From: Lantana camara
Taxonomy: Eukaryota > Streptophyta > Magnoliopsida > Lamiales > Verbenaceae
Direction of reading: 5' to 3'
Length of the DNA: 64,000 bases
Assembly: GCA_037501455.1 (NCBI GenBank)
Contig: CM074857.1
Location: forward strand, 33,934,001 to 33,998,000
How positions within the stretch are numbered: the first letter of the stretch is position 1; each line of letters starts with the position of its first letter. Shown piece after piece: positions 1 to 64,000 of the stretch. The position numbers and the translations under genes are program-made. Below the pieces are notes generated by a model. The model saw only the letters and a program-made list of their open reading frames with translations. It was not told the origin of the DNA and did not search any database.

Positions 1-1288
1 GAGTAACTCCCGTTACCGCTTAGAAGAACAGATTCAGTAACCCCCGTGACCAGAGGCAGGAGCAGTGCTTTGGCGAGAGAGGAGGGGTAACGGTCGTTAC
101 CCCAGGATAGAAGAAAAGTGGTAACGCCCATTACCACTAATAAAAGCGTTATGGCGATTTCAAGCTGTAACGGGCGTTAACGATATATGCACATGGATGG
201 GTAACGCCCGTTACCAAGAGTCGGCGAGAAACAATTAGGGTTGCTATTTAAGTGTGTTTTGGAGTCTTTTTGAGAGAGCTTTTCTTACGGGTTGTGACCT
301 GGGGTTTGAAGAGAAGACATAGAGTTTGAAGGAGTTTTTCAGAGAATTCGCGAAGACAAAAGGATTGATTTCTTAGAACGATTTTTAGTTTTATTATTTC
401 TTTAATTATCAAACTAATTCCTTTAAGTTTAGTTTTCGTACGTCAGATTCATTTTTCCAGGCTTTTACTGAATGTTTATGAGTTTGCTTTTGAGATTTTG
501 TTTAGAGTTGATGAACATGAATTTCTTTAATGCAATTTCCTTTAGTTTTATGAGTTTTGCTTTAATTATGAGTAGCTAATTCTCTACGGCTAGGGGAGTG
601 ATGATGAATGCATGATAAGTGTTCGATATGATGCTTGAATGACTTGTGTTAATTTTTAGTTTGAAAACGGGTTTGAATTGACTTGCGATGGCTTGATCAC
701 CCTTAGCATGTTTTATAATTGCCTATAGATTGAGATATTGATGGTAATTTAGATTGTTTTCATAACTTGTAAGTTGTAGAATATAAAGAGATTTGGTTCT
801 AGCTTATACAATAATAATCTTATTCTATGCCTAGCCGCTAGAATACTGAATTGCACTAGTCTTGTTCATATGGTTTAATTAACTATTGGTGATTGTGAGA
901 GCAACATTGAACACTAATTAAGCACTTGGTTACACCTTGAGAGAGGGTAATACAAGTATAAGTGACTAGGTTGTAGAATTACACTTGTCAGACGAGTATT
1001 ATACTGACTCTTGATTGTATGATTCATTACTTTCCCCTACCTGCTTAGTTTACTGAAGTTAATTGAAATGTGTTTTAGTATTACTTGCGTTTAATTCTAG
1101 TTAATTGTTAATTCTGTTTTTAGTAGATTAATAGATAACAACCACTTGATTTCGTTCGGTCTTTAGATTAGAGAAGAATACAGAGTAGTGATTGATTTCC
1201 CTTCCCTGTGGGTACGATCCTGTTGTGCTACGAGTATGTTAGTGTACACTTGCACGATTGGTTTTAACTTGAGTAGAACATAACTCAT
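1..1288 (+). mobile_element. 3' part of a large LTR, lineage uncertain (Tat/Athila-like end)
   Basis: The LTR start lies outside the window. A TATA-like TATTTAA (245-251) is followed by a non-coding leader. The stretch around 1195-1288, with its GTGGGTACGATCC-type sequence and end in ATAACTCATCA, resembles the 3' portion of Tat/Athila LTRs; this is recall of family appearance, not a search result. It breaks off directly against a minus-strand copia reverse transcriptase at about 1289. No coding potential is seen. The upstream (U3) part carries the palindrome array at 3-214. Confidence 0.5.
3..214. repeat. Array of six 14-bp palindromes, GTAAC-GCCC-GTTAC type
   Basis: Copies start at 3, 37, 87, 121, 167 and 201, giving distances of 34, 50, 34, 46 and 34, that is three pairs. 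The best copy is GTAACGCCCGTTAC at 201-214; the copy at 167 is its exact reverse complement in the core (GGGC). The array lies just upstream of the TATA-like element, so in this element it is in the putative U3 and not in an intron. The same motif recurs in element B. Confidence 0.85.
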
Positions 1289-2207
1289 CAACAATCTTCC
1301 ACCAATTTTGCTCAGCGAGGAAAATCATCAACCTTATAGTCTCCAACCGAGCAACCGGAGCAAACACCTCATCGTACTCGATATCTGCTCTTTGACTATA
1401 TCCTTTCTCCACCAATCTCGCTTTGTATCTCTCAATTTCTCATTTGTCATTTTGCTTTGCCTTATACACCCACATCACACCTATTGCTTTGTTTCCCTTG
1501 GGTAATGAGGTAAGTTGCCACGTGTTATTCTTCTCAATGGCCTTGATCTCTTCCTCCATTGAATTTTTCCAATTTTTGTCTTACATTGCCTCCTGAAAGT
1601 ATAGTGGTTCTGAATCAGCAAAAAGACAGAATAAGGAGAGACCGTTTTGCCTTTTGGTGGCATCATAGTTATCCTTCAAGTTCCTTAAATGTGGTGTCCT
1701 TGAGCTTGAACTTTCTGATTCTTCATTATTTGTTCTTCGGGAAGATGGTGGAGTTACGAGCTCTTGTCCAACATCTACTGCATACTTTCATCAACAAATT
1801 AAGGTTGTAGATTGTAGTTTCCACTCCCAAGCACATTCTTCATCGAATTGAACATCACGGATAATAATTATCTTCTTGTTGCTTAGATTATGTAATTTGT
1901 AGCCTTTGGAACTCTCACAATACCTAATAAAGACTAGTTTTGTGCCTTTATCATCGAGCTTATTTCTCCTTATATCTGGTACATGTGTATAGGCCAAACT
2001 CCGAAAAGGTGCGAGACACCTGGATTTCTTCCACTCTATACTTCTTATGATGTCATTCCCCACACACTTCTTGTCGGAGATCGGGCATCAGGTACACTAC
2101 GGTGGCTACGGCTTCTGCCCAAAACTCTTTTGGCATATTCTTGCTCTTGAGCATACTCCTGGTTATGTCAAGGACAGTCCTGTTCTTTCTCTCCGACACT
2201 CCGTTTT
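1289..2207 (-). pseudogene. Ty1/copia pol remnant: integrase C-terminal part, then start of reverse transcriptase
   Basis: Read on the minus strand from 2207, the sequence encodes the end of a copia integrase core (GVSERKNRT, then MLKSKNMPKEFWAEAV). It continues into the family-typical AYTHVPDIRRNKLDDKGTK and GYKLHNL segments (about 2000-1850). At about 1570-1289 it gives the N-terminal reverse-transcriptase region (MWVYK, then EYDEVFAPVARLETIR). Several stops and frameshifts interrupt it, so no protein can be made. It is cut on the left by the LTR at 1-1288 and entered on the right by LTR G at 2208. Confidence 0.8.
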
Positions 2208-4640
2208 TGTAGTACCCCAAGCGGCGGGCACCACATCTCCCATATTAGAGTCTGACACGTGTTACGAAATAAAAAGTCCGCACACACGCCAAACAATAGC
2301 TAACAGGAGACAAACAAAACCACACCCTCGCTAGGTGGTCTACACCCTCAAACAGAGTGCGCATCAATTAAACATACAAGTGCGGAAGCGATTAAGCAAA
2401 ATAACATAAACAATTCAACAAGCATATAAATCATCCGTACAAATCATTTACATACTTGCCTGCCACAGGTTAAAAGAATAGATCATTATTGACAAGGTCA
2501 AACTAAAAAAAGTATCGTAAGTACAAAATGTAAATCAAGTTACAAATGAAATGCAGACTCGAGCTACGCTAAAAGTAAGATTCTAAAGAAAAATTTGTCT
2601 CCTAGCATGAACCAAAGACCTGTACCTGCAATTCAAAGACAAGGGGGAAAGAGAAGACAACGAGGAGGGGTCAGTCCTAACGACTCGTGAGGGGCTAACA
2701 CAAGTACCCATACATATATATAAGAGCAAAGCATATATCAAAGCCAAAAGTTCATGAACCGGGGGATGGTTTTTTCAATCTAAAATATTTTTCTCGTGAT
2801 AATAGACATATGAGTGAGTTTAGGGCCGAAGGCCAAAACAACCAAGTTTTAGTAATTAGAAATCCATTCCTATTTCACAAACCAAACGAATCAACCTAAC
2901 TTGACGAATATGAGTTCTCCAACCAAACTCCTCAAATTCAAATATACTAAACATAATCAAACAAATAAACAAACCTCTTCTTCCAAATGATAGAAGGGGA
3001 ATGCCTCCCCTCTCCATCGGTTCAAAGTTTAAAGTTCACATGAGTCGGGGTTGAATCACTTCCCTGCATCTTCGACAGGGTTACCACCGGCTCAAGAAAA
3101 CCCACTTTGCCCTTGACCTTCCGAGGTTGGACAAATCCTCTCAAATGGAAACGTGCACGGTTAGTGCCCGACGATCCCATGGTCGTCTCGGGTGCCCCTT
3201 ACCCACATCTGCAGGGCCCAAACAAACGGGACAAAGCATACAGACAAAACCTATCTTTCAAGGTCAAAGCTCACTTTAAACGTACACACACCCCAACCCT
3301 TTTTCAAAACAAACAAGAAAATAGTTTACGTATACATAAAGGCGTTTTCAAGACTTATATAGCAAATGGAACAAGTCCCAAAGTACATATTCATCACTTA
3401 TCTATAGATGTTATACTTAGGTTGCATGTGGGCTCATAACATATTTAGGGTTGTAGGTCGTAATAACTAAAAGAAAGAAAACCTCACCTTATCAAACGTA
3501 GTCGGGTAAAAGAGAATCAAACAACGCCTACGGAGAGACCTCATCACGAACTGGATGCTCCTCTAAACAAAGCAAACACCAAAATACACACTTAGACTCA
3601 ATATAAATCATAGAGACGATCGGCGAATGCGTATGAATGCAAATGATGCAATGTAAGTCTTATACGTTTAACACTTAAATAAATAGAAGCACCTAACATG
3701 TTTTCATACAATAACATAATACAACATATCATATCATATCATATCATATGCATACATAAGTTTAAAACACCTTAGGATTAGGATCAGGGAGGGAAAAGGT
3801 GAAAAAAACAAGTTAACGGACGAAATGCATCACGAACATGGCTCTGAATGGCCGTTTAGCACAAATCAAGCACCACCATGAACAGTAGTTCATGGTAGCA
3901 GCGCCCCGAACGCAACCTAGTGAATGGCCATTCCCAAGCTCAAACCTTGGGCCATGAACGGCCGCTCTTAGGTCCAGAGATTGGCTTCCAAACCTGCACA
4001 AAACGCTGGAATTCGAGAAGGAAAAGCAAAGGCAACGCAGCCACAACAACATCAAAGCATCAACATGTTTCATACATAATCTAACCTTTAAATAAGGTTT
4101 AAGGATCCTTTAAGCAAATTTAGCCTTTTAATCACATCATTAGCTCAATTAATCAAGTGTTTAGCAAAACACTATTAATATATATTGGAGCTCATTAAAT
4201 GGATTTCTTGAATACTTCAACCATCTAGCCAAGGGCAACAATAAATGCATCATAAACCTTCAAATATACAATATATATCAAATTGAATGTATATAATCCA
4301 TCACATAAGTCATGCTTTTAACACTATTGATCATCTTCTTCATTCATCAACAAAACATGGATTCCGAGGAGAGAAAGTGTATGAGAAGAAAGAGCACATC
4401 AAGGATAGTCGACATCTTACCTCGGATCGTCGGATAAGTGAATAGAGAAGACAAACTTGAGCTTTCAAGGCTTGAGGGAGCTAGGACTTGAAGAAATCTC
4501 CTTCTCTCTCTTTATCTATGTGTTGATCGATCAAATGGGGAAGAAAATACGGATAGGGTTTGGTAAAAGGGGTAACACAAGTAACTCGGCCCATTCAGAT
4601 CGAATTTTAAGTCAAAAGGGGGTTTAAACGGTTTAAGAAA
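2208..4640 (-). mobile_element. LTR 'G' of a Ty3/gypsy chromovirus, upstream end truncated
   Basis: The plus-strand left end TGTAGTACCCC is the reverse of a typical chromovirus LTR end (GGGGTACTACA). The layout on the minus strand matches the other LTRs here: a leader with purine tracts, a splice-donor-like CCGAG|GTAAG at 4420, a palindrome array (3845-3968), the AGTC/GACT hairpin followed by ACCCC near 2660-2685, then the LTR end. The expected TGTAAC start on the right is absent and copia sequence begins at about 4640, so the boundary is approximate. An (ATATC)n tract lies at 3726-3750. It is a solo or truncated LTR with no internal domain. Confidence 0.7.
3845..3968. repeat. Array of four 14-bp palindromes, TGAAC-GGCC-GTTCA type
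   Basis: Copies start at 3845, 3879, 3921 and 3955 (distances 34, 42, 34). Examples are TGAATGGCCGTTTA, TGAACAGTAGTTCA and TGAATGGCCATTCC. In LTR orientation the array begins 450 nt downstream of the donor-like site at 4420. Confidence 0.8.
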
Positions 4641-6118
4641 AACACAAGACTAGTACCGTTGGATTGCAAAGGCATCTACAGATACCTAGGATTAACCCAA
4701 GTAGTTAAATCTGAAGTATCTGATCCTATTACTATGATGAAACCGTACAAGATATAGACGCTGACCGTTGGGTTAGAGCCATGGAATCTGAATTAGATTT
4801 AATGTATTCTAATAAAGTCTGGGAACTTGTAGATGCATCTGAGAGCATGAAACCTATTGAATGCAAATTGGTCTACAAGAGAAAAAGGGGAGTGGATAGA
4901 AAGGTTGAGACCTTTGAAGCAAGGTTTGTGGCAAAGGGTTATACCCAGAAAGAAGGTATCGATTACGATGAAACCTTCTCGCCTGTAGCAATGATTAAGT
5001 CCATAAGAATTTTCCTTTCCATTCCCTCTCATTTTGATTATAAGATTTTGCAAATGGATGTAAAGAGTGCCTTCTTGAATGGGTACCTTCAAGAAAAAAT
5101 ATACATGGCTCAACCTGAAGGGTTTATAGCCAGAAATCAGGAGCATGTGGTATGCAAGCTTAATAGATCCATTTATAGTCTTAAGCAAGTGTCTAGATCA
5201 TGGAACATCAGATTTAACGAAGTAATTAAATCCTTTGAATTTATACAATTACCTGATGAACCTTATGTGTACAAGAGACATCATAATAGTATTGTAACAT
5301 TTTTAGTTTTATACGTAGACAATATTCTGCTCATTGGGAATGATACAGGAATATTGTCAGCAGTCAAGATTTGGTTATCAAATCAGTTTGACATGAAAGA
5401 CCTATATGAAGCCAGTTATATTCTAGGGATCAAACTTTGTCGTGGTCGTAAGAATAAAATGATTGGTTTATCACAAGCAACATATATAGATAAGATATTG
5501 GCAAGATATAACATGGCGAATTCCAAGAAAGGTTCATTATCTTTCAGACATGGAGTTCATCTGTCTCGGGATCAGTATCCCAAGACTCCTGAAGAGACAG
5601 AAGAGATGAAAGATGTTCCGTATGCTTCGACAGTCGGAAGCCTCATGTATGCATGTTATGTACAAGGCCAGATATCTGTTATGTTGTAGGTCTAGTCAGC
5701 AGATATCAGTCAAACAAACCCTGGACCCCAACACTGGATAGTTGTAAAGCATATATTAAAGTACTTGAGAAGGACTCGAGATTATATGCTTATCTATCGC
5801 AGTGATAAGCTCATTCCTATAGGGTACACAGATTCGAATTTTCAATCTGATTTAGATTCTAGGCGTTCAACTGCTGAATACGTGTTTACTTTAGGAGGAG
5901 CAGCCGTGGGTTGGAGGAGTATTAAGCAAACTTACATTGCTGACTCCAGCATATAAGCCGAATACGTGGTAGCTTCAGAAGCAGTCAAAGAAGCATATTG
6001 GTTTCAAAATTTCTTGGTGGATCTAGAAGTCGTCAAGGATGGACTCACACCGATCACATTGTATTATGACAATGCCTGAGCGGTGGCCAACTCCAAGGAA
6101 CCTCAAAGTCATAAATGG
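4640..6118 (+). pseudogene. Ty1/copia pol remnant 'K': reverse transcriptase and RNase H
   Basis: A 302-codon open stretch (4781-5689) is a copia reverse transcriptase: FVAKGYTQKEGIDYDETFSP, then LQMDVKSAFLNGYLQE, then YSLKQVSRSWN. The catalytic YVDD box reads YVDN, so the second aspartate is lost. A stop and frameshift follow at about 5689. RNase H sequence resumes in another frame (5765-6117) with GYTDSNFQSDLDSRRSTAEY, an internal stop at 5954, and DN-AVANSKEP before the LTR. Gag, protease, integrase and the RT start are missing. The wording of the motifs fits the copia superfamily; the lineage is not determined. Confidence 0.9.
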
Positions 6119-6672
6119 TGGGAATAGTACCCTAGAAAGCCGATTCGACGTAATCCGTTTTGGGACTTTCCTTATAGCACATATAATCTTTGAATAATAG
6201 ACATATGATATTGATCATAGGCAAACACTTCTTTGTGTTCAATTACGTGTTTATGTGTTTCTAAATAATTAATTATGAATTAATTGTTAATTGGAAACTG
6301 GCATTATTTATTTATGAAATAAATATGGCATTATCTAACTTTATTTGTTTAGGAAATAAATAAAGGATATTGTCATACTTATTTTAGAAATAAAGGAGAA
6401 GATATTATCTTACGTTATTTGAAAAATAAAAGATAATATCAAGACTTGTTTATCTATGAAATAAATAAGTGAGATAATGTCAAGTTGTTTTTATTAGTAT
6501 TTATTCATGAAATAAATACAAAGATAATATCAAGTTGTTATTATCATAAATATTTATTTATGAAATAAATATAAAGATAATATCATAAACTTTTTATTTG
6601 TGAAATAAATAATAGTTAATGTCTTAGTTTATTCATTTATGAAATAAATAAATAAGAGAAAATATCCTAAAG
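6119..6672 (+). mobile_element. Start of the 3' LTR of copia K, cut by element D
   Basis: TGGGAATAGTACCC directly follows the end of RNase H. It resembles the start of the other copia LTR in this window (TGGGATTAATGCCC at 54897). The rest is AT-rich U3-like sequence filled by a repeated palindrome. It stops where D begins (TGGTAACGCC at 6673). Confidence 0.7.
6310..6649. repeat. Array of about nine AT-rich palindromes, ATTTAT-GAA-ATAAAT type
   Basis: Well-preserved copies end in GAAATAAAT at about 6324, 6361, 6466, 6517, 6570, 6610 and 6649, with two weaker copies near 6394 and 6430. The spacing is 35-53 bp. Each copy can fold on itself with 6-bp arms. The segments between copies share GATAATATCAAGTTG-like words. 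Confidence 0.75.
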
Positions 6673-8898
6673 TGGTAACGCCTCGACCCCGAATGCACTG
6701 ATTCGGGACCCGGTTTGTTACTCGAGTCGAGCTAGTATCAGAGCGGAGATAACAAAATTCTATATTGTAAATGATTTCTAAGTATTACGCAAGTCAAAAT
6801 ATCCGAACAACAGATAGAAAATTATCTAATCAAATATCGACTTTTCCAAAACATAACAAAGCCAGATAAAGTTTAACATAAATAAGATTCCTTCTTAGTT
6901 GGTGCTGACTCCTTCCAAAGCGTTCATTTTCTTACTCCGAAATCAATCACCTATATTATTTGAAGAGCAAAGAAGATAAATGGTAGGGTGAGTCAAACTA
7001 ACTCAGTGAGGTGAGCAAGGGGTTAAGTGATAGCAATATTTTAAGATACGAGATCAAGGTGATAATTAATTTCAAGATACAAGATCAAGTCGAGTGCAAG
7101 AAGATAATAAATTTCAATCAGAATCAGGTCCATCCTTTTATCGCCTTTTTTCGGTTGGCCAAACACTTACAGTCAGTCAGTGTGACTAGCGGGAGCCCCC
7201 CAGGGAACAATACGAACTATAGGATCCTCTATAGCTGCCAGTACAGTACAGTAATTCTCCTTCAGATGGGTAACAGAACAATAAAGAATATCTCAACAAT
7301 CAAGTAGTAATTCAAGTTTGAAAATCAACAATAAGCAAGGATAGTTCAATCAAGCAACAAGGGTTTTGATTAATTCAATTATATCGAAGATAAAGCTGAA
7401 TTTGCTCTCCAACAAGATAGTTATGATAAAGTTCACAGATGAGAAGGTTCGAGAAGCCTCACAAGAGATTCTTGCTTGCTCGTTCGACACTTAAGAATTA
7501 TTTGAATCCTTGCACGTCACCGATAAGTTTATAAATATAACCATGATTATTAATCACTTGAATATTTTAGGTGGCATACTAATTCTTGGATACCTGAAGT
7601 AATTACACTAACAATTACTAACTAAAATCTTCATCCTCTAATAAATCCCCTATAATATTATCTTAACAAACCATTCATTATATATATATATATATTAGAA
7701 TTTCTTAGAACAAGGTATTATTCTTAAATCATGAACATCAATTATATCATTATACTATTAACTAACCTCGGGACGGTCTGTTAGATAAGATATTCTTTAT
7801 ATCAAACAAGCCCTTATTTCCAAAATTAAAATATCTATTAGAATATCTTAATATAAATAATTCCTAATCACCCTATTAATTACATATGTATTATATTTAA
7901 ATTAAGAGGCAATCTCAATTATTCCAGAACAAATAACTTTACGGATATATAATATTTATACAAATTATAAATATATTTAAAAGCCACTAATTTAACCGTT
8001 CTTAATTGTCGAGGTGTTGGATAAATTTTATATTAACAAATTTAGAATTAGGAGGTCAAAACGAATTTTTTGTATTTCAAGGTAGTCGGACCGATGCCGG
8101 AAAGTTGCCGGAAGTTCGGCCTCCGCCGAAGTTTCACCAAAAATTTCAAACAACATATCAATAGATTTGTCTTGACGAGCCAGTTACTATCCTCCAATTA
8201 ATTTTGTAAGAAAACCAATAATAAAAGTTTAATTTTGTAAAAACTCAACAACGTAATCTAAGTTTCAAGTTTTTCTTAAATCTAAATTAAATTCGATTCA
8301 TTCAATATTTCTCAAAATCGATCGCATAACTATATTAATCATGTCAAGAAGTACCTTAAACACTAAAAGGTGATCGGAATTCTCACCGGAAAAGTATCAA
8401 AATGCACAACAATTTTACGGAGTTCCAAAATATACTCTCGACTTGTCGAAACTAAAAGTTGTTTGCGCTATTGCGATCGTCACGTCAAAACGATGAAGAT
8501 GGTATATAAGTTTATAAGATTCGGCTAAGAAATGAGGGAGATTGACATGATTTAAGAAGACGCTATGTAAGCTTTTATATATATATATAATATGGTTGTA
8601 CGTTCTTATGGTTGTATTGCAGCATCTTAAGAGATGAGAAGGGAGCTTTGAAGAAATGTGAGTTTCTTTACAATTCCTAACCTATTTATAGAAATTCTCC
8701 ACCAATCAAATGCATTCTCTAGCCCAATGTTTGTAGAGAAACTAACAACAAATCCTTGGTTTATAGCTTATGGGTTTGAAGAAAACTAACAACTAAGCCT
8801 ATTATTTCAAGCTCATTGTTTTGAAGGTTGATGGTTTCAAGCCCACAACTTTATAATACCATCAAATTATGTGTGCTCATAGTTTGAGCACTAAAACC
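6673..8898 (-). mobile_element. 3' LTR of element D, distal part (continues at 21085-21175)
   Basis: On the minus strand the D LTR starts at 21175 (TGTAACACCCC, right after the polypurine tract), is interrupted by element A, and resumes from 8898 down to about 6673, ending GGCGTTACCA. It carries the same late hairpin as its relatives (TGAGT...ACTCA, about 6985-7003) and AT-rich filler. Part of it (6673-6765 and 8340-8852) is repeated at 36733-37364. An inverted TTCGGC/GCCGAA pair sits near 8125-8145. No coding sequence is seen. Confidence 0.75.
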
Positions 8899-9267
8899 TG
8901 TAGCGCCCCTTAACACTACAACCCCGCACCGTTGTACTTCCCGAGTGGATGTGAGACCTAGCACTCGAGAAATACTCCGGCGAACGGACAAGACTATACA
9001 ATACCAGAGTATGAAATTTAAACGCAACGGAAAATAAACTTGAGCAATATAAGGGGACAATACATGACGAAACACATATTATTAAGTTGGATGAGTAATT
9101 ACAGTGATAAGTCTAAGACCACTACGAAAGTGCTTATTGGAACATGTACATGCACTCTTAATATAATCCTGATTGACTAAGATATGACACCTTAAAGCTT
9201 CAAGATACCTCTAAGGCGTCGCTCCGTGGATTCCTGAAATCATGCATTTTAAAACCGGGCGAGAGGG

Positions 9268-9284
9268 TTAGTCAAAGTGACTAA
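9268..9284 (-). promoter_or_regulatory. Conserved late-LTR hairpin in the A family
   Basis: TTAGTC-AAAGT-GACTAA has 6-bp perfect arms and a 5-nt loop. On the minus strand it is followed by the CCCTC that other families also show. Equivalent hairpins occur in the other gypsy LTRs of the window with different but still complementary arms. Its function is unknown. Confidence 0.6.
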
Positions 9285-10105
9285 GTGAAGAGGGTGTAAT
9301 AAATTATAAGTATAAATATATGTATATATATATTTATATAATCAAGAAGATCTTGATCAAAATATTGGCAATAGGATATAGCAAATAGGGAACGATTCAT
9401 AATATTTGTAAAAATAGGGATAGGGGTAACTTGGAATGTTTGTAGAAATATGAACCGTTCGTAACAAGAACTTTAATGCCCGCAAGCTAGGCCTCTCCAT
9501 CCGTAACTCCTTAAATTATGATAAAATAGTAACGGTGCTGATCAAGACACCGATACTTCAATAAAACCAATATGATAATAACTCCGCTACTCCTTGGTGT
9601 CAATAGGGAAGCCAACCCTAGAGACCATGAACTAGATTCGGGAGGCAGCTATCTCTCCCTCATCCCTTGGCGTGGAGTAACTAACCTCCAGTTAAACCAC
9701 TACCAAGAGGTGGTGGCAGTCCGCAGCACCAACAATACCCTCGGCCCGATACCTTCGGGGTAATTGCTCGCTACGGATACAACCGGGGCCCATAACAGGA
9801 ATCGAGAACAATATTTTGCTAGCATAACCCGGAATCAATATTTTGATAAAATGGACTTGAAATATATAATGTTCTAGGAAAATGTTGATTCCGGCAAGAA
9901 AGTATTTTTCCCTTAAAGAGGGACATTGTAGTACAATAATATATATATATGGTAGTAAATCAAAATGATAGGTAGGCTTGAAAATAGTTTTTATGTAGAT
10001 ACATATGTATAGCATGATTCCAGTTGAAAATAGTTTAACCCTCACCGAGTGTCTTGACGGTCTAGATAAAATCCTTGGGATTCCACTGTTCAATTATATC
10101 CTCGC

Positions 10106-11025
10106 CTGAAAGTAATAACTACTACTGGCTTAGAACTAGGTTCTAATATTCAAATTAATCAATCATACACACCATAAGGTAAACATCATGTAATATGTTA
10201 AAGATTTCCCGGTAAACCCTAAATTTACCCGTTTAAGGGAATTTGATTAATAATTTAGGGTTTACGAGATCTTTAGCTAATCAAATATATATATATACCA
10301 TATGATAATTATAATTATAAGATTTGAAATAAGATTTATGGTTAAATTTGACAATGTAGGTTATCTTTTGAAAATATTACATAGTTTACCGATTTTTGGA
10401 AAATTCGGGGAAAAATCTTTCTTTAAAAATTCCAAAACTCATTTTATAATTATTTTTATAATAATTTCGAAATTAATTGTATTTTGGTTGAACAAAAAGT
10501 GAAAATTACTATTGAAAACATTTACTATTCGATTTCATATGAATTAAACATTTTATAACACAAAATCAACTTCACACACACACACACACATAACTCACGG
10601 CACACACATGCACACACACACATCTAAGAACATTATGAACATGTTCTTGAACTCATTTGAATATTCAAAGAGGGTATGTAACATGTTCTATCATATTCAT
10701 ATTCATAACATAAGATTGAAGCACAATATAGCAAAATATATGAATTCTCTATGAAAAATAATTCTAATTAAATTACTATAGGCATGAATTTAATCAAACA
10801 AGATCATAAGCATTTAAATACATATTCATATTATATCATATCATAATTCATGCATTTAATTAAATAAAATTCCATAATGTACACACATTGTATTTAAACT
10901 AACAATTATGCACATATTTCATAAAATAAATTCTTAAAGCATAATTTAATTAATCCTAGACATGCTACTACTATTATTATACTAAGAACATAATATAAAG
11001 CATGAAATAATAGAAGAAAACATAC
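10106..11025 (-). other. Putative leader intron in the A-family LTR
   Basis: On the minus strand AAG|GTATGTTTTC (donor, 11025) follows the TATA box by about 100 nt. TTACTTTCAG (acceptor, 10106) comes 920 nt later. The same pair is kept in the solo copies (59652 to about 60569; about 41738 to 42601). This is inferred from motifs only; no transcript evidence exists here. Confidence 0.45.
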
Positions 11026-11122
11026 CTTGTAGAAAGAGAGAGGGTTGGGGCGTGAGAATTGGGAGAGAAGAGAATGATTTTTGTGTGTTGATTTGTGAGG
11101 TATAAATGAGGCTTAAAGGGGG

Positions 11123-11130
11123 TATTTATA
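11123..11130 (-). promoter_or_regulatory. TATA box of the A-family LTR
   Basis: The minus strand reads CCTATAAATACCCCCC. The same box is at 41636-41643 and 59546-59553 in the plus-strand solo LTRs. In the 5' LTR of A the box is split by the nested insertion at 16033. Confidence 0.75.
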
Positions 11131-12228
11131 GGTAGTCATGAGGGGTTTCTAAGCAATAAATGAAATTTTATGGGAGATGTGGTTAAATTATATTATGAAC
11201 AAATGCTTGGTAATTACTTAGGAAATGTGGAGAAATTATGCTCATGTAATTAATCCTTCTAGAAGACCATGTGGTCATGGATGATGTCATCTTGAATAAA
11301 AATAAATGTAAAATAATATAAAATTTATTCAAGAGTCGAGAGGTAAAAACTTGAAGTAGTGAATTGATGAAAGAATGAGTGAAAAACGAGCTTCGTTTTG
11401 ATTATAAATGTGAAATATTTATAGTTTTCGTTTATAAATTATGAATATTAAAGATGATGAAAATCATGAGAAAATTATATAAACGAAGCTAGGATAAAGT
11501 TTAGAGTTTGGAAAAATCACCATAATGTAGAGGAAAATTCAAGGATCGTTTCAAGTATAATTTCGACTATTGAATAAAAGCTAATTTGTTCAAAATAAAA
11601 TGATGATTTTTAGAAAGGAAAATATTTATAAAATATGCTATGGCGAGATCGAGTTTTTGGTAAATGCATGAAAATTCATAAAATAATTTAAGGATTGTTT
11701 TGGTTATAATTTTGAATATAAAAAAGTAGATGAGTAGGGATTTATTGATGATCGAATCATAAGCTAGGGTTTTCGCCGGTTTTTGATAATACTAGAGTTA
11801 GAATGGGAATTATGGTTCACAGAGGGTATCACAATCCTCGAAATAATGTGAGGATTCTTTTGGTTACAATATTGGGTAATGAAAGTGCTTCGGGGAAATG
11901 TAGGAATATTTTTGAGCTATAGGGGTATTTTCGTAATTTCCAACCTAAAACTGTAGGAATGGGTTTTGAAGTGTATGAAGGGGTTTTAGGTGCTAGAAGG
12001 GAATGAATATTAGAATTCTAGGATTTTAGGGAAAGAGTTTCGAGATACATGCTAAATAGAAGAAGGAATTAAATTCACGAACTTTTTATTAAATTATAAC
12101 ATATTAAAGCACATAAGTCACATAAAATGCAATGCATGAGAGAATTAACAAAGATCGAGACTATAACCGCTTCCTAAGTTACCCCTTTACTTACCTTTCT
12201 CGACTTGGCCCTGAGTAGGGCTGTTACA

Positions 12229-12242
12229 ATCTTCCCCCCTTT
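12229..12242 (-). other. Polypurine tract of element A
   Basis: The minus strand reads AAAGGGGGGAAGAT directly before the TGTAACAGCC start of the 3' LTR. It would prime plus-strand DNA synthesis. Confidence 0.85.
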
Positions 12243-12427
12243 AAAAGAATCTGTCCTCAGATTCTACTCATGTTTCATAATAGCTTTAGATAATGTTTGT
12301 ATCCTCTATTCATGATAAACTAGTTTCTAAAGGAGAACTTTACTTTAAACACATATGGCAATTGTTCAGATAAGAAATTTAGATGCACACATAAGTGATG
12401 CAATGAATGCGTGGCGCCAGCACCATA

Positions 12428-13513
12428 TTAAGTAGTAACTGGCATGTTTAGAATGTGTACCGTACCCTCATTATTGGCAAGATTTGGTTTCATGTTTCCT
12501 TCCACAGCATAAGCTCGTCCTTTGACCATCGGTCTCCCAGATGTTCCTTCCATAGCCTTCCCTTTATTTCTTGGTTTTGGTCTTTTCGGACAATTTTCTA
12601 TTTGATGATCAGGGTCTCCGCACCATAAACGTGTACCAGCCTTCCTTCGACATTCCTCCTCAGTATGCCCCCGCCTTTGACAGTACTCACAAATAATCTC
12701 TTCCTGAAGTTTTGGTGGTGCCTGTTGGGGCTTGGGCCAGGACTGTACTTGTTTCTTTTCGGAAGTTGACTTAAATGGTTCAGCAGGACGTTTGGATTCC
12801 TGGGATGACTTATAGGGTGGCTCGGAACGATTGTTTGCCAGATGGACTTCCTTATGTGTGGCCTCCGTTTTCATAGTCGTTTCTACAGCCTTAGTGTAGG
12901 TTCCCAATTCAAATGGAGCTAAGGCCCATCGAAGATTGGATCTAAGACCATCAACAAACCGTTTAATTTTGCGGCGTTCATCATGTAGGATATGTGGGGC
13001 ATACTGGATTAGCCTAACAAACTGAGCTTCATATTCGGCCACCGGTGCTTTGCCTTGAACTAGATTCATAAACTCTGCTTCTCGGGCATCCCTAGTCACC
13101 TGGGGAATATACTTGTCGTAGAACACTCTCACAAAGTCATTCCACCCATGATTCACCTGATTTTCTGCCCAGACTCGTTTTGTATATTTCCACCAACTTA
13201 GGGCCGCTTCTTCTAGCATGAAGACAGCATACTGAACTCTTTCAGGTTCTTCAGGACTAATACCCATTGCTTCAAAAATTTTCTCAAGACTTGCTATCCA
13301 ATTTTCAGCCTTTACATCATTGGGTTCTCCGAAGAACTTAGGCGGATCCATCCGAAGAAACTTTTCTAAGGACTTCTCATTGTTACCTTTTGATCCATTA
13401 GCGCAAGTTTGCACTATCTCTTTTAAAGCATCTACTAGCTCAGAATTTCCTCCGGCTGAGGACATATCTTCTCTTGGTGGAGTGCTTTCTTGGGCGGTTC
13501 TTCGGGGAGACAT
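12428..13513 (-). CDS. gag: Gag polyprotein of element A (intact)
   Basis: An uninterrupted 361-residue frame. I place the start at MSPRRTAQ (13513), which matches how related gags begin; an upstream in-frame ATG at 13582 would add 23 residues without gag character. Residues about 60-240 form the retrotransposon gag (capsid-like) domain, with AENWIASLEKIFEAM, WWKYTKRVWAENQVN and ERRKIKRFVDGL. A basic, proline-rich linker leads to two zinc knuckles: CEYCQRRGHTEEEC is complete (CX2CX4HX4C), while the second (LWCGDPDHQIENC) lacks its first cysteine, which reads arginine. The frame ends soon after, where protease would begin in an autonomous element. Gag would form the virus-like particle and package the RNA. 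It is the only intact protein-coding gene in the window. Confidence 0.9.
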   Translation of the reverse strand: MSPRRTAQESTPPREDMSSAGGNSELVDALKEIVQTCANGSKGNNEKSLEKFLRMDPPKFFGEPNDVKAENWIASLEKIFEAMGISPEEPERVQYAVFMLEEAALSWWKYTKRVWAENQVNHGWNDFVRVFYDKYIPQVTRDAREAEFMNLVQGKAPVAEYEAQFVRLIQYAPHILHDERRKIKRFVDGLRSNLRWALAPFELGTYTKAVETTMKTEATHKEVHLANNRSEPPYKSSQESKRPAEPFKSTSEKKQVQSWPKPQQAPPKLQEEIICEYCQRRGHTEEECRRKAGTRLWCGDPDHQIENCPKRPKPRNKGKAMEGTSGRPMVKGRAYAVEGNMKPNLANNEGTVHILNMPVTT

Positions 13514-13783
13514 TATGAGCTGTAATGTACTTGGAGAGAGAATATGATGCATGATGGTTAAGAATGACTTGCAGATAATCACTTAGGTAGAAATTTTCCA
13601 AGTTGTAACAATCAATACACGTAATATCACATAAATCGTAGCACAGATAAGGCATATAAAGACACAGAAGAATAACATGTTAACTTACGGTCCTACTGGT
13701 ATCTTGAAGCAACCTTAACACATAGTGCAACAGACAAGAGGATAGAGCACCCTTTCAGTTAAGTCTCTTCTTAACTTAACCGG

Positions 13784-13795
13784 GCTCTGATACCA
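13784..13795 (-). other. Primer-binding site of element A (initiator tRNA-Met)
   Basis: The minus strand reads TGGTATCAGAGC, the standard plant PBS complementary to the 3' end of initiator tRNA-Met. It lies 7 nt inside the end of the 5' LTR. Confidence 0.9.
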
Positions 13796-16032
13796 CTTTA
13801 GCTATAGCGCCCCTTAACACTACAACCCCGCACCGTTGTACTTCCCGAGTGGATGTGAGACCTAGCACTCGAGAAATACTCCGGCGAACGGACAAGACTA
13901 TACAATACCAGAGTATGAAATTTAAACGCAACGAAAAATAAACGTGAGCAATATAAGGGGACAATACATGACGAAACACATATTATTAAGTTGGATGAGT
14001 AATTACAGTGATAAGTCTAAGACCACTACGAGAGTGCTTATTGCAACATGTACATGCACTCTTAATATAATCCTGATTGACTAAGATATGACACCTTAAA
14101 GCTTCAAGATACCTCTAAGGCATCGCTCCGTGGATTCCTAAAATCATGCATTTTAAAACCGGGCGAGAGGGTTAGTCAAAGTGACTAAGTGAAGGGGGTG
14201 TAATAAATTATAAGTATAAATATATGTATATATATATTTATATAATCAAGAAGATCTTGATCAAAATATTGGCAATAGGATATAGCAAATAGGGAACGGT
14301 TCATAATATTTGTAAAAATAGGGATAGGGGTAACTTGGAATGTTTGTAGAAATATGAACCGTTCGTAACAAGAACTTTAATGCCCGCAAGCTAAGCCTCT
14401 CCATCCGTAACTCCTTAAATTATGATAAAATAGTAACGGTGTTGATCAAGACACCGATACTTCAATAAAACCAATATGATAATAACTCCGCTACTCCTTG
14501 GTGTCAATAGGAAGCCAACCCTAGAGACCATGAACTAGATTCGGGAGGTAGCTATCTCTCCCTCATCCCTTGGCGTGGAGTAACTAACCTCCAGTTAAAC
14601 CACTACCAAGAGGTGGTGGCAGTCCGCAGCACCAACAATACCCTCGGCCCGATACCTTCCGGGTAATTGCTCGCTACGGATACAGCCGGGGCCCATAACA
14701 GGAATCGAGAACAATATTTTGCTTGCATAACCCGGAATCAATATTTTGATAAAATGGACTTGAAATATATAATGTTCTAGGAAAACGTTGATTCCGGCAA
14801 GAAAGTATTTTTCCCTTAAGAGGGACATTATAGTACAATAATATATATATATGGTAGTAAATCAAAATGATAGGTAGGCTTGAAAATAGTTTTTATATAG
14901 ATACATATGTATAGCATGATTCCAGTTGAAAATAGTTTAACCCTCACCGAGTGTCTTGACGGTCTAGACAAAATCCTTGGGATTCCACTGTTCAATTATA
15001 TCCTCGCCTGAAAGTAATAACTACTACTGGCTTAGAACTAGGTTCTAATATTCAAATTAATCAATCATACACACCATAAGGTAAACATCATGTAATATGT
15101 TAAAGATTTCCCAGTAAACCCTAAATTTACCCGTTTAAGGGAATTTGATTAATAATTTAGGGTTTACGAGATCTTTAGCTAATCAAATATATATATATAC
15201 CATATGATAATTATAATTATAAGATTTGAAATAAGATTTATGGTTAAATTTGACAATGTAGGTTATCTTTTGAAAATATTACATAGTTTACCGATTTTTG
15301 GAAAATTCGGGGAAAAATCTTTCTTTAAAAATTCCAAAACTCATTTTATAATTATTTTTATAATAATTTCGAAATTAATTGTATTTTGGTTGAACAAAAA
15401 GTGAAAATTACTATTGAAAACATTTACTATTCGATTTCATATGAATTAAACATTTTATAACACAAAATCAACTTCACACACACACACACACATAACTCAC
15501 GGCACACACATGCACACACACACATCTAAGAACATTATGAACATGTTCTTGAACTCATTTGAATATTCAAAGAGGGTATGTAACATGTTTTATCATATTC
15601 ATATTCATAACATAAGATTGAAGCACAATATAGCAAATATATATGAATTCTCTATGAAAAATAATTCTAATTAAATTACTATAGGCATGAATTTAATCAA
15701 ACAAGATCATAAGCATTTAAATACATATTCATATTATATCATATCATAATTCATGCATTTAATTAAATAAAATTCCATAATGTACACACATTGTATTTAA
15801 ACTAACAATTATGCACATATTTCATAAAATAAATTCTTAAAGCATAATTTAATTAATCCTAGACATGCTACTATTATTATTATACTAAGAACATAATATA
15901 AAGCATGAAATAATAGAAGAAAACATACCTTGTAGAAAGAGAGAGGGTTGGGGCGTGAGAATTGGGAGAGAAGAGAATGATTTTTGTGTGTTGATTTGTG
16001 AGGTATAAATGAGGCTTAAGGGGGGTATTTAT

Positions 16033-17083
16033 TGTAGCACCCCGACGGGAAGGCGCCGCATCCCCCGCACTATGAGCCCGATCCACACATGAAATGGAGA
16101 GTTCATACATGAACCAAGCTCACAACGAACGGGGACACACTCACTCACTAGGCTAGGCGGGAGCTAAAACTTCAAGACCAAATAAACAAATACCAAAAGG
16201 AATAGCATATGCGGAAGCAATGCTACTAAATTCATTCCAATATAATAGAACAACGGGTTCAATAAACATAATTACCTAGTCCTGCAAATTCGACATACAT
16301 CATAACATACTCATAATCATACAATGCTCATAATTAACGAATTACAATGAGGGTGTGTGACAAGACTCAACTTGACAAAAAAAAACTTGACCACACGATA
16401 CCCCACCTAGCACTCCAACCTGCAAGAAAGCTGAAAACAATCCGGGTTCAGTCTATAGGAGACTGGTGGGTATAAAATGGGCATAATATAATAATACTTT
16501 GGAATTGAAACATACACATGCAAGCCCTAATCCCATAGAAGTTTGATAAGAATTTCCCAAGCGGGCAAAGCAAAGAAAACATCAATGGGATTAAAACTAT
16601 CATATTCATTCATAATTTAAACATAGGGTTTAAGGCCCGGCGATTAGGCGTGCATCATCTCCAACCTGCTCCTCGTGTGTGCATATCAAAACATACTTTT
16701 CATTAACGATCATACATATCCATTTCATAGTCATAATCATAATCAAAATCATAATCATACATACAAATTCCAACCTTCTTCCTCCGGTGGTGAACGGGCT
16801 AGCAAGACCCGGCACCTCATACATAATGGCTAGAGAGGTTCATGAGTCCTCAAAAGCCCGACTAGCGTTTTCCCGTCAAAACTCCTGACGAGATCCGTTT
16901 CGACGTTAATATTTGTTGGAACTAGTGCAAGGGATCCCCGTCGGCCCTTGCCTCCCCGGTTAGCCACAATACACTAAGTTCCGGGCCCGTGAACATAACA
17001 TACATGCACCTCGCCATAACATAAGGTCGGATTTCATAAAAGAAAGGCTTAACAATGGAAAATCATAGACACCTTTGAAAGTC

Positions 17084-17127
<44 letters not shown>

Positions 17128-19980
17128 ACTTTTGGCTTTAAAACTTTCACATTGGATATATTGGGTCAATTCATATCTAATAGAAGAGAAACCCACCTGC
17201 TACACCTCTTACCGAACAATACCAAAAGGAAAAGAAGACTTGAGGTAGCCTATGAACCCGGCACGTCTCCGCCCTCGAGAAAACTGTACAAGAGACAATG
17301 TAGTGTACTCGTGAGACTCAAGACCCTAAGTGAACCATATATGACGCACGACAATGCAATGAATGTGATATGATATGCATAAGAGAATATTTCATGTCAT
17401 GGAGATGCATAAAGGCACATAGTTAATCACTTCATTCTTTCTTGGAGCGTTCATAATCATTCAAGTTCATATCTCCCATGTATCATATCAAATCGATCCA
17501 TAAATTCCGAACAATGATCATAACGCATATTTCAAAAAGTACACACTTCATATGAATCATAAAAGAAGGATAAAGTAGGTAATTAGGGTTCACCCTCCAA
17601 GCATCAAGGCATTCCTGCGCATTAAGGAGCAATGAAGGCATGTGAATTCATATCTTGCACATAATACGCCAAACGAATCCATAAATTTCACAAAATGAGC
17701 ATAACACACCATATAACATGTTAGGGTCATAATTGGGGTGGGAAATTGCAAGGAAAATGGAAAAGAAACGTAAGAAGAACTCTGAACAAGATCTTGTAAA
17801 TTCTGACAGTTTTTGGCGTAACAACTTTTCCATGGCAAAACAGGGCATTAACGCAGCAGCTCTTGGAGGCTTTCTTATGCCAATTCAACACATATATTAT
17901 GCATGAAATGAACACTGAATTACCACAATATCATGCCATAATGTGTAGCAACAATAGCTCCAAAACAGCCACGCAAAAACTGATGCTAGGAAGGAATAAA
18001 ATTAAACCATGCCATGTCTCAAATTTGCAGCAGCAGAGATGCATGAATTCAGGTCATAAAAGCTTAAGAACACTTAGCTAACATGTAGAGAAACTCATAT
18101 ACTTCATGTACATGCAATTTCATACAAAATGGAGCTCAGGAAGTCATCAAACCCCGCACAAAATCTGACAGCAGTTCAAACGGGGAAGAGCAGATTCACA
18201 GCAGTTTTTATGGTTCAAGAACTCAAGTTCGCAGCCATAATGAAGCATGAATTCAGGGCAAAACAGAGCATATTCATAGAGTAACATTTATAATACATGA
18301 CCAAGCCTTAGCACACGAAATTGGACGCAAGAATTCAATCATTTGAACTCAAAAACGTGACAGCAGTTCAGTTCGCACATAGCATACAAATGGGCTTCAT
18401 GTTTCGGTTTAGGAGCTGAAATTGGATCTAAAATATTGGGGAAAGCATGCTAACATACTAAACAACTAATATACATCATATATATGCAAAATGGCACGAA
18501 TTGAAGCACATTAGAATGACCAACGAACCACAACAATGCAACAGCAGCAGGTCTGTCATGGATCATGCATAAGAACAGGTCATGTATTTCGGTTTTGGGG
18601 CTTAAAATGGGTCCAAATACTTAAAACATGAATGCTAACATATAGAGCAATGAGTGTACATCAACTCCATGCAATTTCACACGAAAATAAGGTCATTTGA
18701 TCAAGCAACAAACCATAAATCCACACAGCAGTCCCAAAACAGGGGAGGCAGTTTTGATTATCAAGTTTGAGGCTCTAAATCACATAATTTCAACAAAGGG
18801 TCTTAAGAGAAAATCATCCCAACATCACATACTATCAGTTAAGAAACAAAGAGGCAAAGAAACAAGTCCATAAACTCAGTTTAAAGCCACGAACTCAGCT
18901 GCACAACCAAGCAAGGTCACAAGAGCAATTACCCCAAAAATTCATATCAAGCTCATAACTCAAACCCTAACCAAATCTGATCAAAAATCAGAAATAAATG
19001 GATGAAAATATGTATAAAAGAGTAGAGAATACATAAATATTCATACCTTGAAGATTTGGTAAAGAAGGAAAGTGATTTGAGCTCAAAATCACAAAAATGA
19101 CCAAGGGTTTTTCTTCCTTTCTTCTCTTCCTCTATCTCGATCAGTTGCAGCAGCAAGGGAAGATATTTGGCTCGGTTTTTGACTAAAAGGGGGAAGAAAG
19201 GGCTTAACTCAAGGTACAAAAGTCATGGTTAAGGTATGGTTAAGTTAGAGGAGGGTTATGGGTCCCACCATGAAGACTAGTCAACAAAAGGGTTAATCTT
19301 GCACAAGCTGCTCGTTACGGTTGGATTTCGGAGGTCTTAATGATTTCAAAAAGGTATGAGGCTTGTTCCATTGTCTCCGAATCATCGATACGAAGGCAAC
19401 GGAGGTGACGGAATTCGAATCCGAATTCCTGAGCTCAAGATATCAATTACGGAACCAAGGGTGCGCTAATTGCTCGTTAGCCCCCGACTTGGATTCCAAA
19501 ATTAAAATAAATCCAAAACACATGCAAATGAATCCGAAAATACGAAACGAACATATAATCACATACAAGACACGTATAAATCCAACATATTAAATTTGCA
19601 CGAAATTTTGATATCAATTTAAATAGAAACGAAGCACGTAAAGGCCACTCATACACAATGTAACATTAAAAATTCATAATATTAACAAATAATATAAAGT
19701 TAAATGCGTATAATTAATTTATAAATAGAAATGCATGCATCAATTATGAAACAATGTATTGCATGAGTTCATGCACATATATAATACAATACGTACCACA
19801 ATTAACATATATATAAATATTATGTAAATATATTTGATATTAGTATCATTAAAATATAGTAATTAACATTTAATTTATTTAAAATAAAATTAAATATGTA
19901 AATCACATATAAATAATTATTTCGCACAATTTAGTAAACACATACGTCGTGCTATACTACCTAAAAACTGGGGCGTTACA
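16033..19980 (-). mobile_element. Solo LTR of a chromovirus-type family, inserted in the 5' LTR of A
   Basis: The TSD is TTTAT (16028-16032 and 19981-19985). On the minus strand it runs from TGTAACGCCCC (19980) to GGGGTGCTACA (16033). It carries the family layout: a donor-like CAAG|GTATG at 19046, decayed tandem repeats, the CAGTCT/AGACTG hairpin near 16449-16465, and an end region related to the B LTR (GTGCGGGGGATG, then GGCGCCTTCC). There is no internal domain, PBS or PPT, so it is a solo LTR left by recombination. A (TA)n tract is at 17085-17122. It is the youngest layer of this nest. Confidence 0.88.
17820..18760 (-). repeat. Decayed tandem repeats with an ACAGCAGTTC-like word
   Basis: ACAGCAG-type words occur at about 17850, 18030, 18168, 18198, 18360, 18539 and 18725. 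Several lie 160-186 bp apart, with similar flanks (CATGAATTCAGG, TTTCGGTTT, GGGGAAG). This looks like an old tandem array. It occupies the same place after the donor-like site as the palindrome arrays of other families. Confidence 0.5.
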
Positions 19981-21175
19981 TTTATAGGTAGTCATGAGGG
20001 GTTTCTAAGAAATAAATGAAAGTTTATGGGAGATGTGGCTAAATTATATTATGAACAAATGCTTGGTAATTACTTAGGAAATGTGGAGAAATTATGCTCA
20101 TGTAATTAATCCTTCTAGAAGACCATGTGGTCATGGATGATGTCATCTTGAATAAAAATAAATGTAAAATAATATAAAATTTATTCAAGAGTCGAGAGGT
20201 AAAAACTTGAAGTAGTGAATTGATGAAAAAATGAGTGAAAAACGAGCTTCGTTTTGATTATAAATGTGAAATATTTAGAGTTTTCGTTTATAAATTATGA
20301 ATATTAAAGATGATGAAAATCATGAGAAAATTATATAAACGAAGCTAGGATAAAGTTTAGAGTTTGGAAAAATCACCATAATGTAGAGGAAAATTCAAGG
20401 ATCGCTTCAAGTATAATTTCGACTATTGAATAAAAGCTAATTTGTTCAAAATAAAATGATGATTTTTAGAAAGGAAAATATTTATAAAATATGCTATGGT
20501 GAGATCGAGTTTTTGGTAAATGCATGAAAATTCATAAAATAATTTAAGGATTGTTTTGGTTATAATTTTGAATATCAAAAAGTAGATGAGTAGGGATTTA
20601 TTGATGATCGAATCATAAGCTAGGGTTTTCGCCGGTTTTTGATAATACTAGAGTTAGAATGGGAATTATGGTTCACAGAGGGTATCACGATCCTCAAAAT
20701 AATGTGAGGATTCTTTTGGTTACAATATTGGGTAATGAAAGTGCTTCGGGGAAATGTAGGAATATTTTTGAGCTATAGGGGTATTTTCGTAATTTCCAAC
20801 CTAAAACTGTAGGAATGGGTTTTGAAGTGTATGAAGGGGTTTTAGGTGCTAGAAGGGAATGGATATTAGAATTCTAGGATTTTAGGGAAAGAGTTTCGAG
20901 ATACATGCTAAATAGAAGAAGGAATTAAATTCACGAACTTTTTATTAAATTATAACATATTAAAGCACATAAGTCACATAAAATGCAATGCATGAGAGAA
21001 TTAACAAAGATCGAGACTATAACCGCTTCCTAAGTTACCCCTTTACTTACCTTTCTCGACTTGGCCCTGAGTAGGGCTGTTACAAAACCACTTAAAATAT
21101 AAAATATATATTTATTCTTATATGTAATACATATAATTATTAATATAGAGATATTGATGAAATAGGGGTGTTACA

Positions 21176-23419
21176 ATCCTGCCCCTTAAAAGAATCTGAT
21201 CCCTAGATTTTTACCTATATTTCGAATAGCTCTGGTTAACGTTGTGGCGTAGTGTCCTCGTGTTCCCAAGTGGCCTCTTTAATATCTTGGTTTCGCGACA
21301 TTATTTTAAGTTGGAGAATTTTCTTATTTCACAACTCGTGAATCTTTCGATCAAGTACACGTACAGGCTGCTCCTGGAAAGTGAGACTACGCTCGGGAGC
21401 GATATCATTGTAGGATATAACCTGTGATGCATCAGGATAATACTTACACAGCTGAGATACGTGAAATATGTCATGAATTCTTGTAATACTTTCTGGTAAC
21501 TACAGTCGGTATGCTACAAGGCCAATGCGTTCTTTGATTCTAACTAGGCCAACATACCTGGGACCTAATTTTCCCCCTTTGCCAATCCTAACAAATCCCT
21601 TTCTTGGTGATACCTTGAGAAGAACCAAATCTCCGATCTCAAATTCTAACTCTTTTCTTCTCTTCTTTCGATCCTGTGCAGCTTTCATAATTTGTTTTAT
21701 CAGTTGAATTAGCTCTAGTCAAGTCTTATTGGGATTTTGATCACTTGAGGCTTTCCAATTCTCTAAATCCTAATGGAGATGGTAGTGATTTTTTCTCTCA
21801 TTTAAAGTTTCATACAGAGCCATCTACATTGAAGCCTAAATCTATTATTGTATATAAATTTGATGAGGGGTAAGTGTCTATCCCATCTTTTTCCAAAAAT
21901 TTCAAAACACCTTCCCTTGAAAATATCTTACAAAATTCGGATTGTTCACTCAGATTGCCCATCTATTTGAGGATGAGCAGCAGAGATAAACTGCAACTTA
22001 GTTCCCAAGTGCACTAGTAAGATTTTCCACAAATGAGAAGTTAACTTAGGATCTCGATCAGACACAATACGGGTTGGAATCCCATGCAATCAAATGATAT
22101 CTCGGATAATTTCTCTACATTGTACTTGGACCTTACCGGAGGGAAATGAGTAGATTTAGTTAACTGGTCTACGATTACCCACACACTATCGTATCCACCC
22201 TGAACCGTTGGCAAATTGGTTACAAAGTCTATGGTAATTTGATCCCACTTCCATTCTGGTATAGGGAATAGTTGCAGTAATCCTGAAGGCCGCGTTATTC
22301 CGCTTTAACTAATTAGCACGTCATTCGTTTCTGCAAATAATTTGCCACGTCTCGTTTCAAGCCCTTCCACCAGAAACGTTGCTTGAGATTCTAGTGCATT
22401 TTAGTTCCAGCAAGGTGCATAGAGTAGTAAGTTTTGTGTGCTTTTCTAATACACTATCTCTAAGCTAATCCGGAATGCAAATGCCTCCTCCCAATAAGAG
22501 AGTTCCATGATCTTTGATTTTAAACTTTGACAAGCCATTATCTTGAATTTCATTCTTCTGCTTCTTAATCCACCCATCTTCCATTTGAGCACTCTTGATT
22601 CTCAAGTAGATTTCAGGAAAGATGGTTAAGTTGGATATCAAACAATTTGGCTTCAAAGTTATCCAATCTTTCTGGGGGCTATCTCTTGAATTACTTAGTT
22701 TCCCTTTTAAGTGTGATATCTCCAATTTCTACTTAGCGCTTCTACTACGACGTTTGCTTTGCCAAGATGGTAAGTAATGTTGTAACTGTAATCCTCAAGA
22801 AATTCCATCCAACGTCGTTGTCTCATATTGAGTTACTTTTGGGAGAACAAATACTTTATAGTACTCTTGTGGTCTGTAAACACTTCGAAAGTTATCCCGT
22901 ACAAGTAGTGTCTCCACTTTGCAAGTGCAAATACTATTGCTGGCTACTCCAAATCGTGGTTGGGATAGTTCTGCTCATAAGGTTTGAGCTTCATAGAGTC
23001 ATAAGCTACAACTCTCCCTTTCTACATGAGTACACACCTAATTCCTTCTTTTGAAGCATTGGTATATACGACAACTCCTTCAAGACCATCAGACAGAGTA
23101 AGAAATTGTGTAGTGGTTAACTTCCTTTTGAGTTCTTGAAAACTCTTTTCACACTTGTCATCCTGTACAAATGATTGATCTTTTCGAGTTAGTTAGGTTA
23201 ATGGCTCTGCTAGTTTGGAAAATCCGAGTATAAATTTTCGATATTACCCAGCTAATCCCAAGAAACTTCACATCTCAGACACATTTTTCTATGGTTTCTA
23301 ATATGTGTCGACATCAACCTTCGCGGGATCTACTTCTATTCCTTTTTCAGAAATAATGTGCCCTACGAGTGACATGCGACTTAGCCAAAATTCACATTTA
23401 TTAAATTTGGCAAAGAATT
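21176..23419 (-). pseudogene. Element D pol, 3' half: end of RT, RNase H, integrase, C-terminal domain
   Basis: The minus strand from 23419 continues the reverse transcriptase broken by element C: FAKFNKCEFW, then SRMSLVGHIISEKGIEVDP, then FLGLAGYYRKF. Next come RNase H (about 23060-22750) and integrase (about 22500-21720), including the linker MKAAQDRK and the GDLVLLKVSPRKGF segment (21688-21500). A degraded chromodomain-like tail (EATWEHED) ends near 21230, followed by a polypurine tract and the 3' LTR at 21175. Stops and frameshifts are numerous. It is a decayed chromovirus, older than C and A, which are inserted in it. Confidence 0.85.
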
Positions 23420-23658
23420 TGTGACGCCCCGTCTTCTCGTCTTCCAGGTACGCGCGCCACGTAGGTGATTTTCCGAGAGCTAGGAATTATTTACTTATTT
23501 TCTTTCACGCTTTATTATGCAAATTGTAAGATTTAATATTTAACTAACTATAATTGAACTTAATTGCATTAATATAACTTAAGTGATCAGTTATATCATG
23601 CATATATATTATACTTAACTTTATATTTCTTAACTTTATATATATATATATATATATA

Positions 23659-23714
<56 letters not shown>

Positions 23715-24426
23715 CACTTGTTCACTACATTACATAATTTCACTTACACCCTCAATTCACTCATCTCTAACTTGTAATTAAATTGACCATAAGGACTTAT
23801 GTGCAATTAGATATAAGTAGGCAAGACTTTTGTGACATCATATACATTATATACATTATATTCATTCACCATTTTCATCTCATATACAAAAACTCACACA
23901 CACATCTCTACACACACCCTTGGATCAATTTCAAGGAAGAGAAGAGGAGGATCATCGTGACTTCACCTGAAACTCATTTGCATCATCATCACCATCATCT
24001 CATCCTTTATTTCTTACTTTATTTCAAGGTTTGTGCTATTACCTATAGGTGTGTATGTGTGTATATTGGTGTATGTGTGTCAATTCTTGTTGGAGTAGGA
24101 GTTTGATAAATTTGAGTTTAATATCTTGCTCTTAGGTGTGTGTATATGCTTGAATAAATGATCATTTGTGGAATCCTTGCATGAATTCATGGTTGGTTGA
24201 TTGGGAGAGGATATATGTATTAAATGAGGGTTTATATTGATGAATTTGATTGATCCAAACATGTTAACATGGATTAAATGATTCCTAAATAGAGTATTAT
24301 GTGTATATAATTGTTGTTTGCATGTTAGGACTTGATCTTACCAACTTTGAGCATGTTTTGTAGTGTTTTCAGCTTTTGGCCGAAATCCCCTATTTTGCCC
24401 TGCTTCTTTTCGTGCCTCTGCACCAG

Positions 24427-24548
24427 GACACGCCCGTGTCAACTTTTTCACTGGCGGGGTGACACGCTGGATTCACCTGCCCCTCGTGCGCCTGTACTAA
24501 GTCACGGGCGTGTCTTAGGTTGGCCTTCGAGTGAGATATGCCCGTGAC
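24427..24548. repeat. Array of four 14-bp palindromes, GACAC-GCCC-GTGTC type (5' LTR of C)
   Basis: Copies start at 24427, 24461, 24501 and 24535 (distances 34, 40, 34). The copy at 24427 is GACACGCCCGTGTC. Copies 3 and 4 (GTCACGGGCGTGTC and GATATGCCCGTGAC) could pair over all 14 positions as RNA with two G-U pairs and a 20-nt loop. Confidence 0.85.
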
Positions 24549-25534
24549 TCCCTCTCTTTTGAGCTTGCTTTGTGCTTCGTTTATTTGTTTTGTACGTTCT
24601 CTCCTTATATTTTTTATGACTTGTACACTTCGTAAACATGCTAAATTATATGTTTTAATATGTTAGTGGCATACATGAGCATTTTTCATGAATTAATAGC
24701 ATCAACTCTCTTACCAAATCATTTCATTAACATGCCATTCGTCCAATAATTGGTTCATGGAGTCGAGTCTTACGTTAGTCTTTTCTTTTTTTGTTCAGAG
24801 GTCGATCCAGGTTTTAAGGAGCAGGCTCCTTAGCTCGTACTCCCTTTCTCTTTTCTAGTTGAGGTTTTCTTTATGTATCTAAAGACCGTAATATCTAATG
24901 TGAATGATTTCGGCCAAAACCTTACTATATATCTATAATCTTTAAAATGCAAATGTTTTCTTAAAGAACCCTTTTCAAAATGAAATAATTTCATGACAAC
25001 CATTTTGGCGAGAAAATGCATGCACATGAATTGGGCCTGGGGAAACGTGGGCTTGGACACCTGTACGGCATGGGCCATCGGGCAACCCCATAGCACGTAG
25101 TACCCTTGGAGAATTTCCCGCGTGAATGAGGAGAACGTGAGGTGGGTTATTCTTGAGCCAATGGTTCTCAAACCATCGAAGGAGCGGGTAGGAGTCATGA
25201 GCCCCCGTCTCAACATTTTCGTGAGATGGTTCGAGCCTTGCAAACTCGACCATCGAACCGTGGGGAAAAGGATGGACATGAATGACATGAAAATGATTAT
25301 AATGAATTGCAAGATCACTTATCACATGAAATGAAACGCTTACACAATGGGAGTATGGTTGGAGATTTACCCTGTCGTCGGGTCACAATTGCTAAATGCG
25401 TAATTGTAATTAAATGATGCTTGTAATTCTGGGGATTGGCTCTTTTCTTAACCCATCCACTTGGATCATTGCTAAAACCATACTCGGGGTTATGGGTTGC
25501 ATGCTATGTGAAATTATACATATAAACCCCTCAC

Positions 25535-25552
25535 TTAGTCTTGACAGACTAA
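25535..25552 (+). promoter_or_regulatory. Conserved late-LTR hairpin in element C
   Basis: TTAGTCT-TGAC-AGACTAA has 7-bp perfect arms and a 4-nt loop, followed by CCCCTCC and an acceptor-like TTTCAG. It is repeated at 32729-32746 in the 3' LTR. Confidence 0.65.
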
Positions 25553-25969
25553 CCCCTCCTCACTTTCAGCTTTTGCAAGTCTCGCTAGACGGGGAAATAG
25601 AGTCTGTGAAGTCTCTATTTTGTAGCCTAGCTTGAGCATACCTTGTTGAAGCATATTTTACATACTTATACTTCTATTTTGGGTTTGTATGTTATGATAA
25701 TCTTGGAGTTGATACTTGTAGGCCGAGATGGCCATAGTTGAATGCTCTGCTTATTTCATGGAACTATGATTATTGCTTCCGCTTTTAATCTTGTGCATTG
25801 TCCCTTATGTGATTGTTGGTTAAGGGTTAGCCCCGCTTAGCTTCGATTTTTTTCTTTGTCACCCGTTAACCATTTATTTAGTTCATGTATGGATTTCTAT
25901 TTCATATGTGGATTGGACTCTTGGTGCGGGGGATGTAGAGCCTATCGACTCGGGTGCTACATCCTAAGA

Positions 25970-25982
25970 TGGTAGCAGAGCC
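25970..25982 (+). other. Primer-binding site of element C (one base changed)
   Basis: TGGTAGCAGAGCC corresponds to the initiator tRNA-Met site TGGTATCAGAGCC with T changed to G. It lies eight bases after the 5' LTR end. Confidence 0.8.
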
Positions 25983-26171
25983 TAGGTTGCAAAACCGGGC
26001 TCTTGAGTCGTGTCTTGTCCATCTAGGTCGTACGACATAGGAATTAATTGTCAACTTGCGAGTTTTACATCACTACTTGATTTAATTGTTAACTATTATA
26101 TGATTCATTTAATTACACTTCATGGATAATCTCTAATCCCGACACGCATTTTCAATGTTTTCTTCATGTAG

Positions 26172-27206
26172 ATGGCTCGTGGTCGACCTCGCCAAGATAA
26201 GAGGACCCCCTCACCTCCTAGATATCAACCTCAACCACGTCAACAACCGCAAATGAATATGGAGAATTTAGTGAAAACGGTTTATAACTATGTCGAGCAC
26301 CGGAGAGCTCAAGTACCGCCACAGTAACTAGTTAATCCTTAACTGCCAGCACCTCCACCAATGGTTCGAGACCCTCATGGGTTATTCTTGAGTTATACCC
26401 TGCCAAGGGTTTCAGGCACAACCGATGATGCAGTGGCAGAAGGATGGTTGAACCGGCTAGAGAGAATTTATAGTGTCTGCCAATTCACTACATAAGAGAA
26501 GGCCCAATTTACTATTTTTCAGCTGGATGGAGAGGCCTATGATTTGTGGGAAAGGACGAGAGAAAAGCTTGAAGTGAATGGAGAAGAATTCAATCGGGAG
26601 GTTTTCAAAAGGGAATTTCGGGAGACTTTTGTTCCCGAAGTGGTTAGAGAGAAAAAGGAACAAGAGTTTATGGATTTGAAATAGGGAATTAGAACGGTGG
26701 CCCAATATTTGGTAGTATTTAATTGCCTTGGGAAGTAAGCTCCTCACCTTGTTCGGGATGAGAAAAGAAAAGCGAGAAAATTTATTGCCGACTTGAGGGA
26801 GAACTTGAGGCATGGACATGCCGGTCATAACTTTGAATCCTTCGTCGATACCGTGCAAAGGGACTTGGTAGAAGAGGAAGAATTTAGTAAGAAGGATCCA
26901 ATTCTAAGGATTCAAAGTGGGCAAGGTTTGGGATCGGGATCTAAGAGGCCTATGGTTCAAGCTCCACAACAAGTTAAGACCCCATGGAAGAAGCCTCGAA
27001 TGGCTATACCGACCCCTCCGGTACCCGCAAAACTACCTCCGGCCCCTAACACTAAATTGTGTGCATATTGTGGTTGGAATAACCACACTTGGGAGGAGTT
27101 TAGATGTCGGCTGGGAGCGTGTCTCATTTGTGGATCCCTAGAGCATAAGATGGATACTTGTACGAAAAACACCGGGCCAAGACCATGGGACAGAGGCCAC
27201 TTATAA
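26172..27206 (+). pseudogene. gag: Gag of element C with four premature stops
   Basis: It starts MARGRPRQDKRTPSPPRYQP and stays in one frame to 27206, so there is no frameshift. It is stopped at 26325, 26493, 26682 and 26736. The gag core shows EGWLNRLERIY, AYDLWERTREKLEVNGEEF and RETFVPEVVREKKEQEFMDL. The basic linker is followed by two zinc knuckles: CAYCGWNNHTWEEFRC has six instead of four residues between His and the last Cys, and [14 protein letters not shown] is regular. The gag end overlaps the pol frame by 49 nt, so pol would have been reached by frameshifting or a separate start. Confidence 0.9.
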
Positions 27207-30200
27207 GGGCTCGAGCTTGTGCTATTGATAGGGAGGAGCAGAATGCTAAAATAGATCCCGCCGCCGTGGTGGAAGGTACTATATACATACATGGCACGAG
27301 TATGAATGCATTATTTGATCCTGGTGCTACGTATTCTTTTCTTTCTCGTGATTTGGTTGCTACTTTATGTTTACCTGTTGTTTGTACTTCTTTGTGCTTT
27401 GTGGTTAGCTCTCCGTTGGATAGGAGCTTAGAGACGGATCGTGTGTTTAAGGAGGTTCCGGTGAGTGTAGAGGGTCGTGATTATTCAGCGGATTTCGTGG
27501 AGATGTCGATGTGTCGGTATGGTGCTATTTTGGGGATAGATTGGCTTTTCAAGCACTGTGCTAAGATTGACTGCCGTACTAAGAGAGTCCAGTTGGCTTC
27601 AGAAATATTTGTGGGTTCTAGTTCGAAGACTTTGCCTTTGTTGTCTTTCACTGACGCTCACAGGTTGGTTCGTAAAGGTGCTACAGGGTTTGTTACTTAT
27701 CTCCTTAACAAGCCAAAAGATCAGGCTATACTTGAGGAGACAGAAGTGGTGAAAGATTTTCTCGAAGTTTTCCCGGAGAGTCTTGGTTTCTTACCTCCTA
27801 AACGAAAAATAGAGTTTGTGATCGATCTGTACCCGGACGCCGAGCCTTTCTCTAAAACTCCTTATCGGATGGCTCCAACCGAGTTGAAAGAATTGAAAAA
27901 GCAACTCGAAGAGTTATTGTCTAGTGGGTATATTCGTCCGAGTTCTTCTCCTTGGGGTGCACCGGTCCTATTTGTGAAGAAGAAAGACGGGACCTTGAGA
28001 ATGTGTATTGATTATAGGGAGCTAAACCGAATGACGATCAAGAAAAAATATCCCCTCCCACATATCGAGGAGTTATTCTATATACTTCAGGGATCAAGGG
28101 TCTATTCTAAGCTTAACCTACGTCAGGGATATTATCAGCTGCGAATCCGAGAAGAGGATATTCCGAAGATGGGGTTTAACACTAGGTACGGGCACTATGA
28201 GTTTGTTGTGATGCCGTTCGGTTTGACTAAGGCCCCCGCAGCCTTTATGGATATGATGCATAGGATTTTTCGGCCTTTTCTTGACAAGTTTGTGGTGATC
28301 TTCATTGATGATATACTGGTATTTTCAAAGTCCACTGAAGAGCATGCGAGACACCTTAAGCTTGTGTTGCAGACCTTGAAAGAGCATCAACTATTTGCAA
28401 AGTTCAGCAAGTGCGACTTCTGGATTGATAAGGTTTCTTTCTTGGGTCTTGTTATTTCGGAGAAGGGTGTTGAAGTTGATCCTGCAAAGATTGAGACCGT
28501 GATGAAGTGGGAAGCACCGAAGAATACCTCAGAAGTTTGAAGTTTCTTGGCTCTAGCAGGATATTACAGAAGATTTGTGAAAGATTTCTCGAAGATTGCC
28601 TCTCCATTAACCCGATTAACTAAGAAAGAGGTGAAGTTCGAGTGGGATAAAGCATGTGAGAAAAGCTTCAATCTCTTGAAAAAGAAACTCACTATCGCCC
28701 CGGTCTTAACACTACCCAAAGGCTCCGAGAACTATGCCTTTTTTACAGATGCATCTAAGGAAGGATTAGGTTCTGTTTTGATGCAAAAGGGGAAAGTGGT
28801 TGCTTATGCTTCTAGAAAGTTATAGGAGCATGAGAAGAATTATCCCACTCATGATTTGGAGTTAACTGCCGTGATCTTTGCACTTGGAAAGTGGAAACAC
28901 TATTTGTATGGCGTGTATTTTGAGATCTTCACTGACCACAAGAGCCTCCAATATTTATTGACTCAGAAGGATTTGAATATGAGACAAAGGCGTTGGATGT
29001 AGTTACTTGAAGACTATGATTGTACGATCAAGTACCATCCCGGTAAAGCCAATGTGGTCACCGATGCACTTAGTAGGAAGGCTAGTGTATCGAGCTTGGA
29101 AGTGGGTGAAAGTAGTGGAGTTGAGCCTGTTATTGTGAAGGCTCGTGTTGCTAATATCACCATACAACTGGATTTGAAGCATTGTTTATTTGAAGCTCAG
29201 ACTACTGATTCGGGAGTTCAGAAGTTGGTTGCCAAGGCCAGAGCAGATCCAGAATGTCTGTTTGGGTTCGACAAAACTGGTCTTATTTGTTTCAAGAAAC
29301 ATGTGGTTGTACCTGATGAGTTGAAACGGGTATTGCTTGAAGAGGCTCACAAATCAGCTTACTCTATCCACCTCGGAGGAAATAAGATGTACAAAGATCT
29401 TAAGCAATATTATTGGTGGAATGGGTTAAAAAAGGATGTAGCTGAGTATGTGAAGCATTATATGACCTGCCAGAAGGTTAAGGCTGAACATTAGAAACCT
29501 GGAGGGCTTTTACAACCGTTACCTATTCCAGAGTGGAAGTGGGAGCAGGTGACGACGGATTTGGTATCCGGGTTTCCGAGAGTAAAGGGTGGTTATGATG
29601 GTATTTGGGTGATTGTGAACCGCCTGAATAAGTCGGCACATTTTCTACCAGTTCGGATGTGTTTCAAGATTAGCAAGCTAGCCGAATTGTACAACCGAGA
29701 GATTGTTCGGCTTCATAGTATTCCGGTCAGCATAGTGTCGGATAGAGATTCCAGGTTTACTTCGAGGTTGTGGTAGGAGCCACAAGGTATTTTGGGCATG
29801 AAGCTCAAGTTTAGTACCGTATCACACCCTCAAACAGATGGCCAATCCGAGAGATTGATTAAGTATCTCGATGATTTGCTTCGAGCTTGCACCTTGGATT
29901 TTCAGACTTCTTGGGATCAATAACTTCCCTTGATCGAGTTCGCCTACAATAACAGTTTTCAAGCTTCGATCGGTATGGCCCCTTATAAGTTACTTTATGG
30001 TCAGAAGTGGCGATCTCTGTTGTTTTTCAACTTAGAAGAGTGGAAATAGACTAAACAAGAGGGCGTTAAGAAGGGTGAGAAGTTGGAGAAACCTTCTAAA
30101 GCCGTACGGGATATGATTGAGAAAGTCCAATTGGCACAACAACAGATGAAAGCAGCTCAAGATAGACAGAAAAGCTACGCCGACCTTCGGGGAAGAGACC

Positions 30201-30648
30201 TGAAGTTTGAGGTGGGGACCGTATGTTCTTGAAGGAGTACCCGCGTAAAGGATTTGCTCAGATTGGGAGATGAGGGAAGCTTAACCCTTGTTACTTGGGT
30301 CCATTTGTGATACTTGAGAAAATTGGAAAAGTGGCGTATCCTCTGGACCTACTTCCGAGCTTGACCGAGATTCACAATATCTTCCATGTTTCTCAACTAA
30401 GGAAGTACTATCCCGATGAATCCGAGATTCTCCCCATTGAAGAAGTTGAAGAGGCTGATTTGTAACCGGATTTAACCTTTGTCCAAAAGCCGGTGAAGAT
30501 TTTAGATCACAAGTTTCAAGTGTTGAGAAACCGGCAAATTCCCTTAGTTAAGGTTTTATGGCGAAGTGATAAGACTAAGGAAGCCACTTGGGAAATCGAG
30601 GAAAAGATGAGGAAGTTTCATCCGGAGATGTTTCCACCCGAGCAGTGA
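27158..30648 (+). pseudogene. pol: Pol of element C: protease, RT, RNase H, integrase, chromodomain-like tail
   Basis: Protease shows [12 protein letters not shown], where the catalytic D-S/T-G is DPG. Reverse transcriptase (about 27830-28420) has the intact catalytic box [10 protein letters not shown]. RNase H follows with FFTDASKEGLGSVL. Integrase has the zinc-binding H-H-C-C region (HKSAYSIHLGGNKMY, then HYMTCQ), the first Asp in TTDLVSGFP, the second in VSDRDSRF and the Glu in TDGQSERLI, so the DDE triad is visible. The tail LRNRQIPLVKVLWRSDKTKE resembles the C-terminal (chromo)domain of Tekay-type elements. In-frame stops are at 28538, 28823, 29000, 29492, 29774, 29921 and 30047, and a one-base loss near 30216 shifts the frame. 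Not functional. Confidence 0.92.
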
Positions 30649-30667
30649 ATATGGGGACCAAATTCTT

Positions 30668-30682
30668 TTAAGGGGGGAAGAT
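30668..30682 (+). other. Polypurine tract of element C
   Basis: TTAAGGGGGGAAGAT lies immediately before the TGTGACGCC start of the 3' LTR. Confidence 0.85.
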
Positions 30683-30859
30683 TGTGACGCCCCGTGCTCT
30701 CGTCTTCCAGGTAAGAGCTAGGAATTATTTACTTATTTTCTTTCACACTTTATTTTGCAAATTGTAAGATTTAATACCTAATTAACTATAATTGAACTTA
30801 ATTGCATTGATATAACTAAAGTGTTTAGTTATGTCATGCATATAGATTATACTTAACTT

Positions 30860-30909
<50 letters not shown>

Positions 30910-33155
30910 ACTTGTTCAGTACATTACATAATTTCACTTACATCCTCAATTCACTCGTCTCTAACTTGTAATTAAATTGATCATAAGGACTTATGTGCAA
31001 TTAGCTATAAGTAGGCAAGACTTTTGTGACATTATATACATTATATACACTATATTCATTCATTATTTTCATCTCATATACAAGAACTCACACACACATC
31101 CCTACACACACCTTTGGCTCGATTTCAAGGAAGAGAAGAGGAGGATCGTCGTGACTTCACCCGGAACTCATTTGCATCATCATCACCATCATCTCATCCC
31201 TTATTTCTTCCTTTCTTTCAAGGTTTGTGCATATTACCTATAGGTGTGTATGTGTGTATATTGGTGTATGTTTGTCAATTGTTGTTGGAGTAGGAGTTTG
31301 ATGAATTTGAGTTTAATATCTTGCTCTTAGGTGTGTATATGCTTTAATAAATGATCATTTGCGGAATCCTTGCATGAATTCATGGTTGGTTGATTGGGAG
31401 TGGATATATGTATTAAATGAGGGTTTATATTGATGAATTTGATTGATCCAAACATGTTAGCATGGATTAAATGATGCCTAAATAGAGTATTACATATATA
31501 AAATTGTTGTTTGCATGTTAGGACTTGATCTTACCAACTTTGAGCATGTTTTGTAGTGTTTTGAGCTTTTGGCCGAAATCCCCTGTTTGGCCCTGCTTCT
31601 CTTCACGCCTCTGCACCAGGACAAGCCCGTGTCAACTTTTTCACTGGCAGGGTGACACTCCCGTGTCACCTGCGCCTCGCGTGCCTGTACTAAGTTACGG
31701 GCGTGTCTCAGGTTGACCTTGGGGTGAGAAATGCCCGTGTCTCCCTCTCTTGTGAGCTTGCTTTGTGCTTCGTTTATTTGTTTTGTACGTTCTCTCCTTA
31801 TATTGTTTATGACTTGTACACTTCGTGAACATGCTAATTTTATATGTTTTAATATGTTAGTGGTATACATGAGCATTTTCATGAATTAATAACATCAACT
31901 CTCTTACCAAATCATTTCATTAACATGCCGTTCGTCCAATAATTGGTTCATGGAGTCGAGTCTTACGTTAGTCTTTTCTTTTCTTGTTCAGAGGTCGATC
32001 CAGGATTTGAGGAGCAGGCTCCTTAGCTCGTACTCCCTTTCTCTTTTCAAGGTGAGGTTTTCTTTATTTATTTAAAGCCCGTAATATCCAATATGAATGA
32101 TTTCGGCCAAAACCTTACAATATATCTATAATCTTTAAAATGCAAATGTTTTCTTAAAGAAGCCTTTTCAAAATGAAATGATTTCATGACAACCGTTTTG
32201 GCCAAAAAATGTACGCACATGAATTGGGCCCCGGGAAAATGTGGGCATGGACACCGATACAGCATTGGGCGGTCGGGCAACCCCTTAGCACGTAGTACCC
32301 TTTGAGAATTTCCCGCGTGAACGAGGAGAACATGAGGCGGGTTATTCTTGAGCCAATGGTTCTCAAACCATCGAAGGAGCGGGTAGGAGTCTTGAGCCCC
32401 CGTCTCAACATTTTCATGAGATGGTTCGAGCCTTACAAACTTGACTATCGAACTGTGGGGAAAAGGATGGACATGAATGACATGAAAATTATTATAATGA
32501 ATTGCATGATCACTTATCACATGAAATGAAATGCTTACACAATGGGATTATGGTTGGAGATTTACCCTCTCGCCGGGTCACGATTTCCAAATGCCTAATT
32601 GTAATTAAATGATGCTTGTAATTCCGGGTATTGGCTCTTTTCTTAAACCATCCACTTGGATCTTTGCTAAAACCATACTAGAGTTATGGGTTACATGCTA
32701 TGTGAAATTATACAAATAAACCCCTCACTTAGTCTTGACAGACTAACCCCTCCTCACTTTCAACTTTTGCAGGTCTCACTAGGCGGGGAAATAGTGTCCG
32801 TCAAGTCTCTATTGTGTAGCCTAGCTTGAGCATACCTAGTTGATGCATATTTTACATACTTATACTTCTATTTTGGGTTTATATGCTATGATAATCTTGG
32901 AGTTGATACTTGTACGCCGAGATGGCCATAGTTGAATACTCTGCTTATTTCATGGAACTATGATTATTGCTTCCGCTTTTAATCTTGTGCATTGTCCCTT
33001 ATGTGATTGCTGGTTAAGGGTTAGCCCCGCTTGGCTTCGGTTCTTTTCTTTGTCACTCGTTCTCCATTTGTTTAGTTCGTGTATGGATTTCTATTTCATA
33101 TATGGATTAGACTCTTGGTGCGGGGGATGTAGAGCCTATCGACTCGGGTGCTACA
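30683..33155 (+). repeat. 3' LTR of element C
   Basis: It is collinear with the 5' LTR at roughly 95% identity by eye, with a shorter (TA)n tract and a small deletion after the first 30 bases. The divergence suggests C is older than A. Palindrome array (31620-31741) and late hairpin (32729-32746) are kept. Confidence 0.9.
31620..31741. repeat. Palindrome array in the 3' LTR of C
   Basis: Copies start at 31620, 31654, 31694 and 31728, exactly the 34-40-34 spacing of the 5' LTR. The second copy (GACACTCCCGTGTC) is better preserved here than in the 5' LTR. Confidence 0.85.
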
Positions 33156-35677
33156 TAATTTATTTTCCTTCAAAGTTTGCAAAACTAGCCGCAAGTGGGT
33201 CTTATGTTCCTCTTTGGACTTGGAAAAGATTAAAATATCATCGATGAATATCACTACGAACTTATCTTAGAATGGTTTAAAAACTCGATACATAAGATCC
33301 ATGAAATGTAGTTGGAGCATTAGTCAATCAGAATGGAATTACTACAAACTCGTAGTGTCCGTATCTTGAATTGAAAGCTGTTTTCGATATATCTTCCTCT
33401 CGAATCTTCAGTTGATAGTACCCTTGCCTCAAATCGAGCTTCGAGTATACAAAAGGTCCCTAAAGCACGTAAAAAGTTCTTCGATGTGCGGCAATGGATA
33501 CTTGTTCTTGATAGTGAACCGATTGAGCTCTCGATAGTCGATGCACATCCTGAGGATCCCATCTTTCTTTTTCACAAAAAGCACATGGGTTCCCCATGAA
33601 GAAATGTTAGGTCGAATAAATCCTTTGTCAAGCAACTTGGTTAGTTGCTTCTTCAACTCGGCCAATTCTGTTGGGGCCATTCTATATGGTGTCTTCGAGT
33701 ATAGGGAACACCAGGAATTATCTCAATGAAAAATTCCAATTCCCTTTGTGGAGGTAGGGAGTCTAGATCTTCAGAAAACATTTCAGGATATTCCTTTACT
33801 ACTTTCACTTCCACTAATCTTTGTTGATCTTGGGGCTTATTAATCAAATAAGTAAGGAATGCTTGATTCTCGTCCGTAATCATTCTTTTAACCTCCGAGA
33901 ATGATATCATTGGGATAATCATACGTGTATCCATTTTAAAATTTAGTGTTGGTGTCGAGTCTCCTAATAAGATCTTCTTATTAAAACAGTCGACTTGGGC
34001 TTAATATCGATATAACCTATCCATTCCTAGAATAACTGCATAACCTTGAATTGGTAGTTTAATAAGATCGATATCATACTCTTTTCCTTCAATTGTTATC
34101 GGCCACTTAGAGTATAATTTATCAGTTACCAAGCTAGAGCCTATGGGCATTCGTACCTAGACTTGGTAAAGAACAACTTCACAATTGATTGTTAAAGCAT
34201 TAGAAAAAGTTGGTGCTCTAAAAGAATGAGTAGCTCTACAATCAAATAAAACTTTACCCTCAGAGCCAAGAATTGAGAGTTTACCTTCAACCACCTCGTT
34301 AGGCTCGGAAGCCTCCTTTCCTAGGATCGCGTATTCCCTAGCTGGTACTTTTGGCTTCCCTCTTGTTAGTTTCATTGGTTGCTTTCCTTTTGTAGTGACA
34401 CTAATAGGGTTGCCCTGCTGTGGGCAGTCCTTTATGAAATGTTCGCCATTCCCATATCTATAGCATTTCTTGTTTTTCTTCCAACATTCATCTTTATTAT
34501 GGTTTGGCCCTCTACAATATCTACACTTTTCAATTGGAGTTTTCTGAGGAGTGATGACCACTCATTTAGCTCCTTCAAGGTGTCGAGGGTTGTACCTATG
34601 CTGAGTTTTTTCTACCTTTCGAGCTGGACTCTCATACTTAACAAATTTTCCTTTATTAACTCAATGCTCAATTCGACGTAATTCATGCAACTTAGATTCC
34701 ACTTGTAGAGACTGACTGCTTAATTGTAACTGAAAATGTCACAAGCCACAAGAGCTCTTCGAATCTTTGCCCTAAGGCCATTGATAAATTTTCGAGTCAC
34801 TCTGGTCTCATCGGCCTAGATGTGAGGTACGTATTGAAACAAACAATTAAATTGAGCCTCATACTTAGCTATGGTAGACATTAGCTAAATCAAAGCTAAA
34901 AATTCTCTTTCCCTGGAATTTTACTACTTGGGGAACATACTTATTATGGAAAACATGTGAAAAGTTCTCCCAAGTCCAAGAAGTTCCTTTTTGCTCCCAT
35001 TGGCCAGCTATAAGTCACCACCAGTGTCGAGTCGCGCCTTCCATCAAGAAAGTAGCATGTTTGATCTTTTGCTGATCCAAGTAAATTAGTACTCGAAAAA
35101 TATTTTCTCCAAGAAAGTAGCATGTCTAGTAACCCAACAAATTTTAGCTGATGAAATTTGAGTAATCGTTCGAGCGCTTTATCTTTCTGATTTAGTTTTT
35201 CTTCAGTTCGAGCATGACTGTATAGTGTCTGATTTTGTGTTAATCGTTGCATCAACATATCTCCCATAGCAGGTAATTGAGGTGCTTGTGGAGGAGTTTT
35301 GGATACTTTGTTCGCCATCCGACTCATTTCCAATAGGTATTCCTTGTCCTCTTCCCTTTGCAGGATCGGACTGATTGATTAGGGTCTACCCCTTCGAGTG
35401 GTGTGTCCACGTGAATGAGTTTATGAGGCTTGTTACGAAGCTATTTTCTAAACGTATGACAATCAAAGTGATTCTCATGTTAGTTCGAGTTAGGCTATGT
35501 CACAAGAGTATCTCCTATCGGGTTCTTATATCTTCTTCCGAGTTCGAGCAAAATCCGACTATTGTCGCCTTACCCTTATCCCTCGATATCCTATCGAAAG
35601 ATCAAAATTAGTAAAACTAAGTCAATTCTCTATATCCTTAGGACCCTGTCCTAGTGTAGCTTAAACGTTTGACCTAA
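33156..35677 (-). pseudogene. Element D, 5' half: gag, protease, start of RT
   Basis: On the minus strand gag runs from about 35333 (MEMSRMANKVSKTPPQAPQL) to 34200. It has two zinc knuckles: CRYCRGPNHNKDEC is complete, while CYRYGNGEHFIKDC has Tyr for the second Cys. Protease reads LFDCRATHSF instead of the D-S-G form. Reverse transcriptase follows with [33 protein letters not shown] and [14 protein letters not shown], then stops at 33156 where C is inserted. Several frameshifts and stops are present. It continues at 23419. Confidence 0.88.
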
Positions 35678-35719
35678 GCTCTGAAACCATCCTGTACTCA
35701 AGTAACAAACTGGGTCCCA
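35678..35719 (-). other. Primer-binding site of D and stub of its 5' LTR
   Basis: The minus strand reads TGGTTTCAGAGC (35689-35678), the initiator tRNA-Met PBS with one change. Beyond it only about 27 bp of LTR end remain, ending TTGAGTACA, before TRIM sequence begins at 35720. Most of the D 5' LTR is missing. Confidence 0.65.
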
Positions 35720-36409
35720 TGTACTATCCTACATCGGTTGGGAAGGAGAACGAAGTCCTTCTTATAAGGTGGATGGAAACCTTACCTTGTGGATACGTTT
35801 TGAGTTGACTGGGTCACCCGATGGTTGGAGAACAAAACTGTGAGGGTATTCCGTTTTATGGGCACCAAAGAGGACAATATCCACATACTGGACTGATCCT
35901 GTTATGCAACTGTCACAGTTGGTATCAGAGCTAGTGCCAGGAAGCTGGTGTGCCAGCGAGGACGCTGGTCCCTCCGGGGGGGGGGGGGGGGGAGAGGGAG
36001 GGAGGGGGGTGGATGTAATATCCCACATTGGTTGGGAAGGAGAACGAAGTCCTCCTTATAAGGGGGATGGAAACCTTACCTTGTGGACGCGTTTTGAGCT
36101 GATTGGGTCACCCGGTGGCTCGAGAACAAAACCGTGAGGGTGTTCAATTTTATGGGCACCAAAGCCGACAATATCCACATACTGGGCCGATCCTATTACG
36201 TAGTTGTCATAGTTGCGGATGTAATATCCCACATCGGTTGGGAAGGAGAACGAAGTCCTCCTTATAAGGGGGATGTAAACCTTACCTTGTGGACGCGTTT
36301 CGAGCTGACTGGGTCACCCGGTAGCTCGAGAACAAAACCGTGAGGGTGTTCTGTTTTATGGGCACCAAAGCGGACAATATCCATATACTGAGTCGATCCT
36401 GTTACGCAT
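35720..36409 (+). mobile_element. TRIM cluster: LTR - internal - LTR - LTR
   Basis: LTRs of about 198 bp starting TGTAATATCCCACATCGG lie at 35720-35917, 36014-36211 and 36220-36409. Between the first two are a PBS (TGGTATCAGAGC at 35920), a short GC-rich interior and a G-rich polypurine tract containing 17 G. There is no coding capacity, as expected for a terminal-repeat retrotransposon in miniature. Between LTR 2 and LTR 3 only GTTGCGGA remains. Confidence 0.85.
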
Positions 36410-36732
36410 GTTCACGTTCATGTTCAGGGACTACTTATCAACACTAAGTATTTAATAGTTATTAAGGTCATTTTTTATAATTTTCTAAATAATAATAATA
36501 ATAATAATAATTATAATAATAATAATAATTTTGACTATTGTAGGCCTATATAGTGCTTAAAAGCCAACATTATTAATAATTAATATATTAAGGGCTATGA
36601 AAATTGTAATTGGATAATAATTGTATTGTTTAGAAATAGAAATTGTTACGTCACTGTACTAGGAGTTTAGGATTTGAAACTTTTATTAGTTTTATTAATT
36701 TGAAACAATGATAAGTAATTGAGATACCATTC
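36410..36732 (+). mobile_element. AT-rich segment, probably part of the 5' LTR of copia I
   Basis: No coding sequence. An (AAT)n microsatellite occupies about 36489-36530. Sequence style and position suggest the same copia LTR as 37816-38169, with the D-LTR fragment and TRIM in between. This assignment is inferred, not shown by alignment. Confidence 0.35.
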
Positions 36733-37060
36733 TGTAATGCCTCCACCCCAAATGCGCTGATTCAGGACCCGGTTTGTTACTCGAGTCGAGCTATTATGAG
36801 TGCGGAGATAACATAATTCTATATTACTCATGTCAAGAAGTACCTTAAACACTAAAAGTTGATCGGAATTCTCACTGGAAAAGTATCAAAATGCGCAACA
36901 ATTTTACGGAGTTCTAAAGTCTACTCTTGACTTGTCGAAACTAAAAATCGTTTGTGCTATCGCGATCGTCTTGTCAAAACGATGAAGATGGTACATAAGT
37001 TTATAAGATTCGGCTAAGAAATGAGGGAGATTGGCATGACTTAAGAAGAGGTTATGTACA

Positions 37061-37108
<48 letters not shown>

Positions 37109-37364
37109 GGTTGTACGTTCATATATATGTATTGCAGCATCTTGAGAGATGAGAACGGAGCTTTGAAGAAATATGAGTTTCTTTACAATTCCTAACCTAT
37201 TTATAGAAATTCTCCACCAATCAAATGCATTCTCTAGTCCAATGTTTGTAGAGAAACTAACAACAAATCCTTGGTTTATAGCTAGTGGGTTTGAAGAAAA
37301 CTAACAACTAAGCCTATTGTTTCAAGCTCATTGTTTTGTAGGTTGATGATTTCAAGCCCACAAG
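36733..37364 (-). mobile_element. Internally deleted fragment of a D-type LTR
   Basis: 36733-36830 matches 6673-6765, then the sequence jumps and 36835-37364 matches 8340-8852, so about 1.6 kb is missing. It ends abruptly in TRIM sequence at 37365. A (TA)n tract is at 37065-37105. Confidence 0.75.
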
Positions 37365-37815
37365 AACAAACTCCTCCTTATAAGGGGGATGGAAACCTTA
37401 CCTTGTGGACACGTTTTGAGCTGACTGGGTCACCTGTTGGCTCGAGAACAAAACCATGAGGGTGTTCCGTTTTATAAGCACCAAAGCGGACAATATCCAC
37501 ATATTGGGCCGATCTTGTGAAGCAGCTATCATATTTGGTATCAGAGCCCGTACCACGAATCTGGTGTGCCAACGAGGATGCTGGTCCCTCCTAAGGCCCG
37601 GGGGGGAGGGGGGGTCGATGTAATATCCCACATGGGTTGGGAAGGAGAACAAAGTCCTCCCTATAAGGGGGATAGAAACCTTACCTTGTGGACGCGTTTT
37701 GAGCTAATTGGGTCACCCAGTGGCTCGAGAACAAAACCATGAGGGTGTTCCGTTTTATGGGCATCAAACGGAGAATATCCACATACTGGGTCGATCCTGT
37801 TATGCAACTGTCACA
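37365..37815 (+). mobile_element. Second TRIM copy, 5' end truncated
   Basis: A partial LTR lacking about the first 30 bp (37365-37540) is followed by a PBS (TGGTATCAGAGCC near 37535), a short interior with a G-rich tract, and a complete second LTR (37619-37815). Confidence 0.8.
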
Positions 37816-38169
37816 ATAGTAGTTAGGATAATTATAATAATTAATAATAATATGATTATTAATTAGTTATACCATATTATCACATTATGTAATTAGATTT
37901 AGAGAAAGAAACGAAAGTCTCTTTCTATCTCTTGAAGTTAAGTTTCATCAGATTAAAAGAGAAGAAACTTCTCTTATTCTCTTTAGACCGGCAGTCGTGA
38001 AGTGTCATTCTTTATTCCAGAGAAAAGAAAAGAAAACTCTCTCAACTCTAACCCGTAGAAAAGATAGAGCTTTTACTTTGAAGATCATGTGTGAATTAGT
38101 TTCACACATTAATTAGGTTTTCCTGGAGAAATTTCTTGATCTCTTATTTCTCATTTCGTGTTTCTTTCA
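37816..38169 (+). mobile_element. 5' LTR of copia I, part before element B
   Basis: The sequence is AT-rich and then purine/pyrimidine-rich LTR-like. It ends at the B target site TTTCA (38165-38169) and continues on the other side of B at 54396-54691, where the copia LTR end (TTTTTCCAACA) is seen. Confidence 0.6.
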
Positions 38170-39007
38170 TGTAACACGCCAGTTTTTCGGCAAGCCAGGT
38201 ACGAGGTAACGTGAGAGTTTAATACAACATTTATGTGATTTAAATGAATCGCATGCCTACGTGTCAACGTGTAACTCTATTTAATTTCGTGCATCTTAGA
38301 ATTATTTAAATTGTTCTTGGATTCAATTGTCCAATAATTGCTTGTTAAGGACCTAATTCTAATTAGGGTGTTTTGGGGCCGTTGTGGCTACCTTGAGCTG
38401 GGGATTCGAATTCGAATTCCAGCTTTAACATTGAGTTCGTTTTCGTCATTCGGATTCAATGAATTAACCTTTTAAGCTTTTAAAGCCATTTGATCACCCT
38501 ACATTTTTAAAATCCGATCCGAATGGACCGGATACTGTTTGACCCTAACCGTATAATCCGACCTGTTTAACACAGCCCCAAAAAGGAGCCAAGTCTTCCT
38601 CCCTCTTTCATTTTTCACGTACAAGCAAGGAAGAAGAGAGAAGAGAAGGATTTTCCCCTTTTGGCCATTAACCCTTGAGCTCGGGATTTTCGAGATCCAA
38701 CCGTCCGATCAACGACCTAAGGTAACCATTGTATTCCTCTTGCTACGTGCTTTAATTCTACGTATATATTATAACTTGAATCCTTGCCTATGTGCTTATT
38801 GGGGAAGATGATGAATAGTGTAGAGGGGTGATTTGATGTGTTCAAGCCCGTTTTACGAGCTCTAACTTGCAAATACGTGATCTAAATGTTATATGCGTCT
38901 TATGGCTTGATTATTGTGTGATTTTGGGGTGTGGTGTGGTGCTTGTGTGTGTTTGGGTGTGTTCTCCGCCATTGGAGGTGAAACTTGGAGTTGCAGTCCG
39001 AGGGGGA

Positions 39008-39129
39008 GTAACGCCTGTTACCCCTTTTGTGCTTTAAATTGTTAACGCCAGTTACCTTGGCTCTTGGAGCACCTGTTTCCGTTAACGCCCATTAACCATT
39101 TTTCCCTTGAAAGTGTTAACCCCCGTTAC
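39008..39129. repeat. Array of four palindromes, GTTAAC-GCCC-GTTAAC type (5' LTR of B)
   Basis: Aligned 14-mers start at 39008, 39042, 39082 and 39116 (34, 40, 34). Copies include GTAACGCCTGTTAC and TTAACGCCCATTAA. It is the same motif as at 3-214 although the two LTRs are otherwise unrelated. Confidence 0.85.
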
Positions 39130-40490
39130 CCTCCCTTTTGACTGGCCTACCATTTTGTTCTTTTATTCATTTCTGTCTCTGTTTTATCCATCGTTACCTA
39201 TACAAATGAACTCCAATTGACATGATATGTGAAATGTAGAAACTAAATTGAGTCTAGAACATCTTCCAATTGGAATCACCTTAATATCATTTCTCATTTG
39301 TGAGTTATAATCATTTTAATTTGGTGTCGCCACTTCACCGGGAATTTGCATTCATCCAACTTCGGGCCTAACCCATTTTCACCTCACTTTGAACCACGAT
39401 TCGAGCCACATACCATTATAATGGTATACTTGTCTAGTTTTATATCCAACAAAACAAACCCAATTCCAACTTCTAGAACTTGAGATATTCCCATTTTTCT
39501 ACAGCATGCGCAATTTCAAAAATTGTCAGCTCTTGTCAAAACTCGCCTAAATCCGTTCTCTTGCTTTCCTTCCACTCCCTCGGAATCCTTACGTGGTTTG
39601 AATGTATGTATACATGATTAATTGATATAATATGATATGTTTGTTTACTTATTTTAATTTTATGGTTTCATTTGATAAGTGTAAACATGACTTGAATGAA
39701 TGAACGTTTAAATGACACATTTGCAACTTTCTTGTATCCTTTGCCTCTCTTATGTATTTTTTAAACTCATGAATGCCCATGATTTGTTGTGATACGTTGT
39801 ATTATGTGTTAGTTGTGGAGTGTTGATATGATTTTGTCGGGAAACAAGCTAATATGCTATAATGTGGCTTAGGTACTTTTATATGAAATGTTAAGTACTC
39901 TCTTGCGTTCTTTCGATGTCCTAAATGAATCCTATTGCCTTTATATTAATTTTATATGTTGTAAACATGTTGCTATGTGTATTATGATCATTGTTTTAAG
40001 GATATGGCTCGATTTTCTATGATTCATGACCGATATGGAACGGATGAACTTCAAACCTTCCTGTATTGTTTGAACTTGAATGATTGATCGTTTATGTACC
40101 GTTGTGACATGATTACCTATCTTATGCACTTTATACCATGAGCATTTTATCGTCTGCATCATAATTGGTTCATATGTAGTCGTGAGTCTCACCAGCACAC
40201 CATGTTGGTTCTTGTACAGTTTTCTCCAGGGCGGAGACGTGTCGGGTTCTTAGGCTTCTTTCAAGTCTTCTTTTCTTCTTGGTATTGTTCGGTAAGGTGT
40301 AAGGTGGGTTTCTCTTCTATTATCTAAAACAACCCTATATACATTCAATGTGCAAAGTTTTAAGTCAAAATTTATATTATATGTATATCGAGTCGTTTTA
40401 TAAGTAAATGACTTCAAATTTAAGCCTCCTGCTATGTTTGAACCCTACCTTATGATTTTGGCGAGATTATGTTATGTTCACGGGCCCAGG

Positions 40491-43400
40491 TGTAACAGCC
40501 CTACTCAGGGCCAAGTCGAGAGAGATAAGTAAGGGGTAACTCAGGAAGCGTTTATAACCTCGTTCCTTATTAATTCCCTTCATGCATTGCATTTTATGTG
40601 ACTTATGTGTTTTTATATGTTATAGTTTAATTAAATGTCCGTAGATTTAATTCTTTTCTCTATTTAACTCGTACCTTGAAACTCTTTTCATAAAATCCTA
40701 GAATTCTAGTATTCATTCCCTTCTAGCACCTTAAACCCCTTCATATGCTTCAAAACCCATTCCTACAGTTTTAGGTTGGAAATTACGAAAATACCCCTAC
40801 AGCTCAAAAATATTCCTACATTTCCCGAAACACTTTCACTACCCAATATTTTAACCAAAAGAATCCTCACATTATTTCGAGGATCGTGATACTCTTCGTA
40901 AACCATAATTCCCATCCTAACTCCCGTAGTATCAAAAACCGGCAAAAACCCTAGCTTATGATTCGATCATCAATAAATCCTTACACATCTACTTTTTGAT
41001 ATTCAAAATTATAACTAAAACGACCCTTAAATTATTTTATGAATTTTCATGCATTTACCGAAAACTCGATTTCACCCATAGCATCTTTTATAAATATTTT
41101 CCTATTTAAAAATCATCATTTTATTTTAAACAATTAACTTTTATTCAATATTCGAAATTATACTTAAAACGATTCTTGAATTTTCCTCTACACTATAATG
41201 ATTTTTCGAAACTCTAAACTTTATCATAGCTTCGTTTATATAATTTTCTCATGATTTTCATCATCTTTAATATTCATAATTTATAAACGAAAAACCTAAA
41301 TATTCCACATTTATAATCAAAACGAGGCTTATTTTTCACTCATTCTTTCATTAATTCACTACTTCAAGATTTTATCCCTCGACTCTTGAATGAATTTTAT
41401 GTTATTTTTACATTTATTTTTATTCAAAATGACATCATCCATGACCACATGATCTTCTAGAAGGATTAACTACATGAATGTAATTTTTCCACATTACTTA
41501 GTTAAACACCTAGCATTTGTTTAACATGTAATTTAACCACATATCCTAATTAATTACCAAGCATTTGTTGAAATATTAGGCAACCACATCTCCTATAGAC
41601 TTTCATAAATTGCTTAAAGACCCCTCATGACTACCTATAAATACCCCCCTCAAGCCTCATTTATACCTCACAAATCAACACACAAAATCACTCTCTTCTC
41701 TCCCAAACTCACGCCACTCCCTCTCTCTCTCTCTAAAGTATGTTTTTCTTCTATTATTTCATGCTTTATATAATGTTCTTAGTATAATAATAGTAGTAGC
41801 ATGCCTAGGATTAATTAAATTATGCTTTAGGAATTTATTTTATGAAATATGTGTATAGTTGTTAGTTAGAGACAATGTGTGTACATTATGGAACTTTATT
41901 TAATTAAATGCATGAATTATGATATGATATAATGTGATTATGTATTTAAATGCTTATGATCTTTTTCATGCCTAGAGTAATTTATTTAGAATTATTTTTC
42001 ATAGAAAGTTCATATATTTCGCTATATTATGCTTTAATCTTATGTTATGAATATGAATGTGATAGAACATGTTACACACCCTCTTTGAATATTCAAATAA
42101 GCTCAAGAACATGTTCATAATGTTCTTGGATGTGTGTGTGTATTTGATTTTGTGTTATAAAGTGTTTAATTCATACGAAATTGAATAGTAAATGTTTTTA
42201 ATAGTAATTTTGACTTTTTGGTCAAAATTAATTAATTATTTTCGAAATTATTATAAAAATAATTATAAAATAGGTTTTGGAATTTTTAAAGAAATATTTT
42301 TCCCAAAATTTCCAAAAATCAATAAACTATGTAATATTTTTCAAAAGATAACCTATATTGTCACATTAAACCTTAAATTTCATTTCAAATCTTACAATTA
42401 GAATTATAATATAGTTAATAAATATTTGATTAGTTAAAGATCCCATAAACCCTGAATTTATTAATAAAATGGGTGAATTTAGGGTTTACCGGGAAATCTT
42501 TAACGCATTACATAATGTGTATTTTCTATAATTATTTTTTGTGCAATTAGTTAGTTAGGAATTAAGAACCTAGTTCTAAGTCAGTAGTAGTTATTACTTT
42601 CAGGTGACAATAGGATCGAAGAGTGGAATCCTCATAATTCCACTTAAATCTCGGTACTCGGTGAGGGTTTAAATCTTTTCAACTGAAATTATGATAAAAT
42701 ACTTTACTTTATTTTCTTGAATTTCCTTTCAAGTTATTCTTCCCTTTATGGAAAAATAATTCTTATTAATTATTCAAAACATATGTTTACCCGAAAGTAC
42801 TTAGTACTTTCTTACCGGTAAATATTCTTATCTTGCAAGTAAAATTATTGTTTTCCTATGGGCCCGGTGGTCTTGGTAGAAGTAGTAGTCCGGGAGGCAC
42901 GGGCCGAGGTCTACTATTATACCAGCCGCCAACTAGATCTTGGTGGTGGTCTAACTGGAGGTTAGTTTTTCCACACCAAGTGACGGGAAAAGGTACGTCC
43001 CTCCCAAATTCATGTATATCGTCACTAGGGGTAGCTCCCTGAGGTGACACCGGAGGAAGAAGGATGGTATTGTTGTATTTCTTTTTATTAAGTAACGACA
43101 TCTTGATCAATGTCATTACGAATAATCTTGGTTTTTAAGGAGTTAAGGTTGGAGAAGCCTAGCTTGCGGAATCAAAATCATTTTCAAAACGGTTCATAGA
43201 TTTTCTAAAAGTATAACCTATATTCCCCCTACTCCTATTTCAAACAAATATGAACCGGATATTATTGTCATATAATTATTTGTTATTATATAGTATATAT
43301 TTCAAACCAAGACTTTCTTGGTCAAAAGACTTTCAAAGCCTTACTTAAAATTTTAACCTCAAACCCCCGTCACTTAGTAATTTTGACTAACCCTCCTACT

Positions 43401-43752
43401 CTTTTAATTCATGATTTCAGGAATCTACACAGCGACGCCTTAGAGGTATCTTGAAGCTTTAAGGTGTTACATTCCAGTTATTAGAGTAATCACGAGTGCA
43501 TGTACATCTCTTAATAAGCACTCTTCTGTGAAGTTAGAACTTTCGTTGTAATTACTTGTCCAACTTAATAATATGTGTTTCGTGATATATTGTCCCCTTT
43601 ATTTGCTCATGTTTATTTTTCTGTTGCATTTAAATTTCATACTCTGCTATGGTATAGTCTTGTCCGTTCGCCGGAGTATTTCTCGAGTGCCAGGCCTCAC
43701 ATCGACTCGGGAAGTACAACGGTGCGGGGTTGTAGTGTTAAGGGGTGCTACA
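40491..43752 (+). mobile_element. A-type solo LTR in the 5' LTR of B
   Basis: The TSD CCAGG is at 40486-40490 and 43753-43757; the empty site is visible in the other B LTR near 53455. It runs TGTAACAGCCC to GGTGCTACA, 3262 bp. TATA box at 41636, donor-like AAAG|GTATG near 41738, late hairpin at 43375-43390 with one arm mismatch. No interior remains. Confidence 0.92.
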
Positions 43753-44252
43753 CCAGGGACTTAGTGTATGTGGCGATCCGGGGAGGCAAGGGCCGACGGG
43801 GATCCCATACACTAGTTCTAACCAAAATTACGATGAAACCGAACTTGTTCAGGAGTTTTGACGAGGAAAGGCTAACCGGGCTTTTGAGGATTCATGTACC
43901 TCACTAGCCACTATGTATGAGGTGGTCGGGTCTTGCAAACCCGTCCACCACGGAGAAAGAAGGTGTATATGTATGATTTTGATCATGATATGTATGTGCA
44001 CGAAAGACATGTATGATAATCAATGAATTATGTTATGAATACACGAGGAGAAGGTTGGAGATTGTGCACGCCCACTCGTCGGGCCATGAACTCTTATGTT
44101 TAATATAAATGAATAGGATAGTTGTAAACCCGTACATGTCTTTCTTTGTCTCACCCACTTGAGAAATCTTCTAAAACTTCATATGGGTTTATAGGTTGCA
44201 TGTATGTGTTTAAATTCTATGATATTTATATACTATACCCGTTTTATACCCA

Positions 44253-44269
44253 CCAGTCTCCTATAGACT
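44253..44269 (+). promoter_or_regulatory. Conserved late-LTR hairpin in element B
   Basis: CAGTCT-CCTAT-AGACTG, followed by AACCC. The same structure is near 53966-53985 in the 3' LTR. Confidence 0.6.
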
Positions 44270-44680
44270 GAACCCGACTTTGTTTTCAGTTCTTTTGTAG
44301 GTTTTGGGAGTGCTAGGCGGGATTTTGGGTCTGTCAAGTCGTGGGGTCAAGTCTGAGTCACACTACACGCATAGTAATTGATTAAGTTATGCATTGAACG
44401 TATGAAATATCATGATTGTACTTTGTGATTTCGGGACTAGGTATTTATGTTAGTTCATCACGTGCTGCTTATGTTGTGACTGAACTTATGATTTGCTTCC
44501 GCACGTGAATTTAATTTTGGTTAATTGCTTATTTTGGTTTCGAAGTTTATCCCCGCCTAGCATAGTGTGTGAGTGGTCTCCCGTTCGCTATGATTCGGAT
44601 TCGGGTACAGACTTCCCATTTCGTAATCGAGTTTGGGTTATAGTGCGGGGGATGTGGCGCCTTCCGTCTGTGGTGCTACA

Positions 44681-47600
44681 TCCTTAAGTGGTATCAGAGC
44701 CCTAGGTTGCAAAACCCGGGCTCTTGTGTCGTGATTGAGTCAGTTTAGGTCATACGGCATAGGAACAACTTGTCAACGTGTGCATTGCATTAACCATGAG
44801 CTTGGGATTGCATCTCTTTCTGAACTTTGTTGAATTAATTGTTGCTTATTGCATTGGATTCGTGCCCTTTGTGTTTAAAATTTAACATAAGCATGCACTA
44901 ATCGCATGCATATATTCTTGAAATAAGTTATAATTTATAGGTATGAAGATAATATCAAACCACGGCCAATCTCTACGACAACAACGGTCTATCATAAGCT
45001 TGATTCTCAGGCATGGAAATGGTAAGGAATGTACCGAGGATTATATATAGGAATCCTAGATTCAAGACCTTCTCCAATTAAGAGATGGCTCGGAGTTAGA
45101 ACCCGAAATTAGAGATCGATGTATAGGGAAAAGCTTATAATTTCTATGGGAGATGGTGAATCCAAGGTGAAGTAAAGAGGGGGTGTATAATGATTACGCC
45201 TTACAAGAATCGACACCTTCGCTCATATTATAAACATTAGTCAACCGGATTTCCTAGGACCATTCATTCAAGAGAGAGGTGAAGAAAGTCTCGAAGGTAC
45301 CTTAGTTCGAGGTTCGGATCATTGAAGAAGCTGTGATGATTAAGAGGACTCAAGGTAAAATCGGTTGATGAGAGATAAGTAACAAGGGACGTAGAGGAGG
45401 AGCTTCCAAGTGAATCAAGTTATTTGAATTTTAGTCCGGGGTAGAAGATTCAAGATATAACAAAGATCGTGAATGGTGAACAATAGGGATCGTCAAGGAA
45501 GAAGTTATGTTTGGATTGTGGGAGAAGAAGAGGTGATTTGTGGTACTTCGGGTTTCGAGTAAGAAAGAGTTTGGTCTGAGGTGCTTCGGATTCGACTAAG
45601 ATGGAAAAACGAGTCGGGAAAAATTAGAGAAAGTCAAGTAACTTGTTAAATACAAGTTCATGGAAGGTGACAAGGTTAAGGACAGGATTTGAGTTCATCT
45701 TCCAAATCCAAGCTGAATTGTCGTGTTGTGAGGTCGAATTTGGAAATATGAAGCAACAAATGGGAACTATAAAGAAAGACAAAGTGTTCTAGAGGGAAAG
45801 TAGGTGCTCAAGTGTGAACAATTGGGGGACGGATCTCTCAACCAATTTGAACTCGAGGGAGATGAAAACCAGGAAACCATGATCAAGGTGATGGCTATGA
45901 GTAGGATTCGGGGTAACGATTAGAAGACCGATTATTGGGGAGAAGTCAAGACACTAAATCCATAGATGTGGAAGACTTTGGATTCAAGAAATTATAACCT
46001 CGGGCCATAGAGATATACAAGTTGATGCACGAAGATTCGTAAACATCTTAAAGACCGTATGAAAAACAAGGAATGATCAACAAGTCAAAGCAAGCTCGTG
46101 ATTAGAGAAACGAGGACAAGTTGCTAAGCTAAAGGCATACCACCAGGGTGACAGGGTCAATACATTCATGGCATGTGCATCATACGACATTTTAAATTAT
46201 TTATTTTCCCTTATTTACATATGTACGTGCATCTCTACTTGATGTGATTGCTCCAACGGGTTGCATATTAAATGGTACGTGCATTGGCATCTTGACCTAA
46301 CATGCATTGTTCAGTGCTTATTTGATAGGAATTCTCCCTAACTCAACCACCATATGCTAATTCGATCGGGCCACATTCGAATTAAGGAATTAAGTGAAAT
46401 TCCGGGCTATAGAAAGTGGGTTGAGAAGGAAGAAATACGGAGGCTCGGGAAAGTAGAACCCGATTTTGGGATACATGAAGGAGGTGGTTATTCCTGCCAA
46501 ATAACTTCAACGTAAGGTGAATAATATCTCCGGACACATTGCTTGACTAGGATCTTTACAACAAGGAAGCTAAGACGAAGAAATTGGGAATCTCATATCC
46601 CATAAGTAATAGAACAAGATCAAGGGATTGGGATAGTAACTTTTAAGGGGGGAGAGCCGACTGGGAGATAAATCGAATTCACGGTTGTGCTCGGATGTGT
46701 TACTTCAAATAGGAACAATGAAAATGCAAGAGTCCCAAACAATGAGATTCTATAAGGAATGGTAAGAGACGAACTATAAGATTGTGGCACTTGACGAATT
46801 TTAAGATCAAAGTGGAAAACTTCAAGACCAGCATGAGGAAATTTTGAGAATAATTTCTAGAAGGGTAAGTGCTTCAGGGTGGACAATGGATATTTGAGGA
46901 AAGCTTGGGATTTCAAATGACAAGACAGGGTAAAAGAGTGATCGATGGTAACTCCTTGAAGAATCAACCTCGGTGTTTTTTTTTTTTTTTTTTTTGGGAA
47001 TTACAAGCTAAATCCTCCAAGAATGAAAAGATTGTATATGGTGTAACTTACTTCATATCTTGGAGACGATGGGATCGTCGAAGAATTTCAAGAATTGGCA
47101 AGGGAAGGTAATGGATAAGGAAAAGCCGATCAAGTCATCATATTCCGTGATGGGCAAAGTGAGCGCCAATTCAATCGTGGGCTTTGGAAGTAGAATAATT
47201 CGGAAAGATCATAACATGAACGAGATGGATTATTGGCTCGTCAATCATTTTTCCACGATGAGCCGAGAACGCTATTAGGGTTTAGGTTTGTGTCCGAATT
47301 TTTAAGCGCAGGCTAGGGTATCCGAGGAAGGGCGAATATGATTGTGATGAAGAATGAGTTGAACGGATTAAGATCAAGTGTGATCTCAAGAGTGGAATTC
47401 CGGACCATGGTATTTAATAAGGATAAGAGAATTAATCATAGGACTTCGGATCGTAGAGTTCGATAAAGAAGAGAAATGGATCAAGGATGGAACCGGGTAG
47501 TTATTATAATATCGACGAGTCGTGGAATCTCAAAGCTTGGCACTATGAGCGGAAGAAACTTCAACAATAAATCAAATGCCAAATCGGATCATTGCGTTAA

Positions 47601-48194
47601 AGAATTCAATGGCGGTGAACGGTAAATTAAAGCATCCATATCATGTGCATCACGCATTCTTCTATTTTATTGTTATGTGTGTGTTGCTTGTTGATTGTTT
47701 AGCGCTTTTGGAGTGAACGAGTCCTTTAGCTACTCGGTGAGACGAGGGTCTTGCCGTGTAACGGTTTCGATAACCGGTCTTTGGAGACCCTGTTTAGAAG
47801 CTAATGACGGTTCAAGAAACCAACTTCAAGCCGTGAAGTTGATGTGGTGATAGAAGACCCATTTGGGATTGGAGAACGAGTGGTGGGAGTTCATTAACTA
47901 GTCCACTCATGATACCGAGTTGTGTGATGGTTTGGATGGATTCAAACGGTGGGAGCTGAATCTTTTAAGACCCTCCTATCGTGCGAGACGTTCAGACTAC
48001 TCATGGTCGGATCAAGTTCATGAGAAGCTTGCAGAGTTTGTTTGAAGCCCCTCAGTGCTTGAAGACCCTTCTCTGGACTAATTCCTGTTGGGATGTCGCG
48101 AACCCCGCGTGGGATGAACACAGAGAGATTTTTCTTAGAGTCCAGTACTCGAGGCAGTGGACCTGAGGATAGGTCCTTCTTAAGGGGGAGAGGT
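44681..48194 (+). mobile_element. Non-coding interior of element B
   Basis: A PBS TGGTATCAGAGCC lies at 44689-44701 and a polypurine tract (AAGGGGGAGAGGT) directly before 48195. In between are only short, unrelated open frames (the longest is 80 codons at 46869-47111, containing a T run at 46978-46995). I recognise no gag, RT or integrase motif on either strand. The sequence is purine-rich (GAAG, AAGAGG) on the plus strand over much of its length, which may mark a long-decayed coding region. Confidence 0.75.
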
Positions 48195-48975
48195 TGTAAC
48201 ACCCCAGTTTTTCAGCAAGCCAGGTACGAGGTAACGTGAGAGTTTAATTTAGTATTTACGTGATTTAAATGAATCGCATGCCTACGTGTCAACGTGTAAC
48301 TCTATTTAATTTCGTGTACCTTAGAATTATTTAAATTGTTCTTGGATTCAATTGTCCAATAATTGCTCGTTAGGGACCTAATTCTAATTAGGGTGTTTTG
48401 GGGCCATTGTGGCTACCTTGAGCTCGGGATTCGAATTCGAATTTTAACTTTAACATTGAGTTTGTTTTGGTAATTCGGATTCAATGAATTAACCTTTTAA
48501 GCTTTTAAAGCCATTTGATCACCCTACCGTTTTAAAATCCGATCCGAATGGACCGGATACTGTTTGACCCTAACTGTATAATCCGACCCGTTTAACTCAG
48601 GCCCAAAAAGGAGCCAAGCCCTCCTCCCTCTTTTATTTTTCACGTACAAGTAAGGAAGAAGAGAGAAGAGAAGGATTTTCCCCTTTTGGCCATGAACCCT
48701 TGAGCTCGGGATTTTCGAGATCCAACCGTCCGATCAACGACCTAAGGTAACCATTGTATTCCTCTCGCTACGTGCTTTAATTCTACGTATATATTATAAC
48801 TTGAATCCTTGCCTATGTGCTTATTGGGGAAGATGATGAATAGTGTAGGGGGGTCGGGATTTGATGTGTTCAAGCCCGTTTTACGAGCTCTAACTTGCAA
48901 ATACGTGATCTAAATATTATATGCGTCTTATGGCTTGATTATTGTATGATTTTGGGGTGTGGTGTGGTGCTTGTG

Positions 48976-51910
48976 TGTAACACCCCAAACGGGGTGCCAC
49001 ATCCCACGCACCGAGACCCGACCCCCATTTGAAATGGGAAGTCCATACACATGCCAAGTCACGGCGAACGGGGACTTACTCACTCGCTATGCTAGGCGGG
49101 AGCTAAAACCTTGAGACCAAATAAACAATTCAATAGGATAAGATACACTTGTGGAAGCATAGCATATAATCAGTTATCAATTCAGGTAGCAATTGACGGG
49201 TTCAATCTATCCCTAGAAGCCTGTCCTGAATCAGTAAAACATAATATTAGCATTTATACATGTTTCAATATGGCCTCATCAATTTACAATGTGCGTGTGC
49301 AAAGACTCTGAGTTAACCACAGGACTTGACAAACACAAAATCCCGCCTAGCACTCCAATCTGCAGCCAACAAGGTAACAAGAAATAGAAGAAGAGAGGGT
49401 CAGTCAAGCAACTGGTGAGGTGGATAGAATATAATAGATATATACACGATGCAATAAGTAGAGATGTACAATACAATAACAAGCTGCCTCGATCCGATAT
49501 AGCCTCAATTTTCAATAATAAACTATCATTTCCTTTAGTCTCAATTTTCAAGAACAAGACAATCATTTACTTTCAAGAACAATGGCGTATACCAGATTAA
49601 GAGTTTCAAGCAATCAGTGGGTACCGAGTTATACCCTTTCTCCAACCTTTACTCCATAGGACAAGAACAAGATCAAGAATAAGAACAATAACAAGAAACC
49701 ATCCTTTTTCCTCCAGGTGACGAAAGAGGTAGCTAACCCCTAACCATCCAAGAACACTCGAGTCATAACCCATTTCGATACTATGCTCCTTCGGCATCCA
49801 GTGCCGGTCACAGGCGACATGTAGTATCAAATACCTCTGATGATAGCACAGTCCTCCGTAGAGGTCTCGAGATAGATTTACTGTCAGCCCTTGCTTTCCC
49901 GGCTTCTCTTCCCAAGTTGCCTTGGGCCCTTACCCCACCGAAGCATGCGAGTGGGGCCCCATCGAAACATGCGAATGGGGATTTTCAAAAACAAGCACTC
50001 GGTTATGTAAAACATGCAAGAGACTTTCCATTTTCACAATTAAAGTCATGAACACACGCATAAGAATCTATATGTATAACCCATTTGTTACTTGAAATCC
50101 ATTTTCAATAAAAATCGAGAATATAGTAGTCAATCACGTATTTATTAGATAGGTATACATATATGTATAATAATTCACATGCGGGGAAACAATTGCAATT
50201 CATGTAGGCTATATGGGTATAGGTTGTTGGTTACAGCAAGAAGATAAACCTCACCTCTATCGATAAAGAAAGTAAGGATACAACTATGGAGCTTGCTCCT
50301 CGTCAACGGGAAGATGATCTGTGCAACAAGGACAAGTGTACGTGAGACACGACTCGTGTGAACCATTTAAGATGCATGGCAAAGTCATGATCAATATATT
50401 ATGTCATAACAATTAAGGAATGTCAAATAAGAGCATAATTATCAATAAACCAAGTATATAACTCATATAAGTCACATAAGGAAGCTAAGGAGTGAAAGAA
50501 ATGCAATAAGAGAGGTTTTGGTGAAGTTTGGCAAAATTGGACAGTTTTAGAAAATACTCAAGCTGTAGGAAAACTGGAATATCTTGAGTTCTAGAAGTTG
50601 GAATTAAGTTTTTCTTGTTGGGTTTGAAACTAGAGAAAAATACCTTTCCGATGATATATGGATCGTTTTCTAGTTCAAAATGAGGAGAAAATGGCATAAG
50701 CTTGAAGTTAGGCGAGTGCAGTTTTCCAGGAAAGTGGTGACACGTAAATGAATTGATCATAACTCAGAATTGGGAAATGATATTGAGATTATTCTAAGTG
50801 GAGATTTTTCTAGACTTCAAGAGGTTTCCAATGGTTTAAAAATCAGGTCAATCGGAGTTCGGATGAGGGAGTACCGGGCCAGGAAAAATACAAGGCAAAA
50901 TCTACCCGGCCGGGGAAAAAGAATACAGAAATTTCTCTGGACTAAAGTACCCGCCCGGGTACTTTTTCTTCATGAATTTACCCGCCCGGGTAGAGTGTTT
51001 TCAGCTGAAAACCGAGAAGAAACAGGGGAAAACAGGGGATGAAAGGAAAAGGGAGCGAAGTGGTCACCTAAGCATCCAATTTTGCAAAGATATATTTAAA
51101 ATCAAGTGTATTCATTCTATCACACACCAAAGCACACTTAGGAACATTCAAGGAGCAAATATACACCAAGAACTCATGCTTAATATTCATCATCTTCAAC
51201 CTCAAAACCCCATATATTTCATGATATTCAACTTCCATACACTTCAAGAATTCAAGCAAGGTTTCAAGTTCAATGATCATGGTCATGCTTCTAACCACAA
51301 ATAATCGAGGAATTGCATAACAAATCTCAAACCCTACTTAAATCATGACATCAAGAATTCATCAAAGTCTCAAGCTCTACCTTGAATGAAAGAAAAGATG
51401 GGGAAGATGAAGTGATGATGATGATGCTCCAAATTATGCAATTTCCCCTTGAAATCAAGCTTGAAAATTGATGAGATCCTTCCTTCCTTCTTTGGTGTTT
51501 TGATCGTGAGATGTGTGTGTGTGAGTGTGTGAGATTTTTGATGAAATATGATTAATGAAATGGAATGGAAGAGATAAAAGATATTTACATGATTCTTCCA
51601 AGACATTGCATGACTCATCACAATTTGCTCTTAAGTCCCCAAATTACTTAAGTTCTTACAATGAAATTCTATCTCATGTAATATGATCAATTAAGTCCAA
51701 GAATGGTTCATGCAATTTGGTCCACATATTTAAGAAAATGATCAATTAAGGACATAAAGGCAATTAAGTAACGTTCGCCAATTAATTCACGTATCAATTA
51801 GAAATAATTCATGTAATAATTCTCAAGTTGGCATAAATTTCACATAAACATATAAGAATATAATTCATACAATGTCATGTAATGTATAAAGAAAAAATCG
51901 GGGCGTTACA
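48976..51910 (-). mobile_element. Solo LTR 'F', chromovirus-type
   Basis: The TSD TTGTG is at 48971-48975 and 51911-51915. On the minus strand it runs from TGTAACGCCCC (51910) to GGGGTGTTACA (48976), 2935 bp. Layout: leader with CATCATCATC-type repeats, a donor-like CAAG|GTAGAG (51380), a palindrome array (50992-50872), the CAGT/ACTG hairpin (49414-49401) and the LTR end. No interior. Confidence 0.9.
50872..50992. repeat. Array of four palindromes, TACCC-GCCC-GGGTA type
   Basis: Copies start at 50872, 50903, 50948 and 50979 (31, 45, 31). The last two are both TACCCGCCCGGGTA. Confidence 0.85.
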
Positions 51911-51976
51911 TTGTGTGTGTTTGGGTATGTTTTCCGACATTGGAGGCGAAACTTGGAGTTACAGTCCGAGGTGGAG

Positions 51977-52098
51977 TTACAGTCCGATACCCCTTTTGTG
52001 ATTTAAATTGTTAACGTCCGTTACCTTGGCTCTTGGAGCGCCTGTTGCCGTTAACGCCCATTAACCATTTTTTCCTTGAAAGTGTTAACCCCCGTTAC
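51977..52098. repeat. Palindrome array in the 3' LTR of B
   Basis: Three clear copies at 52011, 52051 and 52085 (40, 34). At 51977, where the first copy should be, the sequence is TTACAGTCCGATAC, a corrupted copy that keeps the 34-bp phase. Confidence 0.8.
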
Positions 52099-54395
52099 CC
52101 TCCCTTTTGACTGGCCTACCATTTTGTTCTTTTATTCATTTCTATCTCGGTTTTATCCATCGTTACCTATACAAATGAACTCCAATTGACATGATATGCG
52201 AAATGTAGAAACTAAATTGAGTATCGAACATCTTCCAATTGGAATCACCTTAATATCATTTCTCATTTGTGAGTTATAATCATTTTAATTTGGTGTCGCC
52301 ACTTCACCGGGAATTTGCATTCATCCAACTTCGGGCCTACGCCATTTTCACCTCACTTTGAACCACGATTCGAGCCACATGCCATTATAATGGTATACTT
52401 GTCTAATTTTATATCCAACAAACAAAACCCAATTCCAACTTCTAGAACTTGAGATATTCCCATTTTTCTACAGCATGCGCAATTTCAAAAACTGTCAGCT
52501 CTTGTCAAAACTCGCCTAAATCCGTTCTCTTTCTTTCCTTCCACTCCCTCGGAATCCTTACGTGGTTTGAATGTATGTATACATGATTAATTGATATAAT
52601 ATGATATGTTTGCTTACTTATTTTAATTTTATGGTTTCATTTGATAAGTGTAAACATGACTTGAATGAATGAACGTTTAAATGACACATTTGAAACTTTC
52701 TTGTATCCTTTGCATCTCTTATGTATTTTTTAAACTCATGAATGCCCATGATTTGTTGTGATACGTTGTATTATGTGTTAGTTGTGGAGTGTCGATATGA
52801 TTTTGTCAGGAAACAAGCCAATATGCTATAACGTGGCTTATATGCTTTTATATGAAATGTTAAGTACTCTCTTACGTTCTTTCGATGTCCTAAATGAATC
52901 CTATTGCCTTTATATTAATTTTATATGTTGTAAACATGTTTCTATGTGTATTATGATCATTGTTTTAAGGATAGGGCTCGATTTGCTATGATTCATGACC
53001 AATATGGAACGGATGAACTTCAAACCTTCCTGTATTGTTTGAACTTGAATGATTGATCGTTTATGTACCGTTGTGACATGATTACCTATCTTATGCACTT
53101 TATACCATGAGTATTTTATCGTCGTGCGTCATAATTGGGTTCATATGTAGTCGTAAGTCTCACCAGCACACCATGTTGGTTCTTGTACAGTTTTCTCCAG
53201 GGCGGAGACGTGTCGGGTTCTTAGGCTTCTTTCAAGTCTTCTTTTCTTCTTGGTATTATTCGGTAAGGTGTAAGGTGGGTTTCTCTTCTGTTATCTAAAA
53301 TAACCTTATATACATTCAATGTGCAAAGTCTTAAGCCAAAATTTATATTATATGTATATCGAGTCGTTTTATGAGTAGATGACTTCAAATGTAAGCCTCC
53401 TTTTATGTTTGAACCCTACCTTATGATTTTGGTGAGATTATGTTATGTTCACGGGCCCAAGGACTTAGTGTATGTGGCGATCCGGGGAGGCAAGGGCCGA
53501 CGGTGATCCCATACACTAGTTCCAACCAAATTTATGACGAAACTGATCTCTTTCAGGAGTTTTAACAAGGAAAGGCTAACCGGGCTTTTGAGGATTCATA
53601 TACCTCACTAGCCACTATGTATGAGGTGGTCGGGTCTTGCAAACCCGTCTACCATGGAGGAAGAAGGTGTAGATGTATGATTTTGATCATGATATGTATG
53701 TGCACAAAAGACATGTATGATAATCAATGAATTATGTTATGAATACACGAGGAGAAGGTTGGAGATTGTGCACGCCCACTCGCCGGGCCATGAACCCTCA
53801 TGTTTAATATAAATGAATAGGATAGTTGTAAACCCGTAGATGTCTTTCTTTGTCTCACCCACTTGAGAAATCTTCTAAAACTTCATACGGGTTTATAGCT
53901 TGCATGTATGTGTTTAAATTTTGTGATATTTATATACTATGCCCGTTTTGTACCCACCGGTCTCCTATAGACTGAACCCGACTTTGTTTTCAGTTCTTTT
54001 GCAGGTTTTGGGAGTGCTAGGCGGGATTTTGGGTCTGCCAAGTCGTGGGGTCAAGTTTGAGTCAGACTACACGCATATTGTAATTGATTAAGTTATGCAT
54101 TGAATGTATGAAATATCATGATTGTACTTTGTGATTTTGGGACTAGGTATTTATGTTAGTTGAACCCGTCACTTGCTGCTTATGTTGTGACTGAACTTAT
54201 GATTTGCTTCTGCATGTGAATTTAATTTTGGTTAATTGCTTATTTGGTTTCGAAGTTTATCCCCGCCTAGCATAGTGTGTGAGTGGTCTCCCGTTCGCTA
54301 TGATTCGGATTCGGGTACGGACTTCCCATTTCGTAATCGAGTTTGGGTTATAGTGCGGGGGATGTGGCGCCTTCCGTCTGGGGTGCTACATTTCA

Positions 54396-54691
54396 ATACA
54401 TAGATTATAGTACTAGCATACTCACTAATCTGATTTGTACCTAAGACTGGTGTGAATACATTCTAGAGGGCTTCTGCTTTGATATCTAGAAGAAAGTAAC
54501 CAATTAAGGAACGAGATTTTCATTACCGCGTGAAGAACGTTTGAGGGTGGCTCAAAGCGTTTCAAGAAAGCTTGTAGTAGAGTAAGTTACTGAGAAACTT
54601 GAGTTTCGAAATAAAAATTGCACGCCAACAATTCCTTACAGGAAAAACTTTTAAATTCCCGCTGCGTATCACACCCATTTTTCCAACAATA
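54396..54691 (+). mobile_element. 5' LTR of copia I, part after element B
   Basis: The LTR continues after the B target site and ends with CGCTGCGTATCAC...TTTTTCCAACA, the usual look of a copia LTR end just before a PBS. The PBS itself is missing. Confidence 0.65.
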
Positions 54692-54884
54692 AACATGCAA
54701 AGCACATCAAGAGGAAGTTTCACATTATACGAAATTATGTGGAACGTGGAGAAGTAGCAGTAGTAAAAATTACCTCAGTAAATAATCTAGCAGCTCCCTT
54801 CACTGAAACTTTGACGCAAACGAGTTTTGATACTCATGTAGAAGGGATGGGACTTAGATGTGTAGCTAATTGGATTTAGGGCAA
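54692..54884 (+). pseudogene. RNase H tail of copia I (rest of the interior deleted)
   Basis: The plus strand encodes the last about 60 residues of a copia RNase H region: HAKHIKRKFHIIR, VERGEVAVVKITSVNNL and GMGLRCVANWI, then a stop. It follows the 5' LTR end directly, so PBS, gag, protease, integrase, RT and most of RNase H were lost in one or more deletions. A polypurine-like GGGCAAGTGGAAG lies between it and the 3' LTR. Confidence 0.8.
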
Positions 54885-54896
54885 GTGGAAGATTAT

Positions 54897-56435
54897 TGGG
54901 ATTAATGCCCTGAAAATCCAATTATATTGTAAATATTTTGAATTAATGAAACTGAAATTATTACAAGTTATGAATATTTTATGTATTTAATAAATAATGA
55001 CATGTGATGGTATTTTTATATGAAATGTGTGTCATAGAAAAAGACTTTAAATACCCGAAATCAAGTTCTAGTCGGTATGAAAAGAAAATATTATTATCGA
55101 GACTATAATGTGTTATATAAGACGATTAGTCGATTTGCATTGGACTCATAATCCTGGCAGTGTTTCGACTTTAGGCATGTAATATTAATCACTGTGATTT
55201 ACTCAGAAGTGAGGTCTTGGTAACGTGTGGCCAAAATAATTTGTACATTTGGTGATTGTATGAAATGTGCTAAAAAGGAATAATGATCGAGGAATCTGTG
55301 GCCTTGATGGAAGGTTAAAAGATATCCTTGAAATAGATTTGCAAAAGTTTAAATGAAAACCTTGGCCAAAGTACTTTTTGTGTGCGTCACCGAAGTTGTA
55401 TGTGTTTCACATACATGGAATTTGGACTTAAGGCGAATCAAGATATTTTAGATTGGAAGTGAAAAATAAATGATAGTAGTATTGATTTATTTTTCATAGA
55501 CATTTGTACGGAGTAAAATGCAAAATTATTCTAGATCGAGAAATTTGTGAATAATTTAATTAATTTTAGAGTGAAAAAATATTTATTTAGTGAAATTAAA
55601 TATTGTTAAACGGTAATCAATTATTGTCATGAGATGATAATAGATTGACCCATTTTGTCCTAAAACTAATTAGTCCTGCAGATCCCTCTACAAGCCCCAA
55701 CGAATACCTAAGAGAAAATATTAAAATGAGAGAGAGAAATAAAATTTCAAAATGTTTTAAAATAGGCAAAATAAATCTAATTTCAAAGAGTTGGAAATGT
55801 CCGAAATCTTATTTTGGAGAGAATAAAAATTTTCAAAATTAAAAAAAAAAAAAATCAGTATTTGATGATGTGGCAGCTGAATAAATCAAATTTCAAAGAG
55901 TTGGAAATGCCCGAAATCTTATTTTGGAGAAAATAAATTTTTTTAAAAATTTCAAAAAAAAAAAAAATCGATTTTTCATGACGTGGCAGCTGACCTGTCA
56001 CGCCATGTCAGCAGGCCAGGCACCATCTGGCGCTGATTGGGCGCCGTGTGGCATGCCTCATGGGCGGATAGGATCGCGCCATGTCTCGTGGGTCAGCGGC
56101 CCAGATCTGGTTTGAAAATAGACCGAGTCAATGTACGGGTTCAGATATGGGTCGGGCATGGCCGGGTCGGTTTGAACGACCCATACGCGTGGCATGATAA
56201 AAGGTTGCCAAGTGGCGAAAGGTCCAGACCACTTTGAACTGACCGGTCCATTTCTGAACTGGTCTGGAGATTGAATCGTCCGTTCGAACCGGACCGGCCT
56301 GACACGCGACAGCTGCTTGTGGATGCATGCGTTTCACACATGCCAAGCACACAACCTTCACATGGGCGGTGCGTGTGGGCCCCGTTTGGCCCGTGCTTGG
56401 CGCCGTCGTACTCGTGGTGGCATGGGCTTCACGAC
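54897..56435 (+). mobile_element. 3' LTR of copia I, cut by LTR E
   Basis: It starts TGGGATTAATGCCC. An AT-rich first kilobase includes a tandem duplication (about 55779-55892 and 55889-55975, each ending in an A run). Then comes a sharply GC-rich block (about 55985-56435) with GTGGCAGCTGAC and clustered GACCGGTCC/GGTCCAGACC words. It ends where LTR E begins at 56436. Confidence 0.65.
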
Positions 56436-56743
56436 TGTGACGCCCCGAGTTTTCGTCGTTCAGGTACGTGTGCCTTACGTGTGAGTTTGAGAGTTAGAAT
56501 CTGTTTTTGCATGCTTATTTGATCAATATGCCTATGTGAATAAGTGAATATGTGATTTAAATGTTATGTGAGAATTTTAATTTAATCTTTCATTTCTTAT
56601 CATGGTACATTCATACTCCATAATTCATACATTTCATAAATTTATCATAATTATACATATATATATATATCCCTACTTAAATTAATTTCATGAAATAAGT
56701 GGTTATATATATATGCATTTATTCATAACTTCATGAGGTATGC

Positions 56744-56782
<39 letters not shown>

Positions 56783-56802
56783 TACAAACTCATACAAATA
56801 AA

Positions 56803-56852
<50 letters not shown>

Positions 56853-58135
56853 CATAATATCTACTTTATCACTTTATACATATAAATGATATATCTATAC
56901 ATATATTACATACATAATATCTTATACATTAATTTACAAGAACTCACACACAAACACATACAAAATCTCTAACACTTTTTCTTTCACTCTTCACACACAC
57001 CTTCCTTTGATTCAAGAACAAGAAGGAGGAATCATCATTCCATCATCAAGTTTTCATCATCTCCACCATATCATCATCTCCATTTCTTCCTTTTCATTTC
57101 AAGGTTGGTATATATGTATATATATTTGTGTGTGAATGTATTGAATAGTAAGGGTTTGGAGATTTGAAATTGTGTTTATGTTCTTAAGCATGAATATATG
57201 AATATATATCAGTGTATCCTTGAATTTATTGCATGAATACCTTGGTTGTTGGTTTAATAAATGATATGGTATGAATGGGATTTTAAATGTTGAGTTTTGA
57301 TTGATATAAGTGCCTATATATGTGTTTTATTTTGCCTAATTGATAAATAAGATGTGTATATGTGTTATAAACTTGTATTGGTTTGCATTTTCATGTTTAA
57401 ACTTGATTTGGTTGGTTTTGTTGCTTGATCCGAAAGTCCCATGCCATGCCCTATTTTTCGTGCTTTAGTTCCTGGTCGGGAGCCTTTTTAGTTCATTTTT
57501 TTTATCCTGGCCGGGATCCCCCTAAAAATTGAAATATTTTGCTCTCGTTAAAACTGTCCAGGCTGGGACACTTTTTAGTTAATTTTTTATCCCGGCCGGG
57601 ACCCCTTACAGATTTTTAAATCCAACCTAGGATCCCAGCCTGGTGAATTTTATCTCGGCCGGGATTGTGTAAAAATTTTATAAACTTTGCTCTCGTTAAA
57701 AACGTCCAGGCCGGGACACTTTTCAGTTCAATTTCAGTCCCCCGGGAGGGTGTGGCAGGAGGGTTACGGGATAGGGTGTCCCGGCCGGGACCCCTTTTGA
57801 GCTAAATTTAATCCTGGTCGGGATGGAAGCCTGGGAGTTCATTTTGTGCATTTTTATTCAATTCATGTCTTTTATTCGTTTACTCTCGATTCATGGCTTC
57901 TTGTGAATTAATTATGAATTGTCCATAATTGTCTCATTGATTTTAACATCTCATGACATGCATTCATATGTCATTTTTCCATTAATTGGCTCATATGTCT
58001 AGAGTCTCATGTACCCTCGTGTTTCTTGTAAATAGTTCGATCAGGTTGTGGAGGAGCAAGGTCCTTAGGCTTCTCTTTCCCGTTCTCTTATCAAGGTCAG
58101 GTTTTATTCGTAGTTAATTAGAACCCTAATATCTT
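56436..58135 (+). mobile_element. LTR 'E', chromovirus-type, 3' end missing
   Basis: It starts TGTGACGCCCCGAG, close to the C LTR start. Two (TA)n tracts (56740-56780, 56806-56850), a leader with CATCATC repeats, a donor-like CAAG|GTTGG (57104), a large palindrome array (57469-57824) and an acceptor region follow. From about 58135 the sequence switches to the minus-strand LTR of H, so the last part of E is lost. The junction is approximate. Confidence 0.75.
57469..57824. repeat. Array of about ten palindromes, GTCCC-GGCC-GGGAC type
   Basis: Copies start at 57469, 57504, 57556, 57589, 57620 (weak), 57652, 57704, 57737, 57778 and 57811, with an extra weak one at 57632. They form five pairs with inner distances 35, 33, 32, 33 and 33. 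The best copy is GTCCCGGCCGGGAC at 57778-57791. Confidence 0.85.
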
Positions 58136-61100
58136 GTGTGCCTAACTTAAAATGACCACAAGGAGGAGTAGATAACAATTATGGACTTACCTTTCAAGTT
58201 TGAGGAGGTTTGAAGGTGAGATGAGCTCAATCTCACAAGGTGTGAATAGTGGGTCTTCTTTTCCTCCTTTCTCTTCTTTTTCTTCCTTTGGCTGAATTTG
58301 GGCCCCGGGGGGGGGGGGGGGGGGGGGGGGGGGGTTGGTTCGGTTGGGGGCTGATTAGGGAGAGAGAGGAGTGAATCTAGGTGTATATTAGTCAAGGGTT
58401 AGGGCTTTGTAACAGCCCTACTCAGGGCCAAGTCGAGAAAGGTAAGTAAAGGGTAACTCAGGAAGCGTTTATAATCTCGATCCCTATTAATTCACTTCCT
58501 GCATTGCATTTTATGTGACTTATGTGCTTTTATGTGTTACATTTTTACTAAATGTTCATAGATTTAATTCTGTTCTCTTTTCAACTCATACCTCGAAACT
58601 CTTTTCATAAAATCCTAGAATTCTAGTAATCATTCCTTTCTAGCACCTAAAAACCCTTCATATGCTTCAAAACCCATTCCTACAGTTTTAGGTTGGAAAT
58701 TACGAAAATACCCCTACAGCTCAAAAATATTCCTACATCTCCCGAAACACTTTCACTACACAATATTTTAATCAAAATAATCCTCACAATATTTCGAGGA
58801 TCGTGATACTCTCCTTAAACCATAATTCCCATCCTAACTCCCAAAAACCGGCAAAAACCCTAGCTTATGATTCGATCATCAATAAATCCTTATTCATCTA
58901 CCTTTTGATATTCAAAATTATAACCAAAACAACCCTCAAATTATTTCATGAATTTTCAAGCATTTACCAAAAACTCGATTTCACCCATAGCATATTTATA
59001 AATATTTTCCTATTTAAAAATCATCATTTTATTTTAAAATAATTAGATTTTATTCAATAGTCGAAATTATACTTATAACGATCCTTGAATTTTTCTCTAC
59101 AATATAGTGATTTTTCCAAACTTTAAACTTTATCATGGCTTCGTTTATATAATTTTTCCTATGATTTTCATCATCTTCAATGTTCATAATTTATAAACGA
59201 AAACTCCAAATATTTCATGTTTATAACTAAAACGAAGCTCATTTTTCACTCATTCTTTCATTAATTCACTACATCAAAATTTTACCTCTCGACTCTTGAA
59301 TAAATTTTTTATTATTTTTACATTTATTTTTATTCCAAATGACATCATCCATGACCTCATGCTCTTCTAGAAGAATTAAACAAATGAGCATGATTTCTCC
59401 ACATTTCTTAGTTAATTACCTAGCATTTGTTCAACATATTATTTAACCACATCTCCAATTTAATTACCAAGCATTTGTTGAAATCTTAGGCAACCACATC
59501 TCCCATAAACTTTCATTTATTGCTTAGAAACCCCTCATGACTACCTATAAATACCCCCCTTAAGCCTCATTTATACCTCACAATTCAACACACAAAAATC
59601 ACTCTCTCCCTCCCCCATTCTCATGCCAACCCCTCTCTCTCTCTCTCTAAGGTATGTTTTCTTCTATTATTTCATGCTTTATATAATGTTCTTAGTATAG
59701 AAATAATAGTAGCATGCCTAGGATTAATTAAATTATGCTTTAGGAATTTATTTTATGAAATATGTGCATAGTTATTAGTTTAAATATAATGTGTGCACAT
59801 TATGGAATTTTATTTAATTACATGCATAAATTATGATATGATATAATGATATTATGTATATAAATGCTTATGATCTTGTTCATGCTTAGAGTAATTTATT
59901 TAGAATTATTTTTCATAGAAAGTTCATATATTTTGCTATATTATGCTTTAATCTTATGTTATGAATATGAATGTGATAGAACATGTTACACACCCTCTTT
60001 GAATATTCTAATAAGCTCAAGAACATGTTCATAATGTTCTTGAATATGTGAGTGTGCATGTGTGTGCCGTGATCAATGTGTGTGTGTGTGTGAATTTGAT
60101 TTTGTGTTATAAAGTGTTTAATTCACATGAAATTGAATAGTAAATGTTTTCAATAGTAATTTTGACTTTTGGGTCAACCAAAACACCATTAATTTCGAAA
60201 TTATTATAAAAATAATTATAAAATAAGTTTTGGAATTTTTAAAGAAATATTTTTCCCAAATTTTTCCAAAATCGGTAAACTATGTAATATTTTTCAAAAG
60301 ATAACCTACATTGTCAAATTAAACCTTGAATTTCATTTCAAACCTTACAATTAGAATTATAATATAGTTAATAAATATTTGATTAGTTAAAGATCCCATA
60401 AACCCTGAATCTATTAATTAAACGGGTAAATTTAGGGTTTACTGGGAAATCTTTAACGCAATACATAATGTGTACCTTCGATAATTATTTTGTTACAATA
60501 TTGTGTGAAACTAGGTTAGTTAGGAACTAAGAACCTAGTTCTAAGTCCATAATAGTTATTACTTTCAGGCGAACATAGCATCGAAGAGTGGAATCCTCAC
60601 ACTTCCACTTAAGTCTCTGTACCGGTGAGGGTTTTAAATCTTTTCAACTGAAATCATGACAAAATACTTTACTTTATTTTCTTGAATTTCCTTTCAAGTT
60701 ATTCTTCCCTTTATGGGAAAATAATTCTCGTTAATTATTGAAAACATACATTTACCCGAAAAGTACTTAGTACTTTCTTACGGGTAAATATTCTCGTCTT
60801 GCAAGCAAAGTTATTGTTTTTCCTATGGGCCCGGTGGTCTTGGTAGAAGTAGTAGTCCGGGAGGCACGGGCCAAGGTCTACTATTATACCAGCCGCCAAC
60901 TAGATCTTGGTGGTGGTCTAACTGGAGGTTAGTTATTCCACGCCAAGTGACGGGAAAAGGTACGTCCCTCCCAAATTCATGTATATCGTCACTAGGGGTA
61001 GCTCCCTGAGGTGACACTGGAGGAAGAAGGATGGTATTGTTGTATTTCTTTTTACTGAGTAACGGCATCTTGATCAATGTCGTTACGAATATTCTTGGTT

Positions 61101-62313
61101 TTTAAGGAGTTAAGGTTGGAGACGCCCAGCTTGCGGGCATAAAATCATTTTCAAAACGGTTCATAAGTTTTCTAAAAAAGTATAGCCTATATTCCCCCTA
61201 CTCCTATTTCAAACTGATATGAACCGGATATTATTGTCATATATTTATTTGTTACTATATAGTATATACATTTCAAACCAAGACTTTCTTGGTCAAAACA
61301 CTTCAAAAATCTTGCTTATAATCATAACCCTCAACCCCCCGTCACTTAGTCATTTTGACTAACCCTCCTGTTCTTTCAATTCATGATTTCAGGAATCTAT
61401 ACAGCGACGCCTTAGAGGTATCTTGAAGCTTTAAGGTGTCACATTCCAGTTATTTAGAGTGATCACGAGTGCATGTACATCTGACAATAAGCACTCTTCT
61501 GTTAAGTTAGACCTATCGTTGTAATTACTTGTCCAACTTAATATTAAGCATTTCGTTACATATTGTCCCCTTTTATTGCTCATGTTTATTTTTTTTCCGT
61601 TGCATTTAAATTTCATACTCTGGTATTGTATAGTCTTGTCCGTTCGCCGGAGTATTTCTCGAGTGCTAGGTCTCACACCCACTCGGGAAGTACAACGGTG
61701 CGGGGTTGTAGTGTTAAGGGGCGCTACAGGTTAGGGCTTAGGGGTGTTAAGGTAAGGCCATAACTTAGGATTAGTCAAAAATTATCGTTTTAGGTATGAG
61801 GTGCTTGTTTCGGTTGAAATTCGAGAATTCAAATGGTCTTAGAAAAATATGAGGATTGTTCCTTTGGATCTGAATCGTTGATATGAGTCCAATGGAGGTG
61901 ACGAAACTCAATTCCAAGTTCCCGAGCTCAAGTTACAAAGACCGGAACCAAAGGTGCGCTAAATGTTCTTTAGCTCCGATTTGGTTCCAAAACTCAAATT
62001 AAATCCAAAACCAACTCAAAGAAGTCCGAAATCAAATAACGAGAAAGAGAACATGATCATAACTTATATATCTCAAGTGCATCAAAGTTTCACAAAAATC
62101 GGAATTCAATTCGAATACAAACGACACGTATTCATATTCATAAACTTTCAAACGTTCAATAATTCAAATAATTCAAATAAAAGTTAATATGTTTCAACTA
62201 ATTTCAATTAACATATTAAGATAAACATATATTAACATAATTAAATATTTAAATTGCACAATTATGTAAACACATACGTCATACCTGTATGACTGAAAAG
62301 TTGGGGTGTTACA
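58136..62313 (-). mobile_element. 3' LTR of element H, truncated, with nested A-type solo LTR
   Basis: On the minus strand the LTR starts TGTAACACCCC at 62313, is interrupted by 61728-58408, and resumes to about 58136 where it is cut by E. A donor-like AAAG|GTAAG lies near 58190. It contains a 28-base G run (58307-58334). Only about 860 bp of H LTR remain. Confidence 0.7.
58408..61728 (+). mobile_element. A-type solo LTR inside the H LTR
   Basis: TGTAACAGCCC to GGGGCGCTACA, 3321 bp, collinear with the A LTRs. TATA box at 59546-59553, donor-like AAG|GTATG near 59652, acceptor-like CTTTCAG near 60569, hairpin TTAGTC-ATTTT-GACTAA at 61346-61362. The flanking direct repeat is 11 bp (GGTTAGGGCTT), not the usual 5. 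Confidence 0.9.
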
Positions 62314-62346
62314 ACTTCTCCCCCTTAAAAGAATTCGTCCTCAGAT

Positions 62347-64000
62347 TCACTGCTCGTCCGGAAACAATTCGGGGTGGAACTTTTTCATCTTTTTCTCTGT
62401 TTCCCATGTAGCCTCTTCGGTGTTATCACTTCTCCATAACACCTTGACTAGTGAAATATACCGATTTCTGAGTTCTTGAAACTTCCGGTCTAATATCTTA
62501 ATCGGTTTCTGAATGAAGGTGAGATTAGGCTCTAGTTCCACTTCATCAACTGGTAAAACCTCGGATTCATCTCGATAGCACTTCTAGATTTGCGAAATGT
62601 GAAACACATTTTGAATACTGGTCAAACTTGGAGGCAAATCCAAACAGTAAGTCGTATCCCCGATTTTCTCTAGAATCTCAAATGGTCCCAAGTGCCGAGG
62701 GTTCAACTTTCTTCCTCGACCAATCCTTGAAAACCCTTTGCGTGGAGAAGCCTTTAAGAAGACTCTATCTCCAACCTCAAACTTAAGGTTCTTTCTTCGG
62801 TGGTCAGCATAGCTCTTCTGTCGATCTTGAGCTGCCTTCATCCGTTGTCTAATTATTTGGACCTTGTCTATTGCATCTTGCACGGCCTTAGAGGGTTTTT
62901 CCTTCTTCTCCCTTCTTTTTACACCTTCTTATTTGGTCCAATTCCATTCTTCCAAACCAAAGAACAACGGAGACCTACACTTTCATCTGTAGAGAGCTTC
63001 ATAAGGTGTCATTTCTATCGAGGCTTGATAGCTATTATTGTATGCAAACTCGATTAATGGCAACTGCTCATTCCACGAGCTCTGAAAATCCAGAGCACAC
63101 GCTCTCAACATATCCTCCAAGTACTTGATTAATCTCTTTGACTTCCCATCTGTCTGAAGATGGAAAGCTATGCTAAATTAAAGCCTCGTTCCCAAACACT
63201 TCTGTAGCTCTTACCAAAACCTTGAAGTAAACCTTGGATCCCGATCCGACACAATGCTAACCGGTACTCCATGAAGTCGGACAATCTCATCATTGTACTT
63301 CTTGGCTAGTTTACTCACTTTGTTGGACATCCGGATGGCAAGAAAATGAGCAGATTTCATCAAACGGTCCACAATTACCCAAATCCCATCAAGTCCACCC
63401 TTCACTCTTGGCAAACCCGAAATGAAATCCATAGCAATCTATTGCCATTTCCACTCTGGGGATAGGTAATGGTTGAAGTAGCCCCGATGGCTTTTGATGT
63501 TCCGCCTTCACCACTTGACAAGTCATGCAATGTTTCACAAAATTGATCACATCCCGTTTTAAACCATTCCACCAATAAAATTGTTTTAAATCTTTGTACA
63601 TCTTGTTCTCTCTAGGATGTATCGAATACCCTGACCGATGAGCTTCTTCAAGAATAATCCTTTTCAATTCTCCTGGCACAACAATTCTCCTTTTAAACCT
63701 TAGAAGTTCCGTATCATCAAGCCCAAACGAACACTCTGGATCGGCTCGAGCTTTCTCTGCTAATTTCTGAACCTCTGGATCAACCCTCTGAGCATCAAAC
63801 AACCTCTGCTGAAGATCTGGCTGAACCGAAATATTTCGAATACTAGCTCTCAACTTAAATGACTCTTCTTCACTCCCAATTTCCAATTTCGCATTGGACA
63901 AGCTAGCCTTCCCACTGAGCGCGTCCGCGACCACGTTGGCTTTGTCGGGATGGTATCGGATTGTACACTCATAATCCGCCAGAATTTCCATCCAACTTCG
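62347..64000 (-). pseudogene. pol: Element H pol: end of RNase H, integrase, chromodomain-like tail
   Basis: The frame runs off the window edge. From 63991 it gives the RNase H end (HPDKANVVADALSGKAS) and the integrase zinc region (HRSGYSIHPRENKMY, then HCMTCQVVKAEH). A frameshift occurs near 63430. The integrase core has the first Asp in MDFISGLPR and the second in VSDRDPRF. The third site reads TDGKSKRLI where relatives have TDGQSE, so the catalytic Glu is Lys. The segment GDRVFLKASPRKGF (about 62760) is followed by the tail LVKVLWRSDNTEEATWE and a stop at 62347-62349. A polypurine tract (TTAAGGGGGAGAAGT) precedes the 3' LTR. Tekay-like, disabled. Confidence 0.88.

Follow-up and report, generated by a model that had tools for sequence, protein, structure and literature searches.

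Arrays of paired palindromic sites with family-dependent arms in long terminal repeats of retrotransposons of Lantana camara

A stretch of 64,000 bp of Lantana camara DNA (contig CM074857.1; hereafter the window) carries arrays of short palindromic sites, or dyads, arranged in closely spaced pairs within the long terminal repeats (LTRs) of retrotransposons. The dyads share one symmetry and one geometry; they are alike within an array and different between families, and in elements B and C the array is present in both LTR copies. With moderate confidence, the arrays are interpreted here as cis-regulatory DNA sites for a putative dimeric protein with targets that vary from family to family.

Array coordinates and dyad geometry

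A scan with all possible arms recovered six families with arrays. The claim of the first-pass annotation, made from the letters alone, that paired palindrome arrays occur in at least six LTR families was thus confirmed, although one of the six, X, lies at the window edge in a candidate LTR only. Array X (positions 3–214, no strand assigned, arm GTAACG) is truncated by this edge and retains six dyads starting at 3, 37, 87, 121, 167 and 201, with start-to-start distances of 34-50-34-46-34 bp; a TATA-like box, TATTTAAG, is located about 30 bp downstream on the plus strand. Families B, C, F and G' have four sites per LTR. Array G' (G of the first-pass annotation) occupies 3845–3968 on the minus strand (arm TGAACG, 34-42-34). 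The two copies of array B are at 24427–24548 in the 5′ LTR and 31620–31741 in the 3′ LTR (plus strand, arm GACACG, 34-40-34). Array C is found at 39008–39129 in the 5′ LTR (plus strand, arm GTAACG/TTAACG, 34-40-34) and at 51977–52098 in the 3′ LTR (plus strand, 34-40-34), where the first of the four sites is badly decayed; B or C thus has eight sites per element when both LTRs are summed. Array F is at 50872–50992 on the minus strand (arm TACCCG, 31-45-31). The spacings of these five families agree with those noted earlier. Array E (57469–57824, plus strand, arm GTCCCG with an ATCC..GGAT variant) was partly enlarged through a duplication of about 148 bp and contains eight recognisable dyads in pairs of 35, 33 and 33 bp; the five pairs ascribed to it are reached only by counting decayed partners. 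Apart from the single 35 bp pair in E, all pair distances are 31, 33 or 34 bp start to start.

The dyad is best described as two 6 bp arms around a 2 bp centre, NN[AC][AC]CG-NN-CG[GT][GT]NN, with the half-site reading CG[GT][GT]NN outward from the centre. The unit proposed originally, a 5 bp arm with a GCCC/GGCC core, is perfect in only five dyads and fits less well. The inner arm end, [AC][AC]CG, is common to all arm types, and the core is ACG-NN-CGT or CCG-NN-CGG, i.e., [AC]CG-NN-CG[GT]; sites of array E with a GC centre contain CGGCCG. Each intact dyad has two CG dinucleotides. CC and GG centres both occur inside one array (X, and likewise B). Among the asymmetric arm pairs, 23 of 46 fall at two inner positions and are partly C-to-T or G-to-A, and G-T mismatches outnumber A-C ones (12 vs. 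6). The arms do differ among families, as had been stated, but those of X and C are nearly identical, hence there are five arm types across six families.

Statistical support and sequence comparison

The four-site scan took in every 6-base arm with at least two G/C (maximum score 48, threshold 39) and, for the window, used pair distances of 31, 33 and 34 bp, which were picked after the arrays had been seen. It returned eight arrays with scores of 39–46, corresponding to the six families with B and C found twice, and the next match was one AT-rich tract with a score of 36. The best four-site scores in 15 dinucleotide shuffles, scanned with distances of 31–35 bp and a slightly wider gap range than the window, were 33–35, and three further shuffles likewise stayed below the observed scores. 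Similar dyads paired at 31–35 bp numbered 14, against a mean of 0.35 and a maximum of 2 in 100 local dinucleotide shuffles. When centres of 0–6 bp and distances of 24–45 bp were tried, scores of at least 39 arose only with even centres, which share the same axis, and distances of 31, 33 and 34 bp. Shuffles reproducing paired dyads at 31–35 bp had been named as one result that would speak against the arrays; in fact, shuffles never reached the observed scores. Single dyads are mostly imperfect (five perfect ones by the original definition), which would suit chance or an artefact of AT-rich, repeat-dense sequence, but all three sets of shuffles contradict this explanation, and it is extremely improbable. 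The helical phasing of pair-to-pair steps was not significant (p = 0.085).

Within arrays, the identity is 67–87% for the dyad arms and 26–40% for the adjoining 17 bp (six of the eight E sites used); the arms are approximately uniform, not strictly so as had been claimed. Since the arms are alike and the adjoining sequence is not, the dyads have outlasted their surroundings or converged against them, and since the spacers are unrelated within arrays, most arrays are not tandem repeats. Between families, C and F are identical at 63 of 176 positions across the array and at 323 of 461 in eight blocks downstream; however, the upstream flank (0.38–0.53 identity per block) is as dissimilar as the array, hence the contrast is confined to the downstream side. 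Comparison of B with E gave a weak drop of identity at the array (85/177 vs. 0.48–0.73 in other blocks), and that of C with G' gave no drop there. Arrays B and E start right past an aligned LTR stretch with 62% identity, yet their arms differ. Conservation of spacers between families, as in C versus E (13/19), was considered and rejected: of 280 comparisons, in which X, F and G' were each entered both ways round, 22 reached p < 0.05, close to the proportion expected under the null.

Host elements and position within the LTR

Element B (23476–33156, plus strand) is, by its predicted protein domains, a Ty3 chromovirus. Its LTRs align over 23476–25962 and 30714–33156, the 3′ copy starting about 30 bp before the aligned stretch. 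Protease, reverse transcriptase, RNase H, integrase zinc, SH3 and chromodomain regions were recognised, with Pfam matches to RVP_2, RVT_1 (reverse transcriptase), H2C2 (integrase) and SH3_Tf2-1; the chromodomain match reaches 24.3 bits against a cut-off of 25.1, and the chromodomain piece stops just short of the 3′ LTR. Of the five families called gypsy, B is placed by its domains, while C, E, F and G' are placed through LTR similarity only. LTR G' (about 2207–4640, minus strand) is weakly similar to LTR C, apparently without its first 300 bp or so. Array F sits in a solo LTR (48979–51910, minus strand) nested within the 3′ LTR of C. In the four-site scan of the window, no array was found in a 3.3 kb LTR family (40491–43752 and others) or in the LTR at 16033–19979. 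A looser cluster score, taken alone, does not tell G' (7) apart from H (6), which has no array. When viral contigs were scanned for the exact paired pattern, there was a single match, L001, of which a 501-base stretch looked unrelated; protein-based scans gave no relative.

The placement of arrays about 285–450 nt past an AG/GT splice-donor-like site was reproduced for five families, but in most cases the LTR contains a better donor match elsewhere. In LTR B, the site is CAAG/GTTTGT (24025–24034, plus strand), about 400 nt before the array and not a top donor score; the site of E (about 57104) belongs to the same series. The others are at about 51382 in F (minus strand), 38720 in C and 4422 in G' (minus strand). 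Past array B, the 3′ LTR contains an exon-like block (31992–32057, plus strand) composed of a pyrimidine tract-CAG, then 60 nt and then GTGAGG; corresponding blocks recur in E, F, G', C and H, and the 3.3 kb family has a weaker one. As the five arrays are placed between the donor-like site and this recurring block, they possibly lie inside an LTR intron.

Known systems and interpretation of the arrays

The closest known system is that of the repeated motifs (RM) of Sireviruses, Ty1/copia elements whose LTRs contain palindromic repeated motifs in element-specific clusters (Bousios et al. 2010, PMC2829016). According to the RM section of that paper, RM resemble the present dyads in being short, clustered in the LTR's upper half, built on a common core that contains CG, highly alike within an element and suggested to be cis-regulatory. 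The arrays described here are also palindromic, element-specific and clustered in LTRs (X in a candidate LTR), but element B is a Ty3 chromovirus and not a Sirevirus. Moreover, RM are present in at least eight copies per element, whereas four of the six families have four sites per LTR, falling short of eight when counted in this way. RM cluster upstream of the TATA box; here, a TATA-like box comes after X, and the five other arrays follow a site that is donor-like by its sequence. The RM core is CGG-CCG, which the core found here does not match, and the RM section gives no spacing comparable to the pairs at 31–34 bp. The first-pass annotation knew of no description of this layout; element-specific palindrome clusters in LTRs are thus published for Sireviruses, but none was found for Ty3 chromoviruses. 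Among the matches listed, mostly titles and abstract openings and with subscription literature aside, there was no description of Ty3 chromovirus arrays or of paired spacing. Three candidates were rejected: PMC6911290 deals with insertion targets, in PMC11302176 the term occurs only in a reference, and in PMC8282616 it denotes LTR ends.

The first-pass annotation compared the arrays with the clustered motifs bound by VANC (Hosaka et al. 2017, PMC5735166; see also Sasaki et al. 2023, PMC10398659), an anti-silencing protein of VANDAL transposons whose binding removes methylation. In a VANC-like system, a protein encoded by the element would bind its family's array and co-evolve with it. VANC motifs are reported as element-specific, short, clustered in non-coding DNA and quickly diverging between related elements, as are the arrays, and the tandem enlargement of array E also agrees with this reading. 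However, VANDALs are DNA transposons encoding VANC, their motifs (e.g., YAGTATTAY) reportedly occur in tandem, and “palindrom” is absent from the main text of PMC5735166 on VANC targets; with their mostly unrelated spacers, the arrays include one duplication, that in E. No VANC-like gene was found among 9 of the 18 plus-strand internal open pieces (at least 45 aa) of element B compared with Pfam, which was used without a VANC model. These nine gave gag, protease, reverse transcriptase, RNase H, integrase, chromodomain, or nothing above the curated cut-off; the search concerned B, whereas for the other families with arrays the window contains an incomplete internal region or none. Antisense ORFs of about 160 aa in the LTRs of B were rejected as a hidden DNA-binding gene: their frames shift between the copies, they do not match each other over the full length in one frame, and they have no homologue elsewhere in the window and no Pfam match. 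The comparison with VANC is therefore weak, and an element-encoded binder of this type seems improbable.

Retroviral palindromes for the dimerisation and packaging of genomic RNA lie downstream of the splice donor and, like the arrays, differ in sequence between lineages. Palindromes present only in unspliced RNA could act here in the same manner, and since any self-complementary sequence would suffice, the arms would be free to drift among families. The location of five arrays past a donor-like site and ahead of an acceptor-like block is in line with this, as is the clearly better folding of array windows than of the remaining LTR in B, F, G' and X; the excess of G-T over A-C mismatches, if anything, leans the same way. 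The retroviral signal is self-complementary, though, whereas 27 of the 36 centres here are not, and with only 9 of 36 self-complementary, RNA pairing becomes less likely. Stem-loops between neighbouring copies, as first proposed, are not borne out either: complementary centres occur in 6 of 18 neighbouring pairs against a permutation mean of 5.0 (p = 0.29, six of the eight E sites used). Folding was dropped as a discriminator because the antisense strand folds as well as the sense strand; moreover, arrays C and E are unremarkable in the sense direction. Array X, in addition, lies upstream of a TATA-like box. We regard an RNA signal as unlikely. It is also quite unlikely that the clusters are silencing structures, serving as sources of small RNAs, with their symmetry kept by template switching during reverse transcription. 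Template switching can restore symmetry by quasi-palindrome correction, and the two CGs per dyad together with the inner-position asymmetries, partly C-to-T or G-to-A, agree with the silencing reading. In maize, according to PMC10760457, small RNAs are drawn to the palindrome clusters of Sirevirus LTRs. Nevertheless, template switching leaves unexplained why like arms stand at separate sites with unrelated spacers, as well as the fixed 31–34 bp spacing and the [AC][AC]CG grammar.

Sites for a rapidly changing DNA-binding protein, the other meaning suggested originally, fit best with the strict geometry, the orientation-free sites and the arms that differ among related LTRs. The array would be a cis-regulatory DNA module of the LTR, possibly in the first intron of the retrotransposon transcript. 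Each dyad would present inverted 6 bp half-sites, 2 bp apart, to a dimer, and the distance between paired dyads, about three helical turns, would allow cooperative binding of two dimers. CC and GG centres in one array are expected of an orientation-free site. We infer protein binding, with one protein family reading all arm versions and either activating transcription or keeping the LTR from silencing. The binder may be a host transcription factor, which is favoured, or an element-encoded protein. The published core of the trihelix factor GT-3, GTTAC (PMC4267404), is present in the X and C arms and absent from the other four arm types, and no single known factor appears to explain all arms. 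Binding specificity, or the paralogue used, may shift under silencing pressure or competition between families; half-sites swapped in all copies of the arrays of related families are what such a change would produce. More tentatively, and with rather low probability, plant Ty3 chromoviruses may share a code of fixed geometry and changeable letters, in which paired dimer sites 31–34 bp apart keep a constant CG-NN-CG heart, a single fast-diversifying family of binders reads them, and related families switch all half-sites together, gaining private channels of anti-silencing or activation.

How the long-LTR retrotransposons that fill plant genomes switch on and escape silencing is poorly known. 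With these arrays, palindromic control modules of LTRs would be known beyond Sireviruses, in Ty3 chromoviruses, and related families would be seen to place differing sets of sites at a single fixed position. A geometric code of this type, open to scanning in every plant genome and with arms that would predict which families share a regulator, would make the question directly testable.

Paired dyads in eight arrays

Eight arrays of paired 14-bp palindromes (dyads) were located within the window, in six families (X, which lies at the window edge, G′, B, C, F and E). The first-pass annotation described the dyad as two 5-bp arms around a 4-bp core; the palindromes are confirmed, and 6-bp arms around a 2-bp centre make the more economical unit. 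So that no arm was picked by hand, the scan took in all 6-mers containing two or more G/C as arms and scored them in a four-site layout of pair, gap and pair. At pair distances of 31, 33 and 34 bp, set after the arrays had been seen, the eight arrays scored 39–46 of 48, the sole extra being an AT-rich tract at 36, and none of three shuffles reached 35. Fifteen shuffles with pair distances of 31–35 gave maxima of 33–35. With the layout left free, arrays of at least 39 appeared solely at even centres, which correspond to the same axis, and at pair distances of 31, 33 and 34 bp. The shuffle check proposed earlier did not reproduce the paired spacing: 14 pairs of similar dyads 31–35 bp apart were observed, whereas 100 shuffles averaged 0.35.

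The arm types are GTAACG (TTAACG in part of C), TGAACG, GACACG, TACCCG and GTCCCG, family-specific here referring to one or two copies per family, in six families of one window. All share [AC][AC]CG at the inner end. In 37 sites, a set without the first, decayed site in the 3′ LTR of C, 46 asymmetric pairs were counted; the two inner positions hold 23 of the 46, and the asymmetries there are partly C-to-T and G-to-A. Arm identity within an array is 67–87%, and that of the 17 bp on either side 26–40% (E sites 57652 and 57704 excluded). Duplication of the sites would mean that all but the dyads was erased, and separate origin would mean convergence. Under either origin, it is the dyads, rather than the whole segment, that were kept.

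Host elements and position within the LTR

Self-comparison revealed LTRs of retrotransposons nested in one another across the window. Element B (LTRs 23476–25962 and 30714–33156) has matches to protease, reverse transcriptase, RNase H and integrase, followed by SH3_Tf2-1 and a chromodomain; the latter match is slightly below the cut-off (24.3 against 25.1 bits) and stops immediately before the 3′ LTR. Judging from this order, element B is a Ty3 chromovirus. Vitis, Tanacetum, Gossypium and others are among the best 120 of 7981 matches of its reverse transcriptase, in keeping with a plant as the source. Antisense ORFs in its LTRs (minus strand, 24833–25318, 162 aa, and 32071–32547, 159 aa) probably arise by chance, since their frames shift between the two copies and no Pfam match was found. 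The LTRs of element C are interrupted by nested insertions, and F is a solo LTR (48979–51910, minus).

LTR H (16033–19979) and a 3.3-kb LTR family (40491–43752, 58408–61728 and within element 8898–21085) have no array. Element 8898–21085 is a recent gag-only derivative: its LTR parts are 98.8–99.0% identical and its internal region of just ~1.6 kb holds a gag ORF (12431–13582, minus). A ~206-bp unit repeated in tandem at 35719–37815, with TGGTATCAGAGC at 35920 and 37536, looks like a small tandem LTR/TRIM element. A 110-bp unit occurs twice at 55770–55993, ~0.5 kb ahead of the E LTR, and Ty1/copia pol fragments (retroviral SH3-like, RVT_2) at 1794–2087 (minus) and 4724–5686 (plus) flank the truncated G′ LTR on opposite strands.

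The array starts ~285–450 nt after AAG|GT or GAG|GT in five families (B, C, E, F and G′), and this site is similarly placed in each LTR. The position of the splice-donor-like site reported earlier is thus upheld; by a simple consensus, these sites mostly do not stand out. Downstream of the array, all five families carry an exon-like block, a motif chosen by eye and consisting of a pyrimidine tract with an AG acceptor, 57–77 nt and a donor (B, 31992–32057; E, 58036–58101; C, 40228–40310; on the minus strand F, 50320–50250, and G′, 3565–3483). H carries the block too, as does the 3.3-kb family in a less distinct form. Its donor is GTGAGG in one B copy, F and G′, GTCAGG in E and GTGGGT in C and H. 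The B block also holds a short inverted repeat, GAGGAGC..GCTCCT, which is imperfect in F and E. These features suggest that the LTR leaders of these elements are spliced, and the location of the block downstream of the array in five families supports, without proving, an intronic position of the arrays. Array X differs: read on the plus strand, it lies ~30 bp upstream of a TATTTAAG.

Divergence between related LTRs

Related LTRs carry different arms at one place. The B and E LTRs share 62% identity as far as the array and 66–72% beyond it; their arms differ, with only a weak fall in identity over the array. Between C and F, identity is 25–42% across the array and 61–80% in the eight 60-base blocks that follow, a one-sided contrast, since the blocks ahead of the array are likewise low (0.38–0.53). 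The block comparison of C with G′ gave no array-versus-flank contrast. An array changing faster than both flanks is unsupported in these three comparisons. Conservation of spacers while arms change failed when tested.

Possible readers of the arrays

The dyad centres are CC, GG, GC, GT, AC, CT or TC. RNA stems between neighbouring copies, suggested in the first-pass annotation, found no backing: with six of the eight E sites used, 9 of 36 sites have a self-complementary centre, and in 6 of 18 pairs of neighbours the centres complement each other, not above permutation. Both strands fold. G-T mismatches outnumber A-C by 12 to 6, which would, if anything, favour RNA (two-sided binomial ~0.24, calculated by hand). 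A dimer recognising DNA makes the simpler reading, and an RNA role for the dyads seems less likely.

The nearest published parallel is the palindromic repeated motif found in Sireviruses (PMC2829016), a qualification to the first-pass annotation, which knew of no description of this layout; host lineage, copies per LTR, core and perhaps position differ from the arrays here. In the literature searched, no recognisable description of Ty3 elements with such a layout was found. The likeness to VANC targets drawn earlier is conceptual: the tandem structure of those targets, as reported in PMC5735166, is mostly absent from the arrays, and no VANC-like protein was found in element B among the 9 of 18 open pieces searched in Pfam. 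The arms of X and C contain GTTAC, described as the core motif of GT-3 trihelix factors, which are reported to form dimers (PMC4267404); these factors may be considered candidate binders, a clue that covers a single arm type.

The changing DNA-binding protein of the first-pass annotation is adopted as the reading, with the differing arms in its favour and the lack of an array outpacing both flanks against it. By a modest preference, the arrays would be paired dimer sites forming a cis-regulatory module in the LTR, recognised by a DNA-binding protein that may vary in specificity or identity from family to family.
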